64,000 bases of DNA from Allacma fusca (lineage: Eukaryota > Arthropoda > Collembola > Symphypleona > Sminthuridae). The notes under the pieces were generated by a model, which was not told the origin of the DNA, made no database searches, and worked only from the letters and a program-made list of their open reading frames with translations. Positions within the stretch are counted from its first letter, which is position 1; each line of letters starts with the position of its first letter. Below, piece by piece: positions 1-64,000 of the stretch. The stretch spans positions 16,926,001-16,990,000 of the forward strand of contig OX359246.1 of the NCBI GenBank assembly GCA_947179485.1, given 5' to 3'. A program made the translations under genes and the position numbers.

Positions 1-189
1 CTTAGGTCCCAGCGAGAACAAACTTTCGGGCCATTAAGCCCTTTTTTTCCGGGAAATCGCGCCGAAGATTTAAATTTTAAGTCGTCGATAAAGGGTCCCC
101 GGTTCCATACGCGATTTTAATTTTCACAAGTCGGAATTTTGATGAATGTCATACTTATGGAATGCATTCTGCAAGTATTTCAAATACTG

Positions 190-380
190 ATCACTATTGG
201 TAACCAATGGTTTCTTGGCCTCAGGTTGACCTATATTGATCACTGCTGGTTTCTTCACGTCAGATTGATCAATATTTGTCACAGCTAGCTTCTTCACCTC
301 AGATTGACCATAATTGATTGCAAGTGGTTTTTTGGCCTAAAATAGACCAATATTGGACACAATCGGTTTCTTGAATTTCA
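190..380. repeat. Degenerate ~40-bp tandem repeat
   Basis: About four and a half diverged copies of a unit containing 'GGTTTCTTCACCTCAGATTG' followed by an ATTGATCAC/ATTGGTCAC-like stretch. Unit length varies slightly around 39-40 bp. A similar word in opposite orientation occurs near 685-700. No coding potential is seen. Apart from this tract I recognise nothing in 1-1185. Confidence 0.55.
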
Positions 381-1184
381 AAAGTGATATTAAACGTCTG
401 TTAATCCTGCAAATATTTCTTTGCAATCGGAGCTTTGCGAAATATTTTAGGATTAAAACAGGTTTAAGAAAATTTGTTACTCAAATATCTTAATGCTGAA
501 TCCAAAAAGCACAACGTATTCCAACTTTACTTTATGTGCGTAACACCCACGACTGCAAAAAATTGAGACCGAATTTGAAATAAACTGGGGAAGTCAAATA
601 ATTGCGACCATTATTGACAAATCTGTGGCCGCGAAACCTATTTTAATCAATATTAGTCAATCTCACACCAAAAACAAATTGATGCCAATATTGGTCACAA
701 CAAATGTGCCATTCATCTAATGTGGCACCGAATTGTTTTAAATGTAAATTTCTTGGAGGATTTAAAATTTAAAAATTTAAGTTGGGCACGGGCACGGAAC
801 GCCTTATCTGCGAGTTAGAATTTAGAAATCCGCGCAATTCAGAGCGAGATGACTCAAAATTTTGTTTTTGCTGGGACATTGGGTCTGGTACCTATAAACT
901 TCCACAAAATTTCATTTCGATCCTGATTGTGAGTGTTACCTGTGGGTTTGTTATTATGAAAGTATACACCCAAGTTGACCATTTTGCTTTTAGTGAAAAC
1001 TGCCAAAATATAACTGTTATTAATCTTAAAGTGCGCAATGTATCATTTTAACTTACTTTTAGCTCTCAAAATACTGATAACTCAAGTAAATATTCGAGTG
1101 AAATATCTAAAATCATAAAAGTATTTTCTCCTTTATGTCACTTAATAAATTTAGTGACCATGTTGGCAAAACTACGATGGCAAT

Positions 1185-1670
1185 TATTACACATATGCGG
1201 TTAAATCTAGACTTGGTTTGAGCTGCAGCTTGAGCCTTTGAAGTATCAAGTGTTGGAATTTTAACACTTTTACAAATTTTCGCCTCTCACTCAAGTTCAC
1301 TGAAGGCGTATGAACTTCCTGTGCATTGTTTAAGAACCAATTTGAGTTGAACGTGTATGTACCCCAGAAAACCCAATGGAGCTTATAATAACCAATCTAT
1401 TGTCAGCATAGTCGATGATTTTACATTTCCTACCAGTAAAACTATCAAAAAATCATAACCTACACATACATATAAGCACTCAATCCGTTTTCTAGTAATG
1501 ATACTTTTCCAAATACACATCTAACCTCAAACACTAAATACACTAATAGGCAGAATAATTAGTTTTAAAAAAATTAAAATGACTGGCACAGCTAGAAAAC
1601 AGCAGTTATTTAACTAAAACTCGAAACTCCAGTGATCAAACGTAGAGTTGCATTATTTCAAATAATATTG
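1185..1670. other. Duplicated 3' flank of sugar-like GR loci
   Basis: Non-coding DNA just downstream of pseudogene A (minus strand). It matches, with substitutions and indels, the sequence downstream of gene C (about 10300-10636) and part of that downstream of gene D (about 17275-17845). Shared landmarks are the 'ATGCGGTTAAAT' block, the 'CTATTGTCAGCA' block and the 'GATGATTTTACATTTCC' block. The receptor loci were therefore duplicated together with their 3' flanks. Confidence 0.6.
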
Positions 1671-2588
1671 TTATGCTGGGCAGGAAGGGTCATCAATATT
1701 TTGGAGGAGGACAATTTCGAAGGTAAGAACCACACTTACTAGTGTGAGCAAAAATGATTTTCGGATCATAAAAAATTTCATTCCTGTCAAACCAAATTGC
1801 GCCGATAGCATTTTAAGTTCCAATCTGTGAATCTGGAAACAAATCATTGTAAAATATTAGCTACGTATGACAGTGTTGCAAACAGGTATTGAGTTTTATC
1901 ATAATTTACTCCATGTCTAAATAATTTCGGTTTTTGCATGACACAATATTCATATAAAAAATCTTACACCAAGGGAGTACTCCGAGTCCGGTTTGTTACT
2001 AATGAGGGCCAAAACATCGTTGGCAGAATCGTTTACACCTGCTGCAGCCAATGAGGCTAGTCCCACCCGAACAAGCATACATATGTAGAGATGACCAAAT
2101 AGAATAAACATTGTTAATGGTGGAGGTATTGCAGGACGGTGTCATCCACAATTTAAGCTGCATGCATATGGTGTAAGAATTTATTGAATAAGATATGAAT
2201 ATTAGTGGCGATAGAAATTCTTCAACTTTACTCAACTTCCGCATTGCCTCGTCAAAATCGGTCCGCAATTCATACCATGAGCCTGATGACCAGGCGCGTA
2301 GCCAAGGGGGGGGGACAAAGGGGGCAATCGCCCCCCATTCGAAATAAACTACTCTCAAATCACTCAAAAAGTTAAAAATAAATCAGTCCATACCGAGTCA
2401 TGCAAACCTTTTTAGTGATTTGACAGTACAATTGTTTTTATTTGTAAACAAAATCACTTCGAAACTCAACATATGCAGTATTCCATGTAAATATCTGTGT
2501 ATAAACAGCATAACTCTAGAATCATCCATGAAATTTGCATGTTTGGTGTGAATGATTTATTATCCACGGCTCCTCCCGTCATTAATTG

Positions 2589-2716
2589 ACCCATCCACAC
2601 GCGCGAAAATCGTATCGCAATGTTTGTCCATTGCGAGAGCAAAGGATTTCTAGATCAATAAATTTCTATCGAAATGGAAAAGCATTTCGATACGATTTTC
2701 GCGAGTATGGATGGGT
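2589..2716. mobile_element. Nested palindromic MITE-like hairpin
   Basis: A 128-bp segment whose 34-bp ends are inverted copies with about three mismatches; the left arm starts ACCCATCCACACGCGCG and the right arm ends GCGAGTATGGATGGGT. It lies inside the hAT-type element. A single ORF spans it but is a by-product of the symmetry. No convincing target duplication is visible. Confidence 0.55.
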
Positions 2717-3039
2717 ACAGGAAACTTTTGACGGTAAGAAGCCGTGGGTAATAAACCATTCAATAAAGAGACGTTTTGGGTGATTCTAGAGTACATTTTT
2801 ATTGTGTTCATCCTTGCTTAGCGGGTGATTTGAATGCATTGCGAAATCCCGATCTCACTTTGACCTTTGCCTCGTCAATTTGACTTCAACCTTCAACGGC
2901 AACAAAAGTATGGTAACAGCGGCTTTAAATATTTTAATTTTACAAGCTTTTAGCTTCTGGAACTTACACGCATCGCTTCGAGGGAATTTTTAAGCTGGAT
3001 AGAATTATTAAATTAGTGAATTGTATTTAATTCTTCCTT

Positions 3040-3111
3040 ATGAAAACGTCAAGCACGCCTGATATTCGCAGTTTCTTTTCGAAGCAAAGACGTGTGTCAC
3101 AGGAACAGTAG
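3040..3111 (+). pseudogene. Remnant N-terminus of a hAT transposase
   Basis: A 23-codon reading frame starting at ATG 3040 and ending at TAG 3109-3111. It contains an IRSFFSKQRR motif, which resembles the short basic 'SFF' leader that precedes the BED zinc finger in many ZMYM/hAT-type transposases. The rest of the transposase is absent, so this is read as the residue of an internal deletion that created the non-autonomous element. The match is from general familiarity with the family and is short. Confidence 0.35.
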
Positions 3112-4280
3112 GTTAAGCACCAGCTGAAACGATAGAAGCGAACCCAGGTCTCAAAATTCTCCGAAATCGGATCAAGCCCAATTAAAAATCTGGTCCAAAA
3201 TTATTCAAATTTGATGGAATCGTAAAACGTGGAGAATTTTAAAATCTGAAATTCAGTTTGCAAAATTTGATGCGTTTTACATTCGTGAATTGGATTTCCC
3301 ATAGAATGTGTAAGTTTACATATGTACGTTCTAATTAATGTTGCCCCCCCTTGGCCAATTCCTGGCTACGCGCCTGCTGATGACCCTACAAATTTAAAAC
3401 GTGTTTCAAACTGTCATTGAGTTACTGTTACAACAACGCTATCAAAATTTAAATTTTTAATAAATTTAGATTAAATGTGTCAATTTCGGACTTTTACGAT
3501 CCGATATGGCTTTGAATTGCTTCTTAAGCTCTCGGCTAATGACGTAAATTAAAACGTCCATGAAATTCCAGGCATACACGAGGACCTTGTTAATGAAGAT
3601 ATAATATAGTCCAAGTGGCTCGGATTTGGGATAAAATTTTACCAGAGCAAATAAACGTGACCATGACATGAGCATTCTGTTGTACGTGCAATCAAGGAAA
3701 TTTTTGTATTCAACTGTAAACAGGAAAGTCAAAAAAAATTCTTAAAACAAGTTAAGCTTTACAGTTATCTTTGACTATAAAATATCTGACCATTTTCAGG
3801 GCACAGCTTGATATGAAACACGACATTCTCCAAAATGGAGGAAATCAGTACTGCAATCGGTACAATAGAACTGACAATGTTTGAAGGGTTGATACTCAAA
3901 GGCTCGTCCCAGTCTTTCATTATCCTCACTAATTTGCCGTAATTTTTATCCATATGTATGAAGCTATAAATTATTAGCATATAAAGTAAATTTTACTGAA
4001 TTAACAAGTAACAGTTTAATTTTAAAGAGCAACAAAATTCATGTGAATAGTAAACTGTTGAAAATTTAACTGGAAGGAAAAAACTAACATAATCCAAGTG
4101 TGTAGAACAACAGTCCACCCACGGAGACAGCTAACCCGTAAGGTGATTTAATGTTTTGCAGAGCAAACAAAATACTCAAAATTTCTATTAAGATGTTGAA
4201 AGCCAAATATTCGAAACAATTAGTTTTCAACGCTGTTTCTTCTATTTCACGCGTTGTCTTCGTCGAAATTTTCAAGGGCT

Positions 4281-6015
4281 CTATGCTGGACAGGGAGGGT
4301 TATCAGTATTTTGAAGCAGGACAATTTCAAATGTAAAAACAACACTTATGAGTGTGAGTAAAAATCTTTTCGTGATCAAGAAGCATTTCATTCCTGTCAA
4401 ACCCACGTTGGAGGATTGCATTGTAAGTTCCAATCTGTGCATCTGTATTCAAACCAATATTACATATTATATGTATATTGATAATAATTATTACTATCTT
4501 GTCTACAGTTTCGCTACAATAGTAAAAATTTTCCTCGTGGGCAAATCTTTTATCACTAAATGAGCATGTATTTACGAGTGAAATAAAGTAAATCAAATGG
4601 TCTCACACTCAGGGAGTATTGGGAGTCCGGGCAGTTTCTGATAAGCTTCAAAATATCATTTGCAGACTCGTGCACCCCAGCTACAGCAAAAGATACGAGT
4701 CCCACCCGAACTAACAGTTGTAGCGTTGCCCACAAATAATACACATGTTCAATAGTAGAATTGTTGAAAGACGGAGTCAGCCAAAATTTAAGCTGCATGC
4801 ACATTGCAGAAGTATTCGCTGCAAATGACAAGAATATTAATGGGGAAAGGAATTCTTCAACTTTTTCCAACTTCACAACTGCCTGGTTATAATTATCCCG
4901 CAAATTACACCATGTAACTGATGATCCTACGAATCAAAATATATTTAAAGAAACCCCTAAATGCGGCTAGACATTTAAAATCAATTGAATTAAGAAATTT
5001 TACTTTCAGATATGACTTTGAACTGTTTCCTCAGCTCGCGGCTTATGATATAAATCAAAATGTCCATGAAATTCCAGGAGTACACGAGGACCTTGTTCAT
5101 AAAGATATAGTACAGTCCAAGAGGCTCAGTTGGGGGGTGCACATTTATCAGAGCAAGTACACGAGGCCATGACCTGAGCATTCGTACGTAGTGGCAATCA
5201 AGAAAGTCCTTGTGATCGACTTTAAATAACCAAACAGAAATAACTTGGTCAATTTTTAAAATACATTAGCTGTAGCACTTATCTGTAACTGTAGAAATAC
5301 TCGCCATTTTTATAACAGTGTATGATGTGGAATAAGGCGTTTTCCAAAATGATGGAAATCAGTACTGCAATATGTACCGCAATAACTACACACGTTTGAG
5401 GGTTTATACCGGATGGTTCTTCCCAATCTTCCATTATCCTCACCAATTTCAAGTAATGTTTGTCCATGTGTCTGTAGCTATGAATAGTTACCATTTGAAA
5501 TGAATTATATTTTTTAAACGAAACCTTCTAGTAATATAGTTAATTTTTAAATAAACGAAATGTAATATCATCTTAATATCTAACATGAATAATCCAAGTG
5601 TGCAGAACGACAGCCCTGTCGCTGAAAGTGCTAAATCATAAGGTGACTTGGTTTTTTGTGGATCAGTTAAAATCCCACAAATTTCCATTGAGATGTGTAC
5701 TAGAAACAAGGGCAGTAGGATGTAACTGAGCCTGTGAAATCCCAAAAAAGAAAATACATAAAGCTTGTATGAATATACTTGTAACAGTAATAACGATGCG
5801 CATTACACTCATTTAATATAGGTTTAACATATTAAATAATTACATGTAATTTATAATAATTACCTAAAATTCCGAGACAACGGAACAACACCAATAAGCT
5901 TTCCAAAAGTCAGAACCGGTACTAGTGCTAACTTGAGGGATTTTTCCCGGAACATTTGGCCGGTCTCGATGTCTTTCTTTTTTCCAAAAATTGTCATTCT
6001 GAGGCGGCTTTGCAT
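4281..6015 (-). CDS. Sugar-like gustatory receptor (locus B)
   Basis: Predicted seven-transmembrane chemoreceptor of 389 aa, resembling the insect sugar-receptor (Gr5a/Gr64) clade. Minus-strand exons: 5864-6015, 5585-5731, 5305-5477, 5004-5219, 4607-4926, 4281-4442; intron phases 2, 2, 1, 1, 0. The start is the MQS methionine, because the next upstream ATG is out of frame and hits a stop. Landmarks in order: ALVPVLTFGKLIGVVPLS (first membrane segment), WNFMDILIYIISRELRKQF (sugar-clade hallmark), a WCNLRDNYNQ loop, then VGLTGMKCF and TFEIVLLQ, the equivalent of the GR TYhhhhhQF motif. Intron 3 has a GC donor (AATG|GCGAGT), where the closest paralogue E has GT; if that intron is not removed the gene is defective. 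Ligand unknown. Its 5' flank resembles that of E. Confidence 0.75.
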
Positions 6016-8562
6016 GTATTCATCACAGAATTACTGATAGCTCACAAAATTGTGTGAGAAATGTCAGGGTCTAATAATGCTGCAATACCATTTTTCCCTA
6101 ATCAATTTATATTTTACAAATTGAAATATCTAAGTGATGAAAATTAATTTGAAATGATACGCACTTTAAAGTATTTTGTGACTACTATATAGAACACATT
6201 ATCAGCAGACTTGAGCTGACTCTCAAAGTCAAGTGTTTGAATTTGTTACTTTGAGAAAAAAAAAGAGAACTAATATCAATATTAATAATTATTATTAATG
6301 AAATCCTTATATTCGTTAAAAGTTTTTTCGATCCCATTTTAACAGTGCAATGGGAATTTTCATTCATTAAAAGAATTGAGTGGACGTTAATCTATTTTAA
6401 TTAAAGCAGTGTATATTAAATTATATTGAAGAAACTGATTTTCAACATGTTTACGGTTATAAATTGGGGTTGACATGCACCTGGCACGCGTTTCCTGGTT
6501 ATTATTTGGGCAATGGGTTCTTTTCGGCAGTAATTATTATTTTGCACAACAAATATTTGTAAACAGACGGCGGGTTAAACGACGTCCCTCTCACAAAAAC
6601 GGTCATTATCATGAAGGGAAGCAAGCAGACATGAAAACGAAACGTCGAACTTTACCAATTAAAAGAAATAAAGGTTTGTATCTTTATTGCAATTTTTAAA
6701 ATTAAATGTAAACTTTCAAATTTGCCTTCCATTCCGCAATATTGTACCTAAGATTATATTAAGCTCGAACGAATTCCCATGTAATTTGATAAAAGCACAT
6801 GATTTGAAACAGCGATGGAAAACCGAAAAATATGGTTTTGGTTAATGCCTTAACGTTTCTGTCAGAATTATTTACGCTAGCGTTATAGTTTACGTTATCT
6901 GAAGATAGGGTTATTGGTAAAACGGATACAGCTTCCTTGTTATTCTGTTAAACGGTTAAAAACGGTTTTCCAAAATTACGGTTACAGCATCCATGACATA
7001 CAGTTAAACGGTTAAAAACGGTTATAAAAATAATGTTTTCTAATTTTAATCACAGAAATATAAATGTATAGCTTATTTATTGAAAAAACAATAATAGGAA
7101 AAACATAAATGCCTCTCATATCCATTTACTCGAAGAAATAGAATGGCGTTCAGAAATTCATCTGTCAATCTCATTCTTCTGTCAGACAAAATGTACTTGC
7201 TTATAAACAAAATTACTTGCTTATGTGTCAATAATTACCTAATGTAATTTGCTAAGGAATGACTTTCTGTAGTTTCTATGCGTTTCTGTGTACGTCATAA
7301 AGATAGCACAAGTTGAAAGAATTAGTTCAAGTGAAACGAAATAGAAACGTTTACTTAGTCTCATTTGAGATCAGCCATAAGCTTTATTGAAGCTTACAAG
7401 ATGGTAATACATGGGATTTGTAGAAACGGAAAATAACGTTTATATTTTTGATTATGGTTTACATTTTTGGTTTTAATAATCCAACTTTTGGGTTAATTTT
7501 AGTTTAACGTTATTACAAATTTTCCGTTTCGTTTTCGTTACTGTAAACCGTTTTATCTTTTTTTCCGATAATAACGTTATTCAATAAAGTTATGAACAAC
7601 GTTATCCATCCCTGATTTAAAACACTTTTACGGACAGCAGACCGTCCATGAAAATATGTCAAGCTCAGTGACTTTCCGCATTTTTGCCTCTGCATATGAA
7701 TTTCTCCAGAGTTGCAGTCTGTTCTTGCGCGACACGTCGTACTGCCCGGAAACCAATACAACTTCCTAAAACTGAGCGTCAAAAGAAATTGAAGACAAAA
7801 TTAAACCAGTAAATAACAAAGTAATGCTTAGAATCCTCGTGAAGTCTTTACTCTGCTGCATTTTCTTGTGGATTAAGAACATTAATTTTTGACCTAGATC
7901 AACTAAAAAAATTCTACACCTGCGAGGAGGATATGGTGCTTAAAAATGGGGAAATCTTTTATTTTGTGTATAGTTGTACATGGACTAGGTGGGGAGAAAA
8001 AGAACCATTTGATTATTGGAATTTGTCAATTTTAATGGGTGACACATTAGAGATAACGTTTTACCCAATTTTTAAAATAAAAGACGGAATCGTGTAAATA
8101 GTCAAATGTTGTAAACCAATGTTTGAAATTAACATCCATCAGGGTTAGGCAACCAAATAATTTATTTTGGATTGACATTTTCCTATCAAATTTTATTGTT
8201 TAAATTATTGACATCAATAATTATTAATTAAATTTCCAATAGCATACTTTAAGTAGAATCATTTAGAAAATGATTTATAGAAGGTGAACTATATAGCGCC
8301 ACACCACTAGGCACTTCTTCAGTGTAATCAATTCGACAGTCAAATATGTTGAAAACGTTATTACATCGGTTGTTGACAAAAAATGTAAAAATTTAAGGTA
8401 AAAAAAGTTTTAAGGTAAAATGTTCAACGAAATTATAACAAAAGAAATTCCTTCGCATAAAAAACATGAATCCAAGCTGTAAAACTTGTGAATACGCAGT
8501 AGCCCAAACATTTTTGAACATACATGCTGAACCTTCCAGAAAATATCGTCAGGTTTTTAAAC
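6016..8562. other. Duplicated 5' flank of locus B, no gene recognised
   Basis: About 6440-6800 and 7615-7870 match the sequence upstream of locus E (about 28540-29130): the 'CGTTTCCTG.TTATTATTTGG' block, the 'AAACAGACGGCGG' block and the 'GAATTTCTCCA' block. Reading frames are not conserved between the copies, so this is non-coding flank. A hAT-type element (6810-7614) interrupts this copy only. Between 7870 and 8562 I see nothing identifiable. Confidence 0.55.
6810..7614. mobile_element. hAT-type simple-word MITE (GGTTAAAACGGTT family)
   Basis: Ends CAGCGATGGAAAACC and, as reverse complement, CAGGGATGGATAACG. Flanks are ATTTGAAA (6802-6809) and ATTTAAAA (7615-7622), an 8-bp duplication with one mismatch. 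The interior is dominated by AACGGTTAAAAACGGTT-like words in both orientations. The paralogous flank near 28890 lacks it and reads straight through. No transposase frame. Confidence 0.75.
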
Positions 8563-9912
8563 ATGGTTAATATTTTGAGAATAACGATTTGTTTTTGTTG
8601 GCTTGGGGAATATTTCCCAGTTTTAAATCCTTTGAATCCAATTTTTAAATTTGTTTTAAAAAAGATATCCTTAATTTATGCATTTATTCTTTTCTTCATA
8701 TTTTTTACCGGAGTAGACTTCATCAACAATTTACTCACTTGGCAGTATAAAAAATCCCTGAATCACACAACCGCCATGTTTACAACATACGTCACTACTT
8801 ATCATATACAGACAGCATTTGTTTTTGTAACGAGGTTAAATTCCTTATATTATTGCACTAAATTAATGGATTTATTTAGAGAGCTGAATTTTGTTCAAGA
8901 AAGCATTAAAGCAAAATTTAATAATCAGGGAAATTTAAATCAATGGATCTACAGCGGGAAATACTATCTGTTAATTTTGATATCTGCTTTGTTGTATGTC
9001 ATATTCGTGTTTAACAACGTTTTTGTGTCACTTTTCCGTAGTCATTATTTCCTGGTTTGCAACATCGGCTATCATCGTTATTTTGGGCGTCAACCTGCTC
9101 CTGGCACATCAAAATTTTAAGAAACTTTTGGAATCTACAATTGGGGAAAATAATGAAAGATTTGCGATCACAGCTGGGGAAAATTTTCAAAAGTTAAAAA
9201 AATGTTTTAAAAGGTTCTCCAAAATATTTGGAATAATTGGGGACTTCCTTTTGTTATATCTGGGCGTGTCTATTGGCTAGTCCACCTACTTCCTGATTTG
9301 GCCGTGGAATAATGAAAGCGATGTGACCAGTTTGTACGCTTGCGTTTCTGTTCTTGTTGCCATTGTTTCAATTGGAGATGCATTGATTGGCCAGGTCAGT
9401 TTAATATATTTAATAGCACTTTTTAAAAAAACTAAATAAGGAGTTAGTTTTCCAAAAAATACCGTGACAGTGTCTTCAGAAATGCAATTGGGTTTTCAGG
9501 TAAAAATAACATCAGAACAAATGGAGAAATTAGTTTTAGACCTGAAACTAAAATGTACATTTTGAAGCTCTAATGCAAGTTATAAATTAAACTTGGAGTC
9601 GATCACACTCACTTGAAAATTACATTAATAATAATAATTACCACGAATTTGAATCTTTTAGCTCCTCTTAGTTGCAAAATGTGTTGCTAATTGGAAAGAC
9701 AGGATTTCCATCTCGGGCTTTTATGGTATCAATAACAAAACGTATTGTGGGGTATGGTAACTTGTGATATCTAAATTCTATCGAAATTGTAAATCCCATG
9801 TGGAGACAATTAATTTTGGGGTTTCTAGTTCTTGATTGCCCTTCTTGCCTGCATGACGTTGATTGTTCAGCTGGAGAAGTCGGAGAAGGGTGGAGTGTCA
9901 GTTAAAGTATAG
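8563..9912 (+). pseudogene. P-type gustatory receptor pseudogene (P1)
   Basis: Four-exon GR of the plus-strand family: exon 1 8563-9394, exon 2 9500-9574, exon 3 9662-9751, exon 4 9829-9912. The start follows the paralogues (MVNILRITICFCWLGEYFPVLNP). Defects are several. About 30 codons are lost, with a frame shift, near 9035-9045, where the extracellular loop and part of a membrane segment should be. An in-frame TAG sits at 9278-9280 where paralogues have Tyr. A TGA lies in exon 2 at 9563-9565, and exon 2 has a GC donor. Exon 4 still reads ACMTLIVQLE, the C-terminal GR signature, and ends at TAG. It lies tail-to-tail with sugar-like gene C, 725 bp apart. Confidence 0.8.
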
Positions 9913-10636
9913 TATAATTTTGAATATAGAGTCATCGGCCATGTTTTCCATTTTATCGGTGCCAAAACATAATTTTTATTTTCTTTAAAAAGTGAACTGA
10001 ATCATTTTTTGACACATATTTTTTACGTTTAAAATATTGATTGTTCAGACATCGCAGCAGTATGTTTAAAATAAAACTATTATTTGCTATTTTATATTTA
10101 TATTACTCAATCTTGCAATTCATTCTCACCGCCACCATAAGGTACCTATATGAATTTTTGAACATTCATTAATTCACTGTTTTAATTTTAGGTATTTTTT
10201 AACCTAATTAAATAGCTTAAGTAAATTTGCATAACAGAAGGCCGAATATTTTAGCGGTACATATTTCTTTGTAATATTAAGACGTTATATTATAATTTCC
10301 AAGATAACCAATTTGAGCTAAAGGTGTGTGTACCCCCAAAACCCCAATGGAGGTTAACCACTCTATTGTCAGCAAAGTAGATGATTTTACATTTCCCACT
10401 AGTGCAACTATTAACACATTTTCAACCACACATGCATATAAGCAAACTGAGTGCGATACTTTTCAAAATACACATACAATGGCATACACAAAATATTTGA
10501 AATGACAGAATAAATACTTGTTAAAACAATTGTGTTAAAATGACTAATAGGAGTCTAAAATACAGTAGTTATTCAATTACTAAACCTGGATTTTCCAGTG
10601 ACCGAACGTAGAGTTGCGTCATTCCAAATAATACTG
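9913..10636. other. Intergenic: convergent gap between P1 and C
   Basis: No gene. The part from about 10300 matches the 3' flanks of loci A and D. The rest is AT-rich sequence in which I see nothing. Confidence 0.5.
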
Positions 10637-12383
10637 TTATGCTGGGCAGGGAGGTTCATCGGTATTTTGGAGGAGAACAATTTCAAAGGTAAGAACCACA
10701 CTTATTAGTGTGAGCAAAAATGATTTTCTGATCATAAAGAATTTCAATCCTGTCAAGCCTACTTGAGCGGATAGCATTGTAAGTTCCAATCTGTGCATCT
10801 GGATACAAATCAATATAAAATATTAGCTACGTATGACAGTTTTGCAAACGGGTATTGGATTTTATCATAATTTATTCTAAATCTAAATAATTTCGGTTTT
10901 TACGTGAGACAATAATCTTATAAAACATCTTACACCAAGGGAGTACTCCGAGTCCGGGATGTTCCTAATAAGGGTCAAAACATCATTTGCTGAATCGTTT
11001 ACACCTGCTGCAGCTAATGAAGTTAGTCCCACCCGAAATAGCATATGCAGCGATGACCAAATAGAGTAAACATTGTCAATGGTGGAATTGTTGCATGACG
11101 GAGACAACCACAATTTAAGGTGCATGCACATAGCGTAAGTATTTATTGAATAAGACACGAAGACTAGTGGCGAGAGGAATTCTTCAACTTTACTCAACTT
11201 CCGCATTGCCTCGTCATAATCGATCCGCAATTCGTACCATGAGCCTGACGACCCTACAAATTTAAAACGTGTTTCATACTTTCATGGAATTTCTGTTACA
11301 ACTTAGTTATCGAAAGAATTTAGAAAAAAAGTGTCAAATCCGAACTTTTACGATCCGATATGACTTTGAATTGCTTCCTTAGCTCCCGGCTAATGACGTA
11401 GATTAAAACGTCCATGAAGTTCCATGCATACACGAGTACCTTGTTAATGAAGATATAGTACAGCCCAAGAGGCTCGGATTTTGGGTAAAATTTTACCAGA
11501 GCAAATAAACGTGACCATGACACGAGCATTGTGTTGTATGTGCAATCAAGCAAATTTTTGTATTCAACTGCAAACAGTGAAACGAAAATAAAACATTATT
11601 AAATCAAATTAAGGGTTGCACTTAACTCTGACTGTAAAATGCCTTACCATTTTCAGGGCACAATTTAATGTGAAACAGGACGTTCTCCAAAATAGCGGAA
11701 ATCAGTACTGCAATTGGTACAATAAAATTGCCAATGTTTGGAGGGTTAATACTCAAAGGTTCGTCCCAGTCTTCCATTATCCTCACTAATTTGCGGTAAT
11801 TTTTGTCCATATGGATGAAGCTATAAATTATTAGCATATAAAATAAATTTTACTGACTCAACACGTAACAGTGTAATATTTTTAAATAAGGAAATTCATG
11901 TGAATCAAAAACAGTGAACACTTAAACGGACGAAAAAAACTAACATTAATAATCCAAGTGTGTAGAAAGATAGTCCACCCACGGAGAAAGCTAACCCGTA
12001 AGGTGATTTAATGTTTTGCGGAGCAGAAAAAGTACCCAAAATTTCCATTAAGATGTTCAACGCAAACATTGGCACAAGGATGGAACTGAGCCTGAAAAAT
12101 CCGATGAAAGGTAATTATTGACGAAGTTATAAAATTTGTCTGCAATTTGACATTCATTCACGTAGTATGTAATAATCATGTACGTAGATGTGTGTATACT
12201 TGGAATAAACCAAGCACATTGGACGCAATACCTGAATTTCTGAGACATCGGAACAACGCCAATACATTTTCCAAAAGTCAGAACTGGCACTAATGCTAAC
12301 CTGAGGGATTTTTTCCGGAGCATTGGGCCCGACTCGATGTTTTCCTTTATTCGTAAGACTTTCATTTTAAAGCAGGATTGCAT
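10637..12383 (-). CDS. Sugar-like gustatory receptor (locus C), intact
   Basis: Predicted 389-aa membrane chemoreceptor, probably on gustatory neuron dendrites. Minus-strand exons 12232-12383, 11945-12091, 11648-11820, 11352-11567, 10934-11253, 10637-10798; all donors GT, all acceptors AG, phases 2, 2, 1, 1, 0, no stops or shifts. The start is the MQSC methionine shared in position with B and D. Hydrophobic segments fall at about residues 26-45, 52-70, 82-99, 135-154, 190-216, 263-283, 295-319 and 363-383. The WNFMDVLIYVISRELRKQF motif (about 207-225), the WYELRIDYDEAMRKL loop, LTGLKFF and TFEIVLLQ match the conserved blocks of insect sugar receptors in order. It has the cleanest structure in the cluster and was used as reference for the others. 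Ligand specificity cannot be read from sequence. Confidence 0.82.
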
Positions 12384-12800
12384 GTAGTCGTTAATATACA
12401 GCTGATGGGTGCCTTTCAAAGTTGGTTCGTCAAAGACGTTTCACAAATGACAGTTGCTTTGTGTCGGAATGCATTATAAAATAATATGGACTTTTAAAAA
12501 TATTATAATTTGTGACCACTAAATAAAATGTGTCAGAGCACTTGAGCTGTCTTTCAAAGTCAAATGTTTGACTTTGTTTCTCCAATCAGGTAAAACATTT
12601 CTCATATGGAAACACTCCTAATCGTATGAATTTGAACATAATAATAAAAATTTAATCCCATGCAGTCCTAATATTAAATTCAACAGGATTGTCAACAACC
12701 CCTTAACAAAGATTTTCGATTGCATGTGATTTCATGCAATGCAAATGTCTCGCTCAGTCATTTCACTAAATTTTAAACGGTGTTTCAGACTGCTTCCAGA
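12384..12800. other. Upstream region of locus C
   Basis: 5' flank with the 'GAGCACTTGAGCTGTCTTTCAAA' block (about 12535-12560), also present upstream of D (about 19876) and, diverged, upstream of B and E. Conservation across loci may mark promoter sequence or may only reflect shared duplication. No gene. Confidence 0.4.
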
Positions 12801-13558
12801 TAGGAGTGGGACTGTTCCGGAATGTTCCAGGATTTCTTGGAATGGTCTGGTCCTTGAGCCTGGACCAGACCATTTGATCTGGTCTCGGGAACCATCTGGT
12901 CCGTACAAATTGATGGACCAGGAACTTTATTTTAAGTACATTAATATTCTGAATGCTGCTAACGTTAAAATATATCTTCCAGAAAATCAAGCCAAACTTG
13001 GAACTTATCAAGTGTTCGTCTAACAATATACATTTTAAATGATTACAATTATCATATTTACCCGCTTATGCTAATGTAAATTGTTTCTCAACGCTATTCG
13101 TAAAGAAATGTACAATTTTGACCAAACCGGCAAAGGCATACCCAACCAACTAAGGCTGAACAAAGGCAATTCAGACTGAACTAGGCATTTTAGGCCCTAC
13201 TAGGCAATTTAATAATCTGACAAGGAAATAGGAAGGGCAATTATATGCCCATTTTTAGGAAAAAGGAAATCAGCAAAAGTCCGGTTAAGGAAGGGTATTA
13301 GGAAGGACAATCGAGATTACATTGTAGAGGTAAGGTTTCAGGCGAGGAAAACCAGTTGCCCATCTTTGGTCTGGGCCCAACAAAGGACCAAACATTTTGG
13401 TCTGTTCTTTGAGCTGGACCAGGTTTAATTGGTCTAGCAAGGTTCTTGGACCAGATACATTTGGTCCTTTCGTAACCAGGGAACAGACCGGAACAGACCA
13501 TGGAACAGATCAGAATGGACCAAAATTTCTGGTCCGGACCAGAACAGTCCCATTCCTA
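12801..13558. mobile_element. hAT-type simple-word MITE (GGTCTGGACC family), copy 1
   Basis: TIRs TAGGAGTGGGACTGTTC (left) and TAGGAATGGGACTGTTC (right, reverse complement), flanked by the perfect 8-bp duplication CTTCCAGA (12793-12800, 13559-13566). The interior is full of GGACCAGACC and GGAACAGACC words in both orientations. A second copy of the same family lies at 25307-26284. ORFs inside are by-products of the repeated word. Confidence 0.85.
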
Positions 13559-13633
13559 CTTCCAGAGAGAGAAGTGTCTCCTCCGTGGTTTTATCCACTT
13601 ATTTATGACATAGTTAGGAAAATCGCTCATAAC

Positions 13634-14910
13634 CATAGGTGACCATTCAATTTTCCACTACACTCACTACTCTAAAAACTTCTTCAGGGTAAATGCCACT
13701 AGTTACCACTACACTACCAGCTAGAATGATCTTTGACAACTACTCTACTAATACTCTATTTTATCGATAATCAAGACTACCACTACACTACTTTCCAGTA
13801 GAGTTTTATTTTCAGAGAGCACCTTTACTCTACTCTACCACTACTTGCCAGAACCTAAAAATTAGCGTTACTCTACAATACAACTATCACACTACTCCAC
13901 GCAGTAAAAAAAGGCACACTATGCAATATACTACCTGTTCACTGAATAGCCGTGCAATTTAATCTCAGCCTAAAATCATATAATTTTAATATAAGCCTTA
14001 AACGGCTCCTGATTTCTAAATATATGCTATAAATGATTCCTAGCGAAAAAAACCCATTTCATCGTATGTAAATACAGTTTATCCTCTGTCGATGAAGCTA
14101 GACGTTTATACTAAATTAGAGGTGTGCAGGACCGATCTTTACAAGAATCAATTGTAAGTTCGGCATTTTAAAAAACTAGTTTATTGTTTTAGACAACATT
14201 CACATGCGTGTATAACTCAAGTACTTACATACCTGAGAACGAGAACCACTGACTATACCTTATAAAAACAGAAATGAAGAATTAATAGAATAGTTACAAA
14301 ATAGTAAGAAATAATTACAGTTGCCAATGGACTGTCCGTTTTATGTACGGAATCTTCCTTACTCTGGATTTGGCTTGAATTTCAGAACTGTTAATTAACG
14401 GAGGATTAAAGCACTTAAATTTAAAAAATCAATACTAAGATTTTGCTTTTGCAAGTTCAAATGCTGCTAAAAAGTATCACAAAGTAGAATGCGCAGTGCT
14501 CCAATACAAATACAAGATGTTACTAAACCCATCCACGCAATCGCACAATAATATTTCAAGTATTGAAACGCGGTGTAACGGTGTATAGAAAGTTATGAAA
14601 AAACAGTCACACATTCCATGATTAAGTGTAGTGCTTACTCGGGTAGCACTACATTTTATTGGATTTTGAGTATGCATGTAAACTACTTCTACACTACATC
14701 CAAACTAAAGTCGGTTCCACTATTCTACACTACATTTTATTAACAATGGTGAACGGGCACTAGTAGTTACTACTATTTACTTGCCTGCTGATGTCTCCTT
14801 TGTCCTACGCTACCAATAAATATTATTTCATTTCATTTTCAACAAATACTCTACTTTTTGCCACTATTCCACTACCACTACTAAAAAGTAGAGTAGTGTG
14901 GCCATCTCTG
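13634..14910. mobile_element. hAT-type simple-word MITE (CACTACTCTAC family)
   Basis: Flanked by the perfect 8-bp duplication CTCATAAC (13626-13633, 14911-14918). Ends are CATAGGTGACCA and, as reverse complement, CAGAGATGGCCA: a weakened TIR. Both ends (about 13650-13930 and 14680-14900) are packed with CCACTACACTACTC-like words; the middle is less repetitive. No transposase is recognised. Confidence 0.75.
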
Positions 14911-15659
14911 CTCATAACGTTTGTGCTTATAAATCAATTGCTTTGAAAAAATATAGGTACGTATTAAAATTATCCACAAAACAATATGTTTTCCAATTAA
15001 GCAGTATGCGCAATGAGCATATCCTTGAGAACACAGGTAGACAAAGACTACTGATTTTGCAGTACATTCCATAATCCTTACTGTCCCATTATAGCAAATG
15101 ACCATGTGATATCTATTATAGTCACTTTTCGTTAAATCCATTTTTGTTGTTTGAGGTCCAATGGCACGTAACTAATTGGATTTTAACCCTAGCATTATAT
15201 CCACTCGTTCTCAAAAAAGGCTAAAGTATGACTGCAGCTTGAAACATTACAATAGCACATGAAGAAACCATTTCTCAAGTGAGGTGCTTTAACATGGACT
15301 ATTTTTGAGATCAAGGTTGAACATTTTGCTATCTGGGTGGAATAGCTATATTTATTAATGGTGGATTTGACTTTAGTCCAGTCACCCTTCTCATTATCGT
15401 ATTAATAAAAAACACAATTAGTAAAGAAAATAAATAGAAATGTATTGCAAAGGGAAGCAAGGGTCTGGGCGGAGTACTTTTCGTTGCCTAACAATTTGGA
15501 ACTAAAATAACGTGCAAAACAGAGACGTCTCTGTTTTATGCAGCATGTACAATTGTTGCAATTATATTCATCCAAATTGTACATTATATTAATTACCTGA
15601 TTTACCAAAGAACAATCAAGGATCTAACTATTGGCACGTTTGCTATTATTCTCACAGGT

Positions 15660-15900
15660 TTTATTTAATGGAATATACTTTAGTGTTCATAATTAGGATA
15701 TCAACCTTATATTATTGCTATAAATGTATTATTATGAGTTATTTTTATAAAATCTTCAAGCTAGGCCATCAGTTTATTTTCAAATACGGGGCAATTACAA
15801 ACAAACAGGTTTCCAGGGAGTATTTATACTTTTCCGTTGCTTCATCTTTTATTTTATCTGCTTTTGATACGTCAATATTAAAGCAGATTTCAATTACCAT
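15660..15900 (+). pseudogene. P-type gustatory receptor fragment (P3)
   Basis: Middle part of a P-type exon 1. The reading MEYTLVFIIRISTLYYC, then YGAITNKQVSREYLYF and FILSAFDTSIL, aligns to the third and fourth membrane segments and intervening loop of P4 and P6 (EYAFVITTRVLCIYYC, NGAIKKKLVL). Flanking exon parts are missing or unrecognisable, and the tyrosine-rich segment is internally shortened. It lies upstream of, and convergent with, a sugar-like exon-2 scrap at 16181-16274. Confidence 0.6.
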
Positions 15901-16180
15901 TAGTAGAACATGAAGGTGCAATGAAATCCTCAAATATTTTTGTCTCATATGGATTCAACGAATTATTATATTTTGCTTATTGTCCCGGTTTCTTAGCATG
16001 GAACTGAATTCATTCCAGTTTATGATCGTTTATTTCAATTTATTTGCTACGGGGTATGCATCACATAGATGACTACATGGCGACAATCTTAATTAGAGAG
16101 TACATTGTTTCAAGAATAAAAATAAAAACTAAGTACAAGTACAAAATTTGACTCATAAATATAATTTATTCTACTACGTT

Positions 16181-16274
16181 TATTCTGCAGAACAACAGTT
16201 CACCCATGAAACATCTAAAAGGTGATTTAATATTTTGTAGAACAGAAAAAATATCAAAAATTTCCATAAAGATG
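16181..16274 (-). pseudogene. Sugar-like GR exon-2 remnant
   Basis: Read on the minus strand, this stretch matches exon 2 of D and A: fragments equivalent to EIFDIFSVLQNIKSPF against EILSIIFVPRNIKSPN. Bases are missing after the KSP block and no splice donor remains. No other exon of that locus is recognisable nearby, except possibly scraps swallowed by the satellite that follows. Confidence 0.6.
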
Positions 16275-16312
16275 TCCACTTTACACAGGTGTGTAAAACA
16301 CACGAAATTTAC

Positions 16313-16755
16313 TATTGAAATACAAAATATAAATACATTTTCAAAAAAGTTAAAATATAAATACATTTTCAAAAAAGTTAAAATATAAATACATTTTCAA
16401 AAAAGTTAAAATATAAATACATTTTCAAAAAAGTTAAAATATAAATACATTTTCAAAAAAGTTAAAATATAAATACATTTTCAAAAAAGTTAAAATATAA
16501 ATACATTTTCAAAAAAGTTAAAATATAAATACATTTTCAAAACAGTTAAAATATAAATACATTTTCAAAAAAGTTAAAATATAAATACATTTTCAAAACA
16601 GTTAAAATATAAATACATTTTCAAAAAAGTTAAAATAATAATATAAATACATTTTCAAAAAATATAAATATAAATACATTTTCAAAAAATATAAATATAA
16701 ATACATTTTCAAAAAAGTTAAAATATAAATACATTTTCAAAAAAGTTAAAATATA
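16313..16755. repeat. 28-bp AT-rich satellite
   Basis: About 15-16 nearly identical direct copies of a 28-bp unit containing ATAAATACATTTTCAAAAAA and GTTAAAAT, with two slightly shortened copies near 16640-16700. It may sit inside a larger element (about 16286-16944) whose ends are CAGGTGTGTAAAACAC and its imperfect inverse, but no target duplication is clear. The word AAATACA recurs in 31929-32040 and 34140-34884. Confidence 0.8.
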
Positions 16756-17205
16756 AAATACAACTACCAGGTGTAACTTAGTTAAGATACAATATAAAAT
16801 GTAATTATCCGGAGTCAATTGAGCAAGATACAAAATACAATACTTTGCTTCCAACAAAAAGAGAAAATATGAAATAAAAATATCACATTTGAAATACGGA
16901 ATACTTATTGAAAGTACTCAAATGTTTCTCAAAGTACACACCTGAGATGTATCAAAAGTTTATTCTCTCAAAGTAATTTTGTATAATTCGGCCAAATAAT
17001 ACGATACTTATACCATAATAAAAACCAAAGAGTAAACTAGGTTCGTTTTAATGTCTTTTAGTATTTATTAATTTCCTGTCTTAAATTCCTTTGTATCGCT
17101 AACATTTGATATATAAACAATGTGTGTTGTTTCAAGACTAATGGGACATAACTAATGGGAAAATATTCGAATTAATACACGCATACCCTTTCTGAACATT
17201 TACAT

Positions 17206-17275
17206 AATGAACTTTGTTTTGGAAAACCGCTTTATTCATCTGTTATCTGGGAGGATATTTCATGTCCATTAATAC
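17206..17275 (+). pseudogene. P-type gustatory receptor 5' fragment (P2)
   Basis: The first ~70 bp of a P-type exon 1: WKTALFICYLGGYF matches P4 and P6 almost exactly. An extra base after the ATG puts the start codon out of frame, and homology stops after GGYF, where the sequence switches to the duplicated 3' flank of the sugar-like loci. It points toward gene D, whose stop codon is about 570 bp away. Confidence 0.65.
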
Positions 17276-17845
17276 ATATGTATATGCGGTTAAATTTCGA
17301 ATTGGTTTGTGTTGCAATTTGAACCTTTCAAGTTTCAAGTTTTGGAATTTCAACACTTACAGCAAATCCTCGTCTCCCATTCAATTCATTAAAAGCGTAT
17401 GTACCTTCAAAAACCCACAGGATATTAATCACTCTAATTTCAACGCAAAAGATGTTCTTAAATTTTCAACTAGTGATTTTATTAACACTTTTCAACCCAC
17501 AAACTTATTTGAACATTAGTTTTCCAGTGGTGACACTTTTCACAATGCCAACCTAATGACGTAAAATACACTAAACAACTAAACAGTTACTACATTTTTG
17601 TTATATAAAACACGGATGAACTTATTTTCAATTTTAAAAGCGTTTCAAGTAATTACCTGTACTGAAGACTCTGATGAATCATGATACCTATTGGTTTCCA
17701 ATTAATACTTACAGCCCACTTTAAACAGTAAATTTCTAGTGAACCAATTAAATGTTTAAGACGCTCAAACACAGCAGGAATGTATTTAGCCCTCAAATCT
17801 CCAATAATTATCAAAAGCAAAGTTCTGTTATTCAAAATATTATTG

Positions 17846-19724
17846 TTATGCTGGGCAGGGAGGGTCATCAGTATTTTGGAGGAGGACAATTTCGAAGGTA
17901 AGAATCACACTTATTAGTGCGAGCAAGAATCTTTTTCTGATCGTAAAGAATTTCATTCCTGTCAAACCTACGTGGGCGGATAGCATTGTAAGTTCCAATC
18001 TGTGTATCTGTATACAAATCAATATAAAACATTAGCTACGTTTCAGTAACAGTTTTGCAGTCTTGTATATATAGAATATTCCCAGAATTAACTTAATGTG
18101 TAATTAAATCAACTAACATGTACTCATTAAAAGTAGGACAATAATCGTCAAAGGCAGGAGATAATACAAGGGAAAATTAACGGGAAACCCAGAATTCTGA
18201 ACCAGTAGTTACCATTTCGTCCTTATTGAGGGAACTGTATATTATATATGATCAGTACAGAATCAGGATTTTAAGCAAGACAAAAATCTTACACCAAGGG
18301 AGTATTCCGAGTCTGGGATGTTCCTGATAAGGGTCAAAACATCATTGGCAGAATCGCTTACACCTGCTGCAGCCAATGAGGTTAGCCCCACCCGAACTAG
18401 CAGATGTAGGGATGACCAAATAGAGTAAACGTGGTTAAGGGTGGATTTGTTGCAGGACGGTGTCATCCACAATTTAAGCTGCATGCATATGGTGTAAGTA
18501 TTTATTGAATAAGACATGAACACTAGTGGCGATAGGAATTCTTCAACTTTAGTCAATTTCCGCATTGCCTCGTCAAGATCGGTCCTCAATTCATACCATG
18601 AACCTGATGATCCTACACATTTAAAACGTGTCTCAAGCTGTAATTGAATTACTGCTACAACTACGCTATCGAAATGATTTAGAAAAAAGTGTCAAATTCA
18701 GACTTTTACGGTCCGATATAGCTTTGAATTGTTTCCCGAGCTCCCGGCTAATGACATAAATTAAAACGTCCATGAAATTCCAGGCATACACGAGGACCTT
18801 GTTAAGGAAGATATAGTACAATCCAAGAGATTCGGATTTGGGATAGAATTTTACCAAAGCAAATAAACGTGACCATGACATGTGTAGTCTATGGTAACTG
18901 CAATCAAGGAAGTTTTTGTATGCAGCTGCAAATTTTGAAATGAAATTAAAACATTCGTAAAACAAATTAAGGGTTGCAATTATCTCTGACTGTAAAATGC
19001 CTTACCATTTTCAGGGCACAGCTTGAGATGAAACACGACATTCTCCAAAATGGCGGAAATCAGTACTGCGATCGGTACAATATAATTGACAATGTTTGAA
19101 GAGTTAGTATTCAATGGTTCGTCCCAATCGTTCATTATCCTCACCAATTTGACGTGATTTTTGTCCATGTGTATAATACTACGTTATTTAGAAATAAAAT
19201 AAATTTTACTGAATCCAGGAGTATAGTTAAATTTTGTGAATCGTAAACTGTTAAACGCTTTAACGGAAGACAAAAATTCTAACATTAAAAATTCGAGTGT
19301 GTTGAACAACAGTCCTCCAACGGAGACAGCTAATCCATTAGGAGATTTAATGTTTCGCGGAACAAAAATAATACTCAAAATTTCCAATAAGATGTTTAAC
19401 ATAAACAGTGGCAAAAGGATGAAACTTAGTCTGAAATATCCGAAGAAATGTATTATTACCAAAGTTCTACAATTTATTTGCAATTTGAAATTCATCCACG
19501 TCGTATGTAATAATTACATACGTGGAGGTTTGCATACTTGCAATAAACCAAGCAGAAAACCAGATTCAATACCTGAATTTCCGAAACAAAGGAACAACGC
19601 CAATACATTTTCCAAAAATAAGAACTGGCATTAATGCTAACTTGAGGGATTTTTTCCGGAGCATTGGGCCCGATTCGATATTTTCCTTTATTTGGTAGAC
19701 CATCATTTTCAAACAGGTTTGCAT
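17846..19724 (-). CDS. Sugar-like gustatory receptor (locus D), intact
   Basis: Predicted 389-aa seven-transmembrane chemoreceptor. Minus-strand exons 19573-19724, 19284-19430, 19006-19178, 18710-18925, 18293-18612, 17846-18007, identical in length to those of C, with all splice sites canonical and the frame open throughout. It starts MQTCLKMMVYQIKENIESG, at the same position as C, carries the WNFMDVLIYVISRELGKQF and WYELRTDLDEAMRKL blocks, and ends with TFEIVLLQNTDDPPCPA. It is closest to A and C among the local paralogues. Exon 4 begins with an Ala-Ala pair (AAYKNFLDC) where C has VEYKNLLDC. The 5' flank shares the 'CACTTGAGCTGTCTTTCAAA' block with C, and the 3' flank shares the A/C flank block. 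Ligand unknown. Confidence 0.82.
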
Positions 19725-20414
19725 GAAGTCACTTAAAATCCCTCTGCTGAAATGTACCTTACAAAGTCAGTTCGTCCAAGGCAAGTGAAATAAAAATTCA
19801 TGTGTGACGTAATAGATTTTGAAATAACACGAACTTTTAAAAATATTATAATTTGTGATGGCTGAATAAAATATGTCAGAGCACTTGAGCTGTCTTTCAA
19901 ACCCGACGAGAACAATCTTGAATGGTACTGGCGGCAATTATTTTCACTGTATTTTCTAATGGTACACTGAAAGCTGAATACGCTTTAGCTATTGGGATGT
20001 ATTTTAATTTACTACAAACCAAATAGCAACCGTTGGAGGAGTCGCTATTCACAAGTAAGATGGACCTAATGAGGGACAATTTAGATCGACTCCTAACAAT
20101 ACATGAACATTTCTTTGAAGTAATACCTGATTGTGTATTTATAAGTGCATAGGTAGTTCACGAAACCTCTTTTGAAACATTTGCAAGACGTAATTTGCAT
20201 CGAATTGTCTAGTTTTTTTGTTAATTTAATTACATCATTATTTAAAACGTACAGCTTTGACGCACCAAGGTTAAGACATTAATCAGAAACTGTAAGTTCT
20301 TTGTAAAATTGTAACGCGTGTATATGTATATTTAAAAACACGTCCCTAATGCCAATGCGAGGTACGTTTTAACTATTTTCTTGCTGTTTTGAATTTAGAT
20401 GTTTTTGTAAGTTT
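19725..20414. other. Upstream region of D, no gene recognised
   Basis: Short ORFs only, none conserved or resembling a known family. The first ~180 bp is the duplicated promoter-side flank of D (compare upstream of C); beyond that I see nothing. Confidence 0.45.
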
Positions 20415-20514
20415 TTCTATAAATTCACGTAGTGTAACAAATATAGAATTTCTTCATTTTTAACTCACAACGGTTTTACGATTATTTGTTGCACAATATT
20501 TTTTTGGGTTGCAG

Positions 20515-20589
20515 TTCTCAACGCGGTTCTTAGCTTGCATGACATTTATTATCCAGCTGGAATTGTCAGAGAGGAATAGAAGCGACTAG
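20515..20589 (+). pseudogene. Orphan last exon of a P-type GR (unit 1)
   Basis: An acceptor (TTGCAG) is followed by an open 25-codon exon reading FSTRFLACMTFIIQLELSER and ending NRSD-TAG, matching exon 4 of P4-P7 including the CMTFIIQLE signature. No upstream exons are recognisable within 2 kb, so it is read as the last relic of a deleted gene. Confidence 0.7.
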
Positions 20590-20967
20590 GAGATAATCAT
20601 TTGAAAGTTAAACGTTAAACATTACCTGTCAATAAATGAAAATAACATTGTCCATTTTCATTCAGGGTGGATATTTAATATTGCTAAGGAGTGTTTGTAT
20701 TCAAAATCATTTGAAGAAATTTAAAAAATAAAACAGCTCAAATTTTAATATTCACGCTGTAATTCTTTGTAATCTACCCTTCGTGGTCCTTCATGAATGT
20801 TAACTTAATCATTGTCATTATTTACCAAACCCTCCATCCACTATTTGCAGGACATCGTTTGGCACTCTCCAGGTAAACTGGACAATTTCAACATCTTTTT
20901 TTTTACTATTATTAAACACAGATGACGTGTTTGAGTGGATCCTTACGTCCGTGAACGCTGTTACGTA

Positions 20968-22165
20968 CAGGGATGTCAACGATTAATAATCAGGATTAAT
21001 AATTAACAATTATTAATCACTAATTATTAATCGTTAATTTAGTAAACTTGGAGTTTTGGAAATAATCATTAAATTATAATTATCAATTAACCATTATCGA
21101 AAATCAGTCATCAAGTTTAGTCGTCAATTATTAAATTATAAACCATTAATCGTTAGTTGCAATTGAAATAGAAAATTTGTCAAAAAGTAATTTGTAATTG
21201 TAATCCTAACTGATATTTTATCGGAAAGTATTTTGTAATCGTAATCATCAATCACTTTTTCCATAAACGTAATCATTAATCTTAGTAAATAATATGGAAT
21301 TTGAAACGGGACAATAATTATTCAAAAATTTGTCTCTCCTGATTACGTTAGACATATTGCGGTCGAAAAGTTGTGTATCATAAACTTTTTAACAATTTTT
21401 TCTTACCACTTACTCTCGTTAAATTGTAATCGACAATTTAATAATTTTTTAAAAGCTACTCGTTAGACGTAATTACCAATAAAAATTATTTTTAAAGTAA
21501 TCGTTAATTGTAATCATAAATGACATTTATTTTCAAAATAATCGTTAATTGTAATCATCGATGAAAATTATTTTCAAAGTAATTGTTAATAATTGTAAAC
21601 ATCAATGAAATGTATTTAACAAGTAATCCTTAATTGTTATCATCGGCATTAACTACTTAAAAGTAATGGTTAATCGTAATTATTAATTAGTAGTTTTAAA
21701 ACAATTAATCATTAATTGTAATTATAAATTCATTTTGTCTTTGAAGTAATCATTAATTGTAATTATAAATTCATTTTGTCTTTGAAGTAATCCTTAATTG
21801 TAATTATAAATTCATTTTGTCTTTGAAGTAATCCTTAATTGTAATTATAAATTCATTTTGTCTTTGAAGTAATCCTTAATTGTAATTATAAATTCATTTT
21901 GTCTTTGAAGTAATCCTTAATTGTAATTATAAATTCATTTTGTCTTTGAAGTAATCCTTAATTGTAATTATAAATTCATTTTGTCTTTGAAGTAATCAAT
22001 AATTGTAATTATAAATTCATTTTGTTATTGAAGTAATCATTCATTGTATTTATAAATTCATTTTGTCTTTGAAGTAATCATTAATTGTAATTATAAATTC
22101 ATTTTGTCTTTGAAGTAATCATTAATTGTAATTTGTAATCGCAAAATTGGAAATTGACATAACTG
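20968..22165. mobile_element. hAT-type simple-word MITE (TAATTATTAATC family)
   Basis: Ends CAGGGATGTCAA and, as reverse complement, CAGTTATGTCAA. Flanks are GTTACGTA (20960-20967) and GATACGTA (22166-22173), an 8-bp duplication with one mismatch. The paralogous unit near 24020 reads GTTACGTAATTATTT without the insert, an empty site. The interior is made of AATTGTAATTATTAATC-like words, including about ten copies of a 41-bp direct repeat at 21700-22130 (TTTGAAGTAATCCTTAATTG core). Confidence 0.85.
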
Positions 22166-22357
22166 GATACGTAATTATTTTGAGTGTGGTTTCATTGTGT
22201 AATTACGGGGGAAATGGCTTATAAAAAAATTATTCGGACGAGGATTTCTTCTCTGGAATTATAAAATAAAAAAGTTTTATAACGGGGAAGGTTGAGTGGG
22301 CAACAATTGTATCCCAGTAGTGCACGAAATTACATGATTTCTATGATAATAGGGTAT

Positions 22358-23366
22358 AAGGTTATCAACGTATAGGATAATTCCCTTATTCTATCCGTAT
22401 CCTATCCGATCCGAATTTTTACCGATAAAACTGAAGCGTATCCGATCCTATCCGCTTCCATCGGATTAAAGATAATCTTATCCGAAGCTTATCCGTAAAC
22501 TTTCGAATGGCGTATTTATCCTATCCGAAGCGATCGGATAAGAAAAAGGAGCTATCCGATCCTATCCGCGGATATCCGATCCTATCCGCGGATATCCGAT
22601 CCTATCCGCGGATATCCGAACCTATCCGCGGATATCCGATCCTATCCGCGGATATCCGATCCTATCTGCGGATACACGAATCAATTATTGCAGAAGTTGA
22701 AATTGATCCTAGAGTGTGGCTTTTAGTTTTAAATACAATATACTGTTAACTTATAACGTATTGTAATGACAGAAGAAACCGTGCATATATGTTTGCTTGA
22801 CAAATTATTTAATATAAATAATTTAAGAATTGAGAGATTTGTTTTAAATATCAGATGTTCTCAAAAATTAAATTACTGCAAACCTTTAACAATTTGAAGC
22901 CTATAAGAACAGGTAACTAGAACAAGCAGCTGAAATTCAAAATATGACTGAATTTCTGGTCATAACATAAATACTCGAATGCTTATATTCGTGAAGTTCG
23001 GTCTTAGGTTTATATAAAAGTTACACCAACTGAAAAATGTACGAAAATTTTGAGAAATTACCGAACAAATGTCCTGTAGGTGATTGCAGCAGATAGTAAT
23101 TATTACAGTGGTTGTCATGTTTTCAAAAATTCGTTTATCCGCGGATATCCTCGGATATCCGTCGGAATATCCGTAAAACAAAAAGTAGCCATCCGATCCG
23201 TTCGGATATTTTATGTAGTAGTATCCGATCCTATCCGGGATTTTTTTCGAATGGGAATGACATAACCGATCCGTTCGGATAAATATCGGATCGGATAATC
23301 TTCAGTTTTATCCTATCCGTATCCGATCCGTATCCGTTCGGATATATCCGATCCGTTGAGAACCTT
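22358..23366. mobile_element. Simple-word transposon (TATCCGATCC family), 10-bp target duplication
   Basis: TIRs AAGGTTATCAACG and AAGGTTCTCAACG (reverse complement of right end), flanked by AATAGGGTAT on both sides (22348-22357, 23367-23376). The interior is dense in TATCCGATCC and GATATCCG words in both orientations, including six 20-bp direct copies of GATCCTATCCGCGGATATCC-type units at about 22556-22675. A 10-bp duplication does not fit hAT (8 bp) and recalls Mutator- or foldback-type elements; the superfamily is left open. Confidence 0.75.
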
Positions 23367-23503
23367 AATAGGGTATACCTATTCGAGATAAAGAATCAAC
23401 TCTATATACTAACGTAATGTAACAAATATTCAATTTCAAAACCACCGTAATACCACGTATATTTCGATAATTTGTTACCACAATAATTTTTTGGGGGTTG
23501 CAG

Positions 23504-23570
23504 TTTTCAGTGCGATTTCTACGGTGCATGGCATTTTTACCCAGTTGGAATTGTCAGAGAGGAATAAAAG
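23504..23570 (+). pseudogene. Orphan last exon of a P-type GR (unit 2), frameshifted
   Basis: Duplicate of the exon at 20515. Begins after TTGCAG and reads FSVRFLRCMAFL, then loses one base before the CAGTTGGAATTGTCAGAGAG block, so the QLELSER part is out of frame. It points toward pseudogene E, whose stop codon is 830 bp downstream, keeping the convergent P-type/sugar-like arrangement. Confidence 0.65.
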
Positions 23571-24399
23571 TTACTATGAGTGCTTTATTTGGAAGTTTAC
23601 CAGCGGTTAAGCGTTAAGTTTTCCCCGTCATTAAACTAAAATAACATTGTCCATTTGAAGACTGGTTGAATATTTATTATAATAAAGGAGAATTTTAATT
23701 TAAAATCATCTGAAAAAAGAAAAAACTAAAATTACAATATTTGCGCTGTAATTGTTTGGTAACTAAACATCGTTATATATGAATGTGGAGTAACGTAAGG
23801 ACGAACTAAAAAAGGGCATATTTGTGCAGCCGTCACACTAATGGTTTTTCGTGAATTTTTACTTTGTCGCACTTGTCATTATTCAGCAAACCATGGAATT
23901 GCTGTTGTCATGACTTCATTTGTCACTCCCCAGGTAAACTAGACTTTTTGACATCTTGTTTTACGATTATAAAATGCGGACGACGTGTGTGAGTGATTGC
24001 ATGCGCCCGTGAAACTATTGTTACGTAATTATTTGGAGCGTGGTTTCTTTACGTAATTATCCCGAAAACGGTTTCTTGAAGTAATTATTCTGGCAATAGT
24101 TAATTTCGTTTTGGGAATTATTTTAAAAAAATTAAAGATGAGACGGGGTGGGCAACAGGTCGACCCCAAGCAGTAATTACATGAAATCACTTGATTTCTG
24201 TGATATAAATTATTATTAAAATTGCCATAACTACCAGCACTTAAATAGAAATTATTTGTTAAAATAGTAACAATAAATGGTAATGACGTAATCTTGCTCC
24301 ACTAAAGGCGAAAAACATGTAGTCGTTTAAGAAACAACGTTTTACCTGATACACATTTAACAAAAATATTTTATATTTGTATAGTAGAAGTTAGCTTTA

Positions 24400-27141
24400 T
24401 TAAGCACAGGGACAGGGAGCAGGGATATCAGTATTTTGAAGCAGTACAATTTGAAATGTAAAAACAACACTTTTGAGTGTGAGTACAAATCTTTTCGTGA
24501 TCAAGAAGCATTTCATTCCTGTCAAACCCACGTTGGAGGATTGCATTGTAAGTTCCAATCTGTGCATCTGTATTCAAACCATTATTACATATTATGTATA
24601 CTGATAATAATTATTACTATCTTGTCTATAGTTTCGCCACGGTAGCAAAATGCTTCCTCGAGGGCAAATATTTTATCACTTAATGAGCATGTATTTACGA
24701 GTGAAATAAAATAAAATAAATGGACTCCCACTAAGGGAATATTGGGAGTCAGGACAGTTTCTGATTAGTGCCAAAACATCATTTGCAGACTCGTGCACCC
24801 CAGCTATAGCAAAAGATACGAGTCCCACCCGAACTAGAAGTTGTAGTGTTGCCCAAAAATAATACACATGCTCAATAGTAGAATTGTTAAAGGACGGAGT
24901 GAGCCAATATTTAAGCTGCATGCACATTGCATAAGTATTTGCTGCACATGACATGAATATTAGTGGGGATAGAAATTCTTCAACTTTTTCCAACTTCACG
25001 ACTGCCTGGTTATAATTATCCCGCAAATTACGCCATGTAACTGATGATCCTACGAATTCAAAATGTATTTAAAGAAACTACTAAATGCTGCTAGACAGTT
25101 AAAAAAATTGAATTAAGAAATTTTACTTTCAGATATGACTTTGAACTGTTTCCTCAGCTCGCGGCTTATAATATAAATCAAAACGTCCATGAAATTCCAG
25201 GAGTACACAAGGACCTTGTTCATGAAGATATAGTACAGTCCAAGAGGCTCAGTTGGGGGTGGACATTTATCAGAGCAAGTACACGAGGCCATGATCTGAG
25301 CATTCGTAGGAGTGGGACTGTTCCGGAATGTTCCAGGATTTCTTGGAATGGTCTGGTCCTTGAGCCTGGACCAGACCATTTGATCTGTTCTCAGTGTAGG
25401 ACCAGGACCATAAGGTCTTTTAGACATTAGGACCGGAACCATCTGGTCCGTACAAATTGTTGGAACATGAACATATGTTCTGTTCCTCTAAATAACTCGG
25501 ACCAGACCGGAACAGACCAGACCAGACCACTAGGACCAAATAGGTTCATCATACGATCACAACATGCAAGCATTTGACAAATTAGATAATGTTTTGAATA
25601 ATTTATTTGATTATTTGAAAAAAAGTAAAATTGCCAGCAAAATGATAATGAACGAACCTCTGAAAATTGTAGTAATAATTATTATATTAATAGAAACTAT
25701 TAATAATTAGTAAATCTAGTATTAATAATCAATAAATATATTACTAATAATTTATTTATTTATTATTGTTAATATTATGTATATTAATAATTACAATTTC
25801 GGATATTTTTTTATTTTTACAACAGGAAGTTTTACAAATGTCTTCCTTACTAACCAATACTAAATATTAACGTCTCGCGGACACAATGAATGATTCTGGA
25901 TAGAAGAATGTTCTCCAAGACACGTCGAGAAATCTCCTTTGTTTTTCACCCAGCTTGTATCGTATCGTCTCTCGATCGTATCATGCTGTACAATCTAGCA
26001 ATGCTATTCTATTCGCGGGAATTGGAAATACTTAAATGGTCATCTATCGATTCTGGTCCGACCATTTGAAATGCATGCTGGAACGTTCCAAATGGTCTGC
26101 GCCAAACAAAGGACCAAACATTCTGGTCTGTTCCTTGAGCTGGACCAGGTTTAATTGGTCTATCAAGGTTCTTGGACCAGATACATTTGGTCCTTTCGTA
26201 ACCTGGGAACAGACCGGAACAGACCATGGAACAGACCAGAACAGACCAAAATTTCTGGTCCGGACCAGAACAGTCCCATTCCTAAGCATTCGTACGTAGT
26301 GGCAATCAAGAAAGTTCTTGTGATCGATTATAAATAACCAAACAGAAACAACTTGGTCAATTTTTAAAACACATTTATGGTAGCAGTTATCTGTTACTGC
26401 AAAACAACTTACCAGTTTTATAACAGTGTGTGATGTGGAATAAGGCGTTTTCCAAAATGGTGGAAATCAGTACTGCAATATGTACCGCAAATACTAAACA
26501 CGTTTGAGGGTTTACACCGGGTGGTTCATCCCAATCTTCCATTATCCTCACCAATTTCAAGTAATGTTTGTCTATGTGTCTGTAGCTATAAATAATAAAT
26601 TACAATTTGAAATAAATTTTATTTTTTCAAAAAAAAACATCTAGTTACAGTTATTTTTTAATTAAACAAAATCTAATATCTCTTATTGTTAGCATCTAAC
26701 ATAAATAATCCGAGTGTGTAAAACGACAGCCCAGCCATTGAAAGTGCTAAATCATAAGGCGATTTAGTTTTTTGTGGAGCAGTTACAATCCCACAAATTT
26801 TCATTGAGATGGTCACTAGAAACAAGGGCACTAGGATGTAACTGAACCTAAAATACCACGAAAAAGGTATTTAATGTTTTATGAATACAATGTGTATATA
26901 TCTTTGAAACTATAATAATTATGCACCTTATAGTTACACTTGAACGTAAAATTATAAATAGATAAATAACATTAACCAATTAAACAATTACAAGTAATTT
27001 ATATTACCTGAATTTCCGAGATAAAGGAACAACTCCAATAAACTTTCCAAAAGTCAGAACCGGTACTAGTGCTAACTTGAGGGATTTTTTCCGGAACATT
27101 TGACCGGACTCGATGTCTTTATTTTTTCCAAAAATTATCAT
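24400..27141 (-). pseudogene. Sugar-like gustatory receptor pseudogene (locus E)
   Basis: Close paralogue of B with all six exons present: exon 1 27009-27141, exon 2 26701-26847, exon 3 26413-26585, exon 4 25127-25306 plus 26293-26327, exon 5 24730-25049, exon 6 24400-24567. Lesions: the usual start ATG is GTG, leaving only an internal Met; the exon 4 acceptor is AA instead of AG; exon 4 is split by a 978-bp hAT-type element; a 1-bp deletion near 25255 shifts the frame in the NVHPPTEP region; the exon 5 donor reads AGT|GG instead of AGT|GT. Exons 2, 3, 5 and 6 remain open, and exon 6 reads TFQIVLLQ with Gln for the usual Glu and two extra codons. Five independent defects make function very unlikely. 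Confidence 0.85.
25307..26284. mobile_element. hAT-type simple-word MITE (GGTCTGGACC family), copy 2
   Basis: Same family as 12801-13558: TIR TAGGAGTGGGACTGTTC and inverse, perfect 8-bp duplication AGCATTCG (25299-25306, 26285-26292). It lies in exon 4 of locus E. Relative to copy 1 the middle differs: a unique AT-rich core about 25550-26000, including TATTAATAAT-rich sequence, replaces the short core of copy 1. Confidence 0.88.
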
Positions 27142-27211
27142 TTTGTAACAGGTATGCACGTAGTCAGCAAATCATTACTGATAACTCAAAAAATGATGTG
27201 AGAATTGTCAG

Positions 27212-28104
27212 TAGGGAATTTCGATTGAAAATGCCCTCGCATATATGCCTGCCAAGCTGAATATGCCCAAAATGCCAGCTAACGTGCCATATTTTTGGGC
27301 ATATTGGCACATTGGGAAAATGCCCTGAATTTGGCATTTTCGGCAGGGCATATTCGGCATTTTGGGCATTTTCAGCCGGGAATACACTATTCTGCATTTC
27401 TGGTAGGTAAAACTCACAATCAGTAATACAATCGAGCCAAAAATGCCACTATTCACTATTAAAGTGAAATCCTATTAAAGGCGTACATTTGTTTTAAATG
27501 TATTATATTTCAAAAGATACTCGCTGTGTGTCATACAGACACTTTATATTGAATTATTGACGAATGCAATTTTGTTGCATTTTGTATAAAGTTAATCAGA
27601 AGACTCGAGTGGTAAATACGACATCAGCAAATCCTCCCCATCAGAACTTTGATTTGTATAACTTTCATCCTCTGTAGCAGTTGCTCCGCCTCCAGCGTAA
27701 ATAAAATTTATCAAATTTTCTGACCAGTGCTTCGAGGTTGTCACAGTTTATTGCATTCCAAAATGTGAGTTTTTTCCAGTAGTAACAATGGTTAGACGTT
27801 TTAAAAACTACAACTCCTACAATTGTCTGCTGACCAGATTTATTTACCTGTGTGCTAAAACGTTCCAGTAATCGTTTTTAATTATAACGATGTGAGCGGG
27901 GTAGTGTGCAGTAGTAGCAGCGACCAATAACGTCTGGAAAAAGTAATCGACCCGAAAATGTGAACTGAATATGCCCAAAATGCCGAATATGCCCAGGAAT
28001 GAAAATGCCCAAAATGCCCATGCCGAATATGCCCAAAATCTACGTATTTGCCCTAAGTTGAAAATGCCCAATATGCCATGGCATTTTCAAATCGATAATC
28101 CCTA
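27212..28104. mobile_element. hAT-type simple-word MITE (GGGCATATTTTGGC family)
   Basis: TIRs TAGGGAATTTCGATTGAAAA and TAGGGATTATCGATTTGAAA (reverse complement of right end), with the perfect 8-bp duplication ATTGTCAG (27204-27211, 28105-28112). Both ends are filled with AAAATGCCCAAAATGCC-like words in both orientations; the middle is unique. It sits about 70 bp upstream of the first codon region of pseudogene E. Confidence 0.88.
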
Positions 28105-28539
28105 ATTGTCAGGTGCACAAAGTCTTGAATAGCACGTTTCCAGTCATTTTTTTTTTCAAATTAAAGTAACTACTCGATGGAAATTAATTCGATATGATAC
28201 GTATATACTTTAAACTATTATATTTTGTGACTTCTAGATCAAATTATCAGCAGACTTGAGATGTCTTTCGAAGTCAAGTGTTTAAATTTGTTACTTTGAG
28301 ATGGACAACTTGTCAAATGGAATGAAGCCAACGAGTGTGTATATAACTTTGAATACAAATATTACTAATAATAATTTTATTATTAATATTGAATTCCGTA
28401 TAATCGTGAAAAGTACTTCCAAACCCATTTTACCGGTTTAATGTGATTTTTTGTTCATTCAAATTATGGAGTTGATGTTAATCTATGTTAATTAATCCAC
28501 GCCATACGTCAAATTATACTTATGTTGCAAACTGCTTTT

Positions 28540-29240
28540 TAACATGTATAAAATTATAAATGTCTAGTAACATGCGGCTGACATGCGTTTCCTGATTATT
28601 ATTTGGATAATGGATTCTTTTCGGTGACTATTATTTGGCTCAATAAATATTTGGAAACAGACGGCGGTTTAGACAACACCCCGCCTACATAAACTAATCA
28701 TGAGGTCAGACAACCTGACATCAAGACGAAACAACAATCCGTCTAACTTTAACGTTTAAAACAAACGAAATTATTACCTTTATTAAAGCTTTTTAGAACA
28801 ATTCGTAAACTTTGCCTTTCATTCCACATTTTTGACCTAAGGTGATATTAGGTTTGAACGAATTCCCAGGGAATTTGTGAAATATCCATGATTTGGAATA
28901 TTTTTGGGCAGCAGCAGCCCTTCCATGACAAAATTTCAGGCTCAGAAACTAAAACTTTCCTCATCTTTGCCTCTGATTATGAATTTCTCCAACGTTGCAC
29001 TCTGATCATGCTAGTCACGTCCTACCTAGCTCTTCTGACACTGACAAAATTTCCTAAAACCGAGCGTCAAAGGAAATTGCAGACAAAATTGTGCCAGCCA
29101 AAAACAAAGTAATGCTAAGAACCCTCATAGAGTCTTGGTTTTGTTGCATTTTCTTGGGAATTAAAAAAAATTGACCTAGGTTAATTAAATACATTTTTAA
29201 AAACCTGGCAAGGGCTTGGCTTCCAAATGGGAAAATAACC
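28540..29240. other. Duplicated 5' flank of locus E
   Basis: Second copy of the non-coding flank seen upstream of B (6440-7870). The reading frame at 28888-29112 is not shared with the B copy. It contains the uninterrupted version of the site that carries the transposon 6810-7614 in the B copy. Confidence 0.6.
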
Positions 29241-29578
29241 ATGCAGTTGTAACGTAACCATGAGTGTAACCATTAAATTTACCTCCCTTATAATTCTCGC
29301 CAAAAATCAAGATAATAACAGAAAAAAAAGAAAAAACCAGGTTCTTTCTTAAAATGTTTTTAAAATAGAAGAAATAATGTAATTTGGTAAATTAAGCATA
29401 ATAATGATTTATCATTTTTAATTTCCCCTTTTATCGCTAGCATCTGATATATAAACAATGTTTGTTTGTGTCAAAACTAATGGGACATAACTAATGGGAA
29501 ATAACTAATGGGTCAGAACTAATGGGAAATTATCCGAATTAATACGTTCAGACCCTTTCTAAAGTGAGCATTTACAAA

Positions 29579-30992
29579 ATGGGCTTTTTTTGGAAAACAA
29601 CTTTATTCATTTGTTATCTGGGAGGATATTTCCCCGTGCTTAATCCGTTAGAGCCGGATTTCAAATTCGTTCTGAAAAAGAAGTCCCTTATTTATCTATT
29701 CACACTTGTTGCTTTAATATTCACTCAAATTTTGTATTTCATTAATTTTCTAATTTACCAAAAGTCCATGCAGGACTCGACAAGTGCCAAGTTCGCTACT
29801 CATATTTCACTTTATTTAATTGAATATGCTTTCGTTATCACTACTAGGGTTTTATGCATATATTACTGCAGTAATTTGATTGAGTTGCTCCAAGAACTCC
29901 AAGCTGTTCATAGGTTTAATTTACAGAATGGTGCAATCAAGAAAAAACTGGTTTTGCAGACAATGAACTATTTATGGATTTCCATGTGCTTCATCTGTTA
30001 TTTTATCTACGTTTGTTTCGACATTCGTTTGGTATATTTATTATTACAAGAGCAGGATACCATAGGTACAGCGAAATCAACAAATCTTTGGGCGAAACTG
30101 TACTTTGGCATAATCTACCTTTATATAATGCTTGCGTTCCCGATTTCATGGTTAGCATCAGCTGGCCTGATTGTCGGATTGGGTTTGGATCTAATCCGCG
30201 CACATCAAAATTTAATCAGTATTTTGGAAAGTGCGAATTGTGTAAAAAATGAAAATTTTGAAATCTCTTTGGGAAGGAATTTTATTAGATTGAAAAACTG
30301 CTGCAAATTGTTCTCTAAAATATTTAGCATATCAGGGAACTGTCTCATGGTTTTCCTCGGCTTCTCTTTCGGCTTTTGTATCTACTCTTTGATCTGGCCT
30401 AAGAACGATGAGTATAATTTGTATTACGTAATAAGTTGCGTTTGTTGCCTCTTCGCAATCATTTCAATTGGAGACTCTATGACCAAGCAGGTCAAATGTT
30501 TTTAATATTGTAACAATCAACGCACTTTATTAACAAAGTATGGGGGTGGGGATTTTAAAAGATAAATTTTATGAATTTTATAGGTCAAGGTTGCAGCCCT
30601 CCATTTTCAAAAACTTGCTTTACAAAAAAAACTTGAGATGACGTCTACCAGTCCGAATGTAACTAAATGCTAATTAATTTAAATTTATATCTCTAAAAAT
30701 ATGAACGTATTGTTAGCTCTTAGTTGATTTTTACAGTTCCTGCTAATTGAGAAGTCAATTGCGAAATGGAATTGGAAGTTTCCACTTGGTAGCCTTTTTG
30801 AGATAAATAATCAACTCTTAACCAAGGTACGCTAATAAAATTTCAATCTCAATTTTGTATTCCTAAGCAATGGTTTCTATTTAATTTACTATAAAATTAT
30901 ATTTTGGGGTTTTGCAGTTCTCAATGACACTCCTGGCATGTACGATTTTCATTATCCAGTTAGAGTTAGTGGAGAGGGGTAAAAATAAATAG
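29579..30992 (+). CDS. P-type gustatory receptor (P4), intact
   Basis: Predicted 383-aa seven-transmembrane chemoreceptor. Exons 29579-30490, 30584-30658, 30737-30826, 30918-30992; all three introns are phase 0 and clustered near the C-terminus, the ancestral insect GR layout. The start is the ATG of MGFFWKTTLFICYLGGYFPV; the upstream in-frame triplet at 29564 is GTG. Hydrophobic segments lie near residues 5-22, 40-62, 77-98, 133-160, 172-208, 258-300 and, in exon 4, about 360-375. Exon 4 reads ACTIFIIQLE, aligning with the GR TYhhhhhQF motif. Nearly identical to P6 at 42377, so a recent duplicate. First exon-1 donor GTCAAA is weak but shared in position by all paralogues. Subfamily and ligand unknown. 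Confidence 0.8.
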
Positions 30993-31928
30993 AAATGATT
31001 TTTCCTTTCAGAAAATCTACTTTCAGCGGAAAATTTGTTCACTAGTGTGTAAGGCTTCAAGATCAGATATTTTTCTCAAAAAAATGCTTTTATAATATTA
31101 CCATAGTAAATGAAGTACATTGAATATTAATATATGTAATTAATTAATTGTATATTTGTGGGTACCTCATAAAGGCAATTGATTTTTAAGAGTGACGATG
31201 ATTCTGTCATTAGACCAATTCAATTTCAAACTTCCACGATGGCATGGTTTTGTCAACAAAGATGGTTAACATTTGAGTAGTTGACTCGCATCCGGATGCA
31301 TGCAGTTTATTATATTCCGAGGTCCGGAAGTGAGATTCTTGAGTCTAAACTATAGACCCGGTTAGGTTTTTCCCTGTTGTAAATAATTACCAATGCCTGA
31401 TTTAAAAGGTGTTCGGCTTATAAATAAATATTCAGACCGGGCTGATATGTGGCTATTGGGTCCTGAGATGTTTTCCTTAGCAGGTTCGGACGGCATACCT
31501 AATTTGGTGCTCTTAAACATTGTAAAAACTGGAAAAATTTATTTTCCAGCTCGTTGCATGCCTGAAAAATCATTACGAAATAATTTAATGTCCAAAATCT
31601 CACCTGAGTGGTTTCATTATTCCAATGTTTTCAAAAGACTGGTCATGATTCAAAGAGTGTAAAAGGGTGATTCCAAGGAGTGTGAAACCATCAAATGAAG
31701 TTTGCAAATGAAGCTCCATTCAGTTATAAGAATCCACCAGGTTATTTACGTCGAATTTGGCCCATAGTGTTTTACTAATTTATAACATCTCATCATTTTC
31801 AACGAGTTCAACTCTTGCAGATATTACTGATTAAGGTATGGTAATGCTTATGGACACCAAGGTCATGATAATGTGAAAATATTAAAACAAAATCTTGGTT
31901 CCTTCTTGAAACATCATTAAAAACCTAC
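30993..31928. other. Duplicated intergenic spacer after P4
   Basis: About 31100-31660 matches the spacer after P6 (about 44390-44960), including 'TTCTGTCATTAGACCAATTCAATTT' and 'GGTTCGGACGGC' blocks. The 89-codon ORF here (31393-31662) is broken in the P6 copy, so it is not considered a gene. Confidence 0.55.
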
Positions 31929-32219
31929 CAGAGGTGTGGAAAACTTATTACTAGAATACAAAATACGAATACATTTCCAGAGACTGTAAAATGTATATAC
32001 CTATAAGCATATATATATATATATTGCAAATACCAGAAGTAACTTACAATTAGTTTCGCCACAGAACGCAAAAAGAACGTCAGCGAGGAACATTGAGGGT
32101 AATATGGCTGACATTCCCGTCGCAGATACAGCGAAAATGACAGTTGGTAATAGGAGCCAATGAGGAGGCAGGACAACCGTCCAATGGCGAAGGTGCATCT
32201 GTAAATAGATTGTGCTATG

Positions 32220-33431
32220 CAGAGCTGCGTTCAAGTCAAGTTATTTTAGACAACTTGACTTGAACTTGAAAAAATTGTCTAAACGAGGTATCCGCACTTG
32301 TACTTGATGAATCAAGTTTCTCAAGCAACTTGAGTATTCAAGTACTCGATTTTCAAGTTCATTTTATTGAACTTGAACTTGATCATAACTTGACGTTCAA
32401 GTTGGGCACATAACTTGACTTGAACGTGAACTTGAACTTGTACTTGAACTTGATTATTCAAGTATTTTTGTCGTAAATGAATAAACAATACTAGAAATTT
32501 CGTCCACAACTATTATAGCTAATAATGGCTAGGTCGTAATTAGGATCAACTAACCGGCATGAGGATGATATTCTGTACTTTAAAATTACTAAAAAATTAC
32601 TTGATCAAATAACTAAACATTGTAGTCCAATCTAATTTACTAATTTGCACTATTAAGAGTTTAGAAATCATATTATTGGCCTGTTGACATTAGTGTTGCA
32701 CTCATCTGGTGAGTGTAACCAGCAGTTATATTCATAACTATTGACTATTTGTCGTTGTTAATTTTTCTTAACCAAGGTTGATTTATACGATTGTTGGTTG
32801 TTCGTCTGCGTCATCATGTTTAATAACAGCAAAAATTATTCTTGCATGACATAATAAATTATTCTTTAGCCTCAGAACAGGTGAAGTGAACAATCACTTC
32901 ATTTTTATAATGGAACAAGAACCCCGAGTATCAAGAACATCTTTATAAAACAATAAGTCCGAAATTTTAATTTTTAAAAATTCAAAGTATGGAAACACAA
33001 CACAATAATTTTATCATTCTCGACCACTGGGCATCGTTGAGGCGACTTTAGTGTCTATAGAATGAAAACAAATACAAAGATGTCATTACTATGATGATTG
33101 ACACCCACTATTATTTTTAGTGGGACGTAATGATGCCACTAATTAGGCATTGCTTACATTGCTTTTCAGTGACAAAAACTCAAGTTATACTCAAGTTTTA
33201 TTCAAGTACTTCCATTCAGTGTACTTGAACTTGACTGGATTTTACAATCAAGTATTAAATTATTAACTTGAACTTGATTGAACTTGAACTTGAAAATTCA
33301 AGTTAAAATTATAATTTCACTTGAACTTGATGTTTAAGTTTCAAGTTACAAAATTTTTTGTACTTGACTTGACTTGAACTTGATACGCACTTGAACTATT
33401 CAAGTTATACTTGAACTTGAACGCAGCTCTG
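32220..33431. mobile_element. hAT-type simple-word MITE (CAAGTTGAACTTG family)
   Basis: TIR CAGAGCTGCGTTCAAGT at both ends, flanked by GTGCTATG (32212-32219) and GTGCTATA (33432-33439). Both ends consist of ACTTGAACTTGA and TCAAGTTCAAGT words; the centre (about 32480-33180) is unique and AT-rich. It inserted in the spacer between P4 and P5 and partly explains why that spacer is longer than the P6-P7 spacer. Confidence 0.85.
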
Positions 33432-33439
33432 GTGCTATA

Positions 33440-35172
33440 CCTCCGGTAATGGAAATACCAGGAACGCTGGTGGAGCTGAAGGAACGTTCTGAGAATACAT
33501 TACAACTTCGCTGAGGGTCAGGTGTTCAATCCCTTAGGGTATCAAGCTACCCTAGGAATACAGTTCTAATAATAAGTGTGACTGTGCAATGACAATAATA
33601 ATTATTGTTAAGGTCTGAACGTTTTGTGATACAACGTGGACAGTTACTCTGGTCCAATTTGGAATGAATTTAACGAAGTAGATTATTCTTTGTCCTATAA
33701 CCGGAGAGTCGAGGTGGACTCATAAATCTCTCCGACCTTTTCTAATTATTTTTCCTGGAAGTTATTTATTTTACTTAACTCTTATTATAATTTGAAAGTG
33801 AATTTACTAGAATTTTTGTAAAGTATTTGTTTTGTTCACTTAAAGATAAATATTTGTTTTCCTGCTTATGAAATGTTTGTCTAAAATGGTTTGTAGTGTA
33901 AACGTAAGTTCATTTTTTGTAAAGTCCTAAATGAAGTTAGATAATTAAACTAAACATTTATTTTCTCAAAACACCTAGTGGATTCTACACCAATTCGTTA
34001 TCCACACAGAGTACGAGAAAATTAATGCAATTTTTCCTACAGTTCTGCAATTTTGTTCTTTGTCACTCACTCTACGCTAGTTATTGCAGGTCGAGTGTTG
34101 ATGTCTTCGACTCTGTCGACAAAAATTAGGTGCGGTAGAAAATAAATTATAAATATCCGGAGTAATTTTGGTAAGATACAAAATGAAATACTTTGCTTCC
34201 AGCAAAAGTCAAAATGCGAGATGAAAATACAATATTTTAAATACAAAATATTCAAATTAGTCCCAAAGTACATAAATTTGTATATTTTTGGTTGTATATG
34301 TACGTATCTCAAGTTTATTCATGCAAACTATCTCGGATAACTTGGGAATTGATGACCAAAAATTATTTACCAACCATCAGGTAACAGACAAATCATTAGA
34401 GTTTAGATTACCAATGGCACTACGTACTGAATGTGTTTCCTTAAAACGAATAACCTTATAGATTCTGGGTAAATTATTTGCGCATTTTGTATTCGAGGCA
34501 CTAATTTAACCAATTTTATAGGCCTCACATATACATACATACGTGCTACATTGAAGTGTATGTATTTATCCAATAAGTAAGTACTTGAAACCAGCCGCAA
34601 AAGCCAAAACATTGGTTTAAAAATGCTTCGAATTAGTGCTTTTATGTACCTTTAAATAAATAAATAATACCTTAAAATGTTTTTGACATACAGGCGACTT
34701 TAACGGTTACCAGAGCTATGCATTTGAAATACGGTATGGGCAAACGTTACAAGATAAATAAATACAAAAAATCATCATGTTCGTTATCCTGAAAATACGA
34801 AATGCAAAACACAATAGAAATGTTAGTGCTGACAAAATACGGAATGTATTTCAAATACAATATTTCAAAATATTCCACATCCTGGAAAAACCCGCAAAAA
34901 TAAGACGGAGTTACGTTACAGAGTAAAGTGAATGCACTTTCTGTACTTGTTAAATGGGTGTGTCTTTTTACTATTTTTAATTTCCTCTGCTCACATTTAC
35001 GTTGTTTACATTTGACACAAAATCCAGTTTTATTGTTTCAACACTAATGATACACAACAAACGGGAAAACATTAGGATCGATGTCTGCACCATTTGTCAA
35101 AAAAAAGGTCAAAAAGCAATACTTTGTTGAAAACGAGCAGATCCATCCTCAACGGATCGGTTGTTTGTTATC
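33440..35172. other. Spacer upstream of P5
   Basis: No gene. Around 33525-33555 is a palindromic GGGTATCAAGCTACCC, matching the motif repeated at 48930-49345. About 34140-34320 matches 16790-16960 and 44950-45110 (GATACAAAATACAATACTTTGCTTCC-like block, interrupted). About 34920-35170 matches the P7 upstream flank (45110-45360), including the 'TCAACACTAATGATACA' block, which may include promoter sequence. Confidence 0.5.
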
Positions 35173-36577
35173 ATGAACAATTTCTTGAGAATAATTTTGT
35201 TCATTTATTGTATAGGGGGATATTTCCCAGTCCTTAATCCTTTTGACCCAGATTTCAAATTTATACTGAAAAAGAAGTCCCTAATTTATGTTTTGACACT
35301 TGCTTCTGTTGTAATTACCCAAATTTTGTACTGCATTTATATGCTAACCTTCCCAGCAGTTCTCCAGAACCCAACAACTGCCAGGTTGACTGCTAATATT
35401 TTAGGTTATTTGATGGAAATGGTTTTCGTGCTAACTATGCGAATATCGTGCATATATTATTGTCCTAAACTGATTAAATTACTGCAAGAACTCCAAACTC
35501 TTCATGAGTTTAGAAAGAATAGTGGCACAATTACAAAACCACTAGTTTCGCAAGCAATGGACTATTTCTGGATTTGCCTTTGTTTCACCTTTTATTTTAT
35601 CTACCTTTATCTTGTCATTGGGCTTGTGGGTTCATTTTTCCAAGAACAGAGTATAGTAGGTACGGCGGAGCCAAATAATCTTTGGGTGTCGCTATATTTT
35701 GCATTTTCTTTCATCTATATTTTTATTACGTCCTCAATATCCTGGTTAGGATCGGCAGGCTTGATCATTGTACTGGGTCTGGATCTAATCCTCACACAAC
35801 AAAATTTAATCAGTATTTTGGAACGAATGATTTCCGAAAATAATGACGGTTTAGCAGTCTATTTGTGTACAAACTTTATTAGGTTAAAGAAGTGCTATAA
35901 ACTGTTCTCCAACATATATGGCATATCCGGGAATTGCCTCATAATTTTCCTCGGCGTTTCTGTCGGATTTTGTGTCTACTCTTTGATCTGGCCAATGGAT
36001 GACGACTATAATTTTTATTTCATGCTTAGTTCAGTTTCCTGTCTGCTCGCTGTGATTTCCATTGGGGATGCTATGGCCAATCAGGTTAAATGATTTTGAT
36101 ATTTTTGACCATCAGTCGATTACCAGGAATCCTTGGACTTAATTGTATAATGAGTTGTATGAGATGTATTTTATAGATTAAGTCCTCATCTCAAGACCTT
36201 AAAAAATTAGTTCTACGAAATCAACTTAATACAACTACAGACTGTCCTCGGGTAACTGTATCTATAATAATTGAAGTTTCTATTTTAAACTAACCAAAGC
36301 AGCCGATTTATGTCCTGTTTTTACAGCTCCAACTTATTCTGAAGTCAGTCGTTAAATGGAATTGGAGGTTTACAGAAGGTTGCCTTTTTGAGATAAATAA
36401 TCATCTCTATACCAAGGTAGGTTGCAATAAAATTCAATTTAAATTTTTTACCGTGGCAATTATGGTTCCATTATTTATTACCCAAATTATTATTGACAGT
36501 TCTCATTGGCGCTTGTAGCGTGTATGACTTTCATTGTCCAGCTGGAGTTGTCGGAAAGAGATCAAGTGCAGGGCTAG
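35173..36577 (+). CDS. P-type gustatory receptor (P5), intact
   Basis: Predicted 384-aa seven-transmembrane chemoreceptor. Exons 35173-36084, 36177-36251, 36327-36416, 36500-36577, introns all phase 0 with GT-AG ends. The start is ATG 35173 (MNNFLRIILFIYCIGGYFPV); the in-frame triplet at 35161 is TTG. Exon 1 has the family blocks GGYFPVLNPFDPDFKFIL, ISCIYYCPKLIKLLQEL, ISWLGSAGLIIVLGLDLI, FIRLKKCYKLFSNIYGISG and LGVSVGFCVYSLIWP; exon 3 reads LFEINNHLYTK and exon 4 ACMTFIVQLELSERD. It pairs with P7 (45361) as the second member of a duplicated two-gene block; P4 and P6 are the first members. Ligand unknown. Confidence 0.82.
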
Positions 36578-37162
36578 GAAGGTTCCACTAGGCCATTCAT
36601 CAATGTTTACAATTAAACTTGAAACGAAATTTGTACGTGAAAAAATATACTGTTAGAAAGATATAGGCTGTTTCAGCTCAGTTGATATTAGCAATGGAAT
36701 TATATAAAAAATAAGATGTTCGGAAATGTGTATCAATGTAGTAAGAAAAATTTGTTAAAACTAATAGGGTTAAAACTGTCACCATAAATATTATATCGCC
36801 ATAGGGCAAGCGTTTTCATTATTGTTCTTTTTTTTATTATAATCATATCAAGTATCGCAGCCTTAGAATCGGTGTCCTGTTTCAAGTAGACTGATGTCTT
36901 CAACATGTCTTTTGCAATTTGTTTGAATAAAGGTCTTACTAATGCTGCGAGTATTCACATTCAGTGTTCGTGCTATCTTTTAGTTAATTTAATTTAAAGG
37001 TATGGTTAACTGTATTTAGTAAACAATGCACGTATGGTCCGATACGTTTGTGCAGTATTGTGCCTGTCTATATTCCAGTTCTAATGACAGATCATATCCC
37101 GCATATTCATGGTATGGGAAATCCATTACATTTGCTTATTAGACCATCGATGCGGGTCAAAC
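36578..37162. other. Duplicated 3' flank of P5
   Basis: No gene. Matches the flanks after P7 (about 46780-47260) and P9 (about 50120-50750): shared blocks include 'GTATTTAGTAAACAAT', 'TATTGTGCC.GTCTA' and 'CTAATGACAGATCATAT'. Confidence 0.55.
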
Positions 37163-37940
37163 TGTCGGACAAATTTATCCTATAAGTTTTCATTTATTCT
37201 AATCATGGTGACTGTGCCTGTTGCCTGGTTAGCAACGGCAGGACTCATCGTTGGAATGGGGCTCCTTATCTACTCCAGACACTACACAATTTTAGGGCAT
37301 TTTTGGAATCTAGCATTCGGAAAAACAATAATGTTTTAGTTGTTTCAGTTAGGGAAACTTTTATAAAATTAAAGAAATGCTTTAGAATATTTTCCAGAAC
37401 ATTTGGAATATCTGGGACATCCCTTGTTTTTTTTCTGGGTGTTTCTGTCGAATTTTTAATATGGCCACGGCGTAATGCGAGTTAACCAACTTAAGTGATT
37501 GCATTTTATGCCTCTTTGCTGTCGCGTCCATTGTCGATGTGATGAGCACGGAGGTAAGCCTATTTTAATTTTCAGCTGAAGTTACATATGAGCTGTTTCT
37601 ACTTATTTGTATCAGGTGCAAATGACTTCGAAACAATTCATGAGATCTGTTTTAGGCCAACAACTTCACAGTGTTTCTGCGGATTGGGATGTAATTAGAT
37701 ACTTTTACATAATATTTAATTATATCGTCGCTGACGATGCAAAGTCGTCTGTTCTGTACAAAAACATGCACACATGAACCATTTTGCCTCTTCAGTAACA
37801 ATATTAAAATTATTTGTGGGGTAGATACAGCAAACCTTACTTGCAATTCTTTTAGTTATTTTTAATTACAAAATTTGCGGCTAATTAGATTTTGAGGTTT
37901 CCGATCGTTGGCGGTTCTTTTCGGTTACAAAATGTGCCCT
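37163..37940 (+). pseudogene. P-type gustatory receptor pseudogene, 3' part only (P8)
   Basis: The last ~45% of exon 1 plus exons 2 and 3 of a gene closest to P10. The reading VPVAWLATAGLIVGMGL, then (other frame) FIKLKKCFRIFSRTFGISG, FFLGVSV and LIWPRRN aligns block by block with P10. A frameshift lies near 37265-37305, the GYCIY codons are deleted before FLIWP, and stops follow. Exon 1 ends at GAG|GTAAGC (37555). Exon 2 (37616-37690) is open (VQMTSKQFMRSVLGQQLH...). Exon 3 (about 37856-37940) has in-frame stops. The first half of exon 1 is absent and exon 4 was not found. Confidence 0.75.
37732..37804. mobile_element. Small MITE-like hairpin, copy 1
   Basis: Starts ATATCGTCGCTGACGATGC and ends CCATTTTGCCTCTTCAG plus a few bases before ATAT; the ends are imperfect inverse copies. 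The same hairpin in better condition lies at 63161-63245. It lies in the intron between exons 2 and 3 of P8. Confidence 0.5.
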
Positions 37941-38549
37941 GAAGTAGAGTAACTTCAACTTGAATTTACGGCTGTTTATTTGAGAAAAATATTTTGCTTG
38001 TGATTTTAATTAATCCGGCGTTCATCAAATTAGAAACTTGTGTTGCCAACTGTTTTGCTTTTGTGTCGTTGTACATTTTACGAGCCCAGGTGGGAAGAAG
38101 AACAACAGGCATGACCCTAAGAAGAGGTCAACGAAAACATATAATGATAAAAATAAATGAAAACTTGTATTAACCCTATAATTACTAACCCCTGGACAAA
38201 CTGGCCACCACTGTCAATTTTTCTGGTTTTTATTTGTTTATGCAAAATCTATCATACTTGAACAACTGATTTTTTTTCTAATCGTTCATTAACATTTTTG
38301 GACTTTATAGCTAAATTTTGAAAATAATCGGCGTGCTAGATTTGTTTTAAAAAAATCTAGAACACGTGTACTTTTCCATTTGTCAGCCATTTACAATGTT
38401 AAGTATATGGCGTATGTAGTTACATTGGGGCCCTCAACATGTTCCTAAATAATTTAAGCCGGTGTTGCAAGTAGATTAATGAAAAATACCAACAATAATT
38501 TACAAAGTTTGGACAAATTTCATGTCCAAAATGATATACGAGTAATGTT
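37941..38549. other. Intergenic, nothing recognised
   Basis: AT-rich, no ORF of note, no repeat that I recognise. Confidence 0.4.
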
Positions 38550-39990
38550 CAGTATTCAAGTTCAAGTGCAGTTTCAAGTAAGGTTCAAGTGCAGGATAAT
38601 TCCAAATGGAGGTTCAAGTTAGCCTACAAATGTAGAATCGAGTGTAAGTTCAAGTATAAGTTCAGAGTTAAGTACAGGATTGAGTGCGGGTATAGTTTCA
38701 AGTACAGGCATGAGTCCGGGATCAGGTTTAAGTACACACTTGAGCGTGAGTTTGGATTTAAGTGCAGATTGTTAATTTTAGCGCATTTTCAAGTAGAAGT
38801 TTCAGTACGGGGTTTGTTTCGAGTTCAGGTTCAAGTTCAGGTTCAAGTATAAGCTTGAGTGCGGGGTCAGGCTCAAGTATAAACTTGAGTGCGGGGTCAG
38901 GCTCAAGTATAAACTTGAGTGCGGGGTCAGGCTCAAGTATAAGCCTGAGTCCGGGGTCAGGCTCAAGTTCATTTGAAAGTACAGGTTTCATTGCGGGGTT
39001 CGATTTAAACAGGTTTTATTGCGGGGTTAGGTTCAAGTACAGGTTTAAGTTCAGGTTCAAGTATAAGCTTGAGTGCAGGGTTAGTCTCAGGTTCATTTGA
39101 AAGCGCAGGTTTTATTGCGGGGCTAAGTTTAAGTACAGGTTCGAGTTCAGGCTCAGGTTGAAGTTCAGGTTGAAGTACAGGTTGAAGTACAGGTTGAAGT
39201 ACAGGTTGAAGTACAGGTTGAAGTTCAGGTTGAAGTTCAGGTTGAAGTTCAGGTTGAAGTTCAGGTTCAAGTACAGGTTGAAGTTCAGGTTCAAGTACAG
39301 GTTCAAGTTCAGGTTCAAGTACAGGTTCAAGTTCAGGTTCAAGTACAGGTTGAAGTTCAGGTTCAAGTACAGGTTCAAGTTCAGGTTCAAGTACAGGTTC
39401 AAGTTCAGGTTGAAGTTCAGGTTGAAGTTCAGGTTCAAGTACAGGTTGAAGTTCAGGTTCAAGTACAGGTTCTAGTACAGGTTCAAGTACAGGTTCAGGT
39501 TTAGGTTCAAGTTCAAATATATGTTCAAGTACAGGTTCAGGTTCAAGTAAAAGCTTGAGTGCGGGGTTCGGCTTCATTTCGAAGTACAGGTTTACTGCGG
39601 GGTTAGGTTCGAGTTCAGGTTCAAGTACAGTTTCCAATTCAATTTAAGGTTCAAGTACAGTTTTCAATTCAATTTCAGGTTCCAGTACAGTTTCCAATTC
39701 AAATTCTGGTTCAAGTATATGCTTGAGTGCGGGGTCAGGCTCAAGTTCATTTTAAAGTGCAAGTTTAGTATGGGATCAGGTTCGAATTCATTTTAAAGTA
39801 CAGGTTTAGTATGGGATCAGGTTCAAATTCATTTTAAAGTAATTACAGGTTTATTGCGGGTTTATGATCAAGTCCAGGTTGAAGTATAAACTTGAGTGCG
39901 TGGTCAGGCTCAAATGTATATTAAAGTAAAGGTTTTAGTGGGGGGTTAGGTTCGAGTTCATATTTATATATAAGATCACAGTTACATAAG
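38550..39990. repeat. GTTCAAGTACAG minisatellite (12-bp and 6-bp registers)
   Basis: Long directional array. The core, 39140-39500, is built of 12-bp units of the type AGGTTCAAGTTC / AGGTTGAAGTAC. The flanks, 38810-38990 and 39700-39990, contain longer units with GCTTGAGTGCGGGGTCAGGC. Because the period is a multiple of three, both strands show long repetitive ORFs (Leu-Glu-Pro rich on minus, Phe-Lys-Tyr-Arg rich on plus), which I do not regard as genes. The word is the same as that filling the hAT-type element at 32220-33431. Confidence 0.85.
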
Positions 39991-41210
39991 TGAAACTTTA
40001 AGCTCAGGTTCAAGAGAAGGCTTTAGATTTGAACTATCAGTGTAGATCTAAAAGTGCATATAAAAAATTCTAGTAAATTGTGATACCATTTCTAAACGTT
40101 AAAAATAGTAAGGCTGAAGGATAAGTGAATTCATTTCAATATTGAAGGAAGCTGAGGGAAAGCAAATAATTTTCAGGATTTCATTCATTAATATAAAAAC
40201 GGGAACCATATATTTTAAAACTGCTCTCTGAAATCTTCCAGTCGAAGTGTTTAGGCATATCCGGAACTAACGTGTAATTAAATTTGCACGTTTTGTAGCA
40301 TTTACAATGTGCATACTTCGGGAAAAAGTCTAACAGGTCCATTTAAATACTGTTCCTGCGACATCTTTCGGTTTTTGGAAAAAAACAATTGAATGTAAGC
40401 ATCAAATCCAACTATAAATGGTGCAACTTTACTTCCTAGTTTATGTACATTTACATTTTCATGTGTTTATAAGTAACCGCAATCAAGTTTCCGAGCTCAA
40501 ACGATACTATCTTCTTTAAAAACAATATACTTTTTGCGGTTTATCATTACTCTATTTACGGTATGTCGATTAAAAATGTCCTACAGTATTTGCCGGACCA
40601 GCTATAAATGCCCACATGCCCATTTGTGGGCACGCGGGCAAGAATTTTCACGGCACCAAAATTGAATCACTAGTTTGGATTCAGAATTTCCAAATGTATT
40701 ATACATAGGAGCTCAGAGCAGAAAAAGTCACAAATGTGAACATCTGGTTACTCGCTTGTTCACTAAAATTAATTACAGAAATATTGACAACAAAATCAGT
40801 TTAACCTCAATCACATGAGGTGATGTAATTTATTTCTCCTATGAAAATCGCTTTCAATCAGAGCATGATGGATATGGAGAATTAAAATAGAATCGATCCT
40901 AATTCATGGAAAAATTGCTCGAGTAAAAACCAATGTACATCCTCCACACAGGTCCCCTGAATATTGATTTTTTAGTTTACCAGTGTACACAAAAATGGGT
41001 TCAAACTTTAATAGAAAACATATCTCTGAACGCCTATCAGCAATATAACTACAAGTGCGTAGGGTATATAGACATTTTACAGGATTCGGAAGTTTATTTT
41101 ACGTTGTTATATAAGCCAAACCACAACGTGGAAAGGCATTTTTGAACACTTTTTCTCCAAAATGGCAAATTCATAAAATTGTATCATAACTGTGACCAAT
41201 ATTGGTCAGT
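39991..41210. other. Intergenic, nothing recognised
   Basis: No conserved ORF. A 70-codon ORF at 40933-41145 has no recognisable family. A small GC-richer palindrome, ATGCCCACATGCCCATTTGT, lies near 40608-40630. Confidence 0.4.
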
Positions 41211-42063
41211 CACATGTTTTAGTACTCACCTAGTATGTTTCAAAACTCATGTAACTCGAGTGCATTTTTCCCCGTTCTCCTAGGACACGTCACCAAAGTT
41301 TCAAAATTTAAAACGATAAAAAAGTTAATGTTAAATCCCATAAGCATTTTGAGTTTTTGAAAGTCGATGAAATTTGGATTTTCGCTATTTCAATGAAGTT
41401 CAAGTTTTTACGTACATAGTTTTATATCCTTCAACAAAATTCCCCAAAAAGTAATCCCTCCATCATTGCGCATCTGTATGTATGTTGTCGATATGATATA
41501 TTCACTCCATATTTAATCACTTATGATTTGCCCTATGATGTACATACATAAGTACAACCAGGGTTACTCAAATGAAAATGTCATGGGTTTTATGATTGCC
41601 TACCCACCTGAAATTGCACTTAAAATGCTCTAGTCTGGCAGTGCCCGGATATTTTGGGCATTTTTAGCGTATTGGTGACGTTAGCAGAAACATGTACACT
41701 GTTGTTGGTCGTTCAGCCTCAATCTCAATAGTCCAGTTTATGTGTATGTATAAGTGATTAAATATGGAGTGAATATATCATATCGACAACATACATACAG
41801 ATGCGCAATGATGGAGGGATTACTTTTTGGGGAATTTTGTTGAAGGATATAAAACTATGTACGTAAAAACTTGAACTTCATTGAAATAGCGAAAATCAAA
41901 ATTTCATCGACTTTCAAAAACTCAAAATGCTTATGGGATTTAACATTAACTTTTTTATCGTTTTAAATTTTGAAACTTTGGTGACGTGTCCTAGGAGAAC
42001 GGGGCAAAATGCACTCGAGTTACATGAGTTTTGAAACATACTAGGTGAGTACTAAAACATGTG
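41211..42063. repeat. Foldback element with 314-bp near-perfect inverted arms
   Basis: Left arm 41211-41524 and right arm 41750-42063 are inverted copies with only a handful of mismatches; outer ends are CACATGTTTTAGTACTCACC and its inverse. The 225-bp spacer (41525-41749) is unique. No target duplication was found at the outer ends, so the superfamily is open. It lies about 310 bp upstream of P6; the corresponding region upstream of P4 lacks it. Confidence 0.88.
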
Positions 42064-42376
42064 CTATGCTTTGTTTGAATCGGCTTGTACCATCCCAAAA
42101 TGTTACCTTGTAAGAACAAGATCATAACAGAAAACAAAGAAAAAACCAGGTTCTTTCTTGAAATGTTTTTAAAGCACAATAAATATTGTAATTAGGTGAA
42201 TACAATCTCTCTTAGGGTATATATGCCCTTATCATTTTTTAATTTCCTCTCCCCTTTTTATTGCCAGCATCTGGCACTTAAGCAATGTTTGTTGTGTCAA
42301 AACTAATGGGACATAACTAATGGGGAAATGTCCGAATTAATACGTGCCGACCCTTTCTGAAGTGAGCATTTACAAA

Positions 42377-43789
42377 ATGGGCTTCATTTGGAAAGCAACT
42401 TTATTCATCTGTTATCTGGGAGGATATTTCCCCGTGCTTAATCCGTTAGAGTCGGATTTCAAATTCGTTCTGAAAAAGAAATCTCTTATTTATGTATTCA
42501 CTTTTGTTGCTCTAATATTCACTCAAATTTTGTATTTCATTAATTTTCTAGCTTACCAAAAGTCCATGCAGGACTCGACAAGTGCCAAGTTCGCTACGCA
42601 TCTTTCACTTTATTTAATGGAATCCGTTTTCGTAATCACTACCCGGATATCATGCATTTACTACTGCAGTAATTTGATTGAGTTGCTCCAAGAACTCAAA
42701 GTTATTCATACGTTTAATCTACAGAACGGGGCAATCAAGAAAAAACTGGTTTTGCATGCAATGGACTATTTATGGATTTCCATTTGCTTCATCTGTTATT
42801 TTATCTACGTTTGTTTCGAAATTCCTTTTGTATATTCATTGTTACAAGAGCAGGACACCATTGGTACAGCGAAATCAACAAATAATTGGGCGAAACTGTA
42901 CTTTGGCATAATCTACTATTATTTGTTGCTTGCGTTCCCGATTTCATGGTTAGCATCTGCTGGATTGATTGTTGGATTGGGTTTGGATCTAACCCGCGCC
43001 CACCAAAATTTAATGAATATTTTGGAAAGTACGAATTGCGCATGTAATGACAATTTAGCCATCTCTTTGGGAATGAATTTTATTAGATTGAAAAACTGTC
43101 ACAAATTGTTCTACAAAATATTTAGCATATCAGTGAATTGCCTCATTGTTTTTCTCGGCTTCTCTTTTGGCTTTTGTATCTACTCTTTGATCTGGCCTAA
43201 GAATGATGAGCATAATTTGTATTACGTAATTAGTTGCGTTTGTTGCCTCCTCGCAGTCATTTCAATTGGAGGCTCAATGACCAAACAGGTGACAAGTTTT
43301 TATAATCAGCACATGATTGTTAAAATATGGGGGAGGGGACTTCATTCATAGGAGGAATAGATCAGTTTTATGCATTTTATAGGTCAAGTTTGCATCCCTC
43401 CATTTGCAAAAACTAGTTTTACGAAAACAAATTGAGATGACGTCGAGCAGTCCTAATGTAACTAAATACTAATTAATTCAAATTTATACTTCTGAAACTA
43501 TGCCCGTATAGTTACCTCTGATGATTTTTACAGCCAATGTTAATTGAGAAGTCAATTGCTAAATGGAATTGGAAGTTTCCACTTGGTAGCCTTTTTGAGA
43601 TAAATAATCAACTCTATACCAAGGTACACTTATAAAAATTCAATCTCAAGTTTGTATCACAAAACAATGGTTTCGATTTAATTTGCTATAAAATAATATT
43701 TTGGGGTTTTGCAGTTCCTGATGACACTCGTGGCATGTATGATTTTCATTGTCCAGCTGGAATTAGTGGAGAGGGATGAAAGGAAATAG
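42377..43789 (+). CDS. P-type gustatory receptor (P6), intact
   Basis: Predicted 383-aa seven-transmembrane chemoreceptor, a near-duplicate of P4. Exons 42377-43288, 43383-43457, 43534-43623, 43715-43789, three phase-0 introns, GT-AG ends. The start is ATG 42377 (MGFIWKATLFICYLGGYFPV); no earlier in-frame ATG exists. It carries GGYFPVLNPLESDFKFVL, ISCIYYCSNLIELLQEL, ISWLASAGLIVGLGLDL, FIRLKNCHKLFYKIFSIS and FGFCIYSLIWPKNDE. Exon 4 reads ACMIFIVQLELVERDERK. Differences from P4 are mainly conservative and the frame is fully open, suggesting both are maintained. Upstream 'AACTAATGGGACATAACTAATGGG' block (interrupted here at 20 bases: AACTAATGGGACATAACTAA) is shared with P4. Confidence 0.8.
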
Positions 43790-45360
43790 AAGTCATTTTT
43801 CCGTTCCGAAAACTCACCGTCAGTGAAAAAAACTTTCGCTAGTGTACAAGGCTTCAAGATTAGATATTTTTTTCAAAATATTATCGTTTTATATTGAGAA
43901 AATAGTTTCAATGAGGAACTTATAAATATATATATTTAATATAGGTATTTTTTTAAATGCATGGTTTAGCTTCGTGTGAGAAAAATTCACGCTGAAATGA
44001 GGGACTACAATACTAATTATTATCATGGCAATGATGAAGCAGTGAACATTTTAAATTGCAGCTTAAATCACTCAAGTTTCAAATTACAATTAAAACTGTT
44101 AAACAATTAAAAGTTTTACATAGTTTAGAACCGATTGTTAATAATTACTTCATTTTCGAGAATGGATTTGGCGATTACCCATTGAAATTGCAAATATCGT
44201 ATGAAATTACTTATTGATACATATGCATGTCATACTAATTATATACCTTATGAGATTATAAATAAATCATGTAAACATGGTAGAAGAATGTATTGTCTTT
44301 GAAGGGTGTAAGCCACTCATTACGTGGGTTTTCGTATATATATAGAAATTAACCTTGAGAAGTCTCTACCCATTGATTCTATTAATACCATAGTAAGAGA
44401 AGTACATTCAATAGTAATATATGTATGTGATTAATTGATAATATAAGTAATTGTGAGTACCTCACAAAGTCAACTGATTTTTACGAGTGACGATAGTTCT
44501 GTCATTAGACCAATTCAATTTAAAACTCCTGCGATGGCATTTTTTTGACAACGAAGATGACTAACATTTGACTACCTAACTAGCATCCGGATATATGTAG
44601 GTAATTATATTACGTTAGAGGTGGGGTCCGGAAGTGAGCTTCTTGAATCTGGCCAGTAAAAACTGTAGACCCGGTCAAGTTTTTCTCGAGTCGTAAATAA
44701 TTACCAATGTCTGATTAAAAAAGGGTTCGTCTTGTAAATAAAAATTCGGACCTGGTTAAGATGTGGCTATAGGGCCTTGAGCTGTTTTCCTTAGCGGGTT
44801 CGGACGGCCTACTTAATTTGGTGCTTTTAAACATTTCGACGAATTTAGTTTCCAGCTCGTGGTATGCCGTGAAATATCCCTACGAAATATTTTCAGGTCC
44901 AAAATCTCACCTGGGTGGTTTTTTAATTTCTATGTTTTCAAAAGACTTGCCATGCTTCAAAGAAGACACAAAATCAAATACATTGCTTTCAGCAAAAACC
45001 AAAATTTCTGGATGATAATACCATATTTTAAATACAAAATACTCAAATTTATCTCAAAGTACGTATGTATATAACTGGTTGTATCTGTATCTCAAGTTTA
45101 TTCTCAGAGAGTTAAGTGAATACACTTTCTCTGCTTGCTGTTTGGGTGTGCCTTTTTACTAGCTTTAATTTCCTCTGCTCACATTTACGTTGTTGACACT
45201 TGACACAAAATCCAATTTTATTGTTTCAACACTAATGATACAAAAAAAAACTTGAAAATATTAGGAACGATGTCTGCACCAGTTGCAAAAAAAAGGTAAA
45301 AAAGCAATACTGTGTTGAAAACGAGCAGATCCATTCTCAACGGACTGGTTATTTGTTATC
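43790..45360. other. Spacer between P6 and P7, duplicated from the P4-P5 spacer
   Basis: No gene. About 44390-45110 aligns with 31100-31680 and 34170-34320. About 45110-45360 aligns with the P5 upstream flank. The shorter, transposon-poor version of the spacer. Confidence 0.55.
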
Positions 45361-46772
45361 ATGAACTATTTCTTGAGAATAGGTTTTTTCATTTGTTGTA
45401 TCGGGGGATATTTTCCAGTTCTTAATCCTTTTGATCCGGATTTCAAATTTATACTGAAAAAGAAGTCCCTAATTTATGTTTTGACACTTGCTTCTATTGT
45501 ATTAAACCAAATTGTGTATTCCATTTATACGCTGGCTTTCCCTGTATCATCGGTACTAAAGAGCTCAACAATTGCCATGCTGACTACTTATTTTTCTGTT
45601 TTTTTGATGGAAATGGTTTTCGTGTTAACTGTGCGGATATCATGCATATATTATTGTCCTAAGCTGATTGCGTTACTGGAAGAACTCCAAACTCTTCATG
45701 AGTTTAATTTAAAGTGCAGTGGTTCAATTACGAAAAAACTAGTTCCACACGCAATTGACTATTTCTGGATTTGCCTTTGTTTCACCTTTTATTTTATCTA
45801 CTTTTATGTTATCATTGGTTTTGTGGGTTCATTTTTCCAAGAACAGAACACAGGAGGTACGACAGAGCCAAATAATTTTTGGGTGTCACTGTATTTTGCG
45901 TTTTCTTTCTTTTATATTTTAATTACGTTCCCAATTTCCTGGTTAGCATCGGCAGGCTTGATCGTCGGACTGGGTCTGAATCTAATCCTCGCACAAAAAA
46001 ATTTAATCAATATTTTGGAACGAACGATTTCCGAAAATAATGATGGTTTAGCAATCTATTTGGGAGCAAATTTTATTAGACTGAAAAAGTGCTATAAACT
46101 GTTCTCCAATATATATGGCATATCCGGGAATTGCCTCATAATTTTCCTCGGCGTTTCTGTCGGATTTTGTGTCTACTGCTTGATCTGGCCAAATAATGAA
46201 CATTTTAATTTTTATTTCAAGATTAGTTCAGTTTCCTGCCTGCTAGCTATGATTTCTATTGGGGATGCTGTAGCCAATCAGGTTAAACGATTTTGATACT
46301 TTTAACCATCAGTCGATTGCCAGGTATACATGGACATGATTGCATAATGAGCTGTATGAGATGTATTTTATAGATCAAGTGCTCATCTCAAGACCTTCAG
46401 AAATTAGTTCTACGAAATCAACTTAGTACAACTACAGAGTGTCCTCGGGTAACTGTATAATAATTGAAGTTTCTATTTTTAAACTAACCAAAGCAGCCTA
46501 TTTATGTCCTGCTTTTTACAGCTCCAGCTAATTCTGAAGTCAATCGTTAAATGGAAATGGTGGTTTCCAGAAGGTAGCCTTTTTGAGATAAATAATCATC
46601 TCTATACCAAGGTAGGTTGCAATAAAATTCAATTTAAATTTTTTACCGTGCTAATAATGGTTCCATTATTTATTACCAAAATTATTGTTGACAGTTCTCA
46701 TTGACGCTTGTAGCGTGCATGACTTTCATTGTCGAGCTGGAGTTGTCGGAACGAGATCAAGTGCAGGACTAG
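45361..46772 (+). CDS. P-type gustatory receptor (P7), intact
   Basis: Predicted 387-aa seven-transmembrane chemoreceptor. Exons 45361-46281, 46374-46448, 46522-46611, 46695-46772; all introns phase 0. It starts MNYFLRIGFFICCIGGYFPV. Exon 1 is three codons longer than in P5 (FPVSSVLKSS region, about residues 58-68). The blocks ISWLASAGLIVGLGLNLI and FIRLKKCYKLFSNIYGISG match P5. In exon 4 the C-terminal signature is ACMTFIVELE: Glu replaces the Gln found in every other P-type paralogue here and in the general GR TYhhhhhQF motif. Otherwise it is intact. Paired with P5 by the block duplication. Confidence 0.8.
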
Positions 46773-47470
46773 GAAGCTTCCACTAGGCAATTCATAAATG
46801 CTTACAGTTTTTGAAACGGAATTTGTGTGTGGAAAAATACACTGTTTAGAAATATATAGCCTGTTTCGGCTCATTTGATATTTTCAAGAGAATAATTATC
46901 TAAAATATACGATATATATTGTAGGAAAAACTTGTCTTTAATTGATTTAGAATTAAATTTGCTAAAGCTATTGCTGGCTTAGAATCCGGTGAGAAAATTC
47001 TACTTCAAATTCTTACTTTTCATGTGTGATTGCATTGAAGCCTTTATTACTATCCTGTCCATGTATATATTTCACCATCACGGTCAAGCGTCTTGATGTA
47101 AGGCAGAATCGTATCGTCGTTGGAATCGAATATGTAAAGGTATTTAGTAAACAATAAACGTATGTTCCGATACGTGTGATCAGTATTGTGCCTGTCTAAT
47201 CCAAATCTAATGACAGATCATATGCTGCATATTTCTGGTGTGGGAAATACATTACACTTGCTTATGTGGGTCAACCTATCGAAACTGTTCTTTCGCTTAC
47301 TGAACCAAAACAGATTGGAATATTCCCACGACAAGCAAGCATTACAGTTCAGGAACACTTGGAATATCGAAATGGAACCAAAATTGATTTCCTCGCATCC
47401 CAGGTATACCTCACAATGTAATGTCTTCCATCTGCAATTAATTAAACCTTTTATTTTTGTTTAATCTCAC
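46773..47470. other. Duplicated 3' flank of P7
   Basis: Non-coding. Aligns with the flank after P9 (about 50120-50910) and the flank after P5 (36580-37160). The 92-codon ORF here is not open in the P9 copy. Confidence 0.5.
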
Positions 47471-48330
47471 GTCTCTACAAATAATCATATGAGAGCATCC
47501 AAGTACAGGTGTACCGAGAGTGGGCCTGACTTCCTCATCCAAGAGCGCCTATGAGAACTCCTTCAGAGAGACGCTCATCTCAGCCCACCACTAATAGATC
47601 AACAGGGATCTCCCAAGCTCCCCACAAACCTGAAACCTGTACTAAAGGTAGACAGATTAAGAAGGTGAAATCTCCAAGAGGAGGAGAACTTGAAGCCCTA
47701 TTTAAACATCTTTTAACACAGAGGTGAGAATCGCTCGACAACGCTCCGGATCACCCAACCTTCGCTCAAGTCGATCCCGTAGAGCTCCAAAAATATCTTC
47801 TCCCCAGCCCTCGCTGCGAGTGTTATTTTCTACGAAGTTCCAATCTCATAATTTCAAGATAAGGGCAAAATAAAGACTCTGAATATTTTACACTTCGAGA
47901 CTCGAGTTGCCCCATCATGTACTAAGAGTCCATACAACTTCAACATCTAAAAGAGACACTTTTACTTTCATCATGAGAAGGAAGAAGAGACACAAGCCCA
48001 ACCACCGCATGTGTTCCCCTTCGTAAAGTTCACTCTCTTCCAAAATAAGACTCTTTTCCACAACTCTCAAGTGTGCGGCCTATCACTTACATGAAGATAC
48101 AAGATGAAGGCTGCGTGACTGCATGGTATGTCTATGTAAGGTTATTATGTTGTGCCTGTAAATTAGTGTATATTCTTTCTCTTACTTTTGTTTTCACTGT
48201 AGTTAGACCCATAGGTTTGAGGTCTTCCTCCTCACAATTCAATTCTATTTATGTTAGGTGATTTGGGGAAGGTCTCCACTATGGATGACCATTGCATGTA
48301 ACTAAACCACGAATAGCAGTAAGAGTCAGT
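47471..48330. other. GC-richer island of unknown origin (possible retroelement piece)
   Basis: Base composition rises relative to the surroundings between about 47490 and 48080. There is a TATTTAAA box near 47699 and an AATAAAG polyadenylation-like signal near 47868, about 170 bp later. That spacing would suit an LTR, but I cannot define TG...CA ends, a target duplication or a primer-binding site. No protein is recognised. Confidence 0.3.
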
Positions 48331-48929
48331 TAAGTATAAGGTGATTGTTTAACATTTTAATATAAGGAATATTTGCAGTACCCTATTCATGAACATCTAG
48401 AATAATATGATCTGCGGACATAAATAACAGTTTTCATACCTACAATTTATACTATATTTCTGTAGTTATTCAGAGTACATTTGTCTAGATTTACAAAGGG
48501 AATCCTACCTCCCTCTCCAAGAGTAGAGACAGTTTAACATTCAGATTGGAACCTAGAATAATTATGAATGCTTAATAAGTGGAATTCAATAAAGTAATGC
48601 CGTGTAAAAATATATGAACAGAATCCTACACAACAATTCATATCATTATTTTTATTTACTTCATTCTTAGAATAATTCTCATTTACAAATCACTCATTTG
48701 TGTTCCTGGTTACGGATTCGACGGATGCCTCAACCTTGCCGACGCTCATGTTTCCCAAAATCCACTACACACTTTCTTTTAATGTCCCATCTTTATAAAC
48801 TTGTTTCCATTTTAGATCCGTCTGATTGATTATTTCTTGAGGTGGAGTAGTCAATTCAACACACGTTTACTCCTCACCGTAAAATACCCCACGGGATTGA
48901 AATCAAATCAATCTAAGCTGTGCAACTTA
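48331..48929. other. Intergenic, nothing recognised
   Basis: No conserved ORF and no repeat noticed. Confidence 0.4.
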
Positions 48930-49345
48930 GCTGTCCCGGGTATTATGTTACCCGGTATGGACCGTTCATCAAAATTAAAGGAAGATTCATCTAGTATCAT
49001 GAGAATTTCTTTTTTTAACGTATTGAAGATTTTGGTTGTTTTTGTCATGGTCAGGGTATCATGCTACCCGGGTGCAGACATAGCGAAACAGCAATAATAA
49101 CAGATTTATATGGAAACCGTGCCTCAAATAAAAAACTATTCATTTGGTACATATTTTAAACGCTTGGTCATTCCAGGCATCATGGTGCCCGCTTCGGATG
49201 CCGGAGTGAAGCATTAGTTACCAAAATTAGATTCAGTATTTGATTTTAATCACAAAAGCGTTTTATTTGGTACCAATCGGCATACAACAACTCTAGTAAT
49301 ATATTTCTAAGTTGCCAAAACCAGGCCTGGTATCATGTTACCCGA
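48930..49345. repeat. Four spaced palindromic GGGTATCATGNTACCC motifs
   Basis: Related palindromes occur at about 48935-48955 (GGGTATTATGTTACCC), 49054-49072 (GGGTATCATGCTACCC), 49177-49192 (GGCATCATGGTGCCC) and 49328-49345 (GGTATCATGTTACCC). Sequence between them is only weakly similar. A further copy, GGGTATCAAGCTACCC, lies near 33537. Function unknown. Confidence 0.6.
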
Positions 49346-49884
49346 TCGGTTTAATCAAATTAATTTAAGCTCCTAGTATGCCAGTAAACAAGTTTGCATC
49401 AATTCCGAGCCTCTAAAGCCCGTATTTAAGAAATAGCCTGAGGGCGTACCACCTCCCTTCATCTCGGGACGTCAATGGGGCTCAATCCTGCCAGCAGTTG
49501 CTCATGACTGATTCAGAGTGTTATACCTGAAATGTTTTCCTTGCAAGGACAAATTGATTGAAATATCAGAATGTTCTATAGATCGTATTTACTTATTTTC
49601 ATTTATTTACAACATTTCAGCATTTTTATTAAATTTCCTCTGCGGAAACTCAGGCTACAGTTTGCTAATGCCAATGTATACACACTTAAGTCCACTAACT
49701 GTCCATGTTTTTATTCTTAAAGGAAACGTACAATCACACTAAAGTAACTAACTGTTTACATTTCAATTAAAATACGTCAAAATGCATAATTCCTCAAATT
49801 TCAAAACAAAATATCCGCTAGTAAACAGTTAGGTATGATTGAACATAGATATTTATCTGTATAAGCAGCACAGACGCTTTAATC

Positions 49885-50099
49885 ACGAGTAAATTTTTGA
49901 AAATAACCCTCTTCATTTGCTGTCTATGTGGATATTTCCCAGTGCTTAACCCGTTTAAGCCGAATTTCCAATATGTTCTGAAAAGATTGGTGATGCTTTT
50001 GCGAATCAGATGAAATCCGTTTGACATTTTTAACGCTTCAGGCTTTTTACGCTTGTAGCGTCCACGACTTTCGTTGTCCAGCTGGAGTTGCCGCAGTGA
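49885..50099 (+). pseudogene. P-type gustatory receptor pseudogene with internal deletion (P9)
   Basis: Three pieces of a P-type gene joined together. The start of exon 1 (initiator ATG changed to ACG at 49885, then KFLKITLFICCLCGYFPVLNP and the FQYVLKR block) is followed directly by the end of exon 1 (IGDAFANQ) with the beginning of intron 1, whose donor is AT instead of GT. This is followed by exon 4 (TLVASTTFVVQLELPQ, stop at 50097-50099). Exons 2 and 3 and about 240 codons of exon 1 are gone. 5' and 3' flanks align with those of P10 and P7 respectively. Confidence 0.75.
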
Positions 50100-51769
50100 T
50101 AAAATGTGCTGGGAAGCTTCCACTAAAGGCTATTCATCAACGCTTACAATTAAATTTGAAACGTATTTTCCTGTAATGTAACAGCTTAATTACATCAAAT
50201 CAGCACAGTGTAAGAACACTGATTTTCAGATAAAAATTTGGAAAATACACTGTTAGAAAACTATACGCTGTTTCAGCGCATTTGATATTTGCAAGAGAAT
50301 TATCAGAAAAATACGTTCGGAAAGGAATAACAATGTTGTAAGAAAATTTCTACTTTAAATGATTTAGGATTAATATATTCAGGGATATCGCTGGCTTAGC
50401 ATGTGGTCAGAAAATTACCCAGGTTTATAAATTCTCACGCTGCTGGTGGAATTTCGTTGAATAGCCTATTAAGTTGTCCGTGTAAATATTTCACGATCGC
50501 TGCTTAAGACTCTTGAAGCAAGGAAGAATCGTATCGTCAATGAGAAGACAAATAAAGGTTTTACTAGATCTGGGACTGTTCGTGTTCGGAGTCCATATTT
50601 TCTTTCAGTTAATTTCATTTAGGGCTGATTAAATGTATTTGATAAACGAATAACATAAGGTCTAGTAAGCTTGAATAGTTTTGTGCCGGTCTAGTCAAAT
50701 TCTAATGCTTTATCATATACATATATGACCTTGGTGTTTGTTCCAGCGGTTATTAACCCAGAACATACTGGAATAATGCCACAACTAGCAAACAGTGCAT
50801 TTCAGGTGTGGCACTCGGAATTTCGAAATGTCATCAAAATTGGTTTCCTCCCATCTCAGGTACTACAAAATGTCATGGCTTCCATCTGCAAACTAAATCT
50901 TTGATTTTTTGAAGATTTTGCAAAATTTTAAATTTGTCTTGAAAAATAAAAAATAAAATTTTAAATTGGATTAAAGAAGGGAATTTTACATTTCCTCATA
51001 CATAAATTTCGAGGGACCTGGACAATCCAGTCTATATTTCCATCCTCATCCTTACCTTAAAAATATAATATTTTATGTAAATTAACTATTCATAATAAAA
51101 TGGATTTCACTGAAACCAATTAAAATGTGAAAAATCATCCTTATATATTTAAGCCCAACCGTATTTCTCGCGGGATTGAAACGAAATTTGGTGAGGTGGC
51201 CCAATTCCCAATGCGTGGAAGGGGGCAAACAATTCCGCCTAGACCAGATCGTTACGAAAATTTTAAATTATAATTCCTTTAGCATAATCTCCAAATCGAA
51301 CTAAAATATTACAGTACAAAGATAAACCCCAGAAGGGATTTCCGCTTTTAGCTCCCTGGAAGCGAATAAACCAACTTTGGTTAATTTTGAAATACCGAGT
51401 ACTTCACCTGAAGTGTAATGCTTGTAAGAATCAGTTTGGTTGCAATATCAGAATAGAATTATATAGAATGTATTTATCCATTTCCAACTATTTATAACAT
51501 TCCAGCATTGTCGCTAGTTTTCCTACACAAAAATGCAGGTTGCAATTTGTTAATGGCAATGTATACACATTAGGTCCTTTAACTGCCCACGTTTTCAATT
51601 TTATAGGAAACATTGAACCACAATAATGTAATTAACTGTTTGCATTTCAATTAGATTACGTCAAAATACACGATTCCGACCATATTCAAAACGAAATATA
51701 AAAGTGTGACCAGTTAGGTAGGAATGCTCATAGACATTTATCAGCATAAGCAGCACAGACGTTTTAACC
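50100..51769. other. Spacer between P9 and P10
   Basis: About 50395-50910 is the duplicated 3' flank also seen after P5 and P7. About 51410-51769 aligns with 49500-49884 upstream of P9 (shared TATAAGCAGCACAGACG block just before the start), possibly promoter. Nothing recognised between. Confidence 0.5.
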
Positions 51770-52538
51770 ATGAGTAGTTTTTTGAAAATAACCCTGTTCA
51801 TTTGCTGGCTGGGTGGATATTTCCCAGTGATTAACCCGTTTAAACCGAATTTCCAACTTGTTCTGAAAAACAAATCTGTAATTTATTTCTACAGCCTTTT
51901 CCTCGTGTTATTCACAGTAGGGTCTTATCTTCATAGCTACCAGAAATTGAAAAAAGTGTCTCGAAATTCAGCAACAGCCGTGGTCACTGCTAATTTTGCA
52001 ATTTATATGTCAGAGGGCGCTCTTGTTTTCGTTACTAGAATTTCGTCCATATATTTTTGTTCCGATTTGATTGAGTTGTTTCAAGAATTAAAGCAAATAC
52101 AAGATAGCTTCCGAGTACATTTTAAGATGAAAGGAACCTCAAGTTCCTGGATTTACAAAGGAAAGTATTACCTTATTTTAGCCACCTCTGTTTTATTGTA
52201 TGTCATTTGTATCCAGGATGTCTTATTTACGTATTTAAGCACCAGGCATCGTACGTCTTCGAAGGGAAGATTATCAGAATTTGCGTATATTTACATCGTG
52301 GTGACTGTGCCTATTGCATGGTTAGCAACGGCAGGACTCATCGTTGGAATGGGGTTACGTCTACTCCAGACACTTCACAATTTTAGGACACTTTTAGAAT
52401 TGAGTATTCGGAAAGATAATAATGTTTTAGTTACTTCAGTTGGGGAAAATTTTATCAAATTAAAGAAATGCTTTAGAATGTTTTCCAGAATATTTGGAAT
52501 ATCTGGGACCTTCCTTCTTTTTTTCCTGGGTGTTTCTG

Positions 52539-52569
<31 letters not shown>

Positions 52570-53588
52570 ATCTTTATTGTCTTTCAGCCTTATGACTATA
52601 ACAATTTTTTAGTATCTGCATTTCATGTTAATTGGTTGGGACGCAGCCCCTTAACCTAATTTGCTTAATCTATGGAGGAGAGAGAGCAAGGTAACATAGA
52701 AGGAGATAATATCCCATGACGAACTGAGGGTGCACTGTCTAGCTATGACAGAGGCACACCTATCCCGAAGCATCAGTAAATCCACTCACATTGAAGTGAG
52801 CGTTGGGTGCATGCTAACTAGCAGTACATCCCACAGAACCCAACATCTATCTCTCTCTTTCTCTCACCTCCGCGACACAGGGGCACTGGGCTTTGAAGCC
52901 ATTCCTCAACGATGGTAGTTGAGTACATTCAGTGCTGGACTACTCCTGTGTCCGGGTGTTTCTGTTGGCTATTGCATTTATTTTTTAATATGGCCAAGGC
53001 GGAATGAAAGCGAGTTAACCAATTTTGGTGCTTGCGTTTTATGCCTCATCGCTGTAGCGTCTATGGGAGATGTGATGAGCACTGAGGTAAGTCTATTTTA
53101 ATTTTCAGTGTAAATTTTGCGTTATTTCCGTTTATTTTGTTTTCAGGTGCAAATAACTTCGAAACAATTCAAGAAGTCTTTTTTGAACCAACAACTTCAC
53201 TGTGCTTCTACCAATTGGGATGTATGTTAAAATATTAATTGAACATTATATTCAAATTATTAAAGGTACATATACAGTAAACTCTACTTATAATTACTTC
53301 GTTTAGCTGATTTTAATTACAAAATCTGTCGCTAAGTGGAGTTGGAGGTTTCCGAACTTTGGCGGTTTTCTTATCAATTACAAAATGTCTTCTGGGGTAT
53401 TATAACTTCAACCTTTAATTCACACACTGTATATTTAAACAAACTATTTTCCATGTTTTGCGAATAATTCCTTTTTAATTAGGTTAAAATACTGTGTTTG
53501 TGAATTCCAGTTCTTGCTGGCGCTTGTTACCTGCATGACTTTTATTGTTCAGCTAGAGATGTCTGAGAGAGCTACCACAATGAAATGA
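51770..53588 (+). pseudogene. P-type gustatory receptor disrupted by a retroinsertion (P10)
   Basis: Apart from one insertion this is a complete gene: exon 1 51770-52540 resuming at 52967-53086, exon 2 53147-53221, exon 3 53307-53396, exon 4 53511-53588; phase-0 introns, canonical ends. Without the insertion it would give 377 aa. The start is ATG 51770 (MSSFLKITLFICWLGGYFPV). It carries WLATAGLIVGMGLRLLQ, FIKLKKCFRMFSRIFGISG, FFLGVSV, then after the insert GYCIYFLIWPRRNESE and, in exon 4, TCMTFIVQLEMSERA. A 413-bp poly(A)-tailed element with duplicated target inserted between codons 257 and 258, adding poly-Phe and a stop. No other defect is visible, so the insertion looks recent and could be polymorphic. 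Confidence 0.82.
52541..52953 (-). mobile_element. Poly(A)-tailed retroinsertion (SINE-like or truncated LINE)
   Basis: On the plus strand it begins with a T run (24 Ts counting shared bases, 52539-52562), so the element lies on the minus strand with its A tail at the left. Target duplication GGGTGTTTCTGTT: 52528-52540 and 52954-52966. The body (about 390 bp) has no ORF, as expected of a SINE, but I cannot identify convincing A and B boxes, so a short LINE 3' end is equally possible. GC content and a CT-rich tract near 52855-52870 differ from the host gene. Confidence 0.8.
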
Positions 53589-53761
53589 TAATTTTTTGAT
53601 CATCTAAACCAGTCCATAAAAAGCGACTGAAACGTTTGATGTGAAACTGGTTATTCATCCAGTGAATGTGTTCGAAATTCTTAAATGAAAAGTGAGTAGA
53701 AAGTAGAAATCTAGAAAATTCCTCTTAAATCCCAAATTCCAAAAATATTTTCCAGACTTGG

Positions 53762-53945
53762 TTTAGTAATGAGGGTCAGTTCAACCCGATTCAGTTTTGC
53801 AGTGATGACCAAATGGAGTAGAGACTGTCAATTATGGATTTGGTATCGGACGGAGTCAGCTACAATCAAATTGAAGCTGTATGCACATTGCTAGATTGTT
53901 CATTTCGTAAGATATGAACATTCGTGGGGACGATGATCTTTTAGG
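53762..53945 (-). pseudogene. Sugar-like GR exon-5 remnant
   Basis: On the minus strand this stretch aligns with exon 5 of C, D and F: the region encoding the CMQLKLWLTPS block, the SIWSSL block and the start of the RVGL block is recognisable on the plus strand as 'ATGACCAAATGGAGTAGA' and 'GGACGGAGTCAGC'. It is full of small indels. No other exon of that locus is visible. It sits 170 bp beyond the stop codon of P10, tail-to-tail with it. Confidence 0.65.
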
Positions 53946-55295
53946 CACATAATGTACTTACCTTGATTGTTAACATCAAGTATTTGTAGAAGCTCTGCTT
54001 TTTTATTGTGTTTGGACTATGAATTTTCCAAAAGATTATTTGTCGAAGATCTTTATGCAATTTCCTGAAAGACTAACACATTTATACTATAGGGGTAATC
54101 CGTTGTATCGAAAACATTCTTAGCAGCTTGATAAAAAAACACGCTTACTTTAATAAATCCATTTTTATTACCTGGAATCAAAAGACCAAAGCTAATTATT
54201 CAAATTTCGTAGGGTATGGGGTAATATTTATTAGCTTCATCATGTTTACTAGTTCGTAATTCTCATTAACATTGACTCTTATTTCAATCTGCTGATTAAT
54301 GTATCAAAGAAAACGCTGAAATACTATCTGGTACATTGAAGATCATTAAAAGTATAAACCTTATTGGAAGACAATTTGTCGATTTGTTTGTTCTGGAGAT
54401 ATTTTGACTGTAAATTTGATTACAGAAAGACTCCAAAGTTTTCCTTCAAAATAAACCTGTAAAGCATACATTTTCTTACGTGATAATCTTAATTAAACAA
54501 CGGCAGTATTTGGACGGTTTCGCATCAGGTGTGACATGTAATTCAAACTAGTCAGATGGTTGGACCTTAGCAGTTTCCAGACTAGGTCTGTATGGTCCTG
54601 ATTTGGAAAATTCGAGAAACACGTGTGGGACAGACCATCACTATTCCAATGGATCCTGCGCTTGTAACAGAACGACCCGGGACATTCAAAATACCACCAC
54701 AGTCCACACAACTTATAAGAGGCCAACGTTTGGCAAACATCCCGGAATGTTTTATATTTAGTTATACGCTTCCAACATTAACATAAATATTTTTGACTTC
54801 TTTATTTGAACAAATTTTCCTGTAAACAAATTCAGCTGACCACAATTTATTAATGATATTATACATGGTCCTCTAACTCCATCCATGTTATCAAAGGGCG
54901 GGTCAGTTCCCAGAAATACGTGAATTAATGTTTTGTGTGCGAAGTTCCTAAACACGTCCTTCATATGGTACTTACAATATCATGAGAGATATAAGTAATA
55001 CAAAAAATTAACTTGAACAGCCCAAAATAAATGGCCAATTTGAAAAACATTCTTTATTTATTGGTATGACGTTGACCTAAAAGGAGTCAAATATTTTGAG
55101 GACGATCAAATATAGAAATAAATTCCAGATAAGAAATTAATAGTAAAATTCTTTCAACATCCAACTTCCTACACTCCTAAAACTTCAATAGTTAAAATTA
55201 CTTTGTAGAAACAAATTTATCATGTGCTGAGCATTCCATCGACAAAATATTTACACATCGACAAAATATTCAGACATCGACAAGACGCTTTAAAC
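53946..55295. other. Spacer upstream of P11, nothing recognised
   Basis: Short ORFs only, none with family resemblance. A local repeat ATCGACAAAATATT occurs twice just before P11 (about 55238-55275). Confidence 0.4.
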
Positions 55296-56737
55296 ATGAG
55301 TAATGTTTTGAAAATAACACTGTTCATTTGCTGGTTGAGTGGATATTTCCCTGTGCTGAACCCGTTCAAACCGAATTTCAGATTTGATCTCCAAAAGAAA
55401 TCACTGATTTATTTTTACACTGTTTGTCTCATATTAGTCACAGAATGGTCCTACATTCATAATCATCAGGTTTTGGCAAGCACGACTCAAAACTCGACAA
55501 CAGCTGTGGTCATAGCAAATTTTGTAATTTATCACGCAGAAGCTACTTTTGTTTTAGTTACAAGGATATCCTCCACATATTTTTGTTCCGAATTGATTGA
55601 GCTGCTTCAAGAGCTGGATCAAGTTCAAGAGAACCTCCGAGTAAATTTTAAGATGAAGGGAAATCCAAGTCACTGGATTCACATCGGAAAATATTACCTT
55701 CTGATTGCAATCTCGTGTTTAATGTATGGCATGTCCATATGGGACATCTTATCTGAGTATTTAAGCACGGGAAATGATACTACACGAAAGGGTGTATTAT
55801 CAAATTTATCGTACGTTTACATCATGTTGACTGGACCGATTGCATGGTTAGCAACTGCAGGGTTCATCGTTGGAGTGGGGCTTAATTTGCTTCAGACATT
55901 GGAGACCTTTAGAAACCTTTTGGAATTTTCAGTTTTGGAAAACAACGACGTCCTGTCAATCTCAGTTGCGGAAATGTTTTTCAAATTAAAAAAATGTTTA
56001 AAGTTGTTTTCAACAATATTTGGAATATCCGGAAACTTTTTACTGTTATATCTGGGCGTATCAATTGGCTATTGCATTTACTTTTTGATTTGGCCCATAT
56101 ATGGTCAGAGCGAGTATCTCAGCGATGCAACCGCCTGCGTTTCATGCCTCATTGCTGTTGTTTCTATGGGGGAAGTTTTGCTCAGTCATGTAAGGTTATG
56201 TTATGTTATTTTGTAATAATTTAGCAATTGCGGTTGCAAAATTCTCCAGTGCATATAAATTATTGATTACATGAAGTAATTTCCCTCATTTTTGTTTAGG
56301 TTAAAACAACGACGATACAAATTAAGAAATCTATTTTGGACCTGCGACTCAACAGAGCATTTACTAACTCAAATGTACGTAAGTGATAGTTGAGGATTAT
56401 ATTGACATAAATTAAAGGCTTCGGTTAAACCTGACTCAACGTGTAATTTTTTTAGATTATTTTAATTTCGAAATCTGTCTCAAATTGGAGCTGGAATTTC
56501 CCAAACTTTGGCGGTTTTGACATCAATAACAAAATGTATTCTTGGGTACGATAATTATTTTAACTTCGTGCGTAGTACCTAAACTCAAACAAAATATTTT
56601 GTCAAGTTATTTATTTTTATTGAATTATTTCTTGTGTATTTCCATAGTTCGTGATGGGTCTTGTTACTTGTATGACCTTCGTTGTCCAGCTGGAGATCTC
56701 AGAGAGAGATACAATGCAACCAAAATGTAAATTGTAA
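55296..56737 (+). CDS. P-type gustatory receptor (P11), intact
   Basis: Predicted 382-aa seven-transmembrane chemoreceptor, closest to P10. Exons 55296-56189, 56300-56374, 56456-56545, 56648-56737; three phase-0 introns with good donors (GTAAGG, GTACGT, GTACGA). The start is ATG 55296 (MSNVLKITLFICWLSGYFPV); the in-frame triplet at 55224 is GTG, and the ATG at 55222 is out of frame and stops at once. Blocks: ISSTYFCSELIELLQEL, AWLATAGFIVGVGLNLLQ, FKLKKCLKLFSTIFGISG, LGVSIGYCIYFLIWP; exon 3 FPNFGGFDINNKMYSW; exon 4 TCMTFVVQLEISERD, with a tail five codons longer than P4. It faces gene F tail-to-tail across 729 bp. Ligand unknown. Confidence 0.82.
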
Positions 56738-57466
56738 TATTTATTGTATATGCCTTGTATGCATTTGTATAACGTTTTGTTAACAATAGACGTCCACATC
56801 TTCCTATTATTAATCAATGTAATTTCAAGAGTCGCTTATTTAAATAAATGGTTTAATATTCTATGAGGATAGTTTTTATCGGGAAGCACGAATACTGAGT
56901 TAACAATTGACTTGGAAGACGCTATGCTGCAGATACCGTGTATTTAAATATTAATCGTGCAAATATTAATCCGTGTTGAATTACCAAATCATTACTATTT
57001 AAAAAACAATTTCAATTTTAAGTTTTTTTTATAACCTGATTAATTAGAAACTAGGAAAAATTAATCCCACAATAATTTTTCTCAAAACCACAAACAGAAT
57101 ATTTACGAATGGCCGTTGGGATCCTTTCTTCATAAACGGGTATTAGATATTTGCATTTAAAAAAACACTTGCTCAATATTTCGGATCGATTTTTGCATAA
57201 ACCTCACCTTAAAATTTTCAGTTAGTTTTCATTAATTATATAAAAAAATGTTTTGCTTACAGCTCCATTTGAGTTTCACATTGACCGTGTAGTAGTGGTT
57301 GGTCAGTTTATGGGTTTAAAAATTCATGACAAAATTGAAAATGCTTAAATACTAAGGCTAATTATATATCTATAGATACTTGCGTTCTCTAATTGTAAGC
57401 TGGAACGAATCAAAGATTTAATTATCCTATTTGTCATGTATAGCTCTTTTATTCTCGAAAATATTT
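56738..57466. other. Convergent gap between P11 and F
   Basis: No gene. Length (729 bp) is almost the same as the gap between P1 and C (724 bp), though I see no clear sequence similarity between the two gaps. Confidence 0.45.
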
Positions 57467-59316
57467 CTATGTTGGACAAGGAGCTTCATCAAAATTTTGA
57501 AGGAGAACAATTTCAAAGGTAAATACAACACTAATCAATGTGAGTAGAAATGTTTTTGTGATGAAGAAACACTTCATCCCCGTCAAGCCCACATGTGCGG
57601 ATTGCACTGTAACTTCCAATCGGTATATCTACAATTAAAACAAAATCGTATTTAATTTATAGACATCATGCGACTTTCATTAGCACATCAGGCGCTTAAT
57701 TATGCAGATCGTACCGCTACCAATGTGGTTAAAGGAATGTGATCAGGTATTTAATTTTTCACATTTTCAGAACATACTCTTAAAAAATGCTCATAATATG
57801 GATAGTCTACAAAAATTAAAAGGTATTTTAGTACTTGGAGAGTTTAAACGGAATTTTCTTACGTCAAGTGAGTACTCCGAATCCGGGCAATTCCTGGTAA
57901 GGACCAACACATCATTAGCCGCCTCATTAACTCTGGCTGCAGCAATTGAGACCAATCCAACCCGAATCAGCAGTTGTAATGATGACCAAATAGAGTACAT
58001 ACTGTCAATGGCGGACATATTATAGGACGGAGTCAGCCACAATTTAAGTTGCATGCACATGGCATAAGTGTTCATTCCGTAGGATAAGAAAATTAAGGGG
58101 GACAGGAATTGTTCCACTTGCACCAGCTTCAACATTACCTTGTCATAGTCGTCCCGCAATTTGTTCCAGGTTTCTGGCGATTCTGCATTTTGATAATCTT
58201 TCATCAGCTGTACTTACCATTCAATTCAAATAATTACAATAACTACAAAATTAAAACTCTTTTGAACCTTCGCGGTCAGATATGACTTGAAATTTTTTCC
58301 TCAGCTCCCGGCTAATGATATAGATCAAAACATCCATGAAATTCCAGGCGTAGACCACGACCTTGTTTGTTAGGATCAAGTACACTGCTAAAGGCTCCGT
58401 GTGGGGATAAAAATTCAGCACAGAAAATGTATGGGGCCAGGCTACGTGCATCCTGTGATAGCTGCAGTCAAGAAAGTTCCTATGTTCGGCTAAAATTCAA
58501 AACGACCAAAAAATTAAGACCTTAATAGAAATTACAAACACATTTTAAAAACAGGCGGGGCCAGTATCTCAAGAGTGATTCATCATACCATTTGCAGGGC
58601 AGGTTTTGATTTGATAGATAATATTCTCCAAAATGGCGGAAATCAAAATGGCAATGGGCGCCACAAAACTTATTCGCTTTGGAGGGTCAAAATTCAAAGA
58701 CTCGCCCCAGTTTTCCATTAGGGTTTCCAATTTGGTGTAGTTTTTGTCCATGTGTCGGAAGCTGTGTATTCAAATTCTTATATTTAATACAAATATTTAA
58801 AGAAATAAATTCAACCTCAAAATTTATATTCTATACAAAAATGCGTCCAGAATATTTTTATTACATCAATAATCCCAATGTGTACAACAACAGACCCCCC
58901 ACCGACGCAGCCAAATCATATGGGGATTTCTTTTTATAAGGAGCAGTAAAAATTCCACATATTTCCATCACGAGATTCACCAGAAACATTGGCATAAGGA
59001 TGTAGCTGAGCCTATAAAATCCCATAAGAGATATGAATGTATTTACTTAAAATAATTGTCAAAACATTTGCTACAAAAAAACAATACAGTACAAAATGTA
59101 TGCGTCTAAAGATTATACACAACCAGGTATTTACAGTAGGAAAAAAGCATGCAGAAATAATTACCTAAATTTTCGGGACAATGGTACGACGCCAATAAAT
59201 TTTCCGAAAATTAAAACTGGTGCGAGGGAAGATTTAAGGGGATTTTTCCTTAGAATTTGGCCAGACTCCATGTCTTTCTTTTTCCTTCTTTTGCAACAAC
59301 CTCGAGGACACTTCAT
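57467..59316 (-). CDS. Sugar-like gustatory receptor (locus F), intact
   Basis: Predicted 389-391-aa seven-transmembrane chemoreceptor, the most diverged sugar-like member here. Minus-strand exons 59165-59316, 58865-59011, 58589-58761, 58274-58489 (or to 58268), 57863-58182, 57467-57628, the same lengths as C. The start MKCPRGCCKRRKKKDMESG is Cys/Lys/Arg-rich, replacing MQSCF of the others at the same distance from the conserved block. Blocks: PVLIFGKFIGVVPLS, WNFMDVLIYIISRELRKKF, WNKLRDDYDKVMLKL, VGLTGMKCFF, TFEIVLLQ. The exon 4 donor is ambiguous: the homologous site is GC (GACC|GCGAAG), while a GT six bases on (GAAG|GTTCAA) keeps the same phase and adds two codons. It faces P11 tail-to-tail. 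Confidence 0.8.
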
Positions 59317-60764
59317 TTTCCCGTGGACTTAAACCTATAACCACTGACGCACGAAGGATAGTTACCGAAATTGGCTTTTCAAAAATGTTACTCAGTAATT
59401 GCTGGAAATTGCTTCAGGAGCAATAGTTTGCTGCAATTCTGACACGAAGAGAAGTACTTGCGTGACGGAAAGTAATTTATTACAATAGCAAATTTTTCTT
59501 TAGCGGATCCATTTTCCTGTCCTACTCCCTACAAAAGGAAAGCTCCTCCGCAATGTTTATTGTGATAAGCTTAAGTGCATGTCTCGCTTGTGTGTGGGAT
59601 TATAGGTGTCTGGAGGTTTCCATAATTTGAGGTGTCTTCAACACGGTTTTACACTTAACTTGAGGTTTCCGCACAAATTTAAATATCCGTGCTATTTTTG
59701 GAAATATCAGAGAATGTTTATATTATCGAAATTTGTTTTTGTAATAATTACAAAAATGTTTACGAGGCTCAATCCTTTTCCACTGTGATTCTTTATTTGG
59801 TAGGTTGGTGTGAGACTTTTGCATTACTGATGGAATCAATTAAGATCCAGGGATAAAATGTAATGCCCCGAATGTCAAATCAAGAAAACGATCCATCAAA
59901 TCCAGCATAATCTGTTTATAGGAGTACATGTGGTGGGAGCAAAATTTGATATAATGTGGGTGATATTAATTGTTAATATTGTGGCGAATAGGAATTTTTA
60001 CAGTAAAATAAGAAGAATATTAATTTTGTGGTAAGTAGGAATTTATACTGTAGTTTTGTTATTACTGAGATAATGGTCAAGGGGGGCTGTTGTAACGAAA
60101 AGCTTCTTTTCATCCGATATGAGCAACACAGGGGGTTTTTGTTAACGAGTGGGAAACATTTGGAAATGAGCTTTCTCTGTTGCGCATAATTTATTCATTT
60201 GCTATTTGCTCCATTCAAAAAGGTAATAATTGTTCATTCAGGGATATCATGTCATCGTTTCGTATCCTATCTCACGTGAGGCTGAAAAATCGATGCTTAA
60301 AATAAATCCTTGCAATTAATCTTCATGTCAGCAAAACCCTGTCAAATGTATTTGTCCAGTGGAAAATATGGAACTTTATTGTGTATCGTTTCTGGACATG
60401 GCAGAATTGAGTGGGTTGTGATATCCAGTAAATATTTGAGTAATGTCATGAGTTGCCCCTTCACCGATGACATACTACAGTTACTATTTCCAGAAAACAT
60501 GGAATAAAAAATTCTGTGAAAATAACATGAACCTCAAGGAAAATAATATTCCTTGAGGCTCACTTTATTCCGTAAATAACAAATTTTGATACAGTCATTA
60601 ATTTTAATGATGTTTACATACCGATAACTCTCACTCGAAAATATTTTACTCCAGAATGAAGTAATGACATGAAGAAGCTAAATATGTATTTATAGTATAT
60701 AAATATATACCTACGTATCTAGGTATAGGTATAATGCAGGAACAACACACACAGATGCCCATAC
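59317..60764. other. Intergenic upstream of F, nothing recognised
   Basis: No conserved ORF. A ~50-bp imperfect direct duplication lies at about 59965-60060 (TAATATTGTGGCGAATAGGA and AATTTTGTGGTAAGTAGGAA copies). Confidence 0.4.
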
Positions 60765-61329
60765 TAGTGCTGGGAACGTTCCGGTCTGATCCAAAATTTC
60801 TGGTCTGATGTAGTTCAAGCACAGGATTATTTCATATGGTATGTTCCAAACACTTGGACCAAGGAACATGTTCCGGCTGATTTTCTGAACCTGAAACATA
60901 TGGTCTGGTCCGAGATTGTGGCCTGATTTAAATGAACCAGACATATTGGGCTAGATATTTGTGGCGGGGAAATCTTTGAAGTAAAATATCCACCAGCATT
61001 TGTTCTTTTATGATATCCTTATATAGCATGCTGAAATAAATCCTTTATAGTTGACAATTCTAGACGTTTTTGGTCTCTTGATTGTGCTTTCAAAAGAATC
61101 GACGGGGAAAATACCTCCAAATTTGCAATTTGGTTCCACCAAATGTTCCAATGTGGTCATTATAAAAGGACCGTACGTATACTGGTCTGGTTTAAAATTT
61201 GGCAGCAGATTCACTGGTCCGGCATGTATTTTTTCACACGTTAACACATATTTTCAAATGGTCCATACTTTTGGACCAGACCGGAACAGACCAATATTTT
61301 TGGTCTGGACGGGAACAGTTCCAGCACTA
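60765..61329. mobile_element. hAT-like simple-word element related to the GGTCTGGACC family
   Basis: Ends TAGTGCTGGGAACGTTCC and, as reverse complement, TAGTGCTGGAACTGTTCC. The interior carries GGTCTGGTCC and GGACCAGACCGGAACAGACC words like the elements at 12801 and 25307. No matching 8-bp target duplication is visible, so it is older or rearranged. Confidence 0.6.
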
Positions 61330-63160
61330 GTCTTAGTACATTACTGGAAATTAAACTATTAGTTGTTTACCCAGGGTGTGAACTCATTAATGAGAGAAAA
61401 TATACTCAACTTTCTAAGTTTGACAGGGGAATGACAACCGTGAGGAAGTGCACAATCTCCTGTATTTTTGTTTCCCAACTCTCAGCTCTTACTATTCTAA
61501 TCTTGAACTTACTCAGGAGCAAAAATATCAAATGGCTTTCATTTATATTTGGCTCATTCTAGTGTCAATAATTTTTCTAATTATTTGTTTTTGTGGATTT
61601 TACATCAAGCGCTGTACTCAACATCGTTGATTGGAAAGCACGGGTTTCCATAGACTTTCCAAATGCTAAGAGATATCACTAACGTAATATGGATTTTACT
61701 GGTACATTAATTACTTTTAAATCATTCATAGCATATGACGCAGTAGTTGTGGTGGTTAGAACGGATACGATTCTAATAACGATAATATACTGGGGACTGA
61801 CCATATTGATTCGAAATTTAACAAACATTTTCATTTTTTAATTCCAGTAGATTTCAAAATGACGGAAGTTCCAGAAATTAGAACCTGCCGTTCGATTCCT
61901 GAGTGAGTTGCCTCGAAATCTTCACATGAGATGAGGGTTACTGGCCGTTTTGAAATTTTATTTAAAAACTTTTGTGACACAAAAAAATACCATATGATAA
62001 TTTTTAAAAAAATATAGCTTCAATTTTTGGTTAAAAGTATAAATTGCGCACTTAACCCTATTCTACACATTGGACCTCCTGCTAATCTAAAAATATACTT
62101 TGCATTATGAGTAAACACGAACTTTGAATTCAATGTTGCTTGAAGTCATATAATTTTTATAACTGGTCATTGCAATAAATATTAAAAATATAACTACCTA
62201 ATAATTACCATAAAGAAATCCATAATTTGCATTCAATATTGTAATGGAAGTTGAGGGGGGGGGGGTTGAAGTGCGTGGAGGAGACACTCATGATTTCTAG
62301 AAAGTAAAGCTTTCTTATACACGAGTGTGATTCATCATTCCGCCTACACAAACTAACATTTTTCTATTTCTAAAAACCCTACGGGTGATAATTTCGAAGT
62401 TGCCCAAACAATTTAAATCGTTTGGGATTTTTCCCTGGTATATTCGAAAACATGTTGTTAAAGATTTACAGAGCCAGTTTAGCGAATGATAAGTGTTCAA
62501 TGCGTGTTATTTACCTATTTAATAAATTTTTGTTTGGTCTTCCCCTAATGCATTCAAACTTTACACACTTGGAGTAAAATGTTTATTTTCATGTTTATTC
62601 TTATGTTTATTTTTACATCAGCTATAACAGAAAATTTTCTCGCTGCAAATTAAAATTTGTTTTGATAAGCCCACACACCCACCAATTTACTATTCACACA
62701 AACGCCATTGTGTTATTTCCAATCCAACTACACTAGCTTTTTCAGAATAACTTTTACTCCCAGTCCAGAACCGCGATCCCATTTGGATTTTTTATAAGTA
62801 ATAGTTTGAGAACAGGTGACCAGATACAAATATAGCACAGAATAAAACAACGTTAATTTAACTTTAAAAACATTACCAATGCTAGAAACCCGACCTTAAA
62901 GTTTTTTTCCTATACGCCAGGAGTAAATATTTGATGGCATGTACATAGATGATGACAGTGTGCATATTAGAAATGAAAACTTTTGACACTACACTTTCAT
63001 GAATTATTTTGCAATAAGATGTTTATATTTTCTGACTCTAAATTTAATTAAAATGTTGAGCAAGTTTGCATTTATTTATTACAACCCCTCTGTCATTACA
63101 AGGAAATTCCTTTGCGTTCTGCATATTTCCTCAAAACTTCGTATCAGCTTAAAGTATCCC
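61330..63160. other. Intergenic, nothing recognised
   Basis: A 60-codon ORF at 61448-61630 has one hydrophobic stretch and a Cys-rich end, without family resemblance. A G10-11 run lies near 62254. No other structure noticed. Confidence 0.4.
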
Positions 63161-63245
63161 ATATCGTCGCTGAATAAGCAAAATGGTCTTCGTGCGCATG
63201 CGCTTGTACAACATTTACACCATTTTGCCTCTTCAGCGCCGATAT
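63161..63245. mobile_element. Small MITE-like hairpin, copy 2
   Basis: 27-bp imperfect inverted arms: ATATCGTCGCTGAATAAGCA onward on the left and the inverse ending CAGCGCCGATAT on the right, around a 31-bp loop. Total 85 bp. Related to 37732-37804. It lies 57 bp upstream of the P12 start codon. Confidence 0.6.
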
Positions 63246-63302
63246 GTAAAATATTCTAAAATTTCAAAATTTCCCTGAACTAAAATCTACAGGACCTTCA
63301 AC

Positions 63303-64000
63303 ATGGATTCGATGTTACAGTGCGTAATTCTGATATTCTGGCTTACTGGTTCTTTCCCAGTAAAATCTCCTTTCCTGAGATCCCAAAACTTTAAAGTGAC
63401 TTCCAACTACTGGGTGCTATTGCTTTGCATATTGGTGTCCACACTTGCGTCAATTAATTTTGTAGATTTTATCCTGGGTGTAGCAAGCAACCCTTTTGAA
63501 TTCCAGAATACGGCTATTCTTCTAGTTTTCATTGCGGCCGCTTTCACGGAATCTGTTCATTTGGCCATGTCTAGATTTTTAGGGATAATATTTGCAACTG
63601 AGATAGTTGATTTGGCTAAGAATCTTCAATTGATCCAAAGATGTTTAGAGGATTGTAACAAATGCTGGAAAAATGTCCAGAAAAAAGAAGTGTCAGTATT
63701 TGAATATAAGAGATGGTTCTATGCCCTTCTTGTCCTTACAACTATTTTGGATTCTGTAGCCCTGTTTCATTGGTGGTACGTCGTAATTTTGTCCCTCCCT
63801 GAATACGACAGCTACTTTTTTAAACTCCCGCCAAAATACAAATGGCTCACTTATCTTTGCTTCTTCGAAGCCATTCTGAACGAAATTATAAGTCAGTTTT
63901 GTGTCACAGGTTTTGTTGTTTGTTTCGCCATTTGGTTTTTAAGCATATTCAAGGAATTTTGTCGTGTTTTAAATCAAAAATTATTAAAACAGCGACGTTA
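63303..64000 (+). CDS. Divergent gustatory receptor, 5' part (P12), truncated by the window
   Basis: Open reading frame of 232 codons from ATG 63303 to the window edge, with no stop. It starts MDSMLQCVILIFWLTGSFPV. The position of the SFPVKSPF block matches GGYFPVLNPF of the P-type genes; a FKVTSNYWVLLLCILVSTL second segment, a third segment with LAMSRFLGIIFATEIVDLAK (compare TRISSIYFCSDLIELFQEL) and a fourth after EYKRWFYALL follow in the same spacing. Overall identity to the other P-type genes is low, so it belongs to a separate branch. C-terminal exons would lie beyond the window. A MITE hairpin sits just upstream. Confidence 0.65.
   Translation, partial: MDSMLQCVILIFWLTGSFPVKSPFLRSQNFKVTSNYWVLLLCILVSTLASINFVDFILGVASNPFEFQNTAILLVFIAAAFTESVHLAMSRFLGIIFATEIVDLAKNLQLIQRCLEDCNKCWKNVQKKEVSVFEYKRWFYALLVLTTILDSVALFHWWYVVILSLPEYDSYFFKLPPKYKWLTYLCFFEAILNEIISQFCVTGFVVCFAIWFLSIFKEFCRVLNQKLLKQRR

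What the first reader, a model, noticed from the sequence alone, without database searches (positions are those of the whole stretch)
8563..59316. Convergent P-type / sugar-like receptor pair as the apparent unit of amplification
Repeatedly a plus-strand P-type GR (or its relic) lies tail-to-tail with a minus-strand sugar-like GR (or its relic): P1/C with 724 bp between stops, P11/F with 729 bp, orphan last exon 23504/E, fragment P2/D, fragment P3/exon-2 scrap at 16181, P10/exon-5 scrap at 53762. Two distant GR subfamilies interleaved this way are best explained by duplication of a mixed pair followed by unequal loss, with the P4-P7 block a later P-only expansion. Overlapping 3' ends could also allow antisense control.
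Basis: partly seen in the sequence, partly recalled or inferred. Interest (0 to 1): 0.8.

Follow-up and report, generated by a model that had tools for sequence, protein, structure and literature searches.

The report
Mixed taste-receptor gene array, half dead
A 64-kb stretch of an animal genome holds two kinds of taste-receptor genes interleaved on opposite strands; it most likely grew by repeated local duplication and decay, and the facing gene pair seems to have been copied in some of these duplications but was not the regular unit.

Summary
The geometry is real. All 8 sugar-type receptor genes or relics (S) lie on the minus strand and all 14 P-type ones on the plus strand; stop-to-stop gaps of 724 bp (P1/C) and 729 bp (P11/F) are exact. 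But with strand fixed by type, every P-then-S neighbour is automatically tail-to-tail: 6 such junctions, 6 head-to-head, and alternation no higher than random order (P 0.23). Evidence for a pair unit is mixed. For: the P1-C spacer recurs beside A, starting 5 bp after the P1 stop, and partly beside D; P10/scrap and P11/F match as pairs with similar divergence. Against: P11-F and P1-C spacers are unrelated; C and D are in one S group, yet D's partner P2 belongs with P4/P6 and a P1+P2 clade is rejected (AU p 0.0018); B/E share their head-to-head side; the P4-P7 block shows no S relic and is no younger than the S duplications; quartet concordance is 3 of 5, reached by 40 of 120 permutations. Best reading: ordinary birth-and-death of a mixed GR array by direct block duplications with shifting ends, deletions, inserts and perhaps gene conversion. 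3' overlap is not supported in P11/F, the one listed pair without visible damage.

The parts
1677..4203 (-). S gene A (relic): no exon 1, exon 2 truncated beside B, exon 5 frameshifted, about 1.1-kb insert at 2291-3377
4287..5955 (-). S gene B, six exons, no stop inside the matched exons
8563..9912 (+). P1, pseudogene (frame change near 9045, in-frame stop in exon 1); stop codon 9910-9912
9913..10636 (.). P1-C convergent spacer (724 bp); 9917-10041 matches A flank 953-1078 and 10306-10486 matches A and D; 10060-10310 not shared
953..1676 (.). A 3' flank: copy of the P1-C spacer whose match begins 5 bp after the P1 stop; no P exon recognised beside it
10637..12323 (-). S gene C, six exons
15549..15853 (+). 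P3 fragment (middle of exon 1)
16184..16289 (-). S exon-2 scrap
17208..17279 (+). P2: first codons of a P4/P6-type gene (match runs upstream to about 17055), joined to mid-spacer sequence of A type that begins at 17262
17852..19664 (-). S gene D, six exons
20359..20582 (+). Orphan P last exon, first copy (20428-20955 and 22166-22348 match 23413-24205)
23506..23607 (+).
24409..27099 (-). S gene E; exon 4 split by an insert at about 25302-26289 with inverted ends
28105..29236 (.). Head-to-head flank of E, copy of the B flank 6060-7955; the match ends before P4 and P1
29579..30990 (+). P4 (exon 1 open)
35173..36575 (+). P5 (exon 1 open)
37112..38011 (+). P8: 3' half of a P10-like gene
42377..43790 (+). 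P6, paralogue of P4
45361..46770 (+). P7, paralogue of P5; the P4-P5 block matches the P6-P7 block
49852..50106 (+). P9: 5' end of a P10-like gene joined to the 3' end of a P5/P7-like gene
51770..53589 (+). P10, exon 1 split by an insert at about 52560-52940
53704..53931 (-). S exon-5 scrap, nearest to F
55296..56737 (+). P11, no damage seen in its four exons (read by eye); stop 56735-56737
56738..57466 (.). P11-F convergent spacer (729 bp), no match elsewhere in the window at E up to 1e-3
57467..59271 (-). S gene F, six exons

Best explanation
This is a mixed gustatory-receptor array in an arthropod-like genome. It began with a linked plus-strand P gene and minus-strand sugar-type gene and grew by birth and death. 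Direct-orientation block duplications with shifting end points copied sometimes S plus a flank, sometimes P genes alone, and probably at least once P and S together. Deletions, inverted-repeat inserts and frameshifts then killed many copies, and the 3' half of B/E looks homogenised by gene conversion. Fixed strands follow from direct duplication, so tail-to-tail neighbours are automatic. Shown: strands, block homologies, relics, rejected P1+P2 clade. Inferred: the founder pair, unequal crossing-over as the exchange mechanism, gene conversion.
For: Homologous blocks differ in content and in ends. A/C/D share S plus convergent-side spacer (C spacer against A flank E 4.6e-44, A against D E 3.3e-15; four piecewise matches, z 9.3 to 39, each 0 of 300 shuffles). 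B/E share S plus the head-to-head flank to 7955/29236, and their match stops at the S stop. P4-P5 matches P6-P7 without S, and a profile search (E up to 1) found no S relic between 29.3 and 51 kb. P8, P9, the two orphan last exons and P2 are P-only pieces; P2 and P9 are fusions. P10/scrap53 and P11/F match as pairs. Duplication ages overlap between families: P4/P6 0.24, P5/P7 0.27, B/E 0.18, A/C 0.33, C/D 0.38; then P4/5/6/7 between types 0.64-0.81, P10/P11 0.83, S groups ACD against BE 0.64-0.81. B/E introns 4-5 differ at 22 of 223 sites, but introns 1-3 at 77 of 309 and the outer flank at 266 of 1065 (p about 9e-6 and 2e-7).
Against: The recurrence of the P1-C spacer beside A from 5 bp after the P1 stop, and the matched P10/scrap53 and P11/F pairs, are what a pair unit would give; with heavy loss a pair unit can be hidden. 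The topology test rests on five pairs, short fragments and topologies that I entered by hand, and has little power. No outgroup genome was available.
Confidence: 0.77

Rival explanations
1. The convergent P/S pair is the unit of amplification: each S was copied with the P gene facing it, and unpaired genes are due to loss; C/P1 is then a re-paired exception.
For: Shared spacers A/C/D, in A reaching to 5 bp from the P1 stop; P10/scrap53 and P11/F concordant, dS 0.83 and 0.71; the partners of D and E (P2, orphan exon) both fall in the P4-P7 group, as D and E fall together against F and scrap53.
Against: P1+P2 clade rejected although C and D are in one S group; 3 of 5 quartets concordant, 40 of 120 permutations as good; P1-C and P11-F spacers unrelated; B/E share the other side; no P coding sequence recognised in the A copy; P-only block of the same age.
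Confidence: 0.18
2. The head-to-head side (S then P) is the unit: S was copied together with the divergent promoter region facing the next P gene.
For: B and E share about 1.1 kb of their 5' flank, up to about 60 bp before the P4/P6 promoter match begins; C shares about 300 bp of it.
Against: P1 and P4 flanks are not homologous (z 0.4), and P1/P4 are far more diverged than B/E; A/C/D share the other side.
Confidence: 0.05
3. Facing genes are kept together by selection for antisense control through overlapping 3' ends.
For: More distant AATAAA signals exist: 9980 (-) for C and 56745 (-) for F would let those transcripts reach the 3' region of P1 or P11.
Against: P1 is a pseudogene; in P11/F the nearest AATAAA signals lie at 56843 (+) and 57453 (-), about 600 bp apart; the P11-F and P1-C spacers are not similar.
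Confidence: 0.02

Closest known systems
Tandem arrays of insect gustatory receptors evolving by birth and death (for example Spodoptera littoralis, PMC9339325)
   Same: Clustered relatives, tandem duplication, birth-and-death and a proposed role of transposable elements (abstract and passages seen)
   Different: Here two GR subfamilies on opposite strands are interleaved, with chimeric relics; I did not check whether such mixtures occur in that genome
Insect sugar-receptor clusters (Gr64a-f, Gr61a; PMC2667405)
   Same: S genes belong to this subfamily by Pfam and nearest PDB relatives; passages seen report a gene complex duplicated in D. [quoted passage not shown]
   Different: The cases in the passages seen concern sugar receptors only, not a mixture with another GR subfamily

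Membership tests
Insect sugar/trehalose receptors (PF06151) | Curated Pfam score reached | tested here: met
   F (exon-joined) 132 bits, C exon 5 alone 54 bits, F exon 5 alone 51 bits, cut-off 21; A, B, D and E filed by homology to these
Insect sugar/trehalose receptors (PF06151) | Responds to sugars | not testable with these tools
   none
Gustatory receptor superfamily (PF08395 7tm_7) for P-type | Curated Pfam score reached | tested here: met
   P11 31.8 bits, cut-off 26.6; 2 of 5 P members matched at E up to 10, the rest are filed through 39-40% identity to P11
Gustatory receptor superfamily (PF08395 7tm_7) for P-type | Relative among solved GR structures | tested here: inconclusive
   one GR chain at E 3.1 with P11 alone, none at E up to 1 with the profile of five P proteins
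Gene pair as unit of amplification | Spacer shared among copies | tested here: inconclusive
   met for A, C and D; not met for P11-F, nor for E's spacer against C's
Gene pair as unit of amplification | Concordant trees of partners | tested here: not met
   P1+P2 clade rejected p 0.0018; 3 of 5 quartets, 40 of 120 permutations reach it
Gene pair as unit of amplification | Equal divergence of partners | tested here: inconclusive
   P10/P11 0.83 and scrap53/F 0.71 agree (scrap 40 codons); C/F 1.15 and P1/P11 1.62 near saturation; C/D 0.38 against 2.3 or more between P1 and the P4-P7 group disagree

The most novel reading that the evidence does not exclude
The convergent P-spacer-S cassette was a real, repeatedly copied unit that linked two distant receptor subfamilies, so that sweet-type and P-type receptors were amplified in step; later re-pairing at C/P1 and loss obscure it.
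Probability: 0.18. Interest if true: 0.5.

Novelty: new member of a known kind. Interest (0 to 1): 0.27.

Why it matters
It is a worked example of how a mixed taste-receptor array grows and decays, and it shows that tail-to-tail neighbours can follow from strand-uniform direct duplication rather than from a pair unit. The shared A/C/D spacer and the matched P10/P11 pairs make the residual claim of co-amplified subfamilies testable in the full contig or in relatives.

Tried and rejected
Rejected: detectable homology of the 724-bp and 729-bp spacers (123 of 300 shuffles as good; 95 of 200 with a looser scoring). Rejected: a recognisable P last exon beside A (880-969: 187 of 500 shuffles as good; a match begun inside the P1 last exon still starts only 5 bp after its stop). 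Not shown: a common origin of P 3' flanks across types (P4 with P5, P1 with P4, orphan with P4 at chance; A with P5 z 2.7, 5 of 300; A with orphan z 1.9) or of the P1 and P11 5' flanks (z 2.5, 6 of 300; 24 comparisons were made there, so such values are weak). Rejected: the P4-P7 expansion as later than the S duplications. Inconclusive: the place of P1 (with distant P12 as outgroup, support 41) and of the orphan exons inside the P4-P7 group (with P5/P7 at 65/49; P4/P6 not rejected, AU p 0.37). Odd: P8/P11 dS is 1.93 (wide interval, 116 codons) although P10/P11 is 0.83 and P8 pairs with P10. Led nowhere: whole-genome search (no genome held), a viral-contig scan for sugar-type relatives (none), literature searches for facing GR pairs as duplication units (listings were capped, 20 of 39, 20 of 49 and 12 of 240 papers, and only one open library was searched). 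Not run: the prokaryote, phage, plasmid and E. coli collections, structure prediction, RNA-family tools. The species was not identified; 'arthropod-like' rests on the receptor families.

Full report
What is there. The window is taken to be a eukaryote's (no genome is held for it; genes are split into exons). It carries two receptor families. S genes (A-F) have six short exons (A lacks exon 1) and match the sugar/trehalose receptor family (F 132 bits against a cut-off of 21), with gustatory receptors 64a as the only solved relatives at E up to 1. P genes have one long first exon and three short 3' exons (read by eye) and match the general chemosensory receptor family (P11 31.8 bits against 26.6). 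All S units are on the minus strand and all P units on the plus strand.

Why the geometry proves little. If all P are plus and all S minus, each P followed by an S must be tail-to-tail and each S followed by a P head-to-head. In the order SSPSPSPSPPSPPPPPPPSPS (21 units, the distant P12 left out) there are 6 of each, and 13 type runs against a mean of 10.9 in shuffles (P 0.23). The orientation needs an explanation (direct duplications from one linked founder pair, inferred); the pairing as such does not.

Flank evidence. A profile search of each spacer against the window showed that the P1-C spacer recurs beside A (9939-10645 against 970-1679, E 4.6e-44) and in part beside D. Tested piece by piece against dinucleotide shuffles: C 9917-10041 against A 953-1078, z 9.3; C 10306-10475 against A, z 39; C 10319-10486 against D, z 24; A 1177-1318 against D 17262-17408, z 37; each 0 of 300. 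C 10060-10310 is not shared (215 of 300 against A, 149 of 300 against D as good by chance). When the search is begun inside or before the P1 last exon, the match with A still starts at 9917, 5 bp after the P1 stop, with 86 of 118 identical sites; A shows no P exon to its left but an inverted-repeat element at 6-877. So the A/C duplication reached the P side of the spacer, but P coding sequence is not seen in the A copy. The P11-F spacer matches nothing else in the window at E up to 1e-3, and its best alignment with the P1-C spacer is matched by 123 of 300 shuffles. B and E instead share their 5' flank as far as 7955 and 29236, with the match ending at the S stop.

Trees and ages. S forms the groups (A,C,D), (B,E) and (F,scrap53); within the first, order is not firm, C standing nearer to the rest in the six-gene tree (93). 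P exon 1: P1, ((P4,P6),(P5,P7)), ((P10,P8),P11). P2 groups with P4 and P6 (99/99), and holding it with P1 is rejected, AU p 0.0018. The orphan last exons group with the P4-P7 set (100/99); holding them with P1 or with P10/P11 is rejected (AU p 0.0009 each). With five usable pairs (C/P1, D/P2, E/orphan, F/P11, scrap53/P10; scrap16/P3 left out because both are short and weakly placed) and the topologies entered by hand, 3 of 5 quartets agree, and 40 of 120 relabellings do as well. Synonymous distances: P4/P6 0.24, P5/P7 0.27, B/E 0.18, A/C 0.33, A/D 0.35, C/D 0.38; an older layer with P4/P5, P6/P7 and P4/P7 0.64-0.81, P10/P11 0.83, ACD against BE 0.64-0.81 and F/scrap53 0.71 (40 codons); and a deep layer (F against A-E 1.15-1.29; P groups 1.5 or more, near saturation). 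P8/P10 is 0.46, but P8/P11 1.93, which does not fit neatly. The P-only block is therefore as old as the S duplications, not later. The layers are compatible with blocks that carried both families, but do not show it.

Other traces of exchange. P2 is the first codons of a P4/P6-type gene joined to mid-spacer sequence. P9 is a P10-like 5' end joined to a P5/P7-like 3' end. A is cut inside exon 2 about 70 bp from B's stop. B/E introns 4-5 differ at 22 of 223 sites but introns 1-3 at 77 of 309 and the outer flank at 266 of 1065 (p 9e-6 and 2e-7), which fits gene conversion of the 3' half (inference). Of 27 block edges that I listed by hand, 5 lie within 100 bp of the edge of one of nine inverted-repeat elements (mean 1.5 by chance, P 0.023); since both lists are hand-made and an insert can itself end a match, this is a lead only.

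Antisense idea. The stops are 724 and 729 bp apart. In P11/F, where I saw no damage, the nearest AATAAA lies 106 bp after the P11 stop and 14 bp after the F stop, leaving about 600 bp; further minus-strand signals lie at 57422 and 56857 (ATTAAA) and 56745 (AATAAA), so overlap would need F to pass its first signals. P1/C could overlap if C used its signal at 9980, 657 bp downstream, or P1 one of its later ones, but P1 is a pseudogene. No expression data exist here.

Literature. I saw the abstract and passages of PMC9339325, passages of PMC2667405 and of PMC10542623, and only listings of the rest. They describe tandem duplication and birth-and-death in GR families; a passage of PMC2667405 reports a gene complex duplicated in D. 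[quoted passage not shown] Six searches (some listings capped) showed me no report of a facing pair of two GR subfamilies as a duplication unit. Verdict: a known kind of process in a well-preserved mixed array.

Noticed in passing
24397-29236 against 4281-7955: B and E differ by 10% in introns 4-5 but 25% in introns 1-3 and the outer 5' flank, a step that suggests gene conversion of the 3' half.
   Followed up: partly
6-877, 22357-23367, 41211-42063, 50789-51424: Inverted-repeat elements lie within 100 bp of block edges (5 of 27 edges, P 0.023, hand-made lists).
   Followed up: partly
25302-26289 and 27212-28104: Two inserts with inverted ends, one inside exon 4 of E and one upstream of E, absent from the matching places of B.
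   Followed up: partly
49852-50106: P9 joins a P10-like 5' end to a P5/P7-like 3' end.
   Followed up: partly
20637-20676 and 23638-23675: Very weak P first-exon-like matches just after both orphan last exons (E 0.029 and 0.39).
   Followed up: no
63282-63995: A distant P-like stretch (21-26% identity to P1, P10 and P11, no Pfam match at E up to 10) at the right edge, so the array may continue beyond the window.
   Followed up: no
38560-39841: A long array of 12- to 60-base repeats, open in frames on both strands, between P8 and P6.
   Followed up: no
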